A stretch of DNA of 64,000 nt from Bryoerythrophyllum caledonicum (lineage: Eukaryota; Streptophyta; Bryopsida; Pottiales; Pottiaceae), in the NCBI GenBank assembly GCA_963971425.1, contig OZ020524.1, positions 1,831,773 to 1,895,772 on the forward strand, in the 5' to 3' direction. This document shows positions 1 through 64,000 of this stretch, in pieces; position 1 is the first letter of the stretch; each line of letters starts with the position of its first letter. Position numbers and translations under genes: made by a program. The notes below the pieces were generated by a model that was given only the letters and a program-made list of their open reading frames with translations, had not been told where the DNA came from and searched no databases.

Positions 1-620
1 TCATGGGTGAGGTTATATGCAAGGATGGTTGTAATGCTTCCAAAGGTCAACCGCACGGCCATAGCTTGCCGCAAGAAATTCACTCAAGTTTTTGCTTCTT
101 ACAAAGAGGACAAATTGGCAAACCTTCCCTCACAATCACCAAAGTAGTACTCAAACCTATTCCAAATAAATCACCAAACATGGCTAAAGTATTTTCAGCT
201 AGTAATCAAAATAGCATTATAGCAAGCCTACATTCAACGGTACTACTTTTCTAAGAAATGTATTCTTTCTTCTCAAAACAGGCCACCCCACAAGATTACA
301 TACATACTTAAAAGTGGATGGACTCACCCTCATTTGCTTTTGAAAATCTCTCTCCAAATAAGACCCCATAAGACTATGCTCCAAAAATCCTCCAACACCT
401 TTCAAATTGCCAACAAGACCTCCCAAAATCCACCCTCCGTCCTCAAGCAATAAATGCGACCATCATCATCATTTGGACATTTTGTTGACATATTACAAGT
501 TTTTGCAATGCCAAGATGCCCACTATAACATACTTCATTACCATGAAAATAGAAAGTAGAACAAGAATATGTTCCTTTTTAGAATCCATGGTAAAAGTAT
601 GAGAGCAGAAAATTGATCCA
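1..620 (-). pseudogene. Harbinger (PIF/HARBI1)-like transposase fragment, eroded
   Basis: Minus-strand reading gives blocks resembling HARBI1-type transposases. A stretch with FQKQMRVSPSTFKYVCNLV followed by LRRKNTFLRKVVPL (about 255-345) matches the usual N-terminal region in which a helical segment precedes the DDE domain. A second block reading MFGDLFGIGLSTTLVIV (about 130-185) matches the conserved HTH-like segment. A short N-terminal piece beginning MDSKKEHILVLLSIFM lies near 550-590. The blocks are in different frames with stops between them, so the gene is broken. The window edge cuts off the catalytic part, so no DDE residues can be seen. No terminal repeats were found. Family call is by recall of motif shape; an unrelated nuclease-like gene is a less likely alternative. 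Confidence 0.5.
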
Positions 621-1216
621 TTCATATAGTAAGAAATTATTGGAATCTTTGCAAATGGTATGGGGTTTGGCCTTTCAACTTGGCCTTTGGGGCTTCACAC
701 CACGACTGGCCAAAGGTTTCAATATGTATATTTTAATATATTTTTTTAGCAAGAAAGTTTAGCCTCTTGCCTTGTTCGGGCTGAAATTTTGGAAGGACGA
801 TTGCTCGACTTGGCCAAGTGTGAAGCGGCCTGCAGTGGTGAGTTGTGGAATAAATCATGGGCAAGAGGGAGAAGGTGGCTTCACGTTAAGCGGACCCTAA
901 AGAAAACTTATCCACAAACTCACCACTAAAGGCTGCTTCAACGTCTACAAAATGTGGGTGGTTTCTATCAGAACAGCGGTCTTCCACACAATCATCCCTA
1001 CAAAATTGGATCTGGATAAGTTTTCAGGTAAAACCTTAGAAAAGAATGTCAATTCGGGAACTACTTTTTTTGGTGTGTTTGTAAGAAGTTCTGTGTTCGG
1101 TAAGCCATAAGTAAGAGCACTTTGGGGCTTTTGAGCTATAGAAAAGGTGATGAAAGATACTAACAATCAAGCCCAAGGATGGTTGTATTCGATTAGTCAG
1201 ACCAGTGGGAAGTATA
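621..1216. other. Intergenic, no gene recognised
   Basis: Short open frames on minus only, none with recognisable domains or codon structure. No repeat or RNA gene seen. Confidence 0.5.
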
Positions 1217-1332
1217 GGGTGAGGCCCTGGCGGGAGGGCCTCACGGGCTGTGAGGTGCCCGACGTGGAGGGCGGTAGCCCGACGTGGAGGGAACCTCACA
1301 GCCCGTGAGGCCTGACCGCCAGGGCCTCACCC
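1217..1332. repeat. GC-rich 40-bp inverted repeat (hairpin or cruciform)
   Basis: Arms 1217-1256 and 1293-1332 are reverse complements at 38 of 40 positions. The 36-bp loop contains two exact 15-bp copies of GCCCGACGTGGAGGG (1257-1271 and 1277-1291). The GC content is far above the flanks. It lies about 350 bp beyond the TIN1-like stop codon. A transcript through it would fold into a strong hairpin. Confidence 0.85.
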
Positions 1333-1682
1333 GGCGTAACGCCCAATTGGGGCAGTGAGATTTTATTTTTTTAATCTGCCCGGGCAAAATGACGTGAGGA
1401 ATTCGGAACGCCCGCGTTCCATGCACATTCCGGATTATAACGTGCGCCGAAATGAACGGGATGAAAACCTGATCGGGCGTTACGAAGGTCTTCTCTGCTT
1501 TAGTCAAGAGCTGACAACGTAAGCAGATGGGCGTATTATTTTCCAATCCAAGATAAATTTGAGATCCAGGAAGGAACTTCTAAGTTGTAGCCGCAGAATT
1601 TGTGCAACAATGCTCAGCGTATGAAGAATGTCCTAAGTTATACTTACAGCAACGTCATGAAAGTTGCAACTACTACGTCTGT
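1333..1682. other. 3' flank of the TIN1-like gene
   Basis: No gene seen. A 10-bp inverted pair, CGTAACGCCC (1336-1345) and GGGCGTTACG (1474-1483), and a short palindrome GGAACGC/GCGTTCC near 1407-1422 are the only structures noticed. It should include the 3' UTR of the minus-strand gene; no clear polyadenylation signal was identified. Confidence 0.4.
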
Positions 1683-4070
1683 CTAATCTACAATACCATC
1701 CAAGTCGACGTCCAGCGTCATGGCCCCAGCAGCCATCAGAAACGCAGGCGCTGTCATGGACACATTCCCATCCACCACGCCAGGCGCAATGGCAATCGTT
1801 GGCAAAACCGACTCCAACTGCTGCACTCGGACGGGCAACAGTTTCCGCCCCTCGACCTTGGTCAGGAGCTCAAACTGCAACCGCTCCACAGCAGGCTTGG
1901 TAGCCCACTCCGGCCACAGCTCCTCATCTCCAAACGCCCCCTTCTCCACCGCCTTCTCCACCTCAAAATCAATCTGCACAAAACTGGCCGCCGACACCTT
2001 GGCCTTGAGGAGCTGGAACGAGCCCCGCTTGTACGCTTTCGGGCCCAAGGTCTTGACCAGCGCCTCCTCCAAGCCTGCCAGCTTCGTCTTGTTGATGGAC
2101 GGCAGCGGCCACATGTACAGATCCTCAATGTTGTCCGTCAAAGCCAACGTCCCATACGGCACCGTGATCGGGGGCGCAGCAGCTTTCTTGGTCGTCGCTG
2201 GCGACGTCACCTCAATGGCTCCGGATCCAAGCCTCTTGACCTTGAGCCTCCCTCCACTCGTCGACTCTGCCGGCATTTTCACGGCCGTCAGGGACGTGGG
2301 GCCGACGATCCGGAGCGACAGCAGCGGCTTCTCCTGTCCACGAGATGCGGACCGAAGCCGGGCAGCGAGCGCAACCAGACTGGCAGCCAAACCGCCCTCC
2401 GGACCTCCGCTAAGAGGCAAGGGCAGCTGCAGGGGCCTGGAAAGGCTCACCTCGCGCGCTCCCTGTACCGACACCACAGCTCCATCGGCCAACAACACTC
2501 TCTTCAGCTCCCCAGCATCCACATCATGCTGCACAGACTCCAAGCGTTAATAAACATGCATGTGTGTTCGCAACTGAAAAAATACCGGTCAATATGGGCA
2601 TCCAGTGCAAGAATGATTCTAGATGCACATCTGCAAGATGCTCTTCCTTGGATTCCTTGTAGGATTCCTTCTTTGCTTTTATGATTTGTCCCTTGCTCCT
2701 TCCCTCCCTCCCTCCCTCCCTCCTCAAGAATGCAGCTCCATGAATGATGCTCTGTACGAGATTGTTCTACATTTTATAGGGGGAATCACAGCAGCCAAAC
2801 CCCTGAGAATGTTTTCCAAGAGAAAATCTCTTCATCCAAAGTCAGAGATAGAATAAGAGACTGAGGAGATGGATCTTACGGGCATAGCAAGTCGCAGCTC
2901 TTCCGCATCTTGGATCCAAAGGTCAACAGGCCCTGTCACCTCAAACGGTGCCAAAGTGGCAGCAAATGCTTCAGGGCGCCACACATTCACAGAGCCTGCC
3001 TTCTTCTTCACCTCACTCGAATCATCTGGAGTTTCGTCACCTTCACTGGGATCTGGAAGCTCCTGCAGATACTGCCAAGTGGTGACCTCCTCGGACAGCC
3101 GCAACGGAATCACAACACTGCCAACCTGAATGTCAAACTCGTAAATGAGGGTTTGCCCTATTTTGGCGTCCCGTGTATCTATGCTACCTAACTTCACTTC
3201 ATCTGCCGTCCAACCCATCCGCTGCCTCAGTAGCTCTATTGTGTCCTGCACCACCAGAGTTTTCCAGCCAGGTCAGATTTCCCTTCACATCCCAAACGGT
3301 ACGCTCTTTGCTCACAGATCTATCTCTGCCTAAAATCCTGCCAAAACAAGAGGTCCTTAAACTACCATCCAGTCGATACGTCTCATGCCAATAAGGCTTG
3401 TTACTATGCCCATTCTTTATCCCCTAAATGTCCCATGACAATAGTACATAGAAAATAAGGTTGACAACAAGCTCCAAATCAAGCGACCCAATCTAACCTC
3501 ACTGGAACCACGTTGCTCTAAAATCCAACTTCTAGATGCCAGTTCCTTTCAAACACAATAAATCAGAGTACCGTATTCTACTTGCCACATGCCTCGTTCA
3601 CAGGGCGAGGATTGCCAATAACCAGGAAATTGGCAAAACTAAGACGACTGGTAACTTCAATTTCAAACAAACAGAAACATGACTGTGACAATGCTTGGAA
3701 AAGCAACGAAACCCTATCGAGAGGGAACCAAAAAACCCAAAACAAATTTCCAAATTCTTGCAACAAAAATCTGTCCTAAAATGGCGACAGCGGCCGAATC
3801 ACAGACGAAATTCCTGAGAATTCACAACAAAAATCCGACACAGAGAAGCTGTGACAGAATTCCTGAAAATTCATGGATGGACACAATCCTAGGACTACCT
3901 TGTCTGGTTTGAATTGGTGCACTTACCGAGACGGCTTCCAAGGCCGAGGTGGGCGTCTCGCCGGCCTTCAACACGGGCGGGATTGCGGCTCCTGCCAAAA
4001 CACCAATCGCCAGCAACATCATGCACACCAACAGCAGCATCACCACCCTCCCTCTCCATCGCAGCTCCAT
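1683..4070 (-). CDS. TIN1: TIN1-like (tunicamycin induced 1) ER protein, three exons, intact
   Basis: Exons 4070-3927, 3245-2880 and 2528-1683 join in phase 0 to 450 residues. All junctions are consensus (CTCG|GTAAGT, GTGCAG|GAC, CCC|GTAAGA, GTGCAG|CAT). The protein opens with a signal peptide or anchor (RVVMLLLVCMMLLAIGVLAG, residues about 9-28), which decides the start at 4070 over an in-frame ATG at 4136. Recognisable TIN1 blocks follow: a DTIELLRQRMGW segment after the first splice, PFEVTGPVDLWIQDA at the end of exon 2, then HDVDAGELKRVLLADGAVV and LSLRIVGPTSL in exon 3. In Arabidopsis TIN1 is a plant-specific ER protein induced by unfolded-protein stress; its biochemical activity is not established to my knowledge. 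Exon 3 is notably GC-rich. It is a host gene unrelated to its transposon neighbours. Identity is by recall of the family sequence and looks strong. Confidence 0.87.
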
Positions 4071-4275
4071 CTCACGGTCCGCCAGAATAGACGTCCTCTC
4101 CAAACCCGAATTCTTACACACAAGGAATGCAGGCACTCATCCTCTGATCCAGACACAAAACTAGGAGCGAGGAACGGGGTGGGACTGTCACCGACTCCGC
4201 AACGATCTAGGGAAGTTGGAGGAAACGTTGGGGAGTGTTTGGAGACGACGATGATGAGGCATGTTGGGGTCTCGG

Positions 4276-4294
4276 CCAATCAGGTGCCTCCACG
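4276..4294. promoter_or_regulatory. ER stress response element (ERSE), CCAAT-N9-CCACG
   Basis: CCAAT at 4276-4280, exactly nine bases, then CCACG at 4290-4294. This is the canonical ERSE-I layout bound by NF-Y plus stress-activated bZIP factors. It lies about 206 bp upstream of the TIN1-like ATG. A second CCAAT box is at 4308-4312. The match of element and gene identity is mutually supporting. Confidence 0.75.
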
Positions 4295-4312
4295 GCGGGC
4301 TTTTGGGCCAAT

Positions 4313-5870
4313 CAGAGGATGCTGACTGGGACAGGGCGCTCAAAGCCGCTACAGTGCGTCTGCGTCAACTACAGTCTACAGCAGAGTATTTTAGAATCAT
4401 CATTCCTCATCAGAAAATTTGAAATGACTTTTTGTGTGATAAGTTTTGTACTAGGGTGCCGCCGATTTTGTAAAAAATGATTTACACTGTCTTTATCTAA
4501 ATTTTGAAGAGATTAAATTATGAGATGCCTAAGCTTCTAAAAGCATAGTCAGAAGCTAAGGCAAAAGCTAAAGGAAAGTTAGGGTTTTTTTCAAAATTAA
4601 GAGGTGCCTGAGTCAAAAAGGGCTTGATTAAATTATTTTGATGGTGATGTATTGAAACCAACATCCAATGGTGATTTAGATAAGCTGAAAACGATATAGC
4701 AAATTTTCAAGTGATCTTATTTTATCATTTTCATCATATTAAAATAATATGAAGTTGTATAGGAGTAATCAATAATAATTACTCATTGTGTTTTAAATTT
4801 ATTTGTTCAATAGTGTAATGATGTTGGCCTTTGATCCAAGACTGTTTTAATGTTCAAACTTTTGAACCAAAGTAGAAGAAGTTAATGAATATAAAACAAG
4901 TAGCCATCAATTAGAATCAATAGATGAAGAAATGAGCATGGTTATCAAAATATAGAATGAATCATAACTAATTCTTTAAGGACAAGCAACCATTTAAGGT
5001 GCCTTGAAAATTCTTTGCCTTACTCATATTCTGCATAATCTATGACGCTTGTAGATCCTTCCATTGTCCAAAGTTTGCTCGTCCTTAAAGGGTTACCATG
5101 ATTTGTATAATGATATGTATAATCCAAGAATCTTAGGTGCCACACTAATTCTAAAAAATTGTATTAAATTGTGACTATTAAGATGAAATCCAACCATTGT
5201 ATCCTTTAGATGCCTTCAAGGATAAAAAAATAAACTGGAACCCTTGATATAATGTTACAAATGTCGTCATTGTAAAAGCTATGGTATTACAAAATTAGTA
5301 GACTGATGCACGTTGTACAACACATCTATGGTATATATCTTATAGAATTAAATATATTTATGACTTTGTGAAATTGTATATCTTATGAATGTAAATTTAC
5401 CTTGGAATTGACTATGGAAATGGCGATGGAAACTTTGTTTTTCTTACATGACATATTCCATTCTAATTCACCTTTTATACCTTTGATAAATCTATAGTAT
5501 CTACCCTTCAAAAGTGGTTTTTGTTGATTGCCGGCATTTCAATCACCTTGGAATATATTATCATATAAGGTATATCAGCATATGGTTGCCGCATTAGAGA
5601 ATAAGGCAAGTTAGAAACTTTGAAAGTTTTAGAAATCGTTATCATTGAAAGAGCTTAAGTCTTAAGAAGAATGCAATTTTAAAAATTGAATTTGGATGAA
5701 GTATGAAATAGTTATGAGTTTCGGAGTGGTACTAATGTGTGATTCCATTAACAACAATAGTTGGACCGTAGGACCCATAGGGCCTCCAAAAAGTCAAAAA
5801 GTTGTCTATTCTTTTTCTATGAGCCACATTGTTTTTTCTATTTGTCCCTCCAAATGTGCATAATAGGCAG
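4313..5870. other. AT-rich intergenic DNA, no gene recognised
   Basis: Upstream region of the TIN1-like gene grading into AT-rich sequence. No frame, RNA gene or clear repeat was recognised in it up to the MULE left end. Confidence 0.5.
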
Positions 5871-6006
5871 GGTCGTCTATTGTGTTGTGAGGGCGACCAA
5901 ATCCGTCACAATGTCACGATGTCATGATACGATGTCATGCCGTCATTATGGCGGATCGTGACATTACCGAGACGGGGTTATTTTTACGTCCAAATATTCA
6001 ATATTT
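5871..6006. repeat. MULE left terminal inverted repeat
   Basis: Reverse complement of 13672-13808 with scattered mismatches. It contains nested GTCATG/GTCACGA motifs that make it palindrome-rich. Similarity fades at about 6007. Confidence 0.75.
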
Positions 6007-6624
6007 GTATTACCTGGATTTTTAGTAGTGATCCACGCCCAACCGCCCTAGTGCGAGCAAGTCCGATTCCTTTTCTTCGCTCATGTCCACGACTATCAAC
6101 TGGCGGTTTTATTTCCATTTATTAAAAGGTAAAAATTACAGAGTCCACAATCGAATCAAAAATTTGAATAAAAATTGATAAAACTTACAATGATTGTGAA
6201 GTCCAACAGTAGGGGATGTGGAGTCATATAATTTCATCGTGATAGCTATATTACACAATGTTTCAATGAATAATATACTAATGTTCTAATTTTGGATCTT
6301 AAACTATCGTCCAATGGTTTAAGATACCCCATTTCTCCAATTGTAGTTGGCGTGGTTCTAAATTGAAGATGTTTTATGCTGTCAATACATGACAGAACTT
6401 CTGTATGTTGCTAACATAGCACCTCCCAAGTCGGTTAAAAAAATGTATAAAAAAAAATGATACATTGTTAGATAAATTAGTATATTGAAGAGAAGTACAA
6501 ATGAGAAATTCACTCAAACATTGATTACTAGCCATACTCGTGACAAGCAAATCCAATTTCACATGTTCAAATATGAGCTACCGGAAAATACAAATACTAT
6601 TCAGAAGATACTTCATTGCGGTTT

Positions 6625-9600
6625 TCATGCTTGCTCGACAATATTAGCAAGCTCTAGAATGCGCATGACTTCGTTAAAGCTGTAGCTTGGGGCATGCATG
6701 AATAAGTCCTCCTTGTAGTCCATCTTACATAAATAGCGTAAGATGTAGTACACATGCTTGTAATACTTCCATTGCCCTTTCTTTCCCAACTCCTCCATTG
6801 ACATCTTCACGAAATCTTGACATGTACACGTAGGGTAGTCTGTGAAGGTTATGTAATACGACTTCTCTTTCTCCGTTTGAAGAGTAATAACGCATCCAAA
6901 TCCCGGATACGGCATGGAGGTGACATTCGTAACGTAGCAATTCTTTATCAACACTGCGCTTGACCATTTGTTTCGGTGCTCAACGGAAGGCACATCTGTA
7001 CTTCGGCGAATCTAGTAGTCGTTGCGGAAAGTATGGTACGAGTCTGGATTCTCTGGAAGCAAGAAGTTCGATCGCGGAAGAGGCATGCTCAAAGTTACCT
7101 GGAATAGTCTACGAGGCGACAAAGCACCACGTTGCTCTAACTGAAAACGTGCTTCTCCTAACGATAAAACTTCTTGCATCGTTAGATTCGTGCCAAGGTT
7201 TATTGGCCACGTCATTGGAACTGATGGCCAATCTACTACAAACGATTTCTTCGAACCCATCACGCATCGGCTAATATCATCAAAACTAAACTCGACAGAA
7301 GTATTTCGGGGCGACCTGAATTCCTTCTTCTTGCCAATATATGTTGGGGCAGGTGTTTCCTGGCTCCCACGCCCAATTCTAGCGTCACACCTCTCACCGG
7401 TGCGAGCTTGCAATGCCTGGCACTTTCGGTGGGAGGTCTTCGGAAGCCGACCAATGTGCCACTTTGTGAGATCACACTCCGATTCCAATACTCCAGTTGT
7501 GTGACGGACCCCGGAACCTTGTTCATTTAGGGCCTCTTTGATCCGCGCTCGAGTCACCCTTCTACCATCTCGTGGAATCGAATAGTTCAGCGTATTGGAT
7601 TGGTGGGAGTCGTGGCTGGACCTGGGTGGCATGTCAAGATTGCGTTTTGTAGACCCAAAATGCTCCGCTCCTTCGAGCGCGCCCGTCTTTGTCAAAAAAT
7701 CCTCCGGCCCCGGGAAACTCTGTACAAGTTCTGCAATGAGTCTTGGATCACCAAAACGTTGGGTACATCTTAATCGAAGCGTACCTTTGTCTAGACCTTT
7801 CCCGGAGGTGCCTCCATTGATCCATGCCCCGTACGAAGTAATTTGCATGAAAGCCCGAATTAGGTCATCCACGGTAGCCGCATATAAACATGTCATGGTA
7901 TTCCCGGACTGTTGAAGCCAGTGGTTGTGGATTGACTCCGCAAGATTACATGATGGCATGTCAGCTTGCTTGTCGAGTGTGAGGTCCTAATATCATACAC
8001 CAAATGTCATTACGGCATTTACAACTAATATTTCAACAAATAGAATATTAAGAATAGGCATTGCGAGAACTTACTAGTTGCATTGCTCCACCCCATTGTC
8101 TATATTGGAAATGCCAAAAAGCCATTCAATCTTCTAGGGCACGACGCCCGCTTTCGGTAGTGGCTCCAGATGAAATCCACCATCCATGAATGACGTTGTA
8201 TTGTGCTTCAGCCTCTTCTTCTGATCTCGCGTTCTTCCATATCCTGCAAAGTGCAATGTGTTGATCTTGGAATGCTGATAGAATGCTCTTTGTGGTGGCT
8301 CGTTGAAGGCACTTCGTCCAATGGAATAAACAAGTCCGTTCTTAGTTTTTGATCGGAACGTCCTTGTCGCCATTGCCATACACTCGTCAAACAGCGTGCC
8401 AATTCGCTCTGGCACTATCAGCCATCAACCCTTTGAAGGTCGTGATCTCCACTCCGTGATTCAACATCGTTTCATTCACGTTCTCCCAAAACAACTGTTC
8501 TGCTTGAGCATCCTCCGATTGCATATCACACATAGCTATCGTCATAACTTTACAATACTTACTGTCGTATACATGGCATGCCATGGTAGTCTGGTCTTTA
8601 ACTCGCTTGACGTGATCAAACATAAACCAACAATCTTGGAGGTCTCCACCAGGTTGCATCCGCCGAACAAGATCAACACCGCTACCAGGACGATCAACAG
8701 ACATTTTAAATACAAACATCTTACCTTTAGATTGGCCCGGGAACTTGTTCTCGTAGATGAAGACAAACTTGGAGGACTCTTTTAGCTCCATGATGTTGTC
8801 CATGATACCCTTCCCACCACTGTAGAAGCGCTTGCATGTCGACACCAAGTTCCTTATGTTAGGGGATGATAGAGTCTGGAACTGATACAAGACAACATCC
8901 ATGGATGCTCCTTCAAGGATTGATGATCCTGATCCGGGACGGATCAAGTAATCAGAAAGGTAATTCTTATTGGCAGCGATAATGATTGCAGAATTAGTGG
9001 CGTTGGGCGCACGCTCGACTTCCTTTGCAACGCACTCATGCATCACGTCCATTGCGGTTTGGTCAACTCCATTCGAGATGGGATGCTGGTGAATACCAAG
9101 ATGAATGGCAAGTCGGATGCGCTCCGAATCGGTACACATCACATAATAAATATGTGCATCACATAGAGCTAGACAAATAGGCGGGGTTTGACAAACCTTA
9201 CAAGCCAAGGTTGACTTTCTTGGCGGAGCGCCATTGATAAGCTAGGGGGAAATGGCAAGACCACTCTACTCCGTTTGATTAGTGCGACCTTCATTCCTGC
9301 ACTTATAGTCACAATGAAGGTTAGGACATTGAAGATGGCCAGTACAAGATGACTTTCGGTATGTCAGGCCGAAATTGTTCATGATATTCGTAGCCATTGT
9401 CCTACACCATGTGTGACCATCGTGTTGTTTGCTCATACCATCCAGTCCTCCTTCGAACTGAGTTGGTATGCCTTCTGGAAGTGGAGGCAACTCAAACATC
9501 ATGTCTCCGTTGTAAGACGGAGGCGAATACTTCACACATGAAACCTCTATGCTGTCGAAATCCACGTGTATCAACTCAGAACGGGATCCCTTTCTAGAAC

Positions 9601-10171
9601 AGGTCGTGCGAACATATGGAATGATATTGCGGATACTTTTAGATTTTGAATGGATAGGTGGTTTTCTAAAGGAAAGAGACGGAGACATGTGCGACCTACT
9701 TGGGATATGGATTGACGCATCGGGACAGATAGAGTCTTGTGACTTAAAGGTGTACGATGATTCCCCCAAATTCACATCAGAGAGGTCCTCGTCTGTGTCA
9801 CTTAGAAGCTGCACCCTTGGGTAAAACTGTGTGCCCAAACCGGGCACGAGTATCGTATCACCCGAATCAGTGAGAGGGATCATCACGGCACACGACGCAT
9901 TAGCGGACGTTTGAGTATCCTTAACACCATATACTTTAAAAGAACCACGACACAGATTCCACAGAAAGCCTAAATCGTCTCGGTCTTTCACTTGGTATAT
10001 AGAATGTTCTAATATCCCTGAGCTATCAAACACCTCTTGCTCAACATGAACGGTTCCAATTCTAAATCCAAAGCGACTACACAGGACTGCCTCCGAGACA
10101 TTAACAGTGCCATGTTCACCAACAGACATGACAAGCGGAACACCACCATTCTGAGATGTCAGTGACGCCAT
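6625..10171 (-). pseudogene. MULE transposase, two exons, six in-frame stops
   Basis: One minus-strand frame runs 10171-8073, is spliced across a short intron (donor CTA|GTAAGT, acceptor ATTAG|GACCTC), and continues 7988-6625. Blocks in order: a Cys/His-rich N-terminal region (TWCRTMATNIMNNFGL, SSCTGHLQCPNLHCDYKC, then CKVCQTPPICLA and HLGIHQHPISNGV); a DDE core with FDHVKRVKD and MADSARANWHAV; NLAESIHNHWLQQSGN, probably carrying the catalytic Glu; and a C-terminal SWIM-like zinc finger (YPTCTCQDF ... YYKHVYYI). Stops interrupt the frame at 9266, 9242, 8387, about 8342, about 8129 and 7012. Several are CGA-to-TGA or TGG-to-TAG/TGA changes, as expected from deamination of methylated cytosines. 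It cannot make transposase now. The family assignment rests on the SWIM finger, the TIRs and recalled relatives in ferns and bryophytes. Confidence 0.75.
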
Positions 10172-11348
10172 AGTCTAGAGCTCTCCACATCAATGGATAT
10201 GGAGTGCCTGCGGATTATGATTGCGGTTGAATATTGAACGAAATCAAGTGCTTGCCTAAACATCTGAGTGAAGACATCCAATTACGGAAACGCATCGTGC
10301 TCATAAATGGCAAAAATATTTAATGCCTTCTGTCAGATGCCCATGCACGCTCCCTCATGGCGCCTCAATGAATATGGAAACGTTTTGAACTTTATAATAA
10401 AATTTAAAAGGTTGATCCAACTAAGGCGGAGTGTATCATACAGTTGGTATTCGACGTGTACAGTGGTTTTCCACTAAATTAACAGTAAATATCCAAAGAT
10501 AAGAGGCTTGTGACGGCAGTGGGAGATTATAGTAAAGGAAAAACCTAGAACAATTTCAAGTTTAGTTAAGGTTGACAACAGTAGTTTAAATAGGTGTTTG
10601 GAATGGGCCGTGCCAAATGTGGGTGCTCAGAGTAGGTCAATAGTCCAGAGTTCACGACGATAAGGTGCATCCGAAACTTAGGTGCAAAATAGAATATTGC
10701 TATATGTGCCACCTCAAGCTGTAGGATCACCCAATCTAATTATGTTATGCTTGTTGTCGTTATTCAAGAATCCAACCCTATACACAAAAAATACGGGGTT
10801 CAGAATGGTGGGAGGAAAGAATATTATGGGCATATCATAAATAGATAGCAGTTCTGATTCAAATTAAAGGCTGACAACAGCTAATAATATAGCCAAAACA
10901 ATCGCCACCATGTATTGAAGATAACAAGAAAGGGCATTCCTAGTCAACATTGCTTCGTAGTAGAAGCGTCAATATGTTTGTGGTTTTTTTTGTGAGAGAG
11001 TGATGTTTAGGCATAGAGAAAGAGCCGGTTTAGCTTTGAATATTGAGGATGACTAAGAATGCTAGATAGAGTAGAAGAACTACCAAGTTTTCAAATCCTA
11101 AGCAAGTGCGCGCAGAGAAGAAACGTTGAGAGCAGAGGGCACTATTAGCTTCCCCAAACACGGAAGTAGAGGAACGAGAATGGGTAGAGCGATTTAGGGA
11201 TTTGACTAGTATCCATGAAGGAGCTAACCCAATCTAGTCAAGGGTTCATGTATGTCTTGAATGGTCTGCCTAAATGATTTTGAATATCACGACTTAGTTC
11301 AATTCAATGGTGTTATTGTATGACTTTGCTTCTTCTTATGTTGTGTAG
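10172..11348. other. MULE interior, non-coding
   Basis: Upstream of the transposase start. No frame with recognisable content. Likely transposase promoter or 5' UTR region plus filler. Confidence 0.4.
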
Positions 11349-11675
11349 GTGACCAAATCATTTCAGCATTCTCGTGGGGATAGTGAGGAGGAAGAGTCTT
11401 TACAAGCCAATATGGTGAGTCAATGTCAGACATCCAGTGCCTCAGATTGCTCGTTGCAAAGGGGTAAGGTTGCAGTCGAAAAGGTTAAGGAGTTCGAGTG
11501 TGAAAGTATGGAGACCGCAGAAGCTTCCGGGAGTCGTAGACATCCACCAAACTCCTCAAGGATCATAAATGGTTCACCCTCTCGGACATCACATACTCAA
11601 GCAGACAACCATTATGAAAGCCCGGACGAGCGCACTGGAGCACTGATGAATCCAGAATGGGCCCCATTGACTTAG
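11349..11675 (+). CDS. Possible exon of an unrecognised MULE passenger or accessory gene
   Basis: A 108-codon open stretch ending in a stop, rich in Ser, Glu and Lys (for example SRGDSEEEESLQANM), without a known domain. A plausible acceptor (TTCTTATGTTGTGTAG, ending near 11348) sits directly before it, hinting at a terminal exon. It lies inside the MULE and opposes the transposase. No upstream exon was identified. It could equally be a chance frame in non-coding DNA. Confidence 0.25.
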   Translation: MTKSFQHSRGDSEEEESLQANMVSQCQTSSASDCSLQRGKVAVEKVKEFECESMETAEASGSRRHPPNSSRIINGSPSRTSHTQADNHYESPDERTGALMNPEWAPLT

Positions 11676-13671
11676 GTTTGTTTCATGGCATCTATTTGCA
11701 AGTTGTTTGAAATTACATATTATACTATAAATTACAATGCACGGCACTTAATTACCATTCCATAGAGAGTAAAATCTTTGGACATGGATCTCGATGTAGT
11801 ATATGTCTGAAACATCTAGTTTTTGCATTGAATCAAAATTCTAGTCATTCAGCTAATACTTATTGAATTTGACACCATCTTAACAAACGCTACATATAAT
11901 GGCAATCTTAAATATACTAGATTTAATTAACATTGCTTAAGACTACTTCTGATATATGCATTTTATGCATTTAATTGATGCATTCTAATTCCATGCATTC
12001 AATTCATGCATTATAATTCAATGATGCTAATCATAAACGATGGGATTTAGGTTATTGCAACGGTTGAACGATAAACATTAAACCAGGGTTGTCTATCGTG
12101 ACAAAGTGACGATGACATGCCGTCACGTCGTGACGGAGCCCCTCGTCACGACACAATAGGGTCAAACTAGGCTCAAATTAGGCTCTAAACCCTAGGGCGG
12201 GTAATATTTCTACCCCTTTGCCACGTTGTCAATCCAATGTGGCACGAACCTATGACGTGTTGTAATCGTAAAAAGTTCTACACATAAAGATTGAAGAACA
12301 CAACCCAAGAACCCTGTAGTATGATTGTTCTTTTTAGGGAGAGTCGATTCGTCTAGCGTTTAATGACTAAGGTCACTTGATAAAGTTAAGATTCTCTAAT
12401 TTCTGTAAGGAGTTCTTTAGATTTCTATGTTATTGGATTATCTTTGTATAAACAATCGCTCAATCTATGCTAATTTATCATTAAATTCTATAATTGTCAC
12501 TGTAAATCTTAGAATTTTACAATTCCAAGGCAACAGTCATACATTCTACGGTTTAAGAAATACTTATCAGCATGCGGAGTCCACCATCTTCAGTTTCTAA
12601 ATCCCGCTCCCAATAACGTTGTATGTCTCCACACCATCATATAATTTTAGGTTTGCCTCACCACACTCGAAGCGACTAAGGATTACTCCTACAACGACCA
12701 CATATTCGTACAGACAATATCCTATGACAATAGCTCAGAGCTCTTTGTGATGCTACAATTCCTACAGTCTCTACACCAACTGTGTTTACACTGTTATTGT
12801 CTGTAGAACAAATCACCTTTTATTCTACTTAAATAGTTTTAAAATTTAGATCGTAGGATCACAATTTGTGAATCATTCCTACCAACCTACATGCTACGAC
12901 ATTATATCACTATAAATAAACCATGATCCTTACAACAATTCGTTGTTTACACTCAAACTGCAAGACTTGCTTTGCAAATAAATTCCTTCTTTATAAGATA
13001 ATTTGACTCTGAATTCTTATTCTTAAAAACAGTTCACAGAATTATACAATTTTTGTATCTCTTAATCATATATAATCAGGACATCCTACAGCCAATTTCA
13101 CTCTTTTCTTAAGTGCAAATCACTTAGGATCATCCAGTCTTAACATACTAGCTTTTTCTTAGGCTAGGACTCACACTCTTACGCTCAAATTCTAAACAAT
13201 GTGTGTGGCGTAGGAAATGGTTGTTTTTCCTGACTATATAGTTCTACAGTTAAAAGACAATTTTTCTACAGTTGTAACTTCCATTGTAGAATTAAAACCT
13301 TTCGTGTAGACCAATGTCTTTTCAAATCTCTAATCCTTTAAAGGTTGCAACTTTTTTTTACTCTAACTATTCATACTTCTACATCTTTTAGAACATTTTT
13401 GTAGACTAATTTCACTAAAATTCAGAAATCGTACGTAAAAACTAAAAAGTCTGTCTACATGTGTCAATCGGGTTCACCACTAGTGTTGGTAAAGTTTTTC
13501 CTAACTGTCTCGACGTCTCCCCGGGTGGACTGAATGGGCGGGAAGAAAATTACTAAATATAATAAATTTTAGTAAAATTTCTGAAGGAAAATTATTGTAT
13601 TTTTTATCGAATGGGACGGATGGGCATGTGGATTTCTATGTATATCCGATGTGTCTCTATGGAGATAAATG
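11676..13671. other. MULE interior, AT-rich, with an internal TIR-like copy
   Basis: No gene. At 12086-12170 a second TIR-like sequence (AGGGTTGTCTATCGTGAC, with GACATGCCGTCACG) points in the same direction as the left end. The stretch 12086-13808 could therefore be a related shorter element sharing or abutting the right terminus. Confidence 0.45.
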
Positions 13672-13808
13672 TAAATATTCAATATTCGGATGTAAAAATA
13701 GCCACGTCACGGTAAAGTCACGATCTATCACAATGACATGCCGTCATTGTGTCGTGACATCGTGACATTGTGACGGATTTGGTCGCCGTCACGACAGAAT
13801 AGACAACC
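13672..13808. repeat. MULE right terminal inverted repeat
   Basis: Reverse complement of 5871-6006. Ends ATAGACAACC at 13808, immediately before the array unit flank. Confidence 0.75.
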
Positions 13809-14409
13809 GTAAACATATGTGGATTAACATTCATAAAGTTCATTGATTGTGGCACCTGATCGGTACACTAAAATTTATGTTTAGTGTAGTGTTATGAATA
13901 GTGTACTTAGTACACTATTTGTAAATGAGTTGACAAATAGTGTAAGCCACCAATGCCATTAATGTAACCCCAATCAACCACCTAACCCCAATAAAATAGT
14001 GTAAGCCACCAATGTCATAAATGTAAACTCCAATTAACCCCCAACTAACCCCAATCAACCACCTAACTGCCGTCATGTCTTTGCTCTCCCCATTTGCCAT
14101 CCTCATACCTATATCATCCCCATGCTTGCATCTTCCACTCTTGAACTCCCCCATCATATCATTGGTTGTTTCTGTGAGTTTTCTGTTTGAGATGAGTTTT
14201 CTGTTTGTGTTGTGTTTCTTTTCTATGGTGACTTGAATGAGACCTTGGAAAAAGAGGTGCATGAGGTGCATTTGATGAGTTTGATGAGCTATCATCAGCA
14301 CTCATGAAGTGCATGAGGAGAGAAAACCTGGCCACTTATGAGTTTGGTGCACTCTTTGTACTTCAGATTATCCTCATCAGACAAAAGATGAAGAACTCAT
14401 AAATACTGA

Positions 14410-14533
14410 CAGTGGGTAAGAGAATAGGCTTGATCAGTGGGTAAGAGAATGGACTAAATCAGTGGGTAAGAGAATGGACTAAATCAGTGGGTAAGAGAAT
14501 GGACTAAATCAATGGATAAGAAAATGGGCTGGT
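14410..14533. repeat. 25-bp tandem repeat, five units
   Basis: Consecutive copies of a unit starting CAGTGGGTAAGAGAATGGAC at 14410, 14435, 14460, 14485 and a diverged 24-bp copy at 14510. Units 2-4 are identical, suggesting recent slippage. It lies in the pogo element upstream of the transposase. Confidence 0.9.
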
Positions 14534-14673
14534 CAGTGGGCTAAATTTGTTGCTCTTTGCAGCTCATGATCGCTCCTGACAACTTTAGCTTATCCTCGCC
14601 ATACAACTTCAGCTTATCCTCGCCAGGTATTTTTTCCCACATAATTTTTTTTCTTCTTTCTCATTCTCTGGAC

Positions 14674-14691
14674 GGGGGGGGGGGCGGGGGG
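14674..14691. repeat. G-tract (G11-C-G6)
   Basis: Eleven G, one C, six G. Quadruplex-prone and a likely site of sequencing or assembly length error. Confidence 0.85.
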
Positions 14692-14836
14692 CTTATACTC
14701 CCATGGTGTGGGGTGGCGGACACAGCCGTGCCAAAAATTATGGGACAAGCTCATGACCGCCATCGAATGAAATTCATCACTCATCCAAACGTCTAGCAGG
14801 AATCTTTAACGAGAACGCATGCTTTCATTCGTAGAG

Positions 14837-16012
14837 ATGGACCCCGTTGCCCGCGACCGACGTCCATGATGGTCGGAGTGGGTCCAATGGCTCTACCCGT
14901 GTCTCCAACAAAATTTCGAGGCATATAAACGTGCCGGAGTTAAGTTTTCTTCAACCCTTTTTCTTGAACTCCACCAATCACTTCTCTTAGGATTAGATAC
15001 GGTCCAATGTAGAGATCCAAAGGATGGATGGCTATTAACAGATAAATTGACATAGTCGTGGATTCAACAATTCATGGATGTTAATAGCATTGTTTTACTA
15101 TCTCAATGGGGCCGTTTGAGTTGTAGCGCGGAAAAAGAAGCGCAAATCGAAAAAAACACCGCACATCATTTAGGAACTTTAGAACGGGGATTTCAATTGG
15201 GTGTTTTTGATGAAAATCTAATTGAAAACCTAGATGAAATCCACTTTACAATAAACATGGACAACGAACAAGCTCTAGGATTTCGGGGGGACATTTCAAT
15301 TAAATATGTGGAAGTTGTAGCCGGCGGAGAAGCAATAACTATGGTTGTACGTATTTCAGGGGGGCGTAGATCAATCATAGAACCTCCCATGCTTATTTTC
15401 AGCAATGAAAATAGAAATCATCCTATCTGAGGTTTAGATGACAACATCCCCGGAGTTTCTTATTGAACGGGACCAAAGGGTTGGAGGAATCAAAGTATAT
15501 TCCCACAATATTTTGAAGAATCTAGGGTATACCAAGCGGACCCACACAACCGCATTAAATTCATTAGGGTGGACAATTGTACGAGGCACAATTTAACCCC
15601 TACATAAGCGGCCGTTTTAGCACAAAAAAGAACTGTTTTGAAATACTTACCCCCTTGCGCAACCCACATATGTCAACCGGCCGACACGTTTATAATTTCA
15701 AAGATCAAGGACGCTTGGACCAAACGATGGGAACTCAAGAAAACCGAGTTAATTCAACAAGGCGTTTGGCAAAATAATGCTCGCGGCGACGGCCAATGGT
15801 CGGGCAAACTTTCTGATCCCGGTAAGCGTTTTTTTCTTCAATTAGCAGCGGATTCGGTTGAAGATGTTAATCACAAGGTTGATTGTGATCACATATCATA
15901 CGCTAGGAAATCTATGATAAGATGCGGCTTAGCATTAGGATTAGATGGCACTTGGACTCCTAACCAATTGTTTCCGCACTTGCAAGATATCATTGCAAAG
16001 CATCGTCCATAA
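14837..16012 (+). pseudogene. pogo/Tigger-like DDE_1 transposase, unit A copy
   Basis: One frame from the ATG at 14837 to the stop at 16012 (about 391 residues). Blocks: SEWVQWLYP and FEAYKRAGVKFSS near the N-terminus; LLSQWGRLSCSAEKEAQIEK; INMDN (first catalytic Asp); VVAGGEAITMVVRISGGRRS; GVSY and GPKGW; VDNCTRHNLTP (second Asp; the D copy reads DNCTGHN); LPPCATHICQPADTFIISKI (third Asp region). Five in-frame stops interrupt it (near 14867, 15056, 15428, 15464 and 15605), some from CGA or TGG. Similar DDE_1 proteins are remembered from oomycetes as well as plants, which raises a transfer question. It is the likely former source of activity for the CACTAAA family. Confidence 0.75.
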
Positions 16013-17529
16013 TTTGATGGACTAGAAGTGCCAAATTTTCCGTAGACAAATTAACCTATGTTATGTTTTTATTTATTATAAAGTTGTGATTTACTTCCCT
16101 ATTCGCCTATATATAAGTTCTTATGTTTTTCCAATGTATTTGTTGCACATGTTTCTTTTATCTAACCCCCCAATTTTCTTCTCAATTTTTAAACCAAATA
16201 CAATTCACAATTGTTGATTCTATTACAAGAGTAAAAAAGCCAAAAATAACGCTTACTTCATATTTCAACTCTAGGATCTTACTTAAACTATATTAGTTAA
16301 CTTGCTTACAAATATTCATCAACTTTCACTGTACGGATTGAAAGATTATGTTGATGAAGTAGAAAAATACTTCATTCCCTTTCTAGCGTTATGATGATCA
16401 ATAGACTTTGACTTTATTTCATGAAAAAAAATTCTCTACACGAAGTCTAAATTCATTGCCATCATGTCAATCATGATATTAACTCCTTTTTCACCAATTC
16501 TTAGAAAAATAAATGAGGTGTAGCATATTCAAACAATTGTACAAGGAATAGAGATTCAAACATTGTCAAATCACATTTTTATTAATTTGTGAACTTCATA
16601 TTTTTTACAATGAAAATCCATACAGTCAATTTAAAGGTTTGCATCACATCTTGTAGTAGAAAAGTACAAAGTGATAAACTTGAAATTCTCTAAGTTTTAT
16701 GTGGAGAATAAGAAGTTTTCTAGTACCATGACCCACAATGTGATAAAGTGTTTGACATGGCTTAAAATTTTAATTTTCATTGAAGACAAGATATCTATTT
16801 CGACAATATTAAAGAAAATAATCATTACTTGTATTGAAAATTTCACATGAGAAGGTGGCAAAAAAGGTTTTCGGAATTATCAACACTCAAAAGCTTCCAA
16901 GCATTCAAGAAGTTTTTCTATAAAATGTCATAACTTGTTTTCCTAAAGTCCAATGACAATAAATTATATAACCATCTACCTCTTATCTTATCTTTCTACA
17001 AAATTTCAAGAATTTTCAAATAAATTTGCAACCATGGAAACATGGATGAGATCTGCAAAAGCCCACCTCTAGAGTTTTTGCATTTCCGAGTTTAGTTGTA
17101 ATTTTACTTTCTTTCCAAATCTAGGTTCTTCTACTTTTTTCTTTTTTTCCTAATGTGCACTTTTCCTAAATTCCTCTTATGTTCTCCAATCTTTTTCTTT
17201 CTTTTTTCTTATGTTCCAATTCTCTTTTACTCCCATGTCTATATTCTCATTTTTCCAATACATTTTTTCCAAATCTTTCTTTTTTCGAATTTGCAAATCT
17301 ACTTCTCTTTTATTTCTAAGTTCTTGTTTTTCCAATATGTTTCTTCCAAATGTTTCTCTTTTTTCAAGTTGGAATTTCACTTTTCCTCCATATCTACAAA
17401 TGTTTTCAAGATTTTTGTTGCAAATTGTTGATTTTAGAAAATTATATAAAACCCGCTTCACTTTTAATGCACTAAATGTCCACAAGTAGAAAAAAATTAT
17501 AATGCAATATTTCCTAGTAACGTGCTTAA

Positions 17530-17742
17530 CCCCAAAAGGCCCAAGCCTTTAGAGAAGACTCTCTACTTTGTTCATTAAAAATTGCTAAGATGAACTTATG
17601 AAAGATATAACCATAGGATCTTCTAAACTTATACGAGATGATGTGGTCAAAAATTTGTGAACTATGACTATATGGATTGAAAGATAATTGTGGTTAAAGT
17701 GAACATTTTTGTACCCCGCAGGTACACTTGGGCCTTTAGAGA
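17530..17742. mobile_element. TTAA-flanked MITE (piggyBac-like), 213 bp, unit A
   Basis: Flanked by TTAA at 17526-17529 and 17743-17746. Terminal repeats CCCCAAAAGGCCCAAG and TCTCTAAAGGCCCAAG agree at 13 of 16 positions. TTAA target and a CCCTAAAG-type tip are piggyBac hallmarks. Nested in the pogo element. Confidence 0.55.
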
Positions 17743-17746
17743 TTAA

Positions 17747-18147
17747 CCCTTAAAGGTCTAAGAAGCCACATTTGGGTTGCAACATGGTGTTTTTGTGTAT
17801 TTGACATACAAGGTATAAAAATTGATGTATAGAGTAGTTACATAAGTTTGTATTTGTATTGAGCCCAATATGATGACACATAATAATTTAAATTTAGATC
17901 ATTATTGCACCTACTACATGCTTGAGAAGGTGTAAAATGGTCATATATTCTACATGTATGGTGCCGTAATTGAGCATGATAAGGTTCAAATATTGAAATG
18001 ACCTTCATATGGAAGATGTTAGTTGAAAAATCTTTAATCCAAAGGTGTATGTCTTGCCTAATTCTAGTATATTATTTGTATGTTAAAGAGTAAAATAAAT
18101 GACCAAATACATGACCATATACATGGTCCCCTATTGACCTTTAAGGG
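17747..18147. mobile_element. TTAA-flanked MITE (piggyBac-like), 401 bp, unit A
   Basis: Flanked by TTAA at 17743-17746 and 18148-18151, sharing the left TTAA with the neighbouring MITE. Terminal repeats start CCCTTAAAGGTC on both sides, exact over 12 bp. No coding capacity. Confidence 0.65.
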
Positions 18148-18195
18148 TTAAACTATTTGATTTCCAACCGGGAGCCCCATGCTTCTCCTCATTCT

Positions 18196-18346
18196 CAACT
18201 TTCAAATGGCCATAGCTTGTTCAAAATTTGTCCAAATTAAGCATACAAGGTGTTTTTTGGCGTCTACATTTTCTGTAGATGCCAAATAACACCTCACACG
18301 CCCACTTCGGATAAAAATTGAATGAGTTATGGCCATTTGAAAGTTG
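18196..18346. repeat. Long palindrome in pogo-family element, unit A
   Basis: Outer arms CAACTTTCAAATGGCCATA (18196-18214) and its exact complement (18328-18346), with an inner inverted pair around AGGTGTTTTTTGGC / GCCAAATAACACCT. Equivalent palindromes occur in the family members at about 28560-28700, 29570-29700, 40812-40965 and 56343-56493. Confidence 0.8.
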
Positions 18347-18695
18347 CTGATAAGATTCTCTGGCAGCCCTCGACTGCTGGACCTCTTTTCAGCCCTCAAC
18401 TGCTGGACCTTTTTTTTTTATATTTCTATTGATGATACACTAAATGTGCACAAGTGAAAAAATTATGTCCAACTCTTTACTAGAATTGACAAATAGTGTA
18501 GTAGTTGGCATTTAGTGTACGGTTATGTCACTACACTAAATGCCTTGTTTGCAATTGGTGTATGGGTTCGCATTTAGTGTATACTACACTAAACATAAAT
18601 TTTAGTGTAGTGTGTAACGATTGCTATTTACACGACAAGGGCATGAGCAGTTGATCGGAGGAGGACTGCTGGCACTGGTAAAGTAGCGGTGGTTT

Positions 18696-20716
18696 GTGAG
18701 TGTAGAAACACGCATTGAGGAAATGGTTGACAACGGAGGCCTGCATCCGGAGAGGTGCATATTAGTTACGGGCGGAGCGGGGTGCACTGGCACCCACACG
18801 TCGCTGCAACTGTTACTGGATGCATATACTGTCAGGTCGTCAATTCGTGTGAAGAAGCCATTCGGAGAGTTGTGGCTCTTGATGGAAAGCAAGGGAAGAA
18901 TCTCTCATTTCACAAGATATATGAATGTTGCCCTCTGTGATGTGCTCTGTAATAATTTCTGTCACATGTAATCATTGCTACCAAGAGCTCCAATTTTTAC
19001 AGATTCTTTTTTCCTAATCTATTTTTGAAGGTCTTGTCCTCATTGTGAGCGTCACGCTACGAATTCAAGCTTTCGAAACGTGTATAGGACCCGGTTTTTT
19101 ATTGTAGATTAGCTGTATAAAATTCGGAATTGCATCTGGCAGGTGGATCTTTGCATCAAAGCCGACATAGAAGCCATTTTTTATCTGCACCAGTATGGTC
19201 CTAAACTCGGCTTGAATATTTCACATTACGTAACAGCAAGATCTTTTATCCTTGGTGCACGTGATCCTCCATTCCTCAATGGTTGAATTATTTTAGACGG
19301 TATATAAATGTCTGACTGGGGATGATCAAGTCATGCAGATTCGATGCTGTGGTTCATTTCGCTGCTTTGAAGGCAGTTGGAGAGAGTTGTGCAAAACCTT
19401 TGCCTTACTATATCATCAATGTACTTGGAACGTTGAATCTATTGGATGTTATGACCGCTCGCAACTGCAAGAAGGTCTAATTTCACTGACTCTAACCTAC
19501 CATCTTTTGTATCTTCTGACTTCCATTTTTTTCGTTTTGCATCTTATTATCTAGGTCTTTGAAGAAGTTAAGATATGCACAGCGAGTCTCGGTTCAGAAC
19601 ACTCTTCAGAATGCTAATCGATTGATGTAGATAACTTGGTTTACAAGTGATTGTTGTCTGCTATGATGAACGAGACATGTAACATTGGGTTTTCTTAATA
19701 AGCTCTTTGCTGAAATTCGGTCCATAGAAAACATGTTCCTTTGTCTTCCGGAATTGGAATCGTCGCCGGCCTTTCTTCTTTGTTGCTGTACTGAATAGAT
19801 GCTGTACTTGCTTTTGCAGTTGGTGTTTTCATCTTCAGCGACTGTTTATGGACAACCGGAGAGCGTTCCAGTCACAGAGGAATCCCGTCTTTCTGTCTTG
19901 AATCCGTATGGCCGCACCAAGGTGCGACGTATGTTGTTCAGTAAACACCTAGTGATAAGGCAAGGATGGATTATGTTAGATCTGGTAAAAAACTCTTCTA
20001 TTCATCGAGTAACTTGTCCTTGGTGAACATCCTTTGTGTCAATGCTCTACAGCTTCAAGTTGAAGACATGATGCGCGACATTTCTGCTGCGGATCCAGAA
20101 TGGAGGACCATAGTTTTGCGGTATTTCAATCCTGTGGGAGCTCACCCGAGTGGCCGCCTGGGAGAGGACCCGCTAGGTGTTCCAAACAATCTGATGCCCT
20201 TTGTGCAGCAGGTGGCTGTGGGCAGAAGGAAAGAGCTGACTGTTTATGGCAACGATAACGACACGAAGGATGGCAAGGGGGTACGTATAAGATCTCAACA
20301 TATGAAATAAGAAATTATGTGAATTCTTATGTGCCTTTGCATTTGTAATTACGCAACTGAGGCTGAGCAGTGCTAGTATGAGTAATACGTTTATTATCTT
20401 TGAAGATGATAGCGTCTGTTATTCTGAAACTATATGTATTGATTTTACTGTTGGATTCTCCAGGTTCGTGATTACATTCACGTGCAGGATCTGGCTACTG
20501 GACACAGCGCCACCTTCCAGAAGTTGTTCACAACTCCTGACATAGGTGCACTTAGAATTTTATATCACGTCTTGCCCTTGTTGTCCTGGATAGCTGACGT
20601 TTTCTTTACTGACATTGTTTCGTGGATCTTCAGGATGTACTGCTTACAATCTGGGAACAGGGAAGGGGACCTCTGTGTTTGAAATCGTTTCTGCATTCGA
20701 GAAGGCTGCAGAATTG
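18696..20716 (+). pseudogene. UGE: UDP-glucose 4-epimerase pseudogene, unit A (3'-truncated)
   Basis: Exons: 1, 18696-18916 (possible ATG 18723); 2, about 19143-19193; 3, 19339-19474; 4, 19820-19921; 5, 20053-20280; 6, 20464-20545; 7, 20634-20716. Recognisable blocks: ILVTGGAG (NAD-binding GxxGxxG), [24 protein letters not shown] (catalytic Ser), NPYGRTK (catalytic Tyr and Lys), [30 protein letters not shown], and [16 protein letters not shown] interconverts UDP-glucose and UDP-galactose in the cytosol. Defects: a short deletion shifts frame in exon 1 (loss of the KVVVVDNV segment), the exon 1 donor is AT instead of GT, the dinucleotide-fold Tyr is Cys (GGAGCTG), and the final part of the gene (roughly the last 80 residues) is absent. 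It runs tail to tail with TNL A, whose stop lies 320 bp away. Confidence 0.85.
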
Positions 20717-21036
20717 GTAAGTATACTTTGGACTGTACGTATCATCTGATAATCTACAGACGAAAATCACTTATATAAACTGAATTCGTGGGGAGATTTT
20801 ACAACACTCTTCATTTTTGGACTTTGCATACTGTAGATTTAGTTGAATATGGCATCCAACCTTTTTGACTCGCATATATTTATACTTCTACACGTTTCAG
20901 ATCATCCATTTTCACACAAGAACAAACAGAGCAAACATTTCCATAAAGAATGAATAATACATCATATTGATCATGACCTATCTACAATATGAGAAATTTG
21001 GCAACTACTGGAGGAACTCTATTTCACTGCTTTTCT

Positions 21037-24000
21037 TCATGGCTTAAATCGTACTAAGGTTATTACTTCCTTTGGCTCGGCAAGGTCATCGTATATGTAC
21101 CCCAACACACCACTTGCATCTTCTTCCAAAACCTCATGTGAACCAATAGAATCAGTATAAGTTAGACAACCCTCTAAGTAATCGTTTGTTCTAGGGTCCC
21201 ATTCCAAGCCATGAAGAACAACAAGATGCGATACTTGACACATGGATAGTGGGAGCTTGGTGATGGAGGTGGTTCCCCAAATTCGCAGACCTTGTAGAGT
21301 TCTTAGTACCCCCATCGCCTCTATGCTTCCACAATTCAATATTTCAAAATTCTCTAAGCTCTCCAATTGTGTGATGGAAGTCGGAAGCTTCTTTAAACTT
21401 GTACAATTTTCCAACCTTAGAAACTCCAGCTGCAATAAAAGGCCGATAGACCTTGGGAGCTTTGTAATTGCCCAACAACTATCAAGGATCAGACATTTCA
21501 TTCTTGCCAATGCACCCAAATTTTTCGGCAACCTCTTCATGCAGTGGCAATTTCTAAGCTCTAAGCGAATGAGCATCTTGAGATCACCAATAGAATTTGG
21601 GAGGTGTTCAAGCTTCTTACAACTTTTCATATTCAAGGTTTCTAGACTTGGCAAGAGCCTTATGGATTCTGGTAGCTCTATCAAAGCAATGTCATATATT
21701 TCAAGGACTCTAAGATTTGTAAGGCTTTCCAATGCACCACTGCCAAGGAAGGACCCTACTTGACGTGAGGGTTCAAGATGTCGTACCACACTCTGCCCTT
21801 CGTCGATTTGAACATCCCTAAAAGCGGAGGGTTCAGAATCAGGTCCAAGAATTAAATGTCGGAGGCTTGACAAACGCTCAATGGAAGATGGAATCTCTTC
21901 CAAAGATGTGCAACCATATGCAAGAAAAATTTCCAAATTTGACAAAGCACCTAGAGAATAAGGCAAAGTTTTCAAGGATCTACAACCATTTATATAGAGG
22001 TATTTGAGGACCTTGAGTTGACCAATAGAATCTGGGATTGTCCTCAAGCTTTTGCAATCTCGCAAGGGTAGAACATCAAGGTGTAAGAATTGTCCCAAAA
22101 ATTCAGGTAGCTTTGTAATGGATGTGCATCCATTGAATGTAAGCTTCATAAGATTAGGGCATGTGATACTATCAGGCAAAGTCTCCAAGTTGCTACAATG
22201 CCATAAGTCGAGTACCTTTAGTGCTTTGAGTTGACCAATGAAATTCGGGAGTTTTTTGAGTTTTTCACACTCATTCAAGTCTAGATATTGTAGTTGTAAG
22301 GATTGTCCAAGGAAATCAGGGAGCCTTGTAATGGATTTGCATCCGCTCAAATTGACTGAATGTAAGTTGGGAAAGCCCTGCATACGAAATACAATAAAAG
22401 GTGAGATAACCTTTACATCTACATCCATGTGTAAAAAGTGAGGTGAAGGACTTTCTATGTTATGTTTTCTACCTTCCATAGAGTGGATCATCATTTGATA
22501 GGATTATGGTACATGGACATTCAACGTTTGAGGCGTCCAAAGTGCGAGAAGAATCAAATACTCCATTACAACCAAGAAGAAATATCATTGCTCTTTACTC
22601 CATTACTAAAGAGAAAATACTTGCCTACATAAATTTCACAAATTTGTGGTTTAGTATATAGTTCTTAAGCTCCAAACGAAAAGCACTCATGACTTTCATC
22701 GTTCATGCTATCATCTTAGATTCCATTCACATGCCTTTAACTAAATTGAAATTACAAGCACTCTTGTCTAAATATTCACTACACACTAAAGGACCAACTT
22801 GATAGTTTCAATACTTGCCTACATAATTTCTCCAAACTACTCTAATTTCTCCAAACTTTAAGTCCATATAGTATACAATGTCCTCCACCAAAACACATCA
22901 TCACCACTTTCATAGTTTATTTTTATTCTCATTCATTATGATACAATTCATGTCCTAAAGCTTAGCTTTGCAAATAAATATCTCTTTAAAATTTGTGATA
23001 ACATTTTGCAAATGAACACCACGATACATCAACTAAAAGTTTCCCTTCACAACGTACCACGATATATCAACTAAAAGTTTCCCTTCACAACTTACAACAA
23101 TTAGACTGTATTGGATACAATTTCAATCAAAACATTGATGGCAAAGAAAAAGAATTTGCAATCAAAATTTTACATACCTCTTGCCTACCACTTGATTCCG
23201 TCCATATGGAAGCCAAGTTTGTGCTACTAGATAGATCTAGAGATGTCAATAGACTTAGACTGAACCCCGCCGGTAATCTTTTCATTGGCATGCTTCTCCA
23301 TTGGAACAACCGCAATTTCTTTGAAATGCATCCAAAGTCTCCATCCAAATTGCATCCATCCGGTAGTCGAAGAGCAAGTAGATTGGTCATCTTTCCAAAA
23401 TCCTTTGCATTGAACTTCCGCTTTCCACATCCCACCATATTCAATCCTATTACCTCAACTTTGTCCTGCAACCAAAAGACAAACCAAAACCTCATAATGA
23501 AATGAATGGCATACAAATCAATACCACTATACTCATTCATCAAATAATACACAACCTAAGAATAAAATCTCATCAAATCCCCTATCCATATGTTTGGCCA
23601 AACCAAAAAAATGAAAGAAACACACTCTCATCCATAGCATGACACAACCTACCTCATCCACCATAAAGTCATCATTTGTAAGGTGTCGTCTCGCATTCAT
23701 TGCAAGCCTTTGACCCAACTCCCGCAACAACCCATGTACTTCGAATATGCCCTTTGCATAAACCAAATTCTTGTTGACAAGATTGCGGAGTGAGGTGTAC
23801 GGTGTCACAAAACCAACATAACCTCGAGAGTGCTTGCAACTCTCCCAATATGCAAAGGCTTCTTCAACACTATGAGCATCAAACAAACATGTAATGTCCA
23901 TAAACATGAGCTTCTCAGATGCATTCAATCTCTCATAGCTCCATCTCAACACTCCCATCACATCTTCGCATGCTCGCAATGCACATGTTGCCTCCACCCA

Positions 24001-25426
24001 AATTGTCTCTCGATCTCCATCCAATCTCTTGTCAAACAAGCTTGATCCCATCACCTTTAGTGCAAGCGGCAAGCCACCACATGCTTCCACAACACTCTTC
24101 GCTACATCTTTGTAGTCTATTGGAGCATCTTTGGAATGAAAGGCATGCAAGTTGAAAAGCATATTGGCATCTTCAACACCCAATTCGGACATCTCAAATA
24201 TGAAATGTTCACTTGCTTTATCTACAAAATTGTTGACTACACTTTGATCACGAGATGTCACAATGACGCGGCTACCAGGGCCAAGCACCCCAAAGGATGG
24301 TACAAGTTCTTGGAATTGCCCCAGGCTATGAATGTCGTCAATAACAATGAAGACCGGGCCAAGCATAGATACTCTTTGAAACAATGTGCCATATCTTGAG
24401 CCTTTGTCTTGTGTGCGAAGCAAATCCCACAACAATTGCTCTTGCAAGTTGCTATGCCATCTCGGTCGCACTTGCACATCCAAAGATGAGCAATCCCGAC
24501 GGACCTCCAAGAAGGTCATGAACTTGAACTCAGTGGTACCTGCATAATGGTTGTAGATTTCCCTTGCTAGAGTGGTCTTTCCAACCCCACCCATTCCCAC
24601 CAACCCCAACAATCCAACTCCATAACCCATGCTTCCCAATACCTCAATGCATGCATGGGTTGGACCCTCCAGTCCCACTCTACACTCGTCCACCTCAACT
24701 GCCTGGTTGGAAGGAGTAAGGCGTGTAATTTCATTCACCACCTCCCGCTTCAGCCTCGCTTCATCACTACACAAGACATCCATCATGATGGCAGACGCAA
24801 TCATTTTCCTCATAAAAGATGCAAGCATGCAGAAACCTCTTTACGGTACTAACTAGGTGTCCTTGCAACTTTAAGATATATGACAAATTACAATATGCAC
24901 TTGGTTGTTGCCTCTGAATGTGGAAAGGACATTGAGGCACTCACCTTTTGTAATCAGCCAAGCGGAAACCCGTTCGCTCCGCCAGGACCGCAAGCGCATC
25001 TCTCCACTTTTGCAATTTCCTCGCGCTTCTCCCCCGCTCCTTGTGTCTCTTAAAAGCCTCCGCGAACGGTCCATTCTCCACCCACCGCAAGTCCACGGGC
25101 TCCACACCGTAGAACACCGGAATCACCGGTTTGCGGCTCCTTATCATGGCCACCAGCTCTTTCAAACAGTACTTGGACTCCGCATAGCCCGGAGACACGA
25201 TCGCGATGTGCACTTTGGCCGTAGCCAAAGCCTGATCGATGGACTCAAGGGCGGGATTGCTTTTCCGAAGAGACTTGACGTCTAGAAACGGACGAAAGCC
25301 TGCACTCAGGAGCGCATCCTCCAGATGCGCCACGAACGTGGCTTTCACATCAGGCCCACGGTGGTTCAGAAACACGTCGAACTCCTCCGCTGCCGAACCA
25401 CTCGCTCCGGCTTCAAAATCGTTCAT
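21037..25426 (-). CDS. TIR-NBS-LRR resistance protein, copy A, intact (1074 aa)
   Basis: Exons 25426-24945, 24766-23653, 23465-23178 and 22377-21037, with consensus junctions (AAG|GTGAGT, TGTGTAG|T, GAG|GTAGGT, TTGCAG|GAC, GAG|GTATGT, ATGCAG|GGC). TIR domain, residues 14-155: FDVFLNHRGPDVK, SPGYAESKYCLKEL with the putative NADase Glu at 90. NB-ARC: P-loop GMGGVGKTT (218-226), kinase-2 IVIDDI (301-306), RNBS-B GSRVIVTSR (325-333), GLPLAL (392-397). The MHD position reads VHG (504-506). Exon 3 links to the LRRs; exon 4 holds LRRs of about 24 residues (LxxLxLxxCxxLxxLPxSI type). It would act as an intracellular receptor whose TIR signals through NAD breakdown on activation. The frame is open throughout. 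The start is the first ATG before the TIR; no promoter box was seen. Confidence 0.88.
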
Positions 25427-25552
25427 TGCGAAAAGCCACCAGATCTAGATCCCTACTGCAGACGTGTTGGACGTTATGTCCACTCCAGTCATGTGCTTCT
25501 CAAACGCCTCAGCAAAACAGCCACCCTGCCGCGGTCTCGAGTGACCAGCTCC

Positions 25553-26000
25553 CACCAGTCAGTCAGTCACCACTAACCTGCATCGAACTGAACCGCCGCC
25601 ATAACAGACAATGAACACTTGGTTTCCAACAGTGGGCAAGAAGTGAGCACCAGTCGATCAGCTCCGCTAACCTGCGTCAGACTAGATCGACCGGCATCGC
25701 AGACATCGAAAATCTGGTTGTCAACATGGAAAAACTAGGCAGCCAGTCACCACTACCCTGCATCGAACTGAATCGCCATAGCAGACACCGAAAACTTGTC
25801 GCCACAAAGTGCGCACCAGTCGATCACTTTCGCTAACGTGCTTCAACTAGATCGGCATCGCACACATCAAAATTCTGGTTGTCAACAAGTGAGCACTAAG
25901 TAGCTTCGGCCACTACCCTGCGTCAAACAGATTCGCTATTTCAGACAACGATGATCTGTTTTCAGCAACTGGCATGGAGTATGCACCAGTCAGTTTCTGC
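25553..26000. repeat. Degenerate minisatellite upstream of TNL A
   Basis: About five units of 74-92 bp with a core CACCAGTC ... CTAACCTGCRTCRAACT ... CATCGCAGACA ... CTGGTTGTCAACA. It starts about 130 bp upstream of the TNL ATG, in promoter or 5' UTR territory. Confidence 0.75.
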
Positions 26001-26156
26001 CTCCTCTCATGTCAAGCGGAATCTGTTTCCAGTAGATTACCACTTTCATCATACTCAAACTCTACTTCTGGACACAATACTTCTAAGTTAGGCCCCCCAG
26101 GCACCATGGCTTAGTACCACACTACAAGGATCAACTGTTCGACATTAGGGTACTCT

Positions 26157-26312
26157 AGTGGTCCACAGAAGTCCAAGCTACAGTGTTCGGATTAGTTCAA
26201 CCGTCCGACGGCTTTGACTGGTTCCGGTTCGTGTACTGCACGTCTCCTTAGTTGTGGTGGTGATGAAGCGGTGTGTTTACAGACAAGTTACGTGGCCTGA
26301 TCTTGGAGCCTT
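26157..26312. repeat. Spacer direct repeat, first copy, A-B spacer
   Basis: Matches 28925-29090 in the same orientation (AGTGGTCCAC.GAAGTCC through TTACGTGGCCTGATCTTGGAG), roughly 85-90% identical. Sister copies are at 38002-38158 and 40121-40286 (B-C), and one copy at 48381-48537 (C-D). Confidence 0.8.
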
Positions 26313-26577
26313 GGGAATTGGCCCGAGGTTGTCTGGTTCTGCAGACAACGGCCTTCAGGCGGCCACCGTAAAGAGCCATGTCGTCGCATAAACTGCAGCC
26401 ATGTTGGACTAACAATTGCTTGCCAATGGCCCACTTCGGTACTGGTTCAATTCAGTACAGTCGTTCATCTGTATCTTTCAGGAGATAAGGTTGTCTGCAA
26501 CAGAATTATGCACCATTTCTTGAACAGTGTTGTTTCTTAGTGGTGTTGACAATGGTTTCAATGATCAAGAACTTAAC

Positions 26578-26857
26578 GGATTTGCCTAAATACCCGGGTT
26601 GAGCGTTGCACCAAGCCTCAGGCTCGGCAGGGTGAGGGAGGGTAGGGACAAATTGGGCACCTATTTTTGTATTGGAGGGGGGCCCAAATTGATCTAGGGG
26701 AGAGTGTATGAGGGTAATATGGGGCCGCAGGCCCCAGTTTGGAAAAAGAAAAACCAAAAAAAGCCTCTAGGACCCTAAAACGGGCAGGGCCAGAAAAATG
26801 GACCCACCTAAGGCTGAGGTTTGGTGCAATGCTCGACCGGGGTCAATAAAGTGATCC
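26578..26857. mobile_element. 280-bp palindromic MITE with 9-bp target duplication, A-B spacer
   Basis: Flanked by GAACTTAAC at 26569-26577 and 26858-26866. Ends are inverted repeats including CCCGGTTGAGCGTTGCACCAA-type sequence. The C-D spacer has the single uninterrupted target (48794-48802), an empty site. A 9-bp duplication suggests a MULE-type MITE. Confidence 0.75.
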
Positions 26858-26865
26858 GAACTTAA

Positions 26866-28044
26866 CCCCTAAATGCAAAAAGTCCTGAGGTGGGCTTCTA
26901 GTGATTTCGAGTAGCTTTCTTTGGTATCAAGTTAGATCAAGAATTTTTGAAATTTTTATCATAGATGCGATTAAGTGATAGCTTCACGGGGAAAAAATTT
27001 CTTGAAACAAATACACAAAACTAAAGTTACTGAGGTTTAAAGTTTTAATTGTAGAGTGAGGGCAAGGCCAAGGTGCTCTAGAGTATGAATAGTACCACTG
27101 TAGAGCTGAGTAGTGCACCTTTTTGTGGTGGGTAGCAATGAAGGAAAGTTCTTGGCAGCCTTCATTGTTTTTACTTAAAAAGGCATAGAAATGAAGGATT
27201 CAGCTTTAATTCAGAAATATTTATTCTACTAATAGAAGAAGGCATGATAGTTCTTTCAACCGTTTGGATTTTAGATCTAGCAATTTTTTTTCTATTTAAA
27301 AGATAAATCTGCTTTCCTAATTATTTGATACTTTCTACACCCCTCTTCATTGCATGTTTTTTTTTCTTATCCTATCCACCTCCATTACTTGTGAATTTTT
27401 GCGAGCAATGATGTAACAAAAGGTAGAATATAGATCCATAAAATTTATGCAATGTGTAATGGAATAGTATGCTAATATCTTGAGTCAAAGTACGCTGACC
27501 CTATTTGCACATGAAAGAGAAAATCCACACTGCACTTTTCAAACATTGCATGTATTCCACAATATGTGCGGCCAAAGTTTATGAAATTTTTGAGTATCAC
27601 CTCGTAGTAGTTGAGTTGAAGATCCTACAGTTGAAAATAGTAAAAAGTTGTTTCAATCAATCTTGCAACGTCACATCATAGAAGGGCAGTTTTGAAGTGT
27701 TTTTGGTGCGAAACTTCGTCCTTGCACATAATTGAGAATTTGGTTCCGAATATGCCACCGAATTTGGTTCAGAATTTGGTTTAGAATTGTGCAAACCCGC
27801 ACATGGTTCAGAATTGGGCAAACCCGCACATGGTTCAGAATTTCCCGCACGAAGGGCGGTTATTGGAAAATTTTGTGAAGATATACTGTCAAGCGTACCA
27901 AAAACATCTGGAACATACACGACCGTATGGCCACCATGTCAGGGGACGAATTTCAATAAAGTACCCCGAAAAGCAGGGATCCGGTCCCTGAAAACTGCAG
28001 TCTCGGTGCATGTGCGGGGACCAATTGTCAAATAGTTTTAGGGG
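26866..28044. mobile_element. Possible 1.18-kb TTAA-type non-autonomous element, A-B spacer
   Basis: Left TTAA (26862-26865) followed by CCCCTAAATGC; right end GTTTTAGGGG followed by TTCA, one mismatch from TTAA. The interior carries GGCAGTTTTGAAGTGTTTTTGG, resembling the inner end of the 808-bp TTAA element at 29750-30557. The same block occurs at 38711-39804 and 48802-49952. No coding capacity. Confidence 0.4.
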
Positions 28045-28346
28045 TTCAGACAATTTGTTAATCTAGATGATACAATCTCAATAAAAGGAAATCAAGCTGA
28101 AAGCAGGAAAAGAAATCAGAAAGATGACGATTGTCCACTTCATCATTGAAGTTACTGCAGTCTGCAGCCAGAGTGACTGAAGAAGATGCTGCCGTGGTCA
28201 AAACTCCATGTGCAGATCAGTGTTTTATTAATTGAAATTGAGAAAGTCTGATCTACTACATATCATAACAAATCATTAGAGAAATTCATGAAACTTTTCA
28301 CTTAACCCCTACACTTTAAAAGGACAATAGTCCCCACTGGGGACTA

Positions 28347-28906
28347 CACTAAACATTGCATTTAGTGTAGTCACACAAATAGTGTAATTACCCTACTACA
28401 CTATTTGCGAACTTGTTCACAACTAGTGTTAGCGGCCAACATCATTATTGATGCCTCCACTAACCGCCTACTAGCCATCAAGTATTTATTCTCTATGTTG
28501 ACTATTCTTGTTTTCTCTATGTTGACTATTCTTGTTGAATTTACATCACCAAAATCTGGAAATGCCCATAACTTACTCATATTTTCTTCAAATTAAACAT
28601 AGGATATGTTTTTTGAAATCTACAGAAAATGTAGATGTCAAAAAACATCTCATGACTGTAATTCCGATACTTTTTGAGTGACTTATGCTCCTTTGAATAG
28701 TGCTGATTTTATTCACTGCGGCAAGATTTTTCATGCACTAATTGTGCACAAGTAAAAAAAAAAAACCACCCATTTTTACTGCAATTCACATATAATGTAA
28801 TGTTTCACATTTAGTGTAATGTTGTGTCGTAACACTAATTGTAATTCTTCCTTGTAGTGTAAGAGTTCGTATTTAGTGTAGACGACACTAAATGTGATTT
28901 TTAGTG
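28347..28906. mobile_element. CACTAAA-type MITE, 560 bp (pogo family), A-B spacer
   Basis: Flanked by TA (28345-28346, 28907-28908). Ends CACTAAACATTGCATTTAG and, inverted, CACTAAAAATCACATTTAG. The B-C spacer carries the intact empty site GGGGACTACTTGTCT with a single TA at 40105-40106, which fixes the element's borders. Confidence 0.85.
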
Positions 28907-28924
28907 TACTTGTCTTTCAGTCAA

Positions 28925-29090
28925 AGTGGTCCACGGAAGTCCGAGTTGCTACAATGTTCTAATTAGTTCCACCGTCCGACAGCTTTGACTGGTTCCAGTT
29001 CGTGTATAGTACTGCAAGTCTCCTTGGTTGTGGTGGTGATGAAAGCGGTGTGCTTACAGACAAGTTACGTGGCCTGATCTTGGAGCCTTA
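28925..29090. repeat. Spacer direct repeat, second copy, A-B spacer
   Basis: Partner of 26157-26312. Lies just left of the unit flank that precedes the pogo derivative of unit B. Confidence 0.8.
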
Positions 29091-29315
29091 GTACATATTA
29101 TAACAAATCGTTTTGGAGTGATCAATACAAATAACTCTTTACACTTGAGATAAGGTCCTTTGTATCAATCGGTACCTCCTTCAGTGCCTAGGTGGTCACA
29201 ATGTGGTCACTCTATGCTTAAAACTTCAATGGACATGAGGTACATGAGGAACTAGATTCTGAATACATGTGGATTAACATTCATAAATTTCATTGGTTGT
29301 GGCACCTGATTGGTA

Positions 29316-30657
29316 CACTAAGATTATGTTTAGTGTAGTATACACTAAAAGCAAACCCATACACCACTTGCGAACAAGGCATGTAGTGTTACACTGTAGT
29401 GACATTACCATACACTGAATGCCAACCTACTACACTATTTGTCAATTCTTGTAAAGATGGCAAAATCATTTTTTCGAGGTGTGTACATGTAGTGTTACTA
29501 GTGTATCAATAATAGAAGTTGGAAAAGTTCCAGCAATCAAGGGCTATTAGAGTATCTCATCAGCAACTTTCAAATGCTCATAACTCATTCACGTTTTATC
29601 CAAATTGGACATATGAGGTGTTTTGGAAAATGTAGATGCCAATAAACACCTCATATGCCTAATTTGGTTACAAAGTGAGTGAGTTATGCCCATTTGAAAG
29701 TGGCAAATGAGGAGAAGCATGGTGTCTGTGAATCGTAGGTGTACATTAACCCCTAAAGGACCGATGTCCCCTTGGGGGACGTTTTGAGTTTGGGTAAGGT
29801 ACCACATTCTCAATTCTAGGCATTATTTTCAGAGATTTTTTATTGAATTGCCAACTTTTGATTAGCTTTGCGTAGACACAAATTTCGTAGAATTCCGACT
29901 TACGGTTCAAAAGTTACAATTTATTTTCACCTACATATACAAATACTGCAGCAGTTTAGTGTGACTTATCACAAATACTATCACCAAACTTTAATAACTT
30001 CAAAATTCAATAGAAATTCGAGTTTTTGTCCATTTAAAATATTGAAAATGTCCTCTTGGAAAGGAAATTGAGATCTTTGCATCTACCGTACGGATTTGTG
30101 AATTTCAAATATTTGAGAAGGATATGATATATGCAAAATAAAAAGTGTATTGTTGATTCTTGGCACATAGGTGCATTGCAGGATTTTTTAGGACATCTTC
30201 GACACCTCTTCTACTTCTAAAATTTGGTGCACATGTGCCTAACATGATCCTTTTCAAGTTAAGACAATAAAATCACGGCCCGTAGTGCAAAAAGTTTCCA
30301 TAGAAGGTGGTCGAAGTTTGTTGAAGGTGTATAGTATGACCTGAAAAAGAGATTGTGTCACACTTCAAAGGCTAATATCGTTCAATCCGTGCGATCAAAC
30401 TTACCAAAATTTTCACCACACACTCTCATACAAGTCTAGTACAAGATCCTACGGTTAAATTTTCAAAAAAATGATTTTGTATCATTTTGTGTTGAATGCA
30501 GAGAAAATTGCAGTTTTGGAGTGTTTTTGAGGAAAAATTGCCTTGGTCCTTTAGGGCTTAATGACATTGGTGATGTACACTATTTGTCAACTCATTTACA
30601 ATGTGTACTAGGGCAAGTACACTATTCGTAACACCACACTAAACATAAATATTAGTG
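29316..30657. mobile_element. Internally deleted pogo-family element, unit B
   Basis: Flanked by TA (29314-29315, 30658-30659) and by the same left flank (GTGGCACCTGATTGG) and right flank (upstream of UGE exon 1) as the full element of unit A. Ends CACTAAGATTATGTTTAGTG and, inverted, CACTAATATTTATGTTTAGTG. The transposase is gone; an 808-bp TTAA element is nested inside. Confidence 0.8.
29750..30557. mobile_element. TTAA-flanked MITE (piggyBac-like), 808 bp, in unit B
   Basis: Flanked by TTAA at 29746-29749 and 30558-30561. Terminal repeats CCCCTAAAGGACC and, inverted, GCCCTAAAGGACC. The corresponding place in unit C has one TTAA (41004-41007) in otherwise collinear sequence, so the borders are certain. 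Confidence 0.85.
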
Positions 30658-30743
30658 TAGTGTGACGATTGCTATTTACACGACGAGGGCGTGAGCAGTT
30701 GATTGAAGGAGGACTGCTGGCACTGGTAAAGTAGCGGTGGTTT

Positions 30744-32678
30744 GTGATTGCAGAAACACGGATTGAGGATATGGTTCACGACGGAGGCCTGCATCCGGAA
30801 AGATGCATATTAGTTACGGGCGGAGCGGGGTACACCGGCAGCCATGCTTCGCTGCAACTGTTACTGGATGGATATAAGGTCGTCGTTGTGGACAACGTTG
30901 TAAATTCGTGTGAGGAAGCCATTCGGAGAGTTGTGGCTCTTGCTGGAAAGCAAGGGAAGAATCTCTCATTTCATAAGGTATATGAATGTTGCCCTCTGTG
31001 ATGTGCTCTGTAATAATTTCTGTCACATGTAATCATTCCTCATCATTGCTACCAGGAGCTCCGATTTTTACAATCCTTTTTTCCTAATTTATTCTTGAAC
31101 GTATCGTCCTCATTGTGGTCTAATACAAGTGTTACGCTACGAATTGAAGCTTTCGAAACGTGTAGATGTTGTATTGTAGATTTATTGTAGATGTTAAATT
31201 GACCTGATGTTTTATTGTAGATTAGCTGTATAAAATTCTAACAATTGAAATATTTTAGACCTATGAATGACTGACTGGGGATGATCAATTCATGCAGATT
31301 CGATGTTGTGGTTCATTTCGCTGCTTTGAAGGCAGTTGGAGAGAGCTGTGCAAAACCTTTGCCTTACTATATCATCAATGTACTTGGAACGTTGAATCTT
31401 TTGGATGTTATGACCGCTCGCAACTGCAAGAAGGTCTAATTTCACTGACTCTAACCTACCATCTTTTGTAGATTCTTCCGACTTCCATTTACTTCGTTTT
31501 GCATCTTATGATCTAGGCCTTTAAAGAAGTTAAAATATACACTCCGAGTCTCGGTTCAGAACACTCTTCAGAATGATAATCGATTGATGTAGATAACTTG
31601 GTTTACAAGTGATTGTTGTCTGCTATGATGAACGAGACATTTAACTCTGGGTTTTCTTAATTTGCTCTTTGCTGAAATTCGGTCCATAGAATACATGTTC
31701 CTTTGTCTTCCGGAATTGGAATCGTCGCCGGCCTTTCTTCTTTGTTGCTATACTGAATAGATGCTGTACTTGCTTTCGCAGTTGGTGATTTCATCTTCAG
31801 CGACTGTCTATGGACAACCGGAGAGCGTTCCAGTCACAGAGGAATCCCGTCTTTCTGTCTTGAATCCGTATGGCCGCACCAAGGTGCGACGTATGTTGTA
31901 AAGTGAACACCTCGTGATGAGGCAGGAATGGATTAAGTCAGATCTGGTAAAAAACTCTTCTATTCATCGAGTAACTTGTCCTTGGTGAACATCCTTTGTG
32001 TCAATGCTCGACAGCTTCAAGTTGAAGACATGATGCGCGACATTTCTGCTGCGGATCCAGAATGGAGGACCATAGTTTTGCGGTATTTCAATCCTGTGGG
32101 AACTCACCCGAATGGCCGCCTGGGAGAGGACCCGCTAGGTGTTCCAAACAATCTGATGCCCTTTGTGCAGCAGGTGGATGTGGGCAGAAGGAAAGAGCTG
32201 ACTGTTTATGGCAACGATAACGACACGAAGGATGGCACGGGGGTACGTATAAGATCTCAACATATGAAATAAGACATTATGTGAATTCTTATTTGCCTTT
32301 GCATTTGTAATTAAGCAACTGAGGCTGAGCAGTGCTAGTATGAGTAATACGTTTATTACCTTTGAAGATGATAGCGTCTGTTATTCTGAAACTATATGTA
32401 TTGATTATACTGTTGAAATCTCCAGGTTCGTGATTACATTCACGTGCAGGATCTGGCTACTGGACACAGCGCCACCCTCCAGAAGTTGTTCACAACTCCT
32501 GACATAGGTGCACTTAGAATTTTATATCACGTCTTGCCCTTGTTGTCCTGGATAGCTGACGTTTTCTTTACTGACATTGTTTCGTGGATCTTCAGGATGT
32601 ACTGCTTACAATCTGGGAACAGGGAAGGGGACCTCTGTGTTTGAAATCGTTTCTGCATTCGAGAAGGCTGCAGAATCG
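30744..32678 (+). pseudogene. UGE: UDP-glucose 4-epimerase pseudogene, unit B
   Basis: Exons: 1, 30744-30977 (ATG 30771); 3, 31298-31433; 4, 31782-31883; 5, 32015-32242; 6, 32426-32507; 7, 32596-32678. Exon 1 is open and keeps [20 protein letters not shown] and the KVVVVDN segment that A and D lack, with a normal GT donor. Exon 2 (VDLCIKADIEAIF in A and D) is missing; the intron between exons 1 and 3 is about 100 bp shorter. Exon 3 reads FDVVVHF. The C-terminal part after exon 7 is missing, as in all copies. No functional epimerase can result without exon 2 and the 3' part. Convergent with TNL B; the TNL stop is 321 bp away. Confidence 0.85.
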
Positions 32679-32998
32679 GTAAGTATACTTTGGACTGTAC
32701 GTATCATCTGGTAATCTACAGACGAAAATCACTTAAATAAACTGAATTCGTGGGGAGATTTTACAACACTCTTCATTTTCGGACTTTGCATACTGTAGAT
32801 TTAGTTGAATATGGCATCCAACCTTTTTGACTCGCATATATTTTCACTTCTACACGTTTCAGATCATCCATTTTCACACAAGAACAAAAAGAGCAAATAT
32901 TTCCACAAAGAATGAATATTACATCATATTGATCATGACCTATCTACAATACGACAAATTTGGCAACTATTGGAGGAACTCTATTTCACTGCTTTTCT

Positions 32999-35900
32999 TC
33001 ATGGCTTAAATCGTACTAATTTTTTTACTTCCTTTGGCTTGGCATGGCCATTGCATTTGCACCCCAACACACCACTTGCATCTTCTTCCAAAACCTCATG
33101 TGAACCAACAGAACCAGTATAATATAGACATCCTTTTAAGTAATCGCTTGTTCTAGGCCTCCATTCCAAGCCATCAAGAACAACAAGATGCGATACTTGA
33201 CACATGGATAGTGGGAGCTTGGTGATGGAGGTGGTTCCCCAAATTCGCAGACCTTGCAGAGTTCTTAGTACCCCCATCGCCTCTATGCTTCCACAATTCG
33301 ATATTTCAAAATTCTCTAAGCTCTCCAATTGTGTGATGGAAGTCGGAAGCTTCTTTAAACTTGTACAATTTTCCAACATTAGAAACTCCAGTTGCAATAA
33401 AAGGCCGATACGGCTTGGGAGCTTTGTAATAGCCCAACAACTAACAAGGATCAGACATTTCATTCTTGCCAATGCACCCAAATTTTTTGGCAACCTCTTC
33501 ATGCGGTGGCAATTACTAAGCTCTAAGCGAATGAGCCACTTGAGATCACCAATAGAATTTGGGAGGTGTTCAAGCTTCTCACAATTTTTCATATTCAAGG
33601 TTTTTAGACTTGTCAAGAGCCCTATGGATTCTGGTAGCTCAATTAAAGCAATGTCACATATTTCAAGGACTCTAAGATTTGTAAGGCTTTCCAATGCACC
33701 ACTGCCAAGGAAGGACCCTACTTGACGTGAGGATTCAAGATGTCGTACCACACTCTGCCCTTCGTCAATATGAACATCCCTAAAAGCGGAGCGTTGAGAA
33801 TCAGGTCCAAGCTATAAATGTTGGAGGCTTGACAAACGCTCAATGGAAGATGGAATCTCTTCCAAAGATGTGCAACCATCTGCAAGAAAAACTTCCAAAT
33901 TTGATAAAGCACCAAGAGAATAAGGCAAAGTTTTCAAGGATCTACAACCATCTATATAGAGGTATTTGAGGACCTTGAGTTGACCAATAGAATCTGGGAT
34001 TGTCCTCAAGCTTTTGCAATTTTGCAAGGGTAGAAAATCAAGGTGTAACAATTGTCCCAAAAAATCAGGTAGCTTTGTAATGGATGTGCATCCATTCAAT
34101 ATAAGCCGCTTAAGATTAGGGCATGTAATACTATCAGGTAAAGTCTCCAAGTTGCTACAATCCCTTAAGTCGAGTTCCTTTAGTGCTTTGAGTTGACCAA
34201 TGAAATTCGGGAGTTTTTCGAGTTTTCTACACCCATTCAAGTCTAGATATTGTAGTTGTAACGATTGTCCAAGGAAATCAGGGAGCCTTGTCATGGATGT
34301 GCATCCCCTCAAATTGAGTGAATGTAAGTTGGGAAAGCCCTGCATACAAAATACAATAAAAGGTGAGATAACCTTTACATCTACATCCATGTGTAAAAAG
34401 TGAGGTGAAGGACTTTCTATGGCAAGTATTTTCTCCATTACAACCAAGAAATATCATTACTCTTTACTCCATTACTAAAGAGAAAATACTTGCCTTTATA
34501 AATTTCACAAATTTGTGGTTTAGTATATAGTTCATAAGCTCCAAACGAAAAGCACTCATGACTTTCATTGTTCATGCTATCATCTTAGATTCCATTCACA
34601 TGCCTTTAACTAAATTGAAATTACAAGCACTCTTGTCTAAATATTCACTACACACTAAAGTACAAACTTGATAGTTACAATACTTGCCTACATAATTTCT
34701 CCAAACTTTAAGTCCTTATAGTATACAATGTCCTCCACCAAAACACATCATCACCACTTTCATAGTTTATTTTTATTCTCATTCATTATGATACAATTCA
34801 TGTCCTAAAGCTTAGCTTTGCAAATAAATATCTCTTTAAAATTTGTGATACCATTTTGCAAATGAACACCACAATACATCAACTAAAAGTTTCCCTTCAC
34901 AACGTACCACAATATATCAACTAAAAGTTTCCCTTCACAACTTACAACAGTTAGACTGTATTAGATACAATTTCAATCAAAACATTGATGGCAAAGAAAA
35001 AGAATTTGCAATCAAAATTTCACATACCTCTTGCCTACCACTTGATTCCGTCCATATAGAAGCCAATTTTGTGCTACTAGATAGATCCAGAGATGTCAAT
35101 AGACTTAGACTGAGCCGTCCCGGTAATCTTTTCAATGGCATGCTTTTCCATTGCAACAACCGCAATTTCTTTGAAATGCATCCAAAGTCTCCATCCAATT
35201 TGCATCCATCCGGTAGTCGAAGAGCAAGTAGATTGGTCATCTTTCCAAAATCCTTTGCATTGAACTTCCGCTTTCCACATCCCACCATATTCAATCCTAT
35301 TACCTCAACTTTGTCCTGCGACCAAAAGACAAACCAAAACCTCATAATGAAATGAATGGCATACAAATCAATACCACTATGCTCATACATCAAATAATAC
35401 ACAACCTAAGAATAAAATCTCATCAAATCCCCTATCCATATGTTTGGCCAAACCAAAAAAATGAAAGAAACACACTCTCATCCATAGCATGACACAACCT
35501 ACCTCATCCACCATAAAGTCATCATTTGTAAGGTGTCGTCTCGCATTCATTGCAATCCTTTGGCCCAACTCCCGCAACAACCCATGCACTTTGAATATGC
35601 CCTTTGCATAAACCAAATTCTTGTTGACAAGATTGCGGAGTGAGGTGTACGGTGTCACAAAACCAACATAACCTCGAGAGTGCTTGCAACTCTCCCAATA
35701 TGCAAAGGCTTCTTCAACACTATGAGCATCAAACAAACATGTAATGTCCATAAACATGAGCTTCTCAGATGCATTCAATCTCTCATAGCTCCATCTCAAC
35801 ACTCCCATCACATCTTCGCATGCTCGCAATGCACATGTTGCCTCCACCCAAATTGTCTCTCGATCTCCATCCAATCTCTTGTCAAACAAGCTTGATCCCA

Positions 35901-37276
35901 TCACCTTTAGTGCAAGCGGCAAGCCACCACATGCTTCCACAACACTCTTCGCTACGTCTTTGTAGTCTATTGGAGCATCTTTGGAATGAAAGGCATGCAA
36001 GTTGAAAAGCATATTGGCATCTTCAACACCCAATTCGGACATCTCAAATATGAAATGTTCACTTGCTTTATCTACAAAATTGTTGACTACACTTTGATCA
36101 CGAGATGTCACAATGATGCGGCTACCAGGGCAAAGCACCCCAAAGGAAGGTACAAGTTCTTGGAATTGCCCCAGGCTATGAATGTCGTCAATAACAATGA
36201 AGACCGGGCCAAGCGTAGATACTCTTTGAAACAATGTGCCATATCTTGAGCCTTTGTCTTGTGTGCGAAGCAAATCCCACAACAATTGCTCTTGCAAGTT
36301 GCTATGCCATCTCGGTCGCACTTGCACATCCAAAGATGAACAATCTTGATGAACCTCCAAGAAGGTCATGAACTTGAACTCAGTGGTACCTGCATAATGG
36401 TTGTAGATTTCCCTTGCAAGAGTGGTCTTTCCAACCCCACCCACTCCTACCAACCCCAACAATCCAACTCCATAACCCATGCTTCTCAATACCTCAATGC
36501 ATGCATGGGTTGGACCCTCCAGTCCCACTCTACACTCGTCCACCTCAACTGGCTCGTTCGAAGGAGTAAGACGTGTAACTTCATTCACCACCTCCCGCTT
36601 CAGCCTCGCTTCATCACTACACAAGACATCAATTATGATGGCAGACGCAATCATTTTCCTCATAAAAGATGCAAGCATGCAGAAACCTCTTTACGGTACT
36701 AACTAGGTGTCCTTGCAACTTTAAGATATATGACAAATTACAATATGCACTTGGTTGTTGCCTCTGAATGTGGAAAGGACATTGAGGCACTCACCTTTTG
36801 TAATCAGCCAAGCGGAAACCCGTTCGCTCCGCCAGGACCGCAAGCGCATCTCTCCACTTTTGCAATTTCCTCGCGCTTCTCCCCCGCTCCTTGTGTCTCT
36901 TAAAAGCCTCCGCGAACGGTCCATTCTCCACCCACCGCAAGTCCACGGGCTCCACACCGTAGAACACCGGAATCACCGGTTTGCCGCTCTTTATCATGGC
37001 CACCAGCTCTTTCAAGCAGTACTTGGACTCCGCATAGCCCGGAGACACGATCGCGATGTGCACTTTGGCCGTAGCCAAAGCCTGATCGATGGACTCAAGG
37101 GCGGGATTGCTTTTCCGAAGAGACTTGACGTCTAGAAACGGACGAAAGCCTGCACTCAGGAGCGCATCCTCCAGATGCGCCACGAACGTGGCTTTCACAT
37201 CAGGCCCACGGTGGTTCAGAAACACGTCGAACTCCTCCGCTGCCGAACCACTCGCTCCGGCTTCAAAATCGTTCAT
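32999..37276 (-). pseudogene. TIR-NBS-LRR, copy B, single nonsense codon in LRR exon
   Basis: Exons 37276-36795, 36616-35503, 35315-35028 and 34339-32999, same structure and exon lengths as copy A. TIR, P-loop, kinase-2, RNBS-B, GLPLAL and the VHG motif are all present; RNBS-B reads PGSRIIVTSR after a Gly-to-Cys change. The only break is a TAG at 33812-33814, where sister copies have ATT or TTG codons (QHL* against RHLIL and QHLLL). The frame resumes cleanly to the shared C-terminal stop. As it stands it would give about 803 residues ending within the LRRs. It could be a recent pseudogene or a truncated expressed receptor. Confidence 0.85.
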
Positions 37277-37402
37277 TGCGAAAAGCCACCAGATCTAGAT
37301 CCCTACTGCAGACGTGTTGGACGTTATGTCCACTCCAGTCATGTGCTTCTCAAACGCCTCAGCAAAACAGCCAGCATACCGGGGTCTCGAGTGACCAGCT
37401 CC

Positions 37403-37850
37403 CACCAGTCGGTCAGTCACCACTAACCTGCATCGAACTGAACCGCCGCCATAACAGACCATGAACACTTGGTTTCCAACAGTGGGCAAGAAGTGAGCAC
37501 CAGTCGATCAGCTCCGCTAACCTGCGTCAGACTAGATCGACCGGCATCGCAGACATCGAAAATCTGGTTATCAACATGGAAAAACTAGGCAGCCAGTCAC
37601 CACTACCCTGCATCGAACTGAATCGCCATAGCAGACACCGAAAACTTGTCGCCACAAAGTGCGCACCAGTCGATCACTTTCGCTAACGTGCTTCAACTAG
37701 ATCGGCATCGCACACATCAAAATTCTGGTTGTCAACAAGTGAGCACTAAGTAGCTTCGGCCACTACCCTGCGTCAAACAGATTCGCTATTTCAGACAACG
37801 ATGATCTGTTTTCAGCAACTGGCATGGAGTATGCACCAGTCAGTTTCTGC
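37403..37850. repeat. Degenerate minisatellite upstream of TNL B
   Basis: Collinear copy of the unit A minisatellite, nearly identical and with the same unit count. Confidence 0.75.
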
Positions 37851-38001
37851 CTCCTCTCATGTCAAGCGGAATCTGTTTCCAGAAGATTACCACTTTCATC
37901 ATACTCAAACTCTACTTCTGGACACAATACTTCTAGGTCCCCCAGGCACCATGGCTTAGTACCACACTACAAGGATCATCTGTTCGACATTAGGGTACTC
38001 T

Positions 38002-38158
38002 AGTGGTCCACAGAAGTCCAAGCTACAGTGTTCGGATTAGTTCAACCGTCCGACGGCTTTGACTGGTTCCGGTTCGTGTACTGCACGTCTCCTTAGTTGT
38101 GGTGGTGATGAAGCGGGGTGTTTTCAGACAAGTTACGTGGCCCGATCTTGCAGGCTTG
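38002..38158. repeat. Spacer direct repeat, first copy, B-C spacer
   Basis: Equivalent of 26157-26312; partner at 40121-40286. Confidence 0.75.
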
Positions 38159-38422
38159 AGAATTGGCCCGAGGTTGTCTGGTTCTGCAGACAACGGCCTT
38201 CAGGCGGCCACCGTAAAGAGCCATGTCGTCGCATAAACTGCAGCCATGTTGGACTATTAATTGCTTGCCAATGGCCCACTTCGGTACTGATTCAATTCAG
38301 TACAGTCGTTCATCTGTATCTTTCAGGAGATAAGGTTGTCTGCAACACAATTATGTACCATTTCTTGAACAGTGTTGTTTCTTAGTGGTATTGACAATGG
38401 TTTCAATGATCAAGAACTTAAC

Positions 38423-38702
38423 GGATTTGCCGAAATACCCCGGTTGAGCGTTGCACCAAGCCTCAGGCTCGGCAGGGTGAGAGAGGGTAGGGACAAAACG
38501 GGCCCCTATTTTTGTATTGGAGGGGGTCCCTATTTCATCCAAGGGAGTGTCTCCGCAAGTAATATGGGGCCGCAGGCCCCAATTTGGAAAAAGAAAAACC
38601 AAAAAAAGTCTCTAGGACCCTAAAACGGGCAGGGCCAGAAAAATGGACCCACCCGAGGCTGAGGTTTGGTGCAATGCTCGACCGGGGTCAATAAAGTGAT
38701 CC
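38423..38702. mobile_element. 280-bp palindromic MITE, B-C spacer
   Basis: Same insertion as in the A-B spacer, with GAACTTAAC at 38414-38422 and 38703-38711. Inherited by duplication, not a separate insertion. Confidence 0.75.
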
Positions 38703-38710
38703 GAACTTAA

Positions 38711-39804
38711 CCCCTAAATGCAAAAAGTCCCGAGGTGGGCTTCTAGTGATTTTGGGTAGCTTACATTGGTGTCAAGTTAGATCAAGAATTTTTGAAATTT
38801 TTATCATAGATGCGATTAAGTGATAGCTTCACGGGGAAAAAATTTCTTGAAACAAATACACAAAACTAAAGTTACTGAGGTTTCAAGTTTTAATTGTAGA
38901 GTGAGGGCAAGGCCAAGGTGCTCTAGAGTATGAATAGTACCACTATAGAGCTGAGTAGTGCACCTTTTTGTGGTGTGTAGCAATGAAGGAAAGTTCTTGG
39001 CAACCTTCATTGTTTTTACTTAAAAACACATAGAAATGAAGGATTTAGCTTTTATTCAAAAATATATATTCTATTAATAGAAGAAGGCATGATAGTTCTT
39101 TCAACCGTTTGGATTTTAGATCCAAGAAATTTTATTCTATTTAAAAGATAAATCTGCTTTCCTAATTATTTGATACTTTCTATACCCCTCTTTATTGCAT
39201 GTTTTTTTTTCTTATCCTATCCGCCTCCATTACTTGTGAATTTTTGCGAGCAATGATGTAACAAAAGGTAGAATATAGATCCATAAAATTTATGCAATGT
39301 GTAATGGAAAAGTATGCTAATATCTTGAGTCAAAGTATGTTGACCCTATTTGCACAGGAAAGAGAAAATCCACACTGCACATTTCAAACATTGCATGTAT
39401 TCCACAATTTGTGCGGCCAAAGTTTATGAAATTTTTTGAGTATCACCTCGTAGTAGTTGAATTGAAGATCCTACAATCCAGTATTTGATTTGAAAATAGT
39501 AAAAAGTTGTTTCAATCAATCTTGCAACGTCACATCATAGAAGGACAGTTTTGAAGTGTTTTTGGTGTAAAACTTGGTCCCCGCACATGATTGAGAATTT
39601 GGTTCAGAATTTGGTTCAGAATTGGGCAAACCCGCACATGGTTCAGAATTTCCCGCACGAAGGGCGGTTATGGGAAAATTTTGTGAAGATATACCATGTC
39701 AAGGGACGAATTTCAATAAAGTACCCCGAAAAGCAGGGATCCGGTCCCTGAAAACTGCAGTCTCGGTGCATGTGTGGGGACCAATTGTCAGAGAGTTTTA
39801 GGGG
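38711..39804. mobile_element. Possible TTAA-type non-autonomous element, B-C spacer
   Basis: Sister of 26866-28044, with small internal deletions near 39550-39710. Ends TTAA-CCCCTAAATGC and GTTTTAGGGG-TTCA. Confidence 0.4.
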
Positions 39805-40120
39805 TTCAGACAATTTGTTAATCTAGATGATACAATCTCAATAAAAGAAAAACAAGCTGAAAGCAGGAAAAGAAATCAGAAAGATGACGATTGTCCACTT
39901 CATCATTGAAGTTACTGCAGTCTGCAGCCAGAGTAACTGAAGAAGATGCTACCGTGGTCAAAACTCCATGTGCAGATCAGTGTTTTACTAATTGAAATTG
40001 AGAAAGTCTGATCTACTACATATCATGACAAATCATTAGAGAAATTCATGAGACTTTTCACTTAACCCCTACACTTTAAAAGGACAATAGTCCCCACTGG
40101 GGACTACTTGTCTCAGTCAA

Positions 40121-40286
40121 AGTGGTCCACGGAAGTCCGAGTTGCTACAATGTTCTAATTAGTTCCACCGTCCGACAGCTTTGACTGGTTCCAGTTCGTA
40201 TATAGTACTGCAAGTCTCCTTGGTTGTGGTGGTGATGAAAGCGGTGTGCTTACAGACAAGTTACGTGGCCTGATCTTGAAGCCCTA
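40121..40286. repeat. Spacer direct repeat, second copy, B-C spacer
   Basis: Partner of 38002-38158. Just right of the empty TA site (40105-40106) of the 560-bp MITE. A tandem 32-bp duplication (CAATGTCATAGAGTTTCACC...) follows at about 40378-40444 and is absent from the A-B spacer. Confidence 0.75.
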
Positions 40287-40579
40287 GTACATATTATAAC
40301 AAATCGTTTTGGAGTGATCAATACAAACAACTCTTTACACTTGAGATAAGGTCCTTTGTATCAAGCGGTACCTCCTTCAATGTCATAGAGTTTCACCAAC
40401 AAAATATCCTTCAATGTCATAGAGTTTCACCAACAAAATATCCTTCAGTGCCTAGGTGGTCACAATGTGGTCACTCTATGCTTAAAACTTCAATGGACAT
40501 GAGGTACATGAGGAACTAGATTCTCAATACATGTGGATTAACATTCATAAATTTCATTGGTTGTGGCACCAGATTGGTA

Positions 40580-41105
40580 CACTATGATTATGTTTAGTGT
40601 AGTATACACTAAAAGCAAACCCATACACCACTTGCGAACAAGGCATGTAGTGTAGTGACATTACCATACACTAAATGCAAACTACTACACTATTTGTCAA
40701 TTCTAGTGAAGATGTCAAAATCAATTTTTCGAGGTGTGTACATGTAGTGTATCAATAATAGAAGTAAGAAAAAGTTCCAGCAATCAAGGGCTATTAGAGT
40801 ATCTTATTAGCGACTTTCAAATGGTCATAACTCATTCACGTTTTATCCAAATTGGACATATGAGGTGTTTATTGGCATTCATAGAAAATGTAGATGCCAA
40901 TAAACACCTCATATGCCTAATTTTGTTACAACGTGAGTGAGTTATGCCCATTTGAAAGTCGCAAATGAGGAGAAGCATGGTGTCTGTGAACCGTAGGTGT
41001 ACATTAATGACATTGGTGACGTACACTATTTGTCAACTCATTTACAAATAGTGTACTAGGGCAAGTACACTATTCGTAACACCACACTAAACATAAATAT
41101 TAGTG
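40580..41105. mobile_element. Internally deleted pogo-family element, unit C (526 bp)
   Basis: Flanked by TA (40578-40579, 41106-41107). Same site and flanks as in units A and B, reduced to termini plus the long palindrome (about 40812-40965). Lacks the TTAA element present in B. Confidence 0.8.
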
Positions 41106-41191
41106 TAGTGTGACGATTGCTATTTACACGACGAGGGCGTGAGCAGTTGATTGAAGGAGGACTGCTGGCACTCGTAAAGTAGCGGTGGTTT

Positions 41192-43127
41192 GTGGTTGCA
41201 GAAACACGGATTGAGGATATGGTTGACGACGGAGGCCTGCATCCGGAGAGATGCATATTAGTTACGGGCGGAGCGGGGTACACCGGCAGCCATGCTTCGC
41301 TGCAACTGTTACTGGATGGATATAAGGTCGTCGTTATGGACAACGTTGTAAATTCGTGTGAGGAAGCCATTCGGAGAGTTGTGGCTCTTGCTGGAAAGCA
41401 AGGGAAAAATCTCTCATTTCACAAGGTATATGAATGTTGCCCTCTGTGATGTGCTCTGTAATAATTTCTGTCACATGTAATCATTCCTCATCATTGCTAC
41501 CAGGAGCTCCGATTTTTACAATCCTTTTTTCCTAATTTATTCTTGAACGTCTCGTCCTCATTGTGGTCTAATACAAGTGTTTCGCTACGAATTGAAGCTT
41601 TCGAAACGTGTAGATGTTGTATTGTAGATTTATTGTAGATGTTTTATTGACCTGATGTTTTATTGAGAATTAGCTGTATAAAATTCTAACAATTGAAATA
41701 TTTTAGACCTATGGATGTCTGACTGGGGATGATCAATTCATGCAGATTCGATGCTGTGGTTCATTTCGCTGCTTTGAAGGCAGTTGGAGAGAGCTGTGCA
41801 AAACCTTTGCCTTACTATATCATCAATGTACTTGGAACGTTGAATCTTTTGGATGTTATGACCGCTCGCAACTGCAAGAAGGTCTAATTTCACTGACTCT
41901 AACCTACCATCTTTTGTAGATTCTTCCGACTTCCATTAATTTCGTTTTGCATCTTATGATAAAGGCCTTTGAAGAAGTTAAGATATACACTGCGAGTCTC
42001 GGTTCAGAACACTCTTCAGAATGCTAATCGAGTGATGTAGATAACTTGGTTTACAAGTGATTGTTGTCTGCTATGATGAACGAGACATTTAACACTGGGT
42101 TTTCTTAATATTAAGCGCTTTGCAGAAATTCGGTCCATAGAATACATGTTCCTTTGTCTTCCGGAATTGGAATTGTTCTCCGGCCTTTCTTCTTTGCTGC
42201 TGTACTGAATAGATGTTGTACTTGCTGTTGCAGTTGGTGTTTTCATCTTCAGCGACTGTTTATGGACAACCGGAGAGCGTTCCAGTCACAGAGGAATCCC
42301 GTCTTTCTGTCTTGAATCCGTATGGCCGCACCAAGGTGCGACGTATGTTGTTAAGTGAACACCTCGTGATGAGGCAGGAATGGATTATGTCAGATCTGGT
42401 AAAAAACTCTTCTATTCATCGAGTAACTTGTCCTTGGTGAACATCCTTTGTGTCAATGCTCTACAGCTTCAAGTTGAAGACATGATGCGCGACATTGCTG
42501 CTGCGGATCCAGAGTGGAGGACCATAGTTTTGCGGTATTTCAATCCTGTGGGAGCTCACCCGAGTGGCCGCCTGGGAGAGGACCCGCTAGGTGTTCCAAA
42601 CAATTTGATGCCCTTTGTGCAGCAGGTGGCTGTAGGCAGAAGGAAAGAGCTGACTGTTAATGGCAACGATTACGACACGAAGGATGGCACGGGGGTACGT
42701 ATAAGATCTTAACATATGAAATAAGAAATTATGTGAATTCTTGTTTGCCTTTGCATTTGTAATTACGCAACTGAGGCTGAGCAGTGCTATGAGTAATACG
42801 TTTATTATCTTTGAAGATGATAGCGTCTGTTATTCTGAAACTATATGCATTGATTATACTGTTGGATTCTCCAGGTTCGTGATTACATTCACGTGCAGGA
42901 TCTGGCTACTGAACACAGCGCCACCCTCCAGAAGTTGTTCACAACTCCTGACATAGGTGCACTTAGAATTTTATATCACGTCTTGCCCTTGTTGTCCTGG
43001 ATAGCTGACGTTTTCTTTACTGACATTGTTTCGTGGATCTTCAGGATGTACTGCTTACAATCTGGGAACTAGGAAGGGGACCTCTGTGTTTGAAATCGTT
43101 TCTGCATTCGAGAAGGCTGCAGGATTG
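41192..43127 (+). pseudogene. UGE: UDP-glucose 4-epimerase pseudogene, unit C
   Basis: Exons: 1, 41192-41425 (ATG 41219); 3, 41746-41881; 4, 42234-42335; 5, 42467-42694; 6, 42875-42956; 7, 43045-43127. Like B it keeps an open exon 1 but lacks exon 2. Further changes: the conserved [10 protein letters not shown] motif in exon 7 reads [10 protein letters not shown], and exon 5 has NGNDYD for YGNDND. The catalytic SSSATVYG and YGRTK blocks are retained. It stops after exon 7 like the other copies. Its exon 7 ends GLG-GTAAGT as in D, where A and B have GAAT. Convergent with TNL C. Confidence 0.85.
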
Positions 43128-43447
43128 GTAAGTATACTTTGGACTGTACGTATCATCTGATAATCTACAGACGAAAATCACTTATATATACTGAATTCGT
43201 GGGGAGATTTTACAACACTCTTCATTTTTGGACTTTGCATACTGTAGATTTAGTTGAATATGGCATCCAACCTTTTCGACTCGTATATATTTTCACTTCT
43301 ACACGTTTCAGATCATCCATTTTCACACAAGAACAAACAGAGCAAATATTTCCACAAAGAATGAATATTACATCATATTGATCATGACCTATCTACAATA
43401 CGACAAATTTGGCAACAACTGGAGGAACTCTATTTCGCTGCATTTCT

Positions 43448-46400
43448 TCATGGCTTAAATCGTACTAAGGTTTTTACTTCCTTTGGCTCGGCATGGTTAT
43501 CAAATATGTACCCCAACACACCACTTGCATCTTCTTCCAAAACCTCATGTGAACCAATAGAATCAGTATAACATAGAAATCCTTTTAAGTAATCTTTTGT
43601 TGTAGGGCTCCATTCCAAGCCATCAAGAACAACAAGATGCGATACTTGACACATGGATAGTGGGAGCTTGGTGATGGAGGTGGTTCCCCAAATTCGCAGA
43701 CCTTGCAAAGTTCTTAGTACCCCCATCGCCTCTATGCTTCCACAATTCGATATTGCAAAATTCTCTAAGCTCTCCAATTGTGTGATGGAAGTCGGAAGCT
43801 TCTTCAAACTTGTACAATTTTCCAACATTAGAAACTCCAGTTGCAATAAAAGGCCGATACGGCTTGGGAGCTTTGTAATAGCCCAACAACTAACAAGGAT
43901 CAGACATTTCATTCTTGCCAATGCACCCAGATTTTTTGGCAACCTCTTCATGCGGTGGCAATTTCTAAGCTCTAAGCGAATGAGCAACTTGAGATCACCA
44001 ATAGAATTTGGGAGGTGTTCAAGCTTCACACAATTTATCATATTCAAGGTTTCTAGACTTGTCAAGAGCCTTATGGATTCAGGTAGCTCAATCATAGCAA
44101 TGTCACATATTTCAAGGACTCCAAGATTTGTAAGGCTTTCCAATGCACCACTGCCAAGGAAGGACCCTACTTGACGTGAAGATTCAAGATGTCGTACCAC
44201 ACTCGGCCCTTCGTCGATATAACCATCATTCAAAGTGGAGTGTTGAGAATCAAGTCCAAGCAATAAATGTTGGAGGCTTGATAAAGCACCTAGAGAATAA
44301 GGCAAAGTTTTCAAGGATCTACAACCATCTAAATAGAGGTTTTTGACGACCTTGAGTTGACCAATAGAATCTGGGATTGTCCTCAAGCTTTTGCAATCTT
44401 GCAAGGATAGAATACCAAGGTGTAAAAATTGTCCCAAAAATTCAGGTAGCTTTGTAATGGATGTTCATCCATTGAATGTAAGCTGCATAAGATTAGGGCA
44501 TGTCATACTATCAGGCAAAGTCTCCAAGTTGCTACAATCCCATAAGTCGAGTACCTTTAGTGCTTTGAGTTTACCAATGCAATTCGAGAGTTTCTCCAAT
44601 TTTCTACACCCATTCAAGTCTAGATATTGTAGTTGTAACGATTGTCCAAGGAAATCAGGGAGCCTTGTCATGGATGTGCATCCCCTCAAATTGAGTGAAT
44701 GTAAGTTGGTAAAGCCCTGCATACAAAATACAATAAAAGGTGAGATAACCTTTACATCTACATCCATGTGTAAAAAGCGAGGTGAAGGACTTTCTATGGC
44801 AAGTATTTTCTCCATTACAACCAAGAAGAAATATCATTACTCTTTATTCCATTACTAAAGAGAAAATACTTGCCTACATAAATTTCACAAATTTGTGGTT
44901 TAGTATATAGTTCTTAAGCTCCAAACGAAAAGCACTCATGACTTTCATTGTTCATGTTATCATCTGAGATTCCATTCACATGCCTTTAACTAAATTGAAA
45001 TTACAAGCACTCTTGTCTAAATATTCACTACACACTAAAGTACAAACTTGATAGTTACAATACTTGCCTACATAATTTCTCCAAACTTTAAGTCCTTATA
45101 GTATACAATGTCCTCCACCAAAACACATCATCACCACTTTCATAGTTTATTTTTATTCTCATTCATTATGATACAATTCATGTCCTAAAGCTTAGCTTTG
45201 CAAATAAATATCTCTTTAAAATTTGTGATAACATTTTGCAAATGAACACCACAATACATCAAGTAAAAGTTTCCCTGCACAACGTACCACAATATATCAA
45301 CTAAAAGTTTCCCTTCACAACTTACAACAGTTAGACTGTATTAGATACAATTTCAATCAAAACATTGATGGCAAAGAAAAAGAATTTGCAATCAAAATTT
45401 TACATACCTCTTGCCTACCACTTGATTCCGTCCATATGGAAGCCAATTTTGTGCTACTAGATAGATCCAGAGATGTCAATAGACTTAAACTGAACCCCGC
45501 CGGTAATCTTTTCAATGGCATACTTCTCCATTGCAACAACCGCAATTTCTTTGAAATGCATCCAAAGTCTCCATCTAATTTGCATCCATCCGGTAGTCGA
45601 AGAGCAAGTAGATTGGTCATCTTTCCAAAATCCTTTGCATTGAACTTCTGTTTTCCACATCCCACCATATTCAATCCTATTACCTCAACTTTGTCCTGCA
45701 ACCAAAAGACAAACCAAAACCTCATAATGAAATGAATGGCATACAAGACAATACCACTATGCTCATACATCAAATAATACACCACCTAAGCATAAAATCT
45801 CATCAAATCCCCTATCCATATGTTGGCCAAACCAAAAAGATGAAAGAAACACACTCTCATCCATAGCATGACACAACCTACCTCATCCACCATAAAGTCA
45901 TCATTTGTAAGGTGTCGTCTCGCATTCATTGCAATCCTTTGGCCCAACTCCCGCAACAACCCATGCACTTTGAATATGCCCTTTGCATAAACCAAATTCT
46001 TGTTGACAAGATTGCGTAGTGAGGTATACGGTGTCACAAAACCAACATAACCTCGAGAGTGCTTGCAACTCTCCCAATATGCAAAGGCTTCTTCAACACT
46101 ATGAGCATCAAACAAACATGTAATGTCCATAAACATGAGCTTCTCAGATGCATTCAATCTCTCATAGCTCCATCTCAACACTCCCATCACATCTTCGCAT
46201 GCTCGCAATGCACATATTGCTTCCACCCAAATTGTCTCTCGATCTCCATCCAATCTCTTGTCAAACAAGCTTGATCCCATCACCTTTAGTGCAAGCGGCA
46301 AACCACCACATGCTTCCACAACACTCTTCGCTACGTCTTTGTAGTCTATTGGAGCATCTTTGGAATGAAAGGCATGCAAGTTGAAAAGCATATTGGCATC

Positions 46401-47655
46401 TTCAACACCCAATTCGGACATCTCAAATATGAAATGTTCACTTGCTTTATCTACAAGATTGTTGACTACACTTTGATCACGAGATGTCACAATGACGCGG
46501 CTACCAGGGCCAAGCACCCCAAAGGAAGGTACAAGTTCTTGGAATTGCCCCAGGCTATGAATGTCGTCAATAACAATGAAGACCGGGCCAAGCGTAGATA
46601 CTCTTTGAAACAATGTGCCATATCTTGAGCCTTTGTCTTGTGTGCGAAGCAAATCCCACAACAATTGCTCTTGCAAGTTGCTATGCCATCTCGGTCGCAC
46701 TTGCACATTCGAAGGTGAGCAATGCCGATGAACCTCCAAGAAGGTCATGAACTTGAACTCAGTGGTACTTGCATAATGGTTGTAGATTTCCCTTGCAAGA
46801 GTGGTCTTTCCAACCCCACCCATTCCTACCAACCCCAACAATCCAACTCCATAACCCATGCTTCCCAATACCTCAATGCATGCATGGGTTGGACCCTCCA
46901 GTCCCACTCTACACTCGTCCACCTCAACTGGCTCGTTGGAAGGACTGAGGCGTGTAACTTCATTCACCACCTCCCGCTTCAGCCTCGCTTCATCACTACA
47001 CAAGACATCAATTATGATGGCAGACGCAATCATTTTCCTCATAAAAGATGCAAGCATGCAGAAACCTCTTTACGGTACTAACTAGGTGTCCTTGCAACTT
47101 TAAGATATATGACAAATTGCAATATGCACTTGGTTGTTGCCTCTGAATGTGGAAAGGACATTGAGGCACTCACCTTTTGTAATCCGCCAAGCGGAAACCC
47201 GTTCGCTCCGCCAGGACCGCAAGCGCATCTCTCCACTTTTGCAATTTCCTCGCGCTTCTCCCCCGCTCCTTGTGTCTCTTAAAAGCCTCCGCGAACGGTC
47301 CATTCTCCACCCACCGCAAGTCCACGGGCTCCACACCGTAGAACACCGGAATCATCGGTTTGCCGCTCTTTATCATGGCCACCAGCTCTTTCAAACAGTA
47401 CTTGGACTCCGCATAGCCCGGAGACACGATCGCGATGTGCACTTTGGCCGTAGCCAAAGCCTGATCGATGGACTCAAGGGCGGGATTGCTTTTCCGAAGA
47501 GACTTGACGTCTAGAAACGGACGAAAGCCTGCACTCAGGAGCGCATCCTCCAGGTGCGCCACGAACGTGGCTTTCACATCAGGCCCACGGTGGTTCAGAA
47601 ACACGTCGAACTCCTCCGCTGCCGAACCACTCGCTCCGGCTTCAAAATCGTTCAT
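43448..47655 (-). pseudogene. TIR-NBS-LRR, copy C, single nonsense codon in LRR exon
   Basis: Exons 47655-47174, 46995-45882, 45695-45408 and 44716-43448. Domain content as in copy A, with an intact TIR (Glu 90), P-loop, IVIDDI, GLPLAL and VHG. Exon 4 is broken by TGA at 44465-44467, where A, B and D have a Cys codon (FNG*TSIT against FNGCTSIT); the frame is open on both sides. It also lacks one 24-residue LRR present in A and B, exactly 72 bp, a deletion shared with D. The predicted product would be about 711 residues with only the first few LRRs. Confidence 0.85.
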
Positions 47656-47781
47656 TGCGAAAAGCCACCAGATCTAGATCCCTACTGCAGACGTGTTGGA
47701 CGTTATGTCCACTCCAGTCATGTGCTTCTCAAACGCCTCAGCAAAACAGCCACCCTGCCGCGGTCTCGAGTGACCAGCTCC

Positions 47782-48229
47782 CACCAGTCAGTCAGTCACC
47801 ACTAACCTACATCGAACTGAACCGCCGCCATAACAGACAATGAACGCTTGGTTTCCAACAGTGGGCAAGTAGTGAGCACCAGTCGATCAGCTCCGCGAAC
47901 CTGCGTCAGACTAGATCGACCGGCATCGCAGACATCGAAAATCTGGGTGTCAACATGAAAAAACTAGGCAGCCATTCACCACTACCCTGCATCCAACTGA
48001 ATCGCCATAGCAGACACCGAAAACTTGTCGCCACAAAGTGCGCACCAGTCGATCACTTTCGCTAACGTGCTTCAACTAGATCGGCATCGCACACATCAAA
48101 ATTCTGGTTGTCAACAAGTGAGCACTAAGTAGCTTCCGCCACTACCCTGCGTCAAACAGATTCGCTATTTCAGACAACGATGATCTGTTTTCAGCAACTG
48201 GCATGGAGTATGCACCAGTCAGTTTCTGC
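47782..48229. repeat. Degenerate minisatellite upstream of TNL C
   Basis: Collinear with the copies at TNL A and B, with scattered substitutions. Confidence 0.75.
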
Positions 48230-48380
48230 CTCCTCTCATGTCAAGCGGAATCTGTTTCCAGTAGATTACCACTTTCATCATACTCAAACTCTACTTCTGG
48301 ACACAATACTTCTAGGTCCCCCAGGCACTGTGGCTTAGTACCACACTACAAGGATCAACTGTTCGACATTAGGGTACTCT

Positions 48381-48537
48381 AGTGGTCCACAGAAGTCCAA
48401 GCTACAGTGTTCGGATTAGTTCAACCGTCCGACGGCTTTGACTGGTTCCGGTTCGTGTACTGCACATCTCCTTAGTTGTGGTGGTGATGAAGCGGGGTGT
48501 TTTCAGACAAGTTACGTGGCCTGATCTTGCAGCCTTG
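48381..48537. repeat. Spacer direct repeat, C-D spacer (single copy)
   Basis: Equivalent of the first copies in the other spacers. No second copy is present because the C-D spacer diverges at the piggyBac insertion (50136). Confidence 0.75.
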
Positions 48538-48801
48538 AGAATTGGCCCGAGGTTGTCTGGTTCTGCAGACAACGGCCTTCAGGCGGCCACCGTAAAGAGC
48601 CATGTCGTCGCATAAACTGCAGCCATGCAGCCATGCGGTATTGCTTGCCAATGGCCCACTTCGGTACTGATTCTATACAGTATAGTCGTTCATCTGTATC
48701 TTTCAGGAGATAAGTTTGTCTGCAACACAATTATGTACCATTTCTTGAACAGTGTTGTTTCTTAGTGGTGTTGACAATGGTTTCAATGATCAAGAACTTA
48801 A

Positions 48802-49952
48802 CCCCTAAATGCAAAAAGTCCCGAGGTGGGCTTCTAGTGATTTCGGGTAGCGTATATTGGTGTCAAGTTAGATCAAGAATTTTTGAAATTTTTATCATAG
48901 ATGCATTTAAGTAATAGCTTCACAGGGGAAAAAAATTTCTTGAAACAAATACACAAAACTAAAATTATTGAGGTTTAGAGTTTTAATTGTAGAGTGAGGG
49001 CAAGGCCAATGTGCTCTAGAGTATGAATAGTACCACTATAGAGCTGAGTAGTGCACCTTTTTGTGGTGGGTAGCAATGAAGGAAAGGTCTTGGCAACCTT
49101 CATTGTTTTTACTTAAAAACGCATAGAAATGAAGGATTTTGCTTTTATTCAAAAATATATATTCTATTAATAGAAGAAGGCATGATAGTTCTTTCAACCG
49201 TTTGGATTTTAGATCCAAGAAATTTTATTCTATTTAAAAGATAAATCTGCTTTCCTAATTATTTGATACTTTCTATACCCCTCTTCATTGCATGTTTTTT
49301 TTTTATCCTATCCACCTCCATTACTTGTGAATTTTTGCGAGCAATGACGTAACAAAAGGTAGAATATAGATCCATAAAATTTATGCAATGTGTAATGGAA
49401 AAGTATGCTAATATCTTGAGTCAAAGTACACTGACCCTGTTTGCACAGGAAAGAGAAAATCCACACTGCACTTTTCAAACATTGCATGTATTCCACAATT
49501 TGTGAAGTCAAAGTTTATGAAATTTTTAAGTATCACCTTGTAGTAGTTAAGTTGAAGATCCTACGGTTGAAAATAGTAAAAAGTTGTTTCAATCAATCTT
49601 GCAACGTCACATCATAGAAGGGCAGTTTTGAAGTGTTTTTGGTGTGAAACTTGGTCCCCGCCATGATTGAGAATTTCGTTCAAAATATGCCACCGAATTT
49701 GGTTAAGAATTTGGTTAAGAATTGGGCAAACCCGCACGTGGTTCAGAATTTCCCGCACGAAGGGTGGTTATGGGAAAATTTTGTGAAGATATACTATCAA
49801 ACGTACCAAAAACATCCGGAACATACACGATGGTATGGCTGCCATGTTAGGGGACGAATTTCAATAAAGTACTGCGAAAAGTAGGGGTCCAGTCCCTCAA
49901 AACTGCAATCTCGGTGCATGTGCGGGGACCAATTCTCAAGGAGTTTTAGGGG
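48802..49952. mobile_element. Possible TTAA-type non-autonomous element, C-D spacer
   Basis: Sister of 26866-28044 without the 280-bp MITE beside it. Ends as in the other copies. Confidence 0.4.
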
Positions 49953-51036
49953 TTCAGACAACTTGTTAATCTAGATGATACATCCTCAATACAAGAAAAA
50001 CAAGCTGAAAGCAGGAAAAGAAATCAGAAAGATGACGATTGTCCACTTCATCATTGAAGTTACTGCAGTCTGCAGCCAGAGTGACTGAAGAAGATGCTGC
50101 CGTGGTCAAAACTCCATGTGCAGATTAGTGTTTTGTTAATCCCTAAAGTCGAAAGCCCTCAAAACTGCCAAAAACCCTCAAAACTGCCCTCTTTCAATGC
50201 AAGGTGAAATTTTATAACTTTTGACAAATTTTCGAGTATGTAACCGTAAGATCTAGTACCTAGCTTGCCCATGTACACGTGCACCAAATCTTAGGTTCAA
50301 AATCCTCACCAATTGTGAGATCATAACGTTCAAAGTGGCAAAAAAAAAAATTTTAGCCACTGCCCGATACGGACAGCAGTACTTTGGAGGGTCAAAACTA
50401 TTTTTTGAATTTTTTTTTTGGATTGAGGCTCTTTGGATTCTTGTTACTACTTGAGTTGGGAGTAAGCTAAAAAAAAATTTGCAATTTTTCAAGGTCTTTT
50501 GGTGTAAGAAAAGTGGAATTGAATCGAAGGTGGTAAGAAAAAACACAAAGACAAAGACAGAATTTTCACTCAAAAATTTTCATACATAAACAAATAGTTT
50601 TCAAAATCCCAACGGTGGATGTACACTTTGGTAGTAATAAAACCATTCTCACAAAAAAAAAAGTAATAATAATAAAATCTCATTGAGTTCTGAATTTCAG
50701 TAGAGATAAAACATAAATAAAGTCAGGGCACACTTGAAAAGAGGGTGGGATAAAGGGATCCCTCGATTCCCCTTCCACCATCAACTTCCAACGAACAGAA
50801 ACTTTATGAAGAAATGTGGAGTCAGACATTCATCCCTGACTTCCCTCAATTCTCTTTCGACGAAAAATATAAACAAATTCATTGGCCAATCACGTTACTT
50901 TGAATAAACCTGCCGTTGGGCTTTGAGCTAATCACGTTACTTTGAATAAACCTGCCACCCAGGCGTGGCCTCGCCAACTGCATGATGCCACCCATTCCTT
51001 GCCGTGAAAGCATTTGGGCTCTGACATACCATACTA

Positions 51037-51253
51037 CACTAAAGATGACATTTAGTGTAGTGCTTAGAAAATGACTTGTACATGCGATAAGTTTTTACTC
51101 TTGATGCCAATTTTTACCAAGAGCACAACTTTCTATACTATGCAAATAAGAGGATCATTATAAACATAGTCGGTAAAAATATTCACTTATAGTAAAAACT
51201 TATAGCATTTACAAGTCATTTACTGGGCGACACACTAAATGTCATCTTTAGTG
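51037..51253. mobile_element. CACTAAA-type MITE, 217 bp (pogo family)
   Basis: Flanked by TA (51035-51036, 51254-51255). Inverted ends of about 60 bp begin CACTAAAGATGACATTTAG and later share ATGACTTGTA and ATAAGTTTTTACT. It lies in the 5' non-coding part of the piggyBac element. Confidence 0.85.
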
Positions 51254-51442
51254 TAGGTGACCTACCCTTCATTTCACATTATACTGACTGGTACTCCAGA
51301 AAATAAAAACCAACCCCGCATCAAGTTGTATACCTACCCCTCCCTAATATCATCACTCATACCCCTTATATCCCCTCTACCCCCTTCTCTGTGTCACAGC
51401 CCCTTTCTATTCTAACTCTTTTTTTTCCCCTTGGTTTTGATC

Positions 51443-53318
51443 ATGTTCCCAAAAGAATTGAAACCCTCCTTCATCTTTCTCAACCTTCTCAGTTCCTACA
51501 AATTCAAAGATGTTGGAGAAGAGGTGGATCTTGCAGGTACTATTAACCATACCGGCGATTCTGAAAGCGATGAAGAAAATTATTATGAAAATGCGGGTGA
51601 TACACAAGATGACATTCGAAATTCTTATGAAGATATGTTTTGGGGGCAAGAACACTATATTATCCATCCACAACCTATACAATTTCAAGGCTTAGAAGGA
51701 TGTACACATGATGGAGTTCTAAGCATCTTGCAACTATGGGAGTTATTTTGGCCTTTAAGTGTTTTGCGAAAAATTGTATTTGAAACTAATCGCTATGCAA
51801 ATTGTTTTATTGGTGCAACGGAGCGCACAATGGGAGGTGATTATTGGAAACCTATGAGCATGGGGGAGTTGAAGGCGTTTTTAGCCATACATATATATAT
51901 GAGGCTACGAAAACAACCAAACATAAAAACATATTGGGAGAAAGAGGGATCCATTTTCCATTGTCCACAAGTTTCAAATTTTATGAAGTTGCAACGGTTT
52001 CAAGAGTTACGCCGATGCATGCATATAACCAACCCAATGACATATCAGGACATTCTGAGGGGCCAAATTGGTTACGATAAGATGAGGCAAGTGAGATGGT
52101 TAGTAAGCGACATTCGTAATGCATGTATGCGAGAGTGGCAATTAGGCAAATTTTTAACCATAGACGAGATGATGATACGTTATAAAGGTACATATTGTCC
52201 CACAAGACAATGGAGTTTTCCTGAAAGTACTCAGGGTTTGAACCCTGACTGTCACCCCAAAACGCTGATTTTGGTTGTACACCTGAAAGTCCACATGTTT
52301 TTTAGAAACTTGGTGGTTTGGTTAACTTTGGGTTTATTCCATAAATTATGGTCCTTTGTCAACCAACCAATATGCTACAGGGTTAATCATCTATGCATAG
52401 TCACCGTCCAAACAAAGATGCAAGGTGGCATTGGTGACTCCAAATTACTAATTTGGTTACATTAGCTTGCACCATGCGCGTGGCCCATAAAATATGGAGA
52501 GTGAGAACTTTCACCCTGCAAATATTGCCGTATTTACATCTCACCCTGCTTTGATGAATAGAGAAAGACACAAGGTCCTCAAAAGATGCTGCACCGGGTC
52601 TTTTTGCCTGACACAAGGTAGCCACCCTTTAAAACTTAGACTTTCAGGAAAACTCCAGTATATGCCAAAAAAACCGCAAAAATGGGGCATCAAAGTTTGG
52701 TGCTTAGCGGATGCAAAATGTAGAGTTGTCTACAATTTTGATATTTATTGCGGCCGGAATGATGATGAGCAAACTCGGGGTGAATTAAGTGTTGCTCATA
52801 GAATAGTTACAAAATTATTGTCCGGTTTAGATAATAAAGGACATTGTGTTGTAGTTGATAATTATTTCACTTCGGTTTCTTTATTCAAGGAATTAGAATT
52901 GAAGGGGATTTATGCCACCAGCACGGCACGTGCAAATCGGGTTGGGCTTCCAACTTATCTAAAAACGGCTAAGAATTTTAAACGCTCTCCGCAAGGTTTC
53001 TTGGAGTGGCGTATGCATACAAGTAGAAAAATGACTTGTGTTATGTGGAAGGACAAACCGCCCGTTTTATTGTTATCCACCCATGCAAATCCCATTTGTG
53101 ATCCAAACGGACCACAAGTGGTTGTTCCACGGAGACATGGAGCGATTAGAGAAAATATTCCCACATTGCCCGTTTTATTCGAGTATACAAAATATATGCG
53201 TGGGGTTGATGTGGCGGATCAACTTCGTGCGTCGTACTCAAGTCAAACTCGAAGCCATAAATGGTGGCATCGGGTTTTCTGGTTTTTGGTGGATACGACG
53301 GTGGTAAACATCATTTAG
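51443..53318 (+). pseudogene. piggyBac (DDE_Tnp_1_7) transposase, interrupted and 3'-truncated
   Basis: Start at the ATG 51443. An acidic N-terminal region (SDEENYYEN) is followed by the PGBD core: NRYANCF, IHIYMRLRKQPNIKTYW, RFQELRRCMHI, then FLTIDEMMIRYKGTY (first Asp), MPKKPQKWGIKVWCLAD, VVVDNYFTS (second Asp), and RGVDVADQLR with WWHRVFWFLVDTTVVN (third Asp and conserved tail). All three catalytic Asp are present. A 447-bp element splits the gene after YKGTY.PTRQ; the frames on either side are compatible with a net insertion of 448 bp. The C-terminal Cys-rich domain is lost at the junction with pogo sequence. The body outside the insertion shows no stop, so it was active fairly recently. 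piggyBac genes are uncommon in land-plant annotation. Confidence 0.8.
52211..52657. mobile_element. 447-bp non-autonomous element with 18-bp perfect TIRs inside the piggyBac gene
   Basis: Ends TGGAGTTTTCCTGAAAGT (52211-52228) and its exact complement (52640-52657). It separates two contiguous pieces of the transposase frame. No target duplication is evident; net gain is 448 bp. Superfamily not recognised. Contains no meaningful frame. Confidence 0.75.
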
Positions 53319-54157
53319 GAACTTTACAACGGGGATTTCAATTGGGTGTTTTTGATGAAAATCTAATGGAAAACCTAGATGAAATCCACTTTACAATAAA
53401 CATGGACAACGGACGAGCTCTAGGATTTCGGGGGGACATTTCAGTTAAATACGCAGATGTTGTAGCCGGCGGAGAAGCAATAACTATGGTTGTACGTAGT
53501 TCAGGGTGGCGTAGATCAATCATAGAACCTCTCATGCTTATTTTCAGCAATGAAAATATGAATTATCCTATTTGGGGTTTAGATGACAACATCCCCGGAG
53601 TTTCTTACCGAACGGGACCAAAGGGTTGGATGGATCAAAGTATATTCCCACAATATTTTGAAGAATCTAGGGTATACCAAGCGGACCCACACAACCGCAT
53701 CAAATTCATTTGGGTGGACAATTGTACGGGGCACAATTTAACCCCTACATTAACGGCCGTTTTAGCACAAAAAAGAATCGTTTTGAAATACTTACCCCCG
53801 TGCGCAACCCACATATGTCAACCGGCCGACACGTTTATAATTTCAAAGATCAAGGACGCTCGGACCAAACGATGGGAGCTCAAGAAAACCAAGTTAATTC
53901 AACAAGGCGTTTGGCAAAATAATGCTCGCGGCGACGGCCAATGGTCGGGCAAACTTTCTAATCCCGGTAAGCGTTTTTTTCTTCAATTAGTGGCGGATTC
54001 GGTTGAAGATGTTAATCGCGAGGTTGATTGTGATCACATATCATACGCTAGGAAATCTATGATAAGATGCGGCTTAGCATTAGGGTTAGATGGCACTTGG
54101 ACTCCTAACCAATTGTTTCCGCACTTGCAAGATATCATTGCAAAGCATCGTCCATAA
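53308..54157 (+). pseudogene. pogo/Tigger-like transposase, unit D, N-terminally truncated
   Basis: Open to the stop at 54157 from HHLGTLQRGFQLGVFDEN onward, with INMDNGRALGF (first Asp), VDNCTGHNLTP (second Asp), LPPCATHICQPADTFIISKI (third Asp region) and the C-terminal HLQDIIAKHRP. None of the stops seen in copy A are present, so D preserves the better version of this region. The N-terminal part including the DNA-binding region is absent; the open frame extending left to 53261 belongs to piggyBac DNA read in another frame and is not a real start. Confidence 0.75.
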
Positions 54158-55676
54158 TTTGATGGACTAGAAGTGCCAAATTTTCCATAGGCAAATTAAC
54201 CTATGTTATGTTTTTATTTATTATAAAGTTGTGATTTACTTCCCTATCTGCCTATATATAAGTTCTTATGTTTTTCCAATGTATTTGTTGCACATGTTTC
54301 TTTTATCTAACCCCCCCAATTTTCTTCTCAATTTAAAACCAAATACAATTCACAATTGTTGATTCTATTACAAGAATAAAAAAAGCCAAAAATAACGCTT
54401 ACTTCATATTTCAACCCTAGGATCTTACTTAAAATATATTAATTAACTTGCTTACAGATATTCATCAACTTTCACCGTACGGATTGAAAGATTATGTTGA
54501 TGAAGTAGAAAAATACTTCATTCCCTTTCTAGCGTTATGATGATCAATAGACTTTGACTTTATTTCATGAAAAAAAATTCTCTACACGAAGTCTAAATTA
54601 ATTGCCATCATGTCAATCATGATATTAACTCCTTTTTCACCAATTCTTAGAAAAATAAATGAGGTGTAGCATATTCAAACAATTGTACAAGGAATAGAGA
54701 TTCAAACATTGTCAAATCACATTTTTATTAATTTGTGAACTTCATATTTTTTACAATGAAAATCCATACAGTCAATTTAAAGGTTTGCATCACATCTTGT
54801 AGTAGAAAAGTACAAAGTGATAAACTTGAAATTCTCTAAGTTTTATGCGGAGATTAAGAAGTTTTCTAGTACCATGACCCACAATGTCATAAAGTGTTTG
54901 ACATGGCTTAAAATTTTAATTTTCACTGAAGACAAGATATCTATTTCGAAAATATTAAAGAAAATAATCATTACTTGTATTGAAAATTTCACATGAGAAG
55001 GTGGCAAAAAAGGTTTTCGGAATTATCAACACTCAAAAGCTTCCAAGCATTCAAGAAGTTTTTCTATAAAATGTCATAACTTGTTTTCCTAAAGTCCAAT
55101 GACAATAAATTATATAACCATGTACCTCTTATCTTATCTTTCTACAAAATTTCAAGAATTTTCAAATAAATTTGCAACCATGGAAACATGGATGAGATCT
55201 GCAAAAGCCCACCTCTAGAGTTTTTGCATTTCCGAGTTTAGTTGTAATTTTACTTTCTTTCCAAATCTAGGTTCTTCTACTTTTTTTTTTTTTTCCTAAT
55301 GTGCACTTTTCCTAAATTCCTCTTATGTTCTCCAATCTTTTTCTTTCTTTTTTCTTATGTTCCAATTCTCTTTTACTCCCATGTCTATATTCTCATTTTT
55401 CCAATACATTTTTTCCAAATCTTTCTTTTTTTGAATTTGCAAATCTACTTCTCTTTTATTTCTAAGTTCTTGTTTTTCCAATATGTTTCTTCCAAATGTT
55501 TCTCTTTTTTCAAGTTGGAGTTTCACTTTTCCTCCATATCTACAAATGTTTTCAAGATTTTTGTTGCAAATTGTTGATTTTAGAAAATTATATAAAACCC
55601 GCTTCACTTTTAAATGCACTAAATGTCCACAAGTAGAAAAAAATTATAATGCAATATTTCCTAGAAACGTGCTTAA

Positions 55677-55889
55677 CCCCAAAAGGCCCAAGCCTTTTGA
55701 GAAGACTCTCTACTTTGTTCATTAAAAATTGCTAAGATGAACTTATGAAAGATGTAACCATAGGATCTTCTAAACTTATACGAGATGATGTGGTCAAAAT
55801 TTTGTGAACTATGACTATATGGATTGAAAGATAATTGTGGTTAAAGTGAACATTTTTGTACCCCGTAGGTACACTTGGGCCTTTAGAGA
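55677..55889. mobile_element. TTAA-flanked MITE, 213 bp, unit D
   Basis: Copy of 17530-17742, TTAA at 55673-55676 and 55890-55893. Inherited with the duplication. Confidence 0.55.
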
Positions 55890-55893
55890 TTAA

Positions 55894-56294
55894 CCCTTAA
55901 AGGTCTAAGAAGCCACATTTGGGTTGCAACATGGTGTTTTTGTGTATTTGACATACAAGGTATAAAAATTGATGTATAGAGTAGTTACATAAGTTTGTAT
56001 TTGTATCGAGCCCAATATGATGACACATAATAATTTAAATTTAGATCATTATTGCACCTACTACATGCTTGAGAAGGTGTAAAATGGTCATATATTCTAC
56101 ATGTATGGTGCCGTAATTGAGCATGATAAGGTTCAAATATTGAAATGACCTCCATATGGAAGATGTTAGTTGAAAAATCTTTAATCCAAAGGTGTATGTC
56201 TTGCCTAATTCTAGTATATTATTTGTATGTTAAAGAGTAAAATACATGACCAAATACATGACCAAATACATGGTCCCCTATTGACCTTTAAGGG
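55894..56294. mobile_element. TTAA-flanked MITE, 401 bp, unit D
   Basis: Copy of 17747-18147, TTAA at 55890-55893 and 56295-56298, tips CCCTTAAAGGTC. Confidence 0.65.
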
Positions 56295-56342
56295 TTAACC
56301 TATTTGATTTCCAACCGGGAGCCCCATGCTTCTCCTCATTCT

Positions 56343-56493
56343 CAACTTTCAAATGGCCATAGCTTGTTCAAAATTTGTCCAAATTAAGCATACAAGGTGT
56401 TTTTTGGCGTCTACATTTTCTGTAGATGCCAAAAAACACCTCACACGCCCACTTCGGATAAAAATTGAATGAGTTATGGCCATTTGAAAGTTG
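56343..56493. repeat. Long palindrome in pogo-family element, unit D
   Basis: Same structure as 18196-18346. The inner arms match better here (TGCCAAAAAACACCT). Confidence 0.75.
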
Positions 56494-56841
56494 CTGATAA
56501 GATTCTCTGGCAGCCCTCGACTGCTGGACCTCTTTTCAGCCCTCAACTGCTGGACCTTTTTTTTTATATTTCTATTGATGATACACTAAACGAGCATAAG
56601 TGAAAAAATTATGTCCAACTCTTTACTAGAATTGACAAATAGTGTAGTAGTTGGCATTTAGTGTATGGTTATGTCACTACACTAAATGCCTCGTTTGCAA
56701 TTGGTATATGGGTTCGCATTTAGTGTATACTACACTAAACATAAATTTTAGTGTAGTGTGAAACGATTGCTATTTACACGACAAGGGCATGAGCAGTTGA
56801 TCGGAGGAGGACTGCTGGCACTGGTAAAGTAGCGGTGGTTT

Positions 56842-58878
56842 GTGAGTGTAGAAACACGCATTGAGGAAATGGTTGACAACGGAGGCCTGCATCTGGAGAG
56901 GTGCATATTAGTTACGGGCGGAGCGGGGTGCACTGGCACCCACACGTCGCTGCAACTGTTACTGGATGCATATACTGTCAGGTCGTCAATTCGTGTGAAG
57001 AAGCCATTCGGAGAGTTGTGGCTCTTGATGGAAAGCAAAGGAAGAATCTTTCATATCACAAGGTATATGAATGTTGCCCTCTGTGATGTGCTCTGTAATC
57101 ATTTCTGTCACATGTAATCATTCCTCATCATTGCTACCAGGAGCTCCAATTTTTACAGATTCTTTTTTCCTAATCTATTTTTGAAGGTCTCGTCCTCATT
57201 GTGAGCGTCACGCTTCGAATTCAAGCTTTCGAAACGTGTATAGGACCCGGTTTTTTTATTGTAGATTAGCTATATTAAATTCGGAATTGCATCTAGCAGG
57301 TGGATCTTTGCATCAAAGCCGACATGGAGGCCATTTTTTATCTGCACCAGTATGTTCCTAAACTTGGCTTGAATATTTCAAATTACGTAACAGCAAGATC
57401 TTTTATCCTTGGTGCACGTACGTGATCCTCCATTCCTCAATGGTTGAATTATTTTAGACGGTATATAAATGTCTGACTGAGGATGATCAATTCATGCAGA
57501 TTCGATGCTGTGGTTCATTTCGCTGCTTTGAAGGAAGTTGGAGAGAGCTGTGCAAAACCTTTGCCTTACTATATCATCAATGTACTTGGAACGTTGAATC
57601 TTTTGGATGTTATGACCGCTCGCAACTGCAAGAAGGTCTAATTTCACTGACTCTAACCTACCATCTTTTGTATCTTCCGACTTCCATTTTTTTTCGTTTT
57701 GCATCTTATGATATAGGCCTTTGAAGACGTTAAGATATACACTGCGAGTCTCGGTTCAGAACACTCTTCAGAATGCTAATCGATTGATGTAGATAACTTG
57801 GTTTACAAGTGATTATTATCTGCTATGATGAACGAGACATGTAACACTGGGATTTCTTAATAAGCTCTTCGCTGAAATTCGGTCCATAGAAAACATGTTC
57901 CTTGGTCTTCCGGAATTGGAATCGTCGCCGGCCTTTCTTCTTTGCTGCTGTACTGAATAGATGTTGTACTTGCTTTTGCAGTTGGTGTTTTTATCTTCAG
58001 CGACTGTTTATGGACAACCGGAGAGCGTTCCAGTCACAGAGGAATCCCGTCTTTCTGTCTTGAATCCGTATGGCCGCACCAAGGTGCGACGTATGTTGTT
58101 CAGTAAACACCTAGTGATAAGGCAAGGATGGATTATGTTAGATCTGGTAAAAAACTCTTCTATTCATCGAGTAACTTGTCCTTGGTGAACATCCTTTGTG
58201 TCAATGCTCTACAGCTTCAAGTTGAAGACATGATGCGCGACATTTCTGCTGCGGATCCAGAATGGAGGACCATAGTTTTGCGGTATTTCAATCCTGTGGG
58301 AGCTCACCCGAGTGGCCGCCTGGGAGAGGACCCGCTAGGTGTTCCAAACAATCTGATGCCCTTTGTGCAGCAGGTGGCTGTGGGCAGAAGGAAAGAACTG
58401 ACTGTTTATGGCAACGATAACGACACGAAGGATGGCAAGGGGGTACGTATAAGATCTCAACATATGAAATAAGAAATTATGTGAATTCTTATGTGCCTTT
58501 GCATTTGTAATTACGCAACTGAGGCTGAGCAGTGCTAGTATGAGTAATACGTTTATTACCTTTGAAGATGATAGCGTCTGTTATTCTGAAACTATATGTA
58601 TTGATTATACTGTTGAAATCTCCAGGTTCGTGATTACATTCACGTGCAGGATCTGGCTACTGGACACAGCGCCACCCTCCAGAAGTTGTTCACAACTCCT
58701 GACATAGGTGCACTTAGAATTTTATATCACGTCTTGCCCTTGTTGTCCTGGATAGCTGACGTTTTCTTTACTGACATTGTTTCGTGGATCTTCAGGATGT
58801 ACTGCTTACAATCTGGGAACAGGGAAGGGGACCTCTGTGTTTGAAATCGTTTCTGCATTCGAGAAGGCTGCAGGATTG
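56842..58878 (+). pseudogene. UGE: UDP-glucose 4-epimerase pseudogene, unit D
   Basis: Exons: 1, 56842-57062 (ATG 56869); 2, about 57300-57350; 3, 57500-57635; 4, 57982-58083; 5, 58215-58442; 6, 58626-58707; 7, 58796-58878. It shares with A the exon 1 deletion and frameshift (GGAGCTGTHTS, then loss of the VVVDN segment) and the retained exon 2, but keeps a normal GT donor after exon 1. Exon 3 reads [16 protein letters not shown]. The sequence ends after exon 7, as in all copies. It cannot encode a complete epimerase. It is convergent with TNL D; the gap to the TNL stop is 320 bp. Confidence 0.85.
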
Positions 58879-59198
58879 GTAAGTATACTTTGGACTGTAC
58901 GTATCATCTGATAATCTACAAACGAAAATCACTTAAATAAACTGAATTCGTGGGGAGATTTTACAACACTCTTCATTTTTGGACTTTGCATACTGTAGAT
59001 TTAGTTGAATATGGCATCCAACCTTTTCGACTCGCATATATTTTCACTTCTACACGTTTCAGATCATCCATTTTCACACAAGAACAAACAGAGCAAATAT
59101 TTCCACAAAGAATGAATATTACATCATATTGATCATGACCTATCTACAATACGACAAATTTGGCAACTATTGGAGGAACTCTATTTCGCTGCTTTTCT

Positions 59199-62100
59199 TC
59201 ATGGCTTAAATCGTACTAAGGTTTTTACTTCCTTTGGCTCCGCATGGTCATCGTATATGTACCCCAACACACCACTTGCATCTTCTTCCAAAACCTCATG
59301 TGAACCAATAGGACTTGTACAAAATAGACCTCCTTCTAAGTAATCGTCTGTTCTATGTCTCCATTCCAAGCCATCACGAACAACAAGATGCGATACTTCA
59401 CATATGGATAGTGGGAGCTTGGTGATGGAGGTGGTTCCCCAAATTCGCAGACCTTGCAAAGTTCTTAGTACCCCCATCGCCTCTATGCTTCCACATTTCC
59501 ATATTTCAAAATTCTCTAAGCTCTCCAATTGTGTGATGGAAGCCGGAAGCTTCTTTAGACTTGTACAATTTTCCAACATTAGAAACTCCAGCTGCAATAA
59601 AAGGCCGATAGACCTTGGGAGCTTTGTAATAGCCCAACAACTAACAAGGATCAGACATTTCATTCTTGCCAATGCACCCAGATTTTTTGGCAACCTCTTC
59701 ATGCGGTGGCAATTTCTAAGCTCTAAGCGAATGAGCATCTTGAGATCACCAATAGAATTTGGGAGGTGTTCAAGCTTCTCACAATTTATCATATTCAAGG
59801 TTTTTAGACTTGTCAAGAGCCTTATGGATTCCGGTAGCTCAATCATAGCAATGTCACATATTTCTAGGACTCCAAGATTTGTAAGACTTTCCAATGCACC
59901 ACTGCCAAGGAAGGACCCTGCTTGACCTGAGGATTCAAGATGTCGTACCACACTCTGCCCTTCGTCAATATGAACATCCCTAAAAGCGGAGCGTTCAGAA
60001 TCAGGTCCAAGATATAAATATTTGAGGCTTGACAAAGCACCTAGAGAATAAGGCAAAGTTTTCAAGGATCTACAACCGTCTAAATAGAGGTATTTGAGGA
60101 CCTTGAGTTGACCAATAGAATCTGGGATTGTCCTCAAGCTTTTGCAATCTCGCAAGGATAGATCATCAAGGTGTAAAAATTGTCCCAAAAATTCAGGTAG
60201 CTTTGTAATCGATGTGCATCCATAGATTATAAGCTCCATAAGATTAGGGCATGTAATACTATCAGGCAAAGTCTCCAAGTTGCTACATTTCCGTAAGTTG
60301 AGTACCTTTAGTGCTTTGAGTTGACCAATGAAATTCGGGAGTTTTTCCAATTTTCTACACTTATGCAAGTCTAGATATTGTAGTTGTAAGGATTGTCCAA
60401 GGAAATCAGGGAGCCTTGTAATGGATTTGCATCCGCTCAAATTGACTGAATGTAAGTTGGGAAAGCCCTGCATACGAAATACAATAAAAGGTGAGATAAC
60501 CTTTACATCTACATCCATGTGTAAAAAGTGAGGTGAAGGACTTTCTATCTTATGTTTTCTACCTTCCATAGAGTGGATCATCATTTGATAGGATTATGGT
60601 ACATGGACATTCAACATTTGAGACGTCCAAAGTGTGAGTAGAATCAAATACTCCATTTCAACCAAGAAGAAATATCATTGCTCTTTACTCCATTACTAAA
60701 GAGAAAATACTTGCCTACATAAATTTCACAAATTTGTGGTTTAGTATATAGTTCTAAAGCTCCAAACGAAAAGCACTCATGACTTCCATCGTTCATGCTA
60801 TCATCTTAGATTCCATTCACATGCCTTTAACGAAATTGAAATTACAATCACTCTTGTCTAAATATTCACTACACACTAAAGTACAAACTTGATTGTTTCA
60901 ATACTTTCCTACATACTTTCTCCAAACTACTGTAATTTCTCCAAACTTTAAGTCCTTATAGTATACAATGTCCTCCACCAAAACACATCATCACCACTTT
61001 CATAGTTTATTTTTATTCTCATTCATTATGATATAATTCTTGTTCTAAAGCTTAACTTTGCAAGTAAATATCTCTCTAAAATTTGTGATAACATTTTGCA
61101 AATGAACACTACAATACATCAACTAAAAGTTTCCCTTCACAACGTACCACAATATATCAACTAAAAGTTTCCCTTCACAACGTACCACAATATATCAACT
61201 AAAAGTTTCCCTTCACAACTTACAACAATTAGACTGTATTAGATACAATTTCAATCAAAACATTGATGGCAAAGAAAAAGGATTTGCAATCAAAATTTTA
61301 CATACCTCTTGCCTACCACTTGATTCCGTCCATATGGAAGCCAATTTTGTGCTACTAGATAGATCCAGAGATGTCAATAGACTTAGACTGAGCCCCATTG
61401 GTAATCTTTTCAATGGCATGCTTCTCCATTGCAACAACCGCAATTTCTTTGAAATGCATCCAAAGTCTCCATCTAATTTGCATCCATCCGGTAGTCGAAG
61501 AGCAAGTAGATTGGTCATCTTTCCAAAATCCTTTGCATTGAACTTCCGCTTTCCACATCCCACCATATTCAATCCTATTACCTCAACTTTGTCCTGCGAC
61601 CAAAAGACAAACCAAAACCTCATAATGAAATGAATGGCATAAAAATCAATACCACTATGCTCATTCATCAAATAATACACCACCTAAGCATAAATCTCAT
61701 CAAATCCCCTATCCATATGTTTGGCCAAACCAAAAAGATGAAAGAAACACACTCTCATCCATAGCATGACACAACCTACCTCATCCACCATAAAGTCATC
61801 ATTTGTAAGGTGTCGTCTCGCATTCATTGCAATCCTTTGGCCCAACTCCCGCAACAACCCATGCACTTTGAATATGCCCTTTGCATAAACCAAATTCTTG
61901 TTGACAAGATTGCGGAGTGAGGTATACGGTGTCACAAAACCAACATAACCTCGAGAGTGCTTGCAACTCTCCCAATATGCAAAGGCTTCTTCAACACTAT
62001 GAGCATCAAACAAACATGTAATGTCCATAAACATGAGCTTCTCAGATGCATTCAATCTCTCATAGCTCCATCTCAACACTCCCATCACATCTTCGCATGC

Positions 62101-63553
62101 TCGCAATGCACATGTTGCCTCCACCCAAATTGTCTCTCGATCTCCATCCAATCTCTTGTCAAACAAGCTTGATCCCATCACCTTTAGTGCAAGCGGCAAA
62201 CCACCACATGCTTCCACAACACTCTTCGCTACGTCTTTGTAGTCTATTGGAGCATCTTTGGAATGAAAGGCATGCAAGTTGAAAAGCATATTGGCATCTT
62301 CAACACCCAATTCGGACATCTCAAATATGAAATGTTCACTTGCTTTATCTACAAGATTGTTGACTACACTTTGATCACGAGATGTCACAATGACGCGGCT
62401 ACCAGGGCCAAGCACCCCAAAGGAAGGTACAAGTTCTTGGAATTGCCCCAGGCTATGAATGTCGTCAATAACAATGAAGACCGGGCCAAGCGTAGATACT
62501 CTTTGAAACAATGTGCCATATCTTGAGCCTTTGTCTTGTGTGCGTAGCAAATCCCACAACAATTGCTCTTGCAAGTTGCTATGCCATCTCGGTCGCACTT
62601 GCACATCCAAAGATGAGCAATCCCGACGGACCTCCAAGAAGGTCATGAACTTGAACTCAGTGGTACTTGCATAATGGTTGTAGATTTCCCTTGCAAGAGT
62701 GGTCTTTCCAACCCCACCCATTCCTACCAACCCCAACAATCCAACTCCATAACCCATGCTTCCCAATACCTCAATGCATGCATGGGTTGGACCCTCCAGT
62801 CCCACTCTACACTCGTCCACCTCAACTGGCTCGTTGGAAGGACTGAGGCGTGTAACTTCATTCACCACCTCCCGCTTCAGCCTCGCTTCATCACTACACA
62901 AGACATCAATTATGATGGCAGACGCAATCATTTTCCTCATAAAAGATGCAAGCATGCAGAAACCTCTTTACGGTACTAACTAGGTGTCCTTGCAACTTTA
63001 AGATATATGACAAATTACAATATGCACTTGGTTGTTGCCTCTGAATGTGGAAAGGACATTGAGGCACTCACCTTTTGTAATCAGCCAAGCGGAAACCCGT
63101 TCGCTCCGCCAGGACCGCAAGCGCATCTCTCCACTTTTGCAATTTCCTCGCGCTTCTCCCCCGCTCCTTGTGTCTCTTAAAAGCCTCCGCGAACGGTCCA
63201 TTCTCCACCCACCGCAAGTCCACGGGCTCCACACCGTAGAACACCGGAATCACCGGTTTGCGGCTCCTTATCATGGCCACCAGCTCTTTCAAACAGTACT
63301 TGGACTCCGCATAGCCCGGAGACACGATCGCGATGTGCACTTTGGCCGTAGCCAAAGCCTGATCGATGGACTCAAGGGCGGGATTGCTTTTCCGAAGAGA
63401 CTTGACGTCTAGAAACGGACGAAAGCCTGCACTCAGGAGCGCATCCTCCAGGTGCGCCACGAACGTGGCTTTCACATCAGGCCCACGGTGGTTCAGAAAC
63501 ACGTCGAACTCCTCCGCTGCCGAACCACTCGCTCCGGCTTCAAAATCGTTCAT
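59199..63553 (-). CDS. TIR-NBS-LRR resistance protein, copy D, intact (1050 aa)
   Basis: Exons 63553-63072, 62893-61780, 61593-61306 and 60467-59199, all junctions consensus, open throughout. The TIR exon is identical in protein to copy A (catalytic-type Glu 90, RSRKP after AMI). NB-ARC motifs GMGGVGKTT, IVIDDI, GSRVIVTSR and GLPLAL are present and the MHD position reads VHG. The LRR exon lacks the same 24-residue repeat as copy C, giving a shorter LRR than A. Intron 3 carries three copies of a 38-bp tandem unit (around 61105-61220) against two in other copies. Upstream sequence is cut by the window end after about 450 bp. Expected role is intracellular pathogen sensing, as for A, with different LRR surface residues. 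Confidence 0.88.
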
Positions 63554-63679
63554 TGCGAAATGCCACCAGATCTAGATCCCTACTGCAGACGTGTTGGACG
63601 TTATGTCCACTCCAGTCATGTGCTTCTCAAACGCCTCAGCAAAACAGCCACCCTGCCGCGGTCTCGAGTGACCAGCTCC

Positions 63680-64000
63680 CACCAGTCAGTCAGTCACCAC
63701 TAACCTGCATCGAACTGAACCGCTGACATAACAGACCATGAACACTTGGTTTCCAACAGTGGGCAAGAAGTGAGCACCAGTCGATCAGCTCCGCTAACCT
63801 GCGTCAGACTAGATCGACCGGCATCGCAGACATCGAAAATCTGGGTGTCAACATGAGAAACTAGGCAGCCAGTCACCACTACCCTGCATCGAACTGAATC
63901 GCCATAGCAGACACCGAAAACTTGTCGCCACAAAGTGCGCACCAGTCGATCAGTTTCGCTAACGTGCTTCAACTAGATCGGCATCGCACACATCAAAATT
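63680..64000. repeat. Degenerate minisatellite upstream of TNL D, cut by window end
   Basis: Collinear with the A copy; continues beyond the window. Confidence 0.7.

Follow-up and report, generated by a model that had tools for sequence, protein, structure and literature searches.

How did part of a housekeeping gene, that of UDP-glucose 4-epimerase (UGE), come to be repeated together with a resistance gene of the TIR-NB-LRR class (TNL) in the moss Bryoerythrophyllum caledonicum, and which part of the repeated unit has selection preserved? The locus lies in the 64,000-nucleotide stretch of DNA analysed here, referred to below as the window. Tandem amplification is a well-known route by which plants obtain receptors for additional pathogens, and its customary traces are all present in the array: with high confidence, it is regarded here as a TIR-NB-LRR birth-and-death cluster, which grows, loses members and diversifies.

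Layout and extent of the array

Self-matches of the window, and subsequently of its flanks, revealed four collinear units (A-D), as the initial annotation had proposed; depending on the comparison, the minimum match length was 250 bp, 350 bp or 60 bp. The six unit pairs share 95.61-96.69% identity over 8.6-9.4 kb, measured from the UGE to the TNL 5' flank with the element site excluded, which is far beyond chance. The tail-to-tail layout is also confirmed, with the UGE on the plus strand and the TNL on the minus strand; in unit A, the TNL stop is 320 bp away from UGE exon 7. The inferred TNL start codons, on the minus strand, lie at 25426, 37276, 47655 and 63553, in exact agreement with the earlier spacings of 11,850, 10,379 and 15,898 bp.

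The left edge of the array, first placed at 13,809, was found at about 13,817, where 47 bp of unit-A flank (13817..13863) precede the element site. These form part of a 74-bp match which recurs from 29267, 40531 and 66367 at 90.5-93.2% identity, while positions 13000-13816 gave no unit homology in matches of at least 60 bp. To the right, the array continues past the window with a fifth UGE copy (E) at about 70.0-72.5 kb, which is not accompanied by a TNL. Copy E, the piggyBac-type transposase beside unit D and the mosaic ancestry of the units, both described below, were absent from the initial annotation. No RNA families at gathering scores and no tRNA were found in the window.

Epimerase fragments and transposable elements in the units

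An intact UGE of nine exons and 378 amino acids is located on another chromosome (C7); its residues 5-352 of 378 align to the UDP-glucose 4-epimerase of known structure (PDB 8wop; see also 7xpo), and it is the complete gene to which the fragments in the array are related. When aligned to this gene, pseudogene A (18723..20723, plus strand) comprises exons 1-7 with a 13-bp deletion in exon 1, and lacks exons 8-9; D (56869..58885, plus strand) carries a 13-bp deletion in exon 1 and lacks the same two exons, whereas B (30771..32685) and C (41219..43134), both on the plus strand, are devoid of exon 2 as well as of exons 8-9. Copy E has kept the 3' exons lost from A-D, but not exon 2. The complete nine-exon reading frame is thus found in none of the five array copies, all of them being truncated or frame-broken, and a role for the UGE as a working gene of the array was rejected. 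Similarly, E was discarded as the simple ancestor of A-D, since the exon 2 that it lacks is present in A and D.

Exons 3-7 contain no stops in any of the five copies. Any two copies are separated by 7-20 differences in these roughly 210 codons, with dN/dS values of 0.43-0.87 in nine of the ten pairs and 1.65 in the remaining one, values which are imprecise because so few changes separate each pair. Judged by the 13-bp deletion, the loss of exon 2 and the missing 3' exons, and bearing in mind that exons 3-7 are open and mostly below a dN/dS of 1, the UGE fragments look like passengers. The exon comparison supports the earlier claim that a UGE pseudogene was co-amplified with the TNL.

The view that each of the four units carries a pogo element has to be corrected. 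Only A and D contain a DDE_1 transposase, so its presence in every unit was rejected; they constitute two of at least 132 genome matches to this transposase (132 of 803 candidates scored). The pogo-like element of unit A (13864..18612, plus strand) was delimited end to end, by means of its genomic relatives and its TA-flanked inverted ends, and its transposase frame is broken, the match containing two TGA and one TAA. That of unit D (53308..56758, plus strand) has lost its 5' part and is 97.54% identical to the former over 3,449 bp. Units B and C hold instead a short inverted pogo-family derivative (29314..30661 and 40578..41109, respectively, minus strand), the one in B being itself broken by another repeat at about 29746-30561, and copy E likewise retains only a short inverted remnant. 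A further short derivative (28343..28909, plus strand) is a private insert in the intergenic stretch that separates A from B. The assertion that the duplicated unit includes the transposons therefore stands insofar as the same TA site is filled beside all five UGE copies (the left end being absent in D), but not as regards its occupant, which is a long plus-strand element in A and D and a short minus-strand derivative in B, C and E.

The long elements of A and D are 97.5% identical, as against 95.1-95.8% to the genomic copies L030 and L033; this range refers to these two copies, as the stretches of L032 and L034 do not correspond throughout and L031 lies outside the alignment. Compared with all five other fetched copies, in BLAST pieces over 1 kb, the A and D element reaches at most 96.3%. 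This greater similarity fits duplication or exchange between units rather than two insertions. As for its affiliation, the element has in common with the pogo superfamily, as described in the portion of PMC7386202 considered here, the DDE_1 domain (PF03184, detected in two further genomic copies as well as in unit D), the inverted ends and the TA flanks (unit A ends). It differs in that no pogo DNA-binding domain is recognised by Pfam: in two element copies (518 and 575 aa) no N-terminal HTH/CENP-B-type domain was matched at E values up to 1, a feature shared with the Mover family, which is likewise devoid of a detectable N-terminal DNA-binding domain. Among land plants, the same portion of that survey lists only Lemi, in 23 eudicot species (PMC7386202).

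Beside unit D, a piggyBac-type transposase lies within two open frames (51416..53318, plus strand), as identified from PF13843 in both frames. Its DDE_Tnp_1_7 domain is matched in two pieces (E 1.3e-24 and 1e-40), and the junction sequence shows it to be truncated where the broken pogo-like element of D starts.

Resistance genes and selection on their domains

Four exons were inferred for each TNL from the reading frames, splice signals and alignment. TNL A (21037..25426, minus strand; exons 24945-25426, 23653-24766, 23178-23465 and 21037-22377) would encode 1,074 amino acids and TNL D (59199..63553, minus strand) 1,050, both with open reading frames, while TNLs B (32999..37276) and C (43448..47655), also on the minus strand, each contain a single in-frame stop in the LRR exon, at codons 804 and 712, respectively. 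TNLs C and D are 72 bp, that is one LRR, shorter than A and B. The inferred splice sites are preserved in all four copies, and the domains of TNL A follow the order TIR (PF01582), NB-ARC (PF00931) and LRR (PF23598), all above cut-off.

The best match of exons 1-2 to a solved structure is ROQ1 (PDB 7jlu/7jlv/7jlx; E 9.7e-62), which can be aligned through its TIR and NB-ARC with residues 13-518 of the array TNL, although both proteins are distant and the LRR was outside the query used. Where ROQ1 has MHD, a motif common among TNLs but not defining them, the array TNL reads VHG, and its activity is consequently not to be assumed. The glutamate in the CLxEL stretch aligns with ROQ1 and would be the catalytic residue of a putative NADase. 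In each of the four copies, exons 1 and 2 measure 482 and 1,114 nt, which places a phase 2 intron after the TIR (482 nt) and a phase 0 intron between NB and LRR (482 + 1114 nt, or 532 codons). These phases agree with the rule published for the TNL class, namely phase 2 at TIR/NB and phase 0 at NB/LRR, as given in the section of PMC3352924 available. In the same genome, the TNL relative on C2 is a pseudogene, C3 carries a second tandem TNL cluster, and a further tandem group of TNLs is located on C12.

Summed over the six pairs, in which the same four TNL sequences are reused, dN/dS amounts to 0.35 for exons 1-2, 0.39 for exon 3, 5.2 for the 50 xxLxLxx codons and 0.91 for the rest of the LRR exon. 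Variable residues occur in 26 of the 50 xxLxLxx codons and in 68 of the 397 others (Fisher p 2e-7). A bootstrap of the 50 codons with a pseudocount gave a range of 1.8-41 for their dN/dS, and 398 of 10,000 random 50-codon LRR sets scored at least as high as the xxLxLxx set. On this sequence evidence, the TIR and NB-ARC exons are constrained, and the predicted solvent-exposed LRR codons appear to diversify, with a dN/dS of about 5. None of the listed titles and abstract openings on bryophyte NLRs mentions diversifying selection on bryophyte TNL LRRs, which does not prove its absence.

Origin of the array and alternative explanations

The junction between UGE and TNL is identical in A-D, just downstream of the splice donor of UGE exon 7, and is absent in E; introns and intergenic DNA were duplicated along with the exons. 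The single junction and the co-duplicated non-coding DNA support growth by segmental (tandem) duplication, as originally suggested. The UGE 5' ends, moreover, fall into two groups, A+D and B+C+E, with 85-86% identity between them, and the informative sites fall into 45 runs where 76.1 would be expected, the minimum in 10,000 shuffles being 59; on these patterns, the units are mosaics that have exchanged sequence.

In the ancestral order a minus-strand TNL would have been followed head to head by a plus-strand UGE. A tandem duplication may then have created the junction, with one breakpoint inside intron 7 of the UGE and the other past the 3' end of the TNL, whereby the truncated UGE would have been joined to the 3' flank of the TNL. 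Subsequent unequal crossing over, together with gene conversion, would account for changes in copy number and for the mixing of units. This order is not proven, since the array did not yield a leftmost TNL whose 3' flank is other than UGE. The TNL would be the selected part of the unit, as suggested by the conserved TIR/NB-ARC exons and by the changes at predicted solvent-facing LRR residues, which outpace silent sites, and also by the variable number of one LRR repeat and the stop in two of the four copies. If the protein works like ROQ1 and other TNLs, its LRR would serve to recognise a molecule of the pathogen and its TIR would be an enzyme that consumes NAD. The UGE fragments would be passengers and a substrate for misaligned pairing, and the pogo-like elements passengers marking the units.

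Tandem near-repeats are where assemblers err, and with 894 contigs in the assembly it might be thought that one locus had been duplicated artificially, or two haplotypes wrongly set in tandem. This is very improbable, because the units are 3-5% apart and carry private stops (B, C), deletions and inserts, and because two haplotypes alone cannot account for four copies and an additional partial one; furthermore, the moss gametophyte is usually haploid. Even less credible is repeated insertion, with separate transpositions bringing the UGE, the TNL or both, for instance captured by the pogo-like element: each UGE copy does have a pogo-family element next to it, at exactly the same TA site, but both genes are outside the element ends, the junction, introns and intergenic DNA are common to the units, and five other element copies (of the at least 132 matches) have no match to UGE or TNL genes.

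The fixed layout and the open exons 3-7, with dN/dS mostly below 1, would also suit a UGE-TNL pair selected as a unit, the UGE providing, for example, regulatory fragment transcripts or a guarded decoy. We consider this improbable in view of the three kinds of disabling lesion, of a layout that follows from tandem duplication alone, and of the 40 kb examined around the TNL relative on C2, where nothing matched the UGE. Somewhat less remote, though still unlikely, is a decaying, non-functional cluster whose LRR pattern reflects relaxed constraint; the stops in B and C, the C2 pseudogene and the VHG motif point in this direction, but A and D are open over their full lengths with conserved splice signals, exons 1-2 have a low dN/dS and the exposed LRR codons exceed 1.

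The preferred reading, a birth-and-death cluster grown by tandem duplication, has known counterparts. The coffee SH3 CNL cluster (PMC3113787) resembles it in its tandem copies, birth and death, gene conversion and the positive selection acting on xxLxLxx residues, and the cacao NLR clusters (PMC12405883) in tandem copies, birth and death and pseudogene copies, as far as the consulted extracts of both papers report; the present cluster differs from them in belonging to the TNL class, in its bryophyte host and in the non-NLR housekeeping pseudogene contained in each unit. The moss TNL class, with Physcomitrium as its example, has the same TIR-NB-LRR architecture and phase 2 and phase 0 introns, and TIR-NLR expansions have been reported in mosses; the available excerpts of these accounts describe no tandem array with diversifying LRR codons (PMC3352924, PMC11218826). 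Seed-free plants, according to part of the latter, would lack EDS1, and other seed-free TIRs are reported there to have been transiently expressed in Nicotiana benthamiana (PMC11218826).

A more speculative proposal, which we put forward only tentatively, is that a TNL array of a seed-free plant produces novel LRR surfaces by the mechanism that operates in angiosperm R clusters, the UGE pseudogene and the fixed transposon site serving as pairing substrate, and that the survival of two old versions of the UGE 5' end is a sign of recurrent exchange between units that had diverged. The array is a well-marked case of birth and death of bryophyte resistance genes, in which the UGE and transposon pieces provide a built-in record of which unit recombined with which.

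Layout of the array and its receptor genes

The window was placed at C12:1831773-1895772 in a 437-Mb genome of 894 contigs and was aligned to itself, then extended by 40 kb to the left and about 80 kb to the right, the unit borders being set at a TA site shared by all copies. Among solved structures, an LHC protein encoded in this genome matches 8htu and 7xqp best (470.5 and 468.6 bits, ahead of 440.8 for the following one), leaving aside an anomalous first hit, 9vfj. 8htu and 7xqp are Physcomitrium structures; the host is likely to be a moss or a related bryophyte. The four copies of one composite unit claimed in the initial annotation are borne out by this self-comparison, in which units A (13.8-29.3 kb), B (29.3-40.6 kb), C (40.6-50.1 kb) and D (53.3-66.4 kb) are collinear, each with a UDP-glucose 4-epimerase (UGE) pseudogene on the plus strand and a TIR-NB-LRR receptor gene (TNL) on the minus strand. 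Moreover, a fifth, UGE-only copy (E) was found by flank comparison at about 70.0-72.5 kb, outside the window. From the UGE to the TNL 5' flank, identity is 95.61-96.69% across the six A-D pairs (8.6-9.4 kb). The inferred TNL starts lie at 25426, 37276, 47655 and 63553, and the three spacings first reported between them are exact.

Each TNL comprises four inferred exons (482, 1114, 288 and 1341 nt in A), and splice signals are kept across A-D. The reading frame is uninterrupted in TNL A (1,074 aa) and TNL D (1,050 aa); B and C each carry a single stop in the LRR exon, at codons 804 and 712, respectively, and 72 bp, corresponding to one LRR, are missing from C and D compared with A and B. Pfam detects TIR, NB-ARC and LRR domains, ROQ1 is the top solved-structure match for exons 1-2, VHG stands at the MHD motif position, and intron phases 2 and 0 agree with the TNL class pattern in an excerpt of PMC3352924. 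The closest relative outside the array, at C2:2342791 (TIR 84% identical), is a pseudogene. Genome-wide, 95 TIR matches were obtained (149 candidates scored), several grouped in tandem; such groups outside the array lie at C3:12529785-12584385 (4 matches) and C12:5500875-5572329 (3 matches).

Other repeats were also observed. An inverted 3.5-kb repeat, 77.8% identical, joins 6625-10172 and 87427-90986 in the right flank, and the three frames tested in it gave no Pfam match. Long frames of up to 366 aa are open on either strand at 1584-3272, and three of these had no Pfam match either. Furthermore, at 116750-126160 in the right flank, outside the window, about 9.4 kb of sequence is tandemly repeated in satellite-like fashion, its matches being offset by close to 147 bp.

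The epimerase fragments and exchange among units

A complete UGE lies on another chromosome (C7); its nine exons hold 378 stop-free codons, and the protein aligns with a solved UDP-glucose 4-epimerase across residues 5-352. None of the five array copies is whole: exon 1 of A and D has a 13-bp deletion, exon 2 is gone from B, C and E, and exons 8-9 are absent from A-D and present, altered, in E. Exon 5 has ten genome matches: the five array copies, the C7 gene (91%) and four others with 65-66% identity. Exons 3-7 contain no stops in any of the five copies, with 7-20 changes per pair and dN/dS of 0.43-0.87 in nine of the ten pairs (1.65 in the remaining one). These open exons and the low pairwise change tell against very old decay, and the stop-free frames and the dN/dS of those nine pairs leave room for selection of the UGE-TNL pairing as a unit; the reading preferred here is that the fragments are passengers.

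A single junction, immediately 3' of the exon 7 donor, is common to A-D, so on the simplest account the truncated UGE/TNL join formed a single time, with copying afterwards; UGE E runs on into sequence resembling the C7 intron. In the simplest model, TNL and UGE would have been duplicated in tandem with a breakpoint within UGE intron 7. The ancestral order is inferred, because no leftmost TNL lacking a UGE fragment turned up.

Relationships differ along the UGE. In the 5' part, identity is 97.4% between A and D and 95.6-97.5% among B, C and E, with 85.0-86.1% between groups; the middle part gives 95.4-97.6% in all ten pairs; in the 3' part, A, B, C and D share 96.7-98.7%, and E shows 90.9-91.7% to those four. 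The 148 informative sites along the units (AD|BC 95, AB|CD 40, AC|BD 13) fall in 45 runs, against 76.1 expected and a lowest value of 59 in 10,000 shuffles. As judged from these sequence patterns, the differing groupings and the few runs make exchange among units, by crossing over or conversion, a well-supported reading.

The element at the shared TA site

In unit A, a DDE_1 element extends end to end, frame-broken, at 13864-18612; in D it is truncated and adjoins a truncated piggyBac-type gene, and in B, C and E a short derivative in opposite orientation occupies the same TA site. The A and D elements are 97.5% identical, and 95.1-95.8% identical to two copies elsewhere in the genome (L030 and L033). 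The site is therefore old and common to the units, and the long element is probably common to A and D via duplication or exchange. The initial assignment of a pogo element to every unit thus stands for A and D and fails for B and C if the transposase gene is meant.

The name pogo is provisional, because no HTH domain was detected in two copies of the element and an excerpted pogo survey names, among land plants, only Lemi, in eudicots (PMC7386202); part of another study describes other Mariner-like elements, near fungal ones, in Physcomitrium (PMC7466625). The DDE_1 family has at least 132 matches genome-wide, with inverted, TA-flanked ends and no DNA-binding domain detected in the two copies tested, and is possibly an unreported pogo-like lineage of a bryophyte. 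The piggyBac group is rare in land plants; in this genome piggyBac-type transposases are plentiful (at least 120 matches, with 116 of the 305 candidates scored), including one at 51416-53318. A 448-bp inverted match (93%) links -1882 to -1435 in the left flank with 52209-52655 in that piggyBac-type gene.

Selection on the receptors and nature of the array

Nei-Gojobori counts added up across the six A-D pairs gave a TNL dN/dS of 0.35 for exons 1-2 and 0.39 for exon 3. At 50 LRR codons, which fill the x positions in ten repeats of the LxxLxLxxC type, the ratio is 5.2 (4.7 with pseudocounts, bootstrap 1.8-41), against 0.91 in the remainder of the LRR exon. Varying residues number 26 of 50 at these positions vs 68 of 397 (p 2e-7). 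This excess of amino-acid changes is firmer than the dN/dS at the x positions, because 398 of 10,000 random 50-codon LRR sets reach the pseudocount value of 4.7. The same selection pattern is described for the coffee SH3 cluster in an extract of PMC3113787. The array is real and well measured, and its kind is ordinary: TNLs in birth-and-death turnover that carry a hitchhiking pseudogene along.
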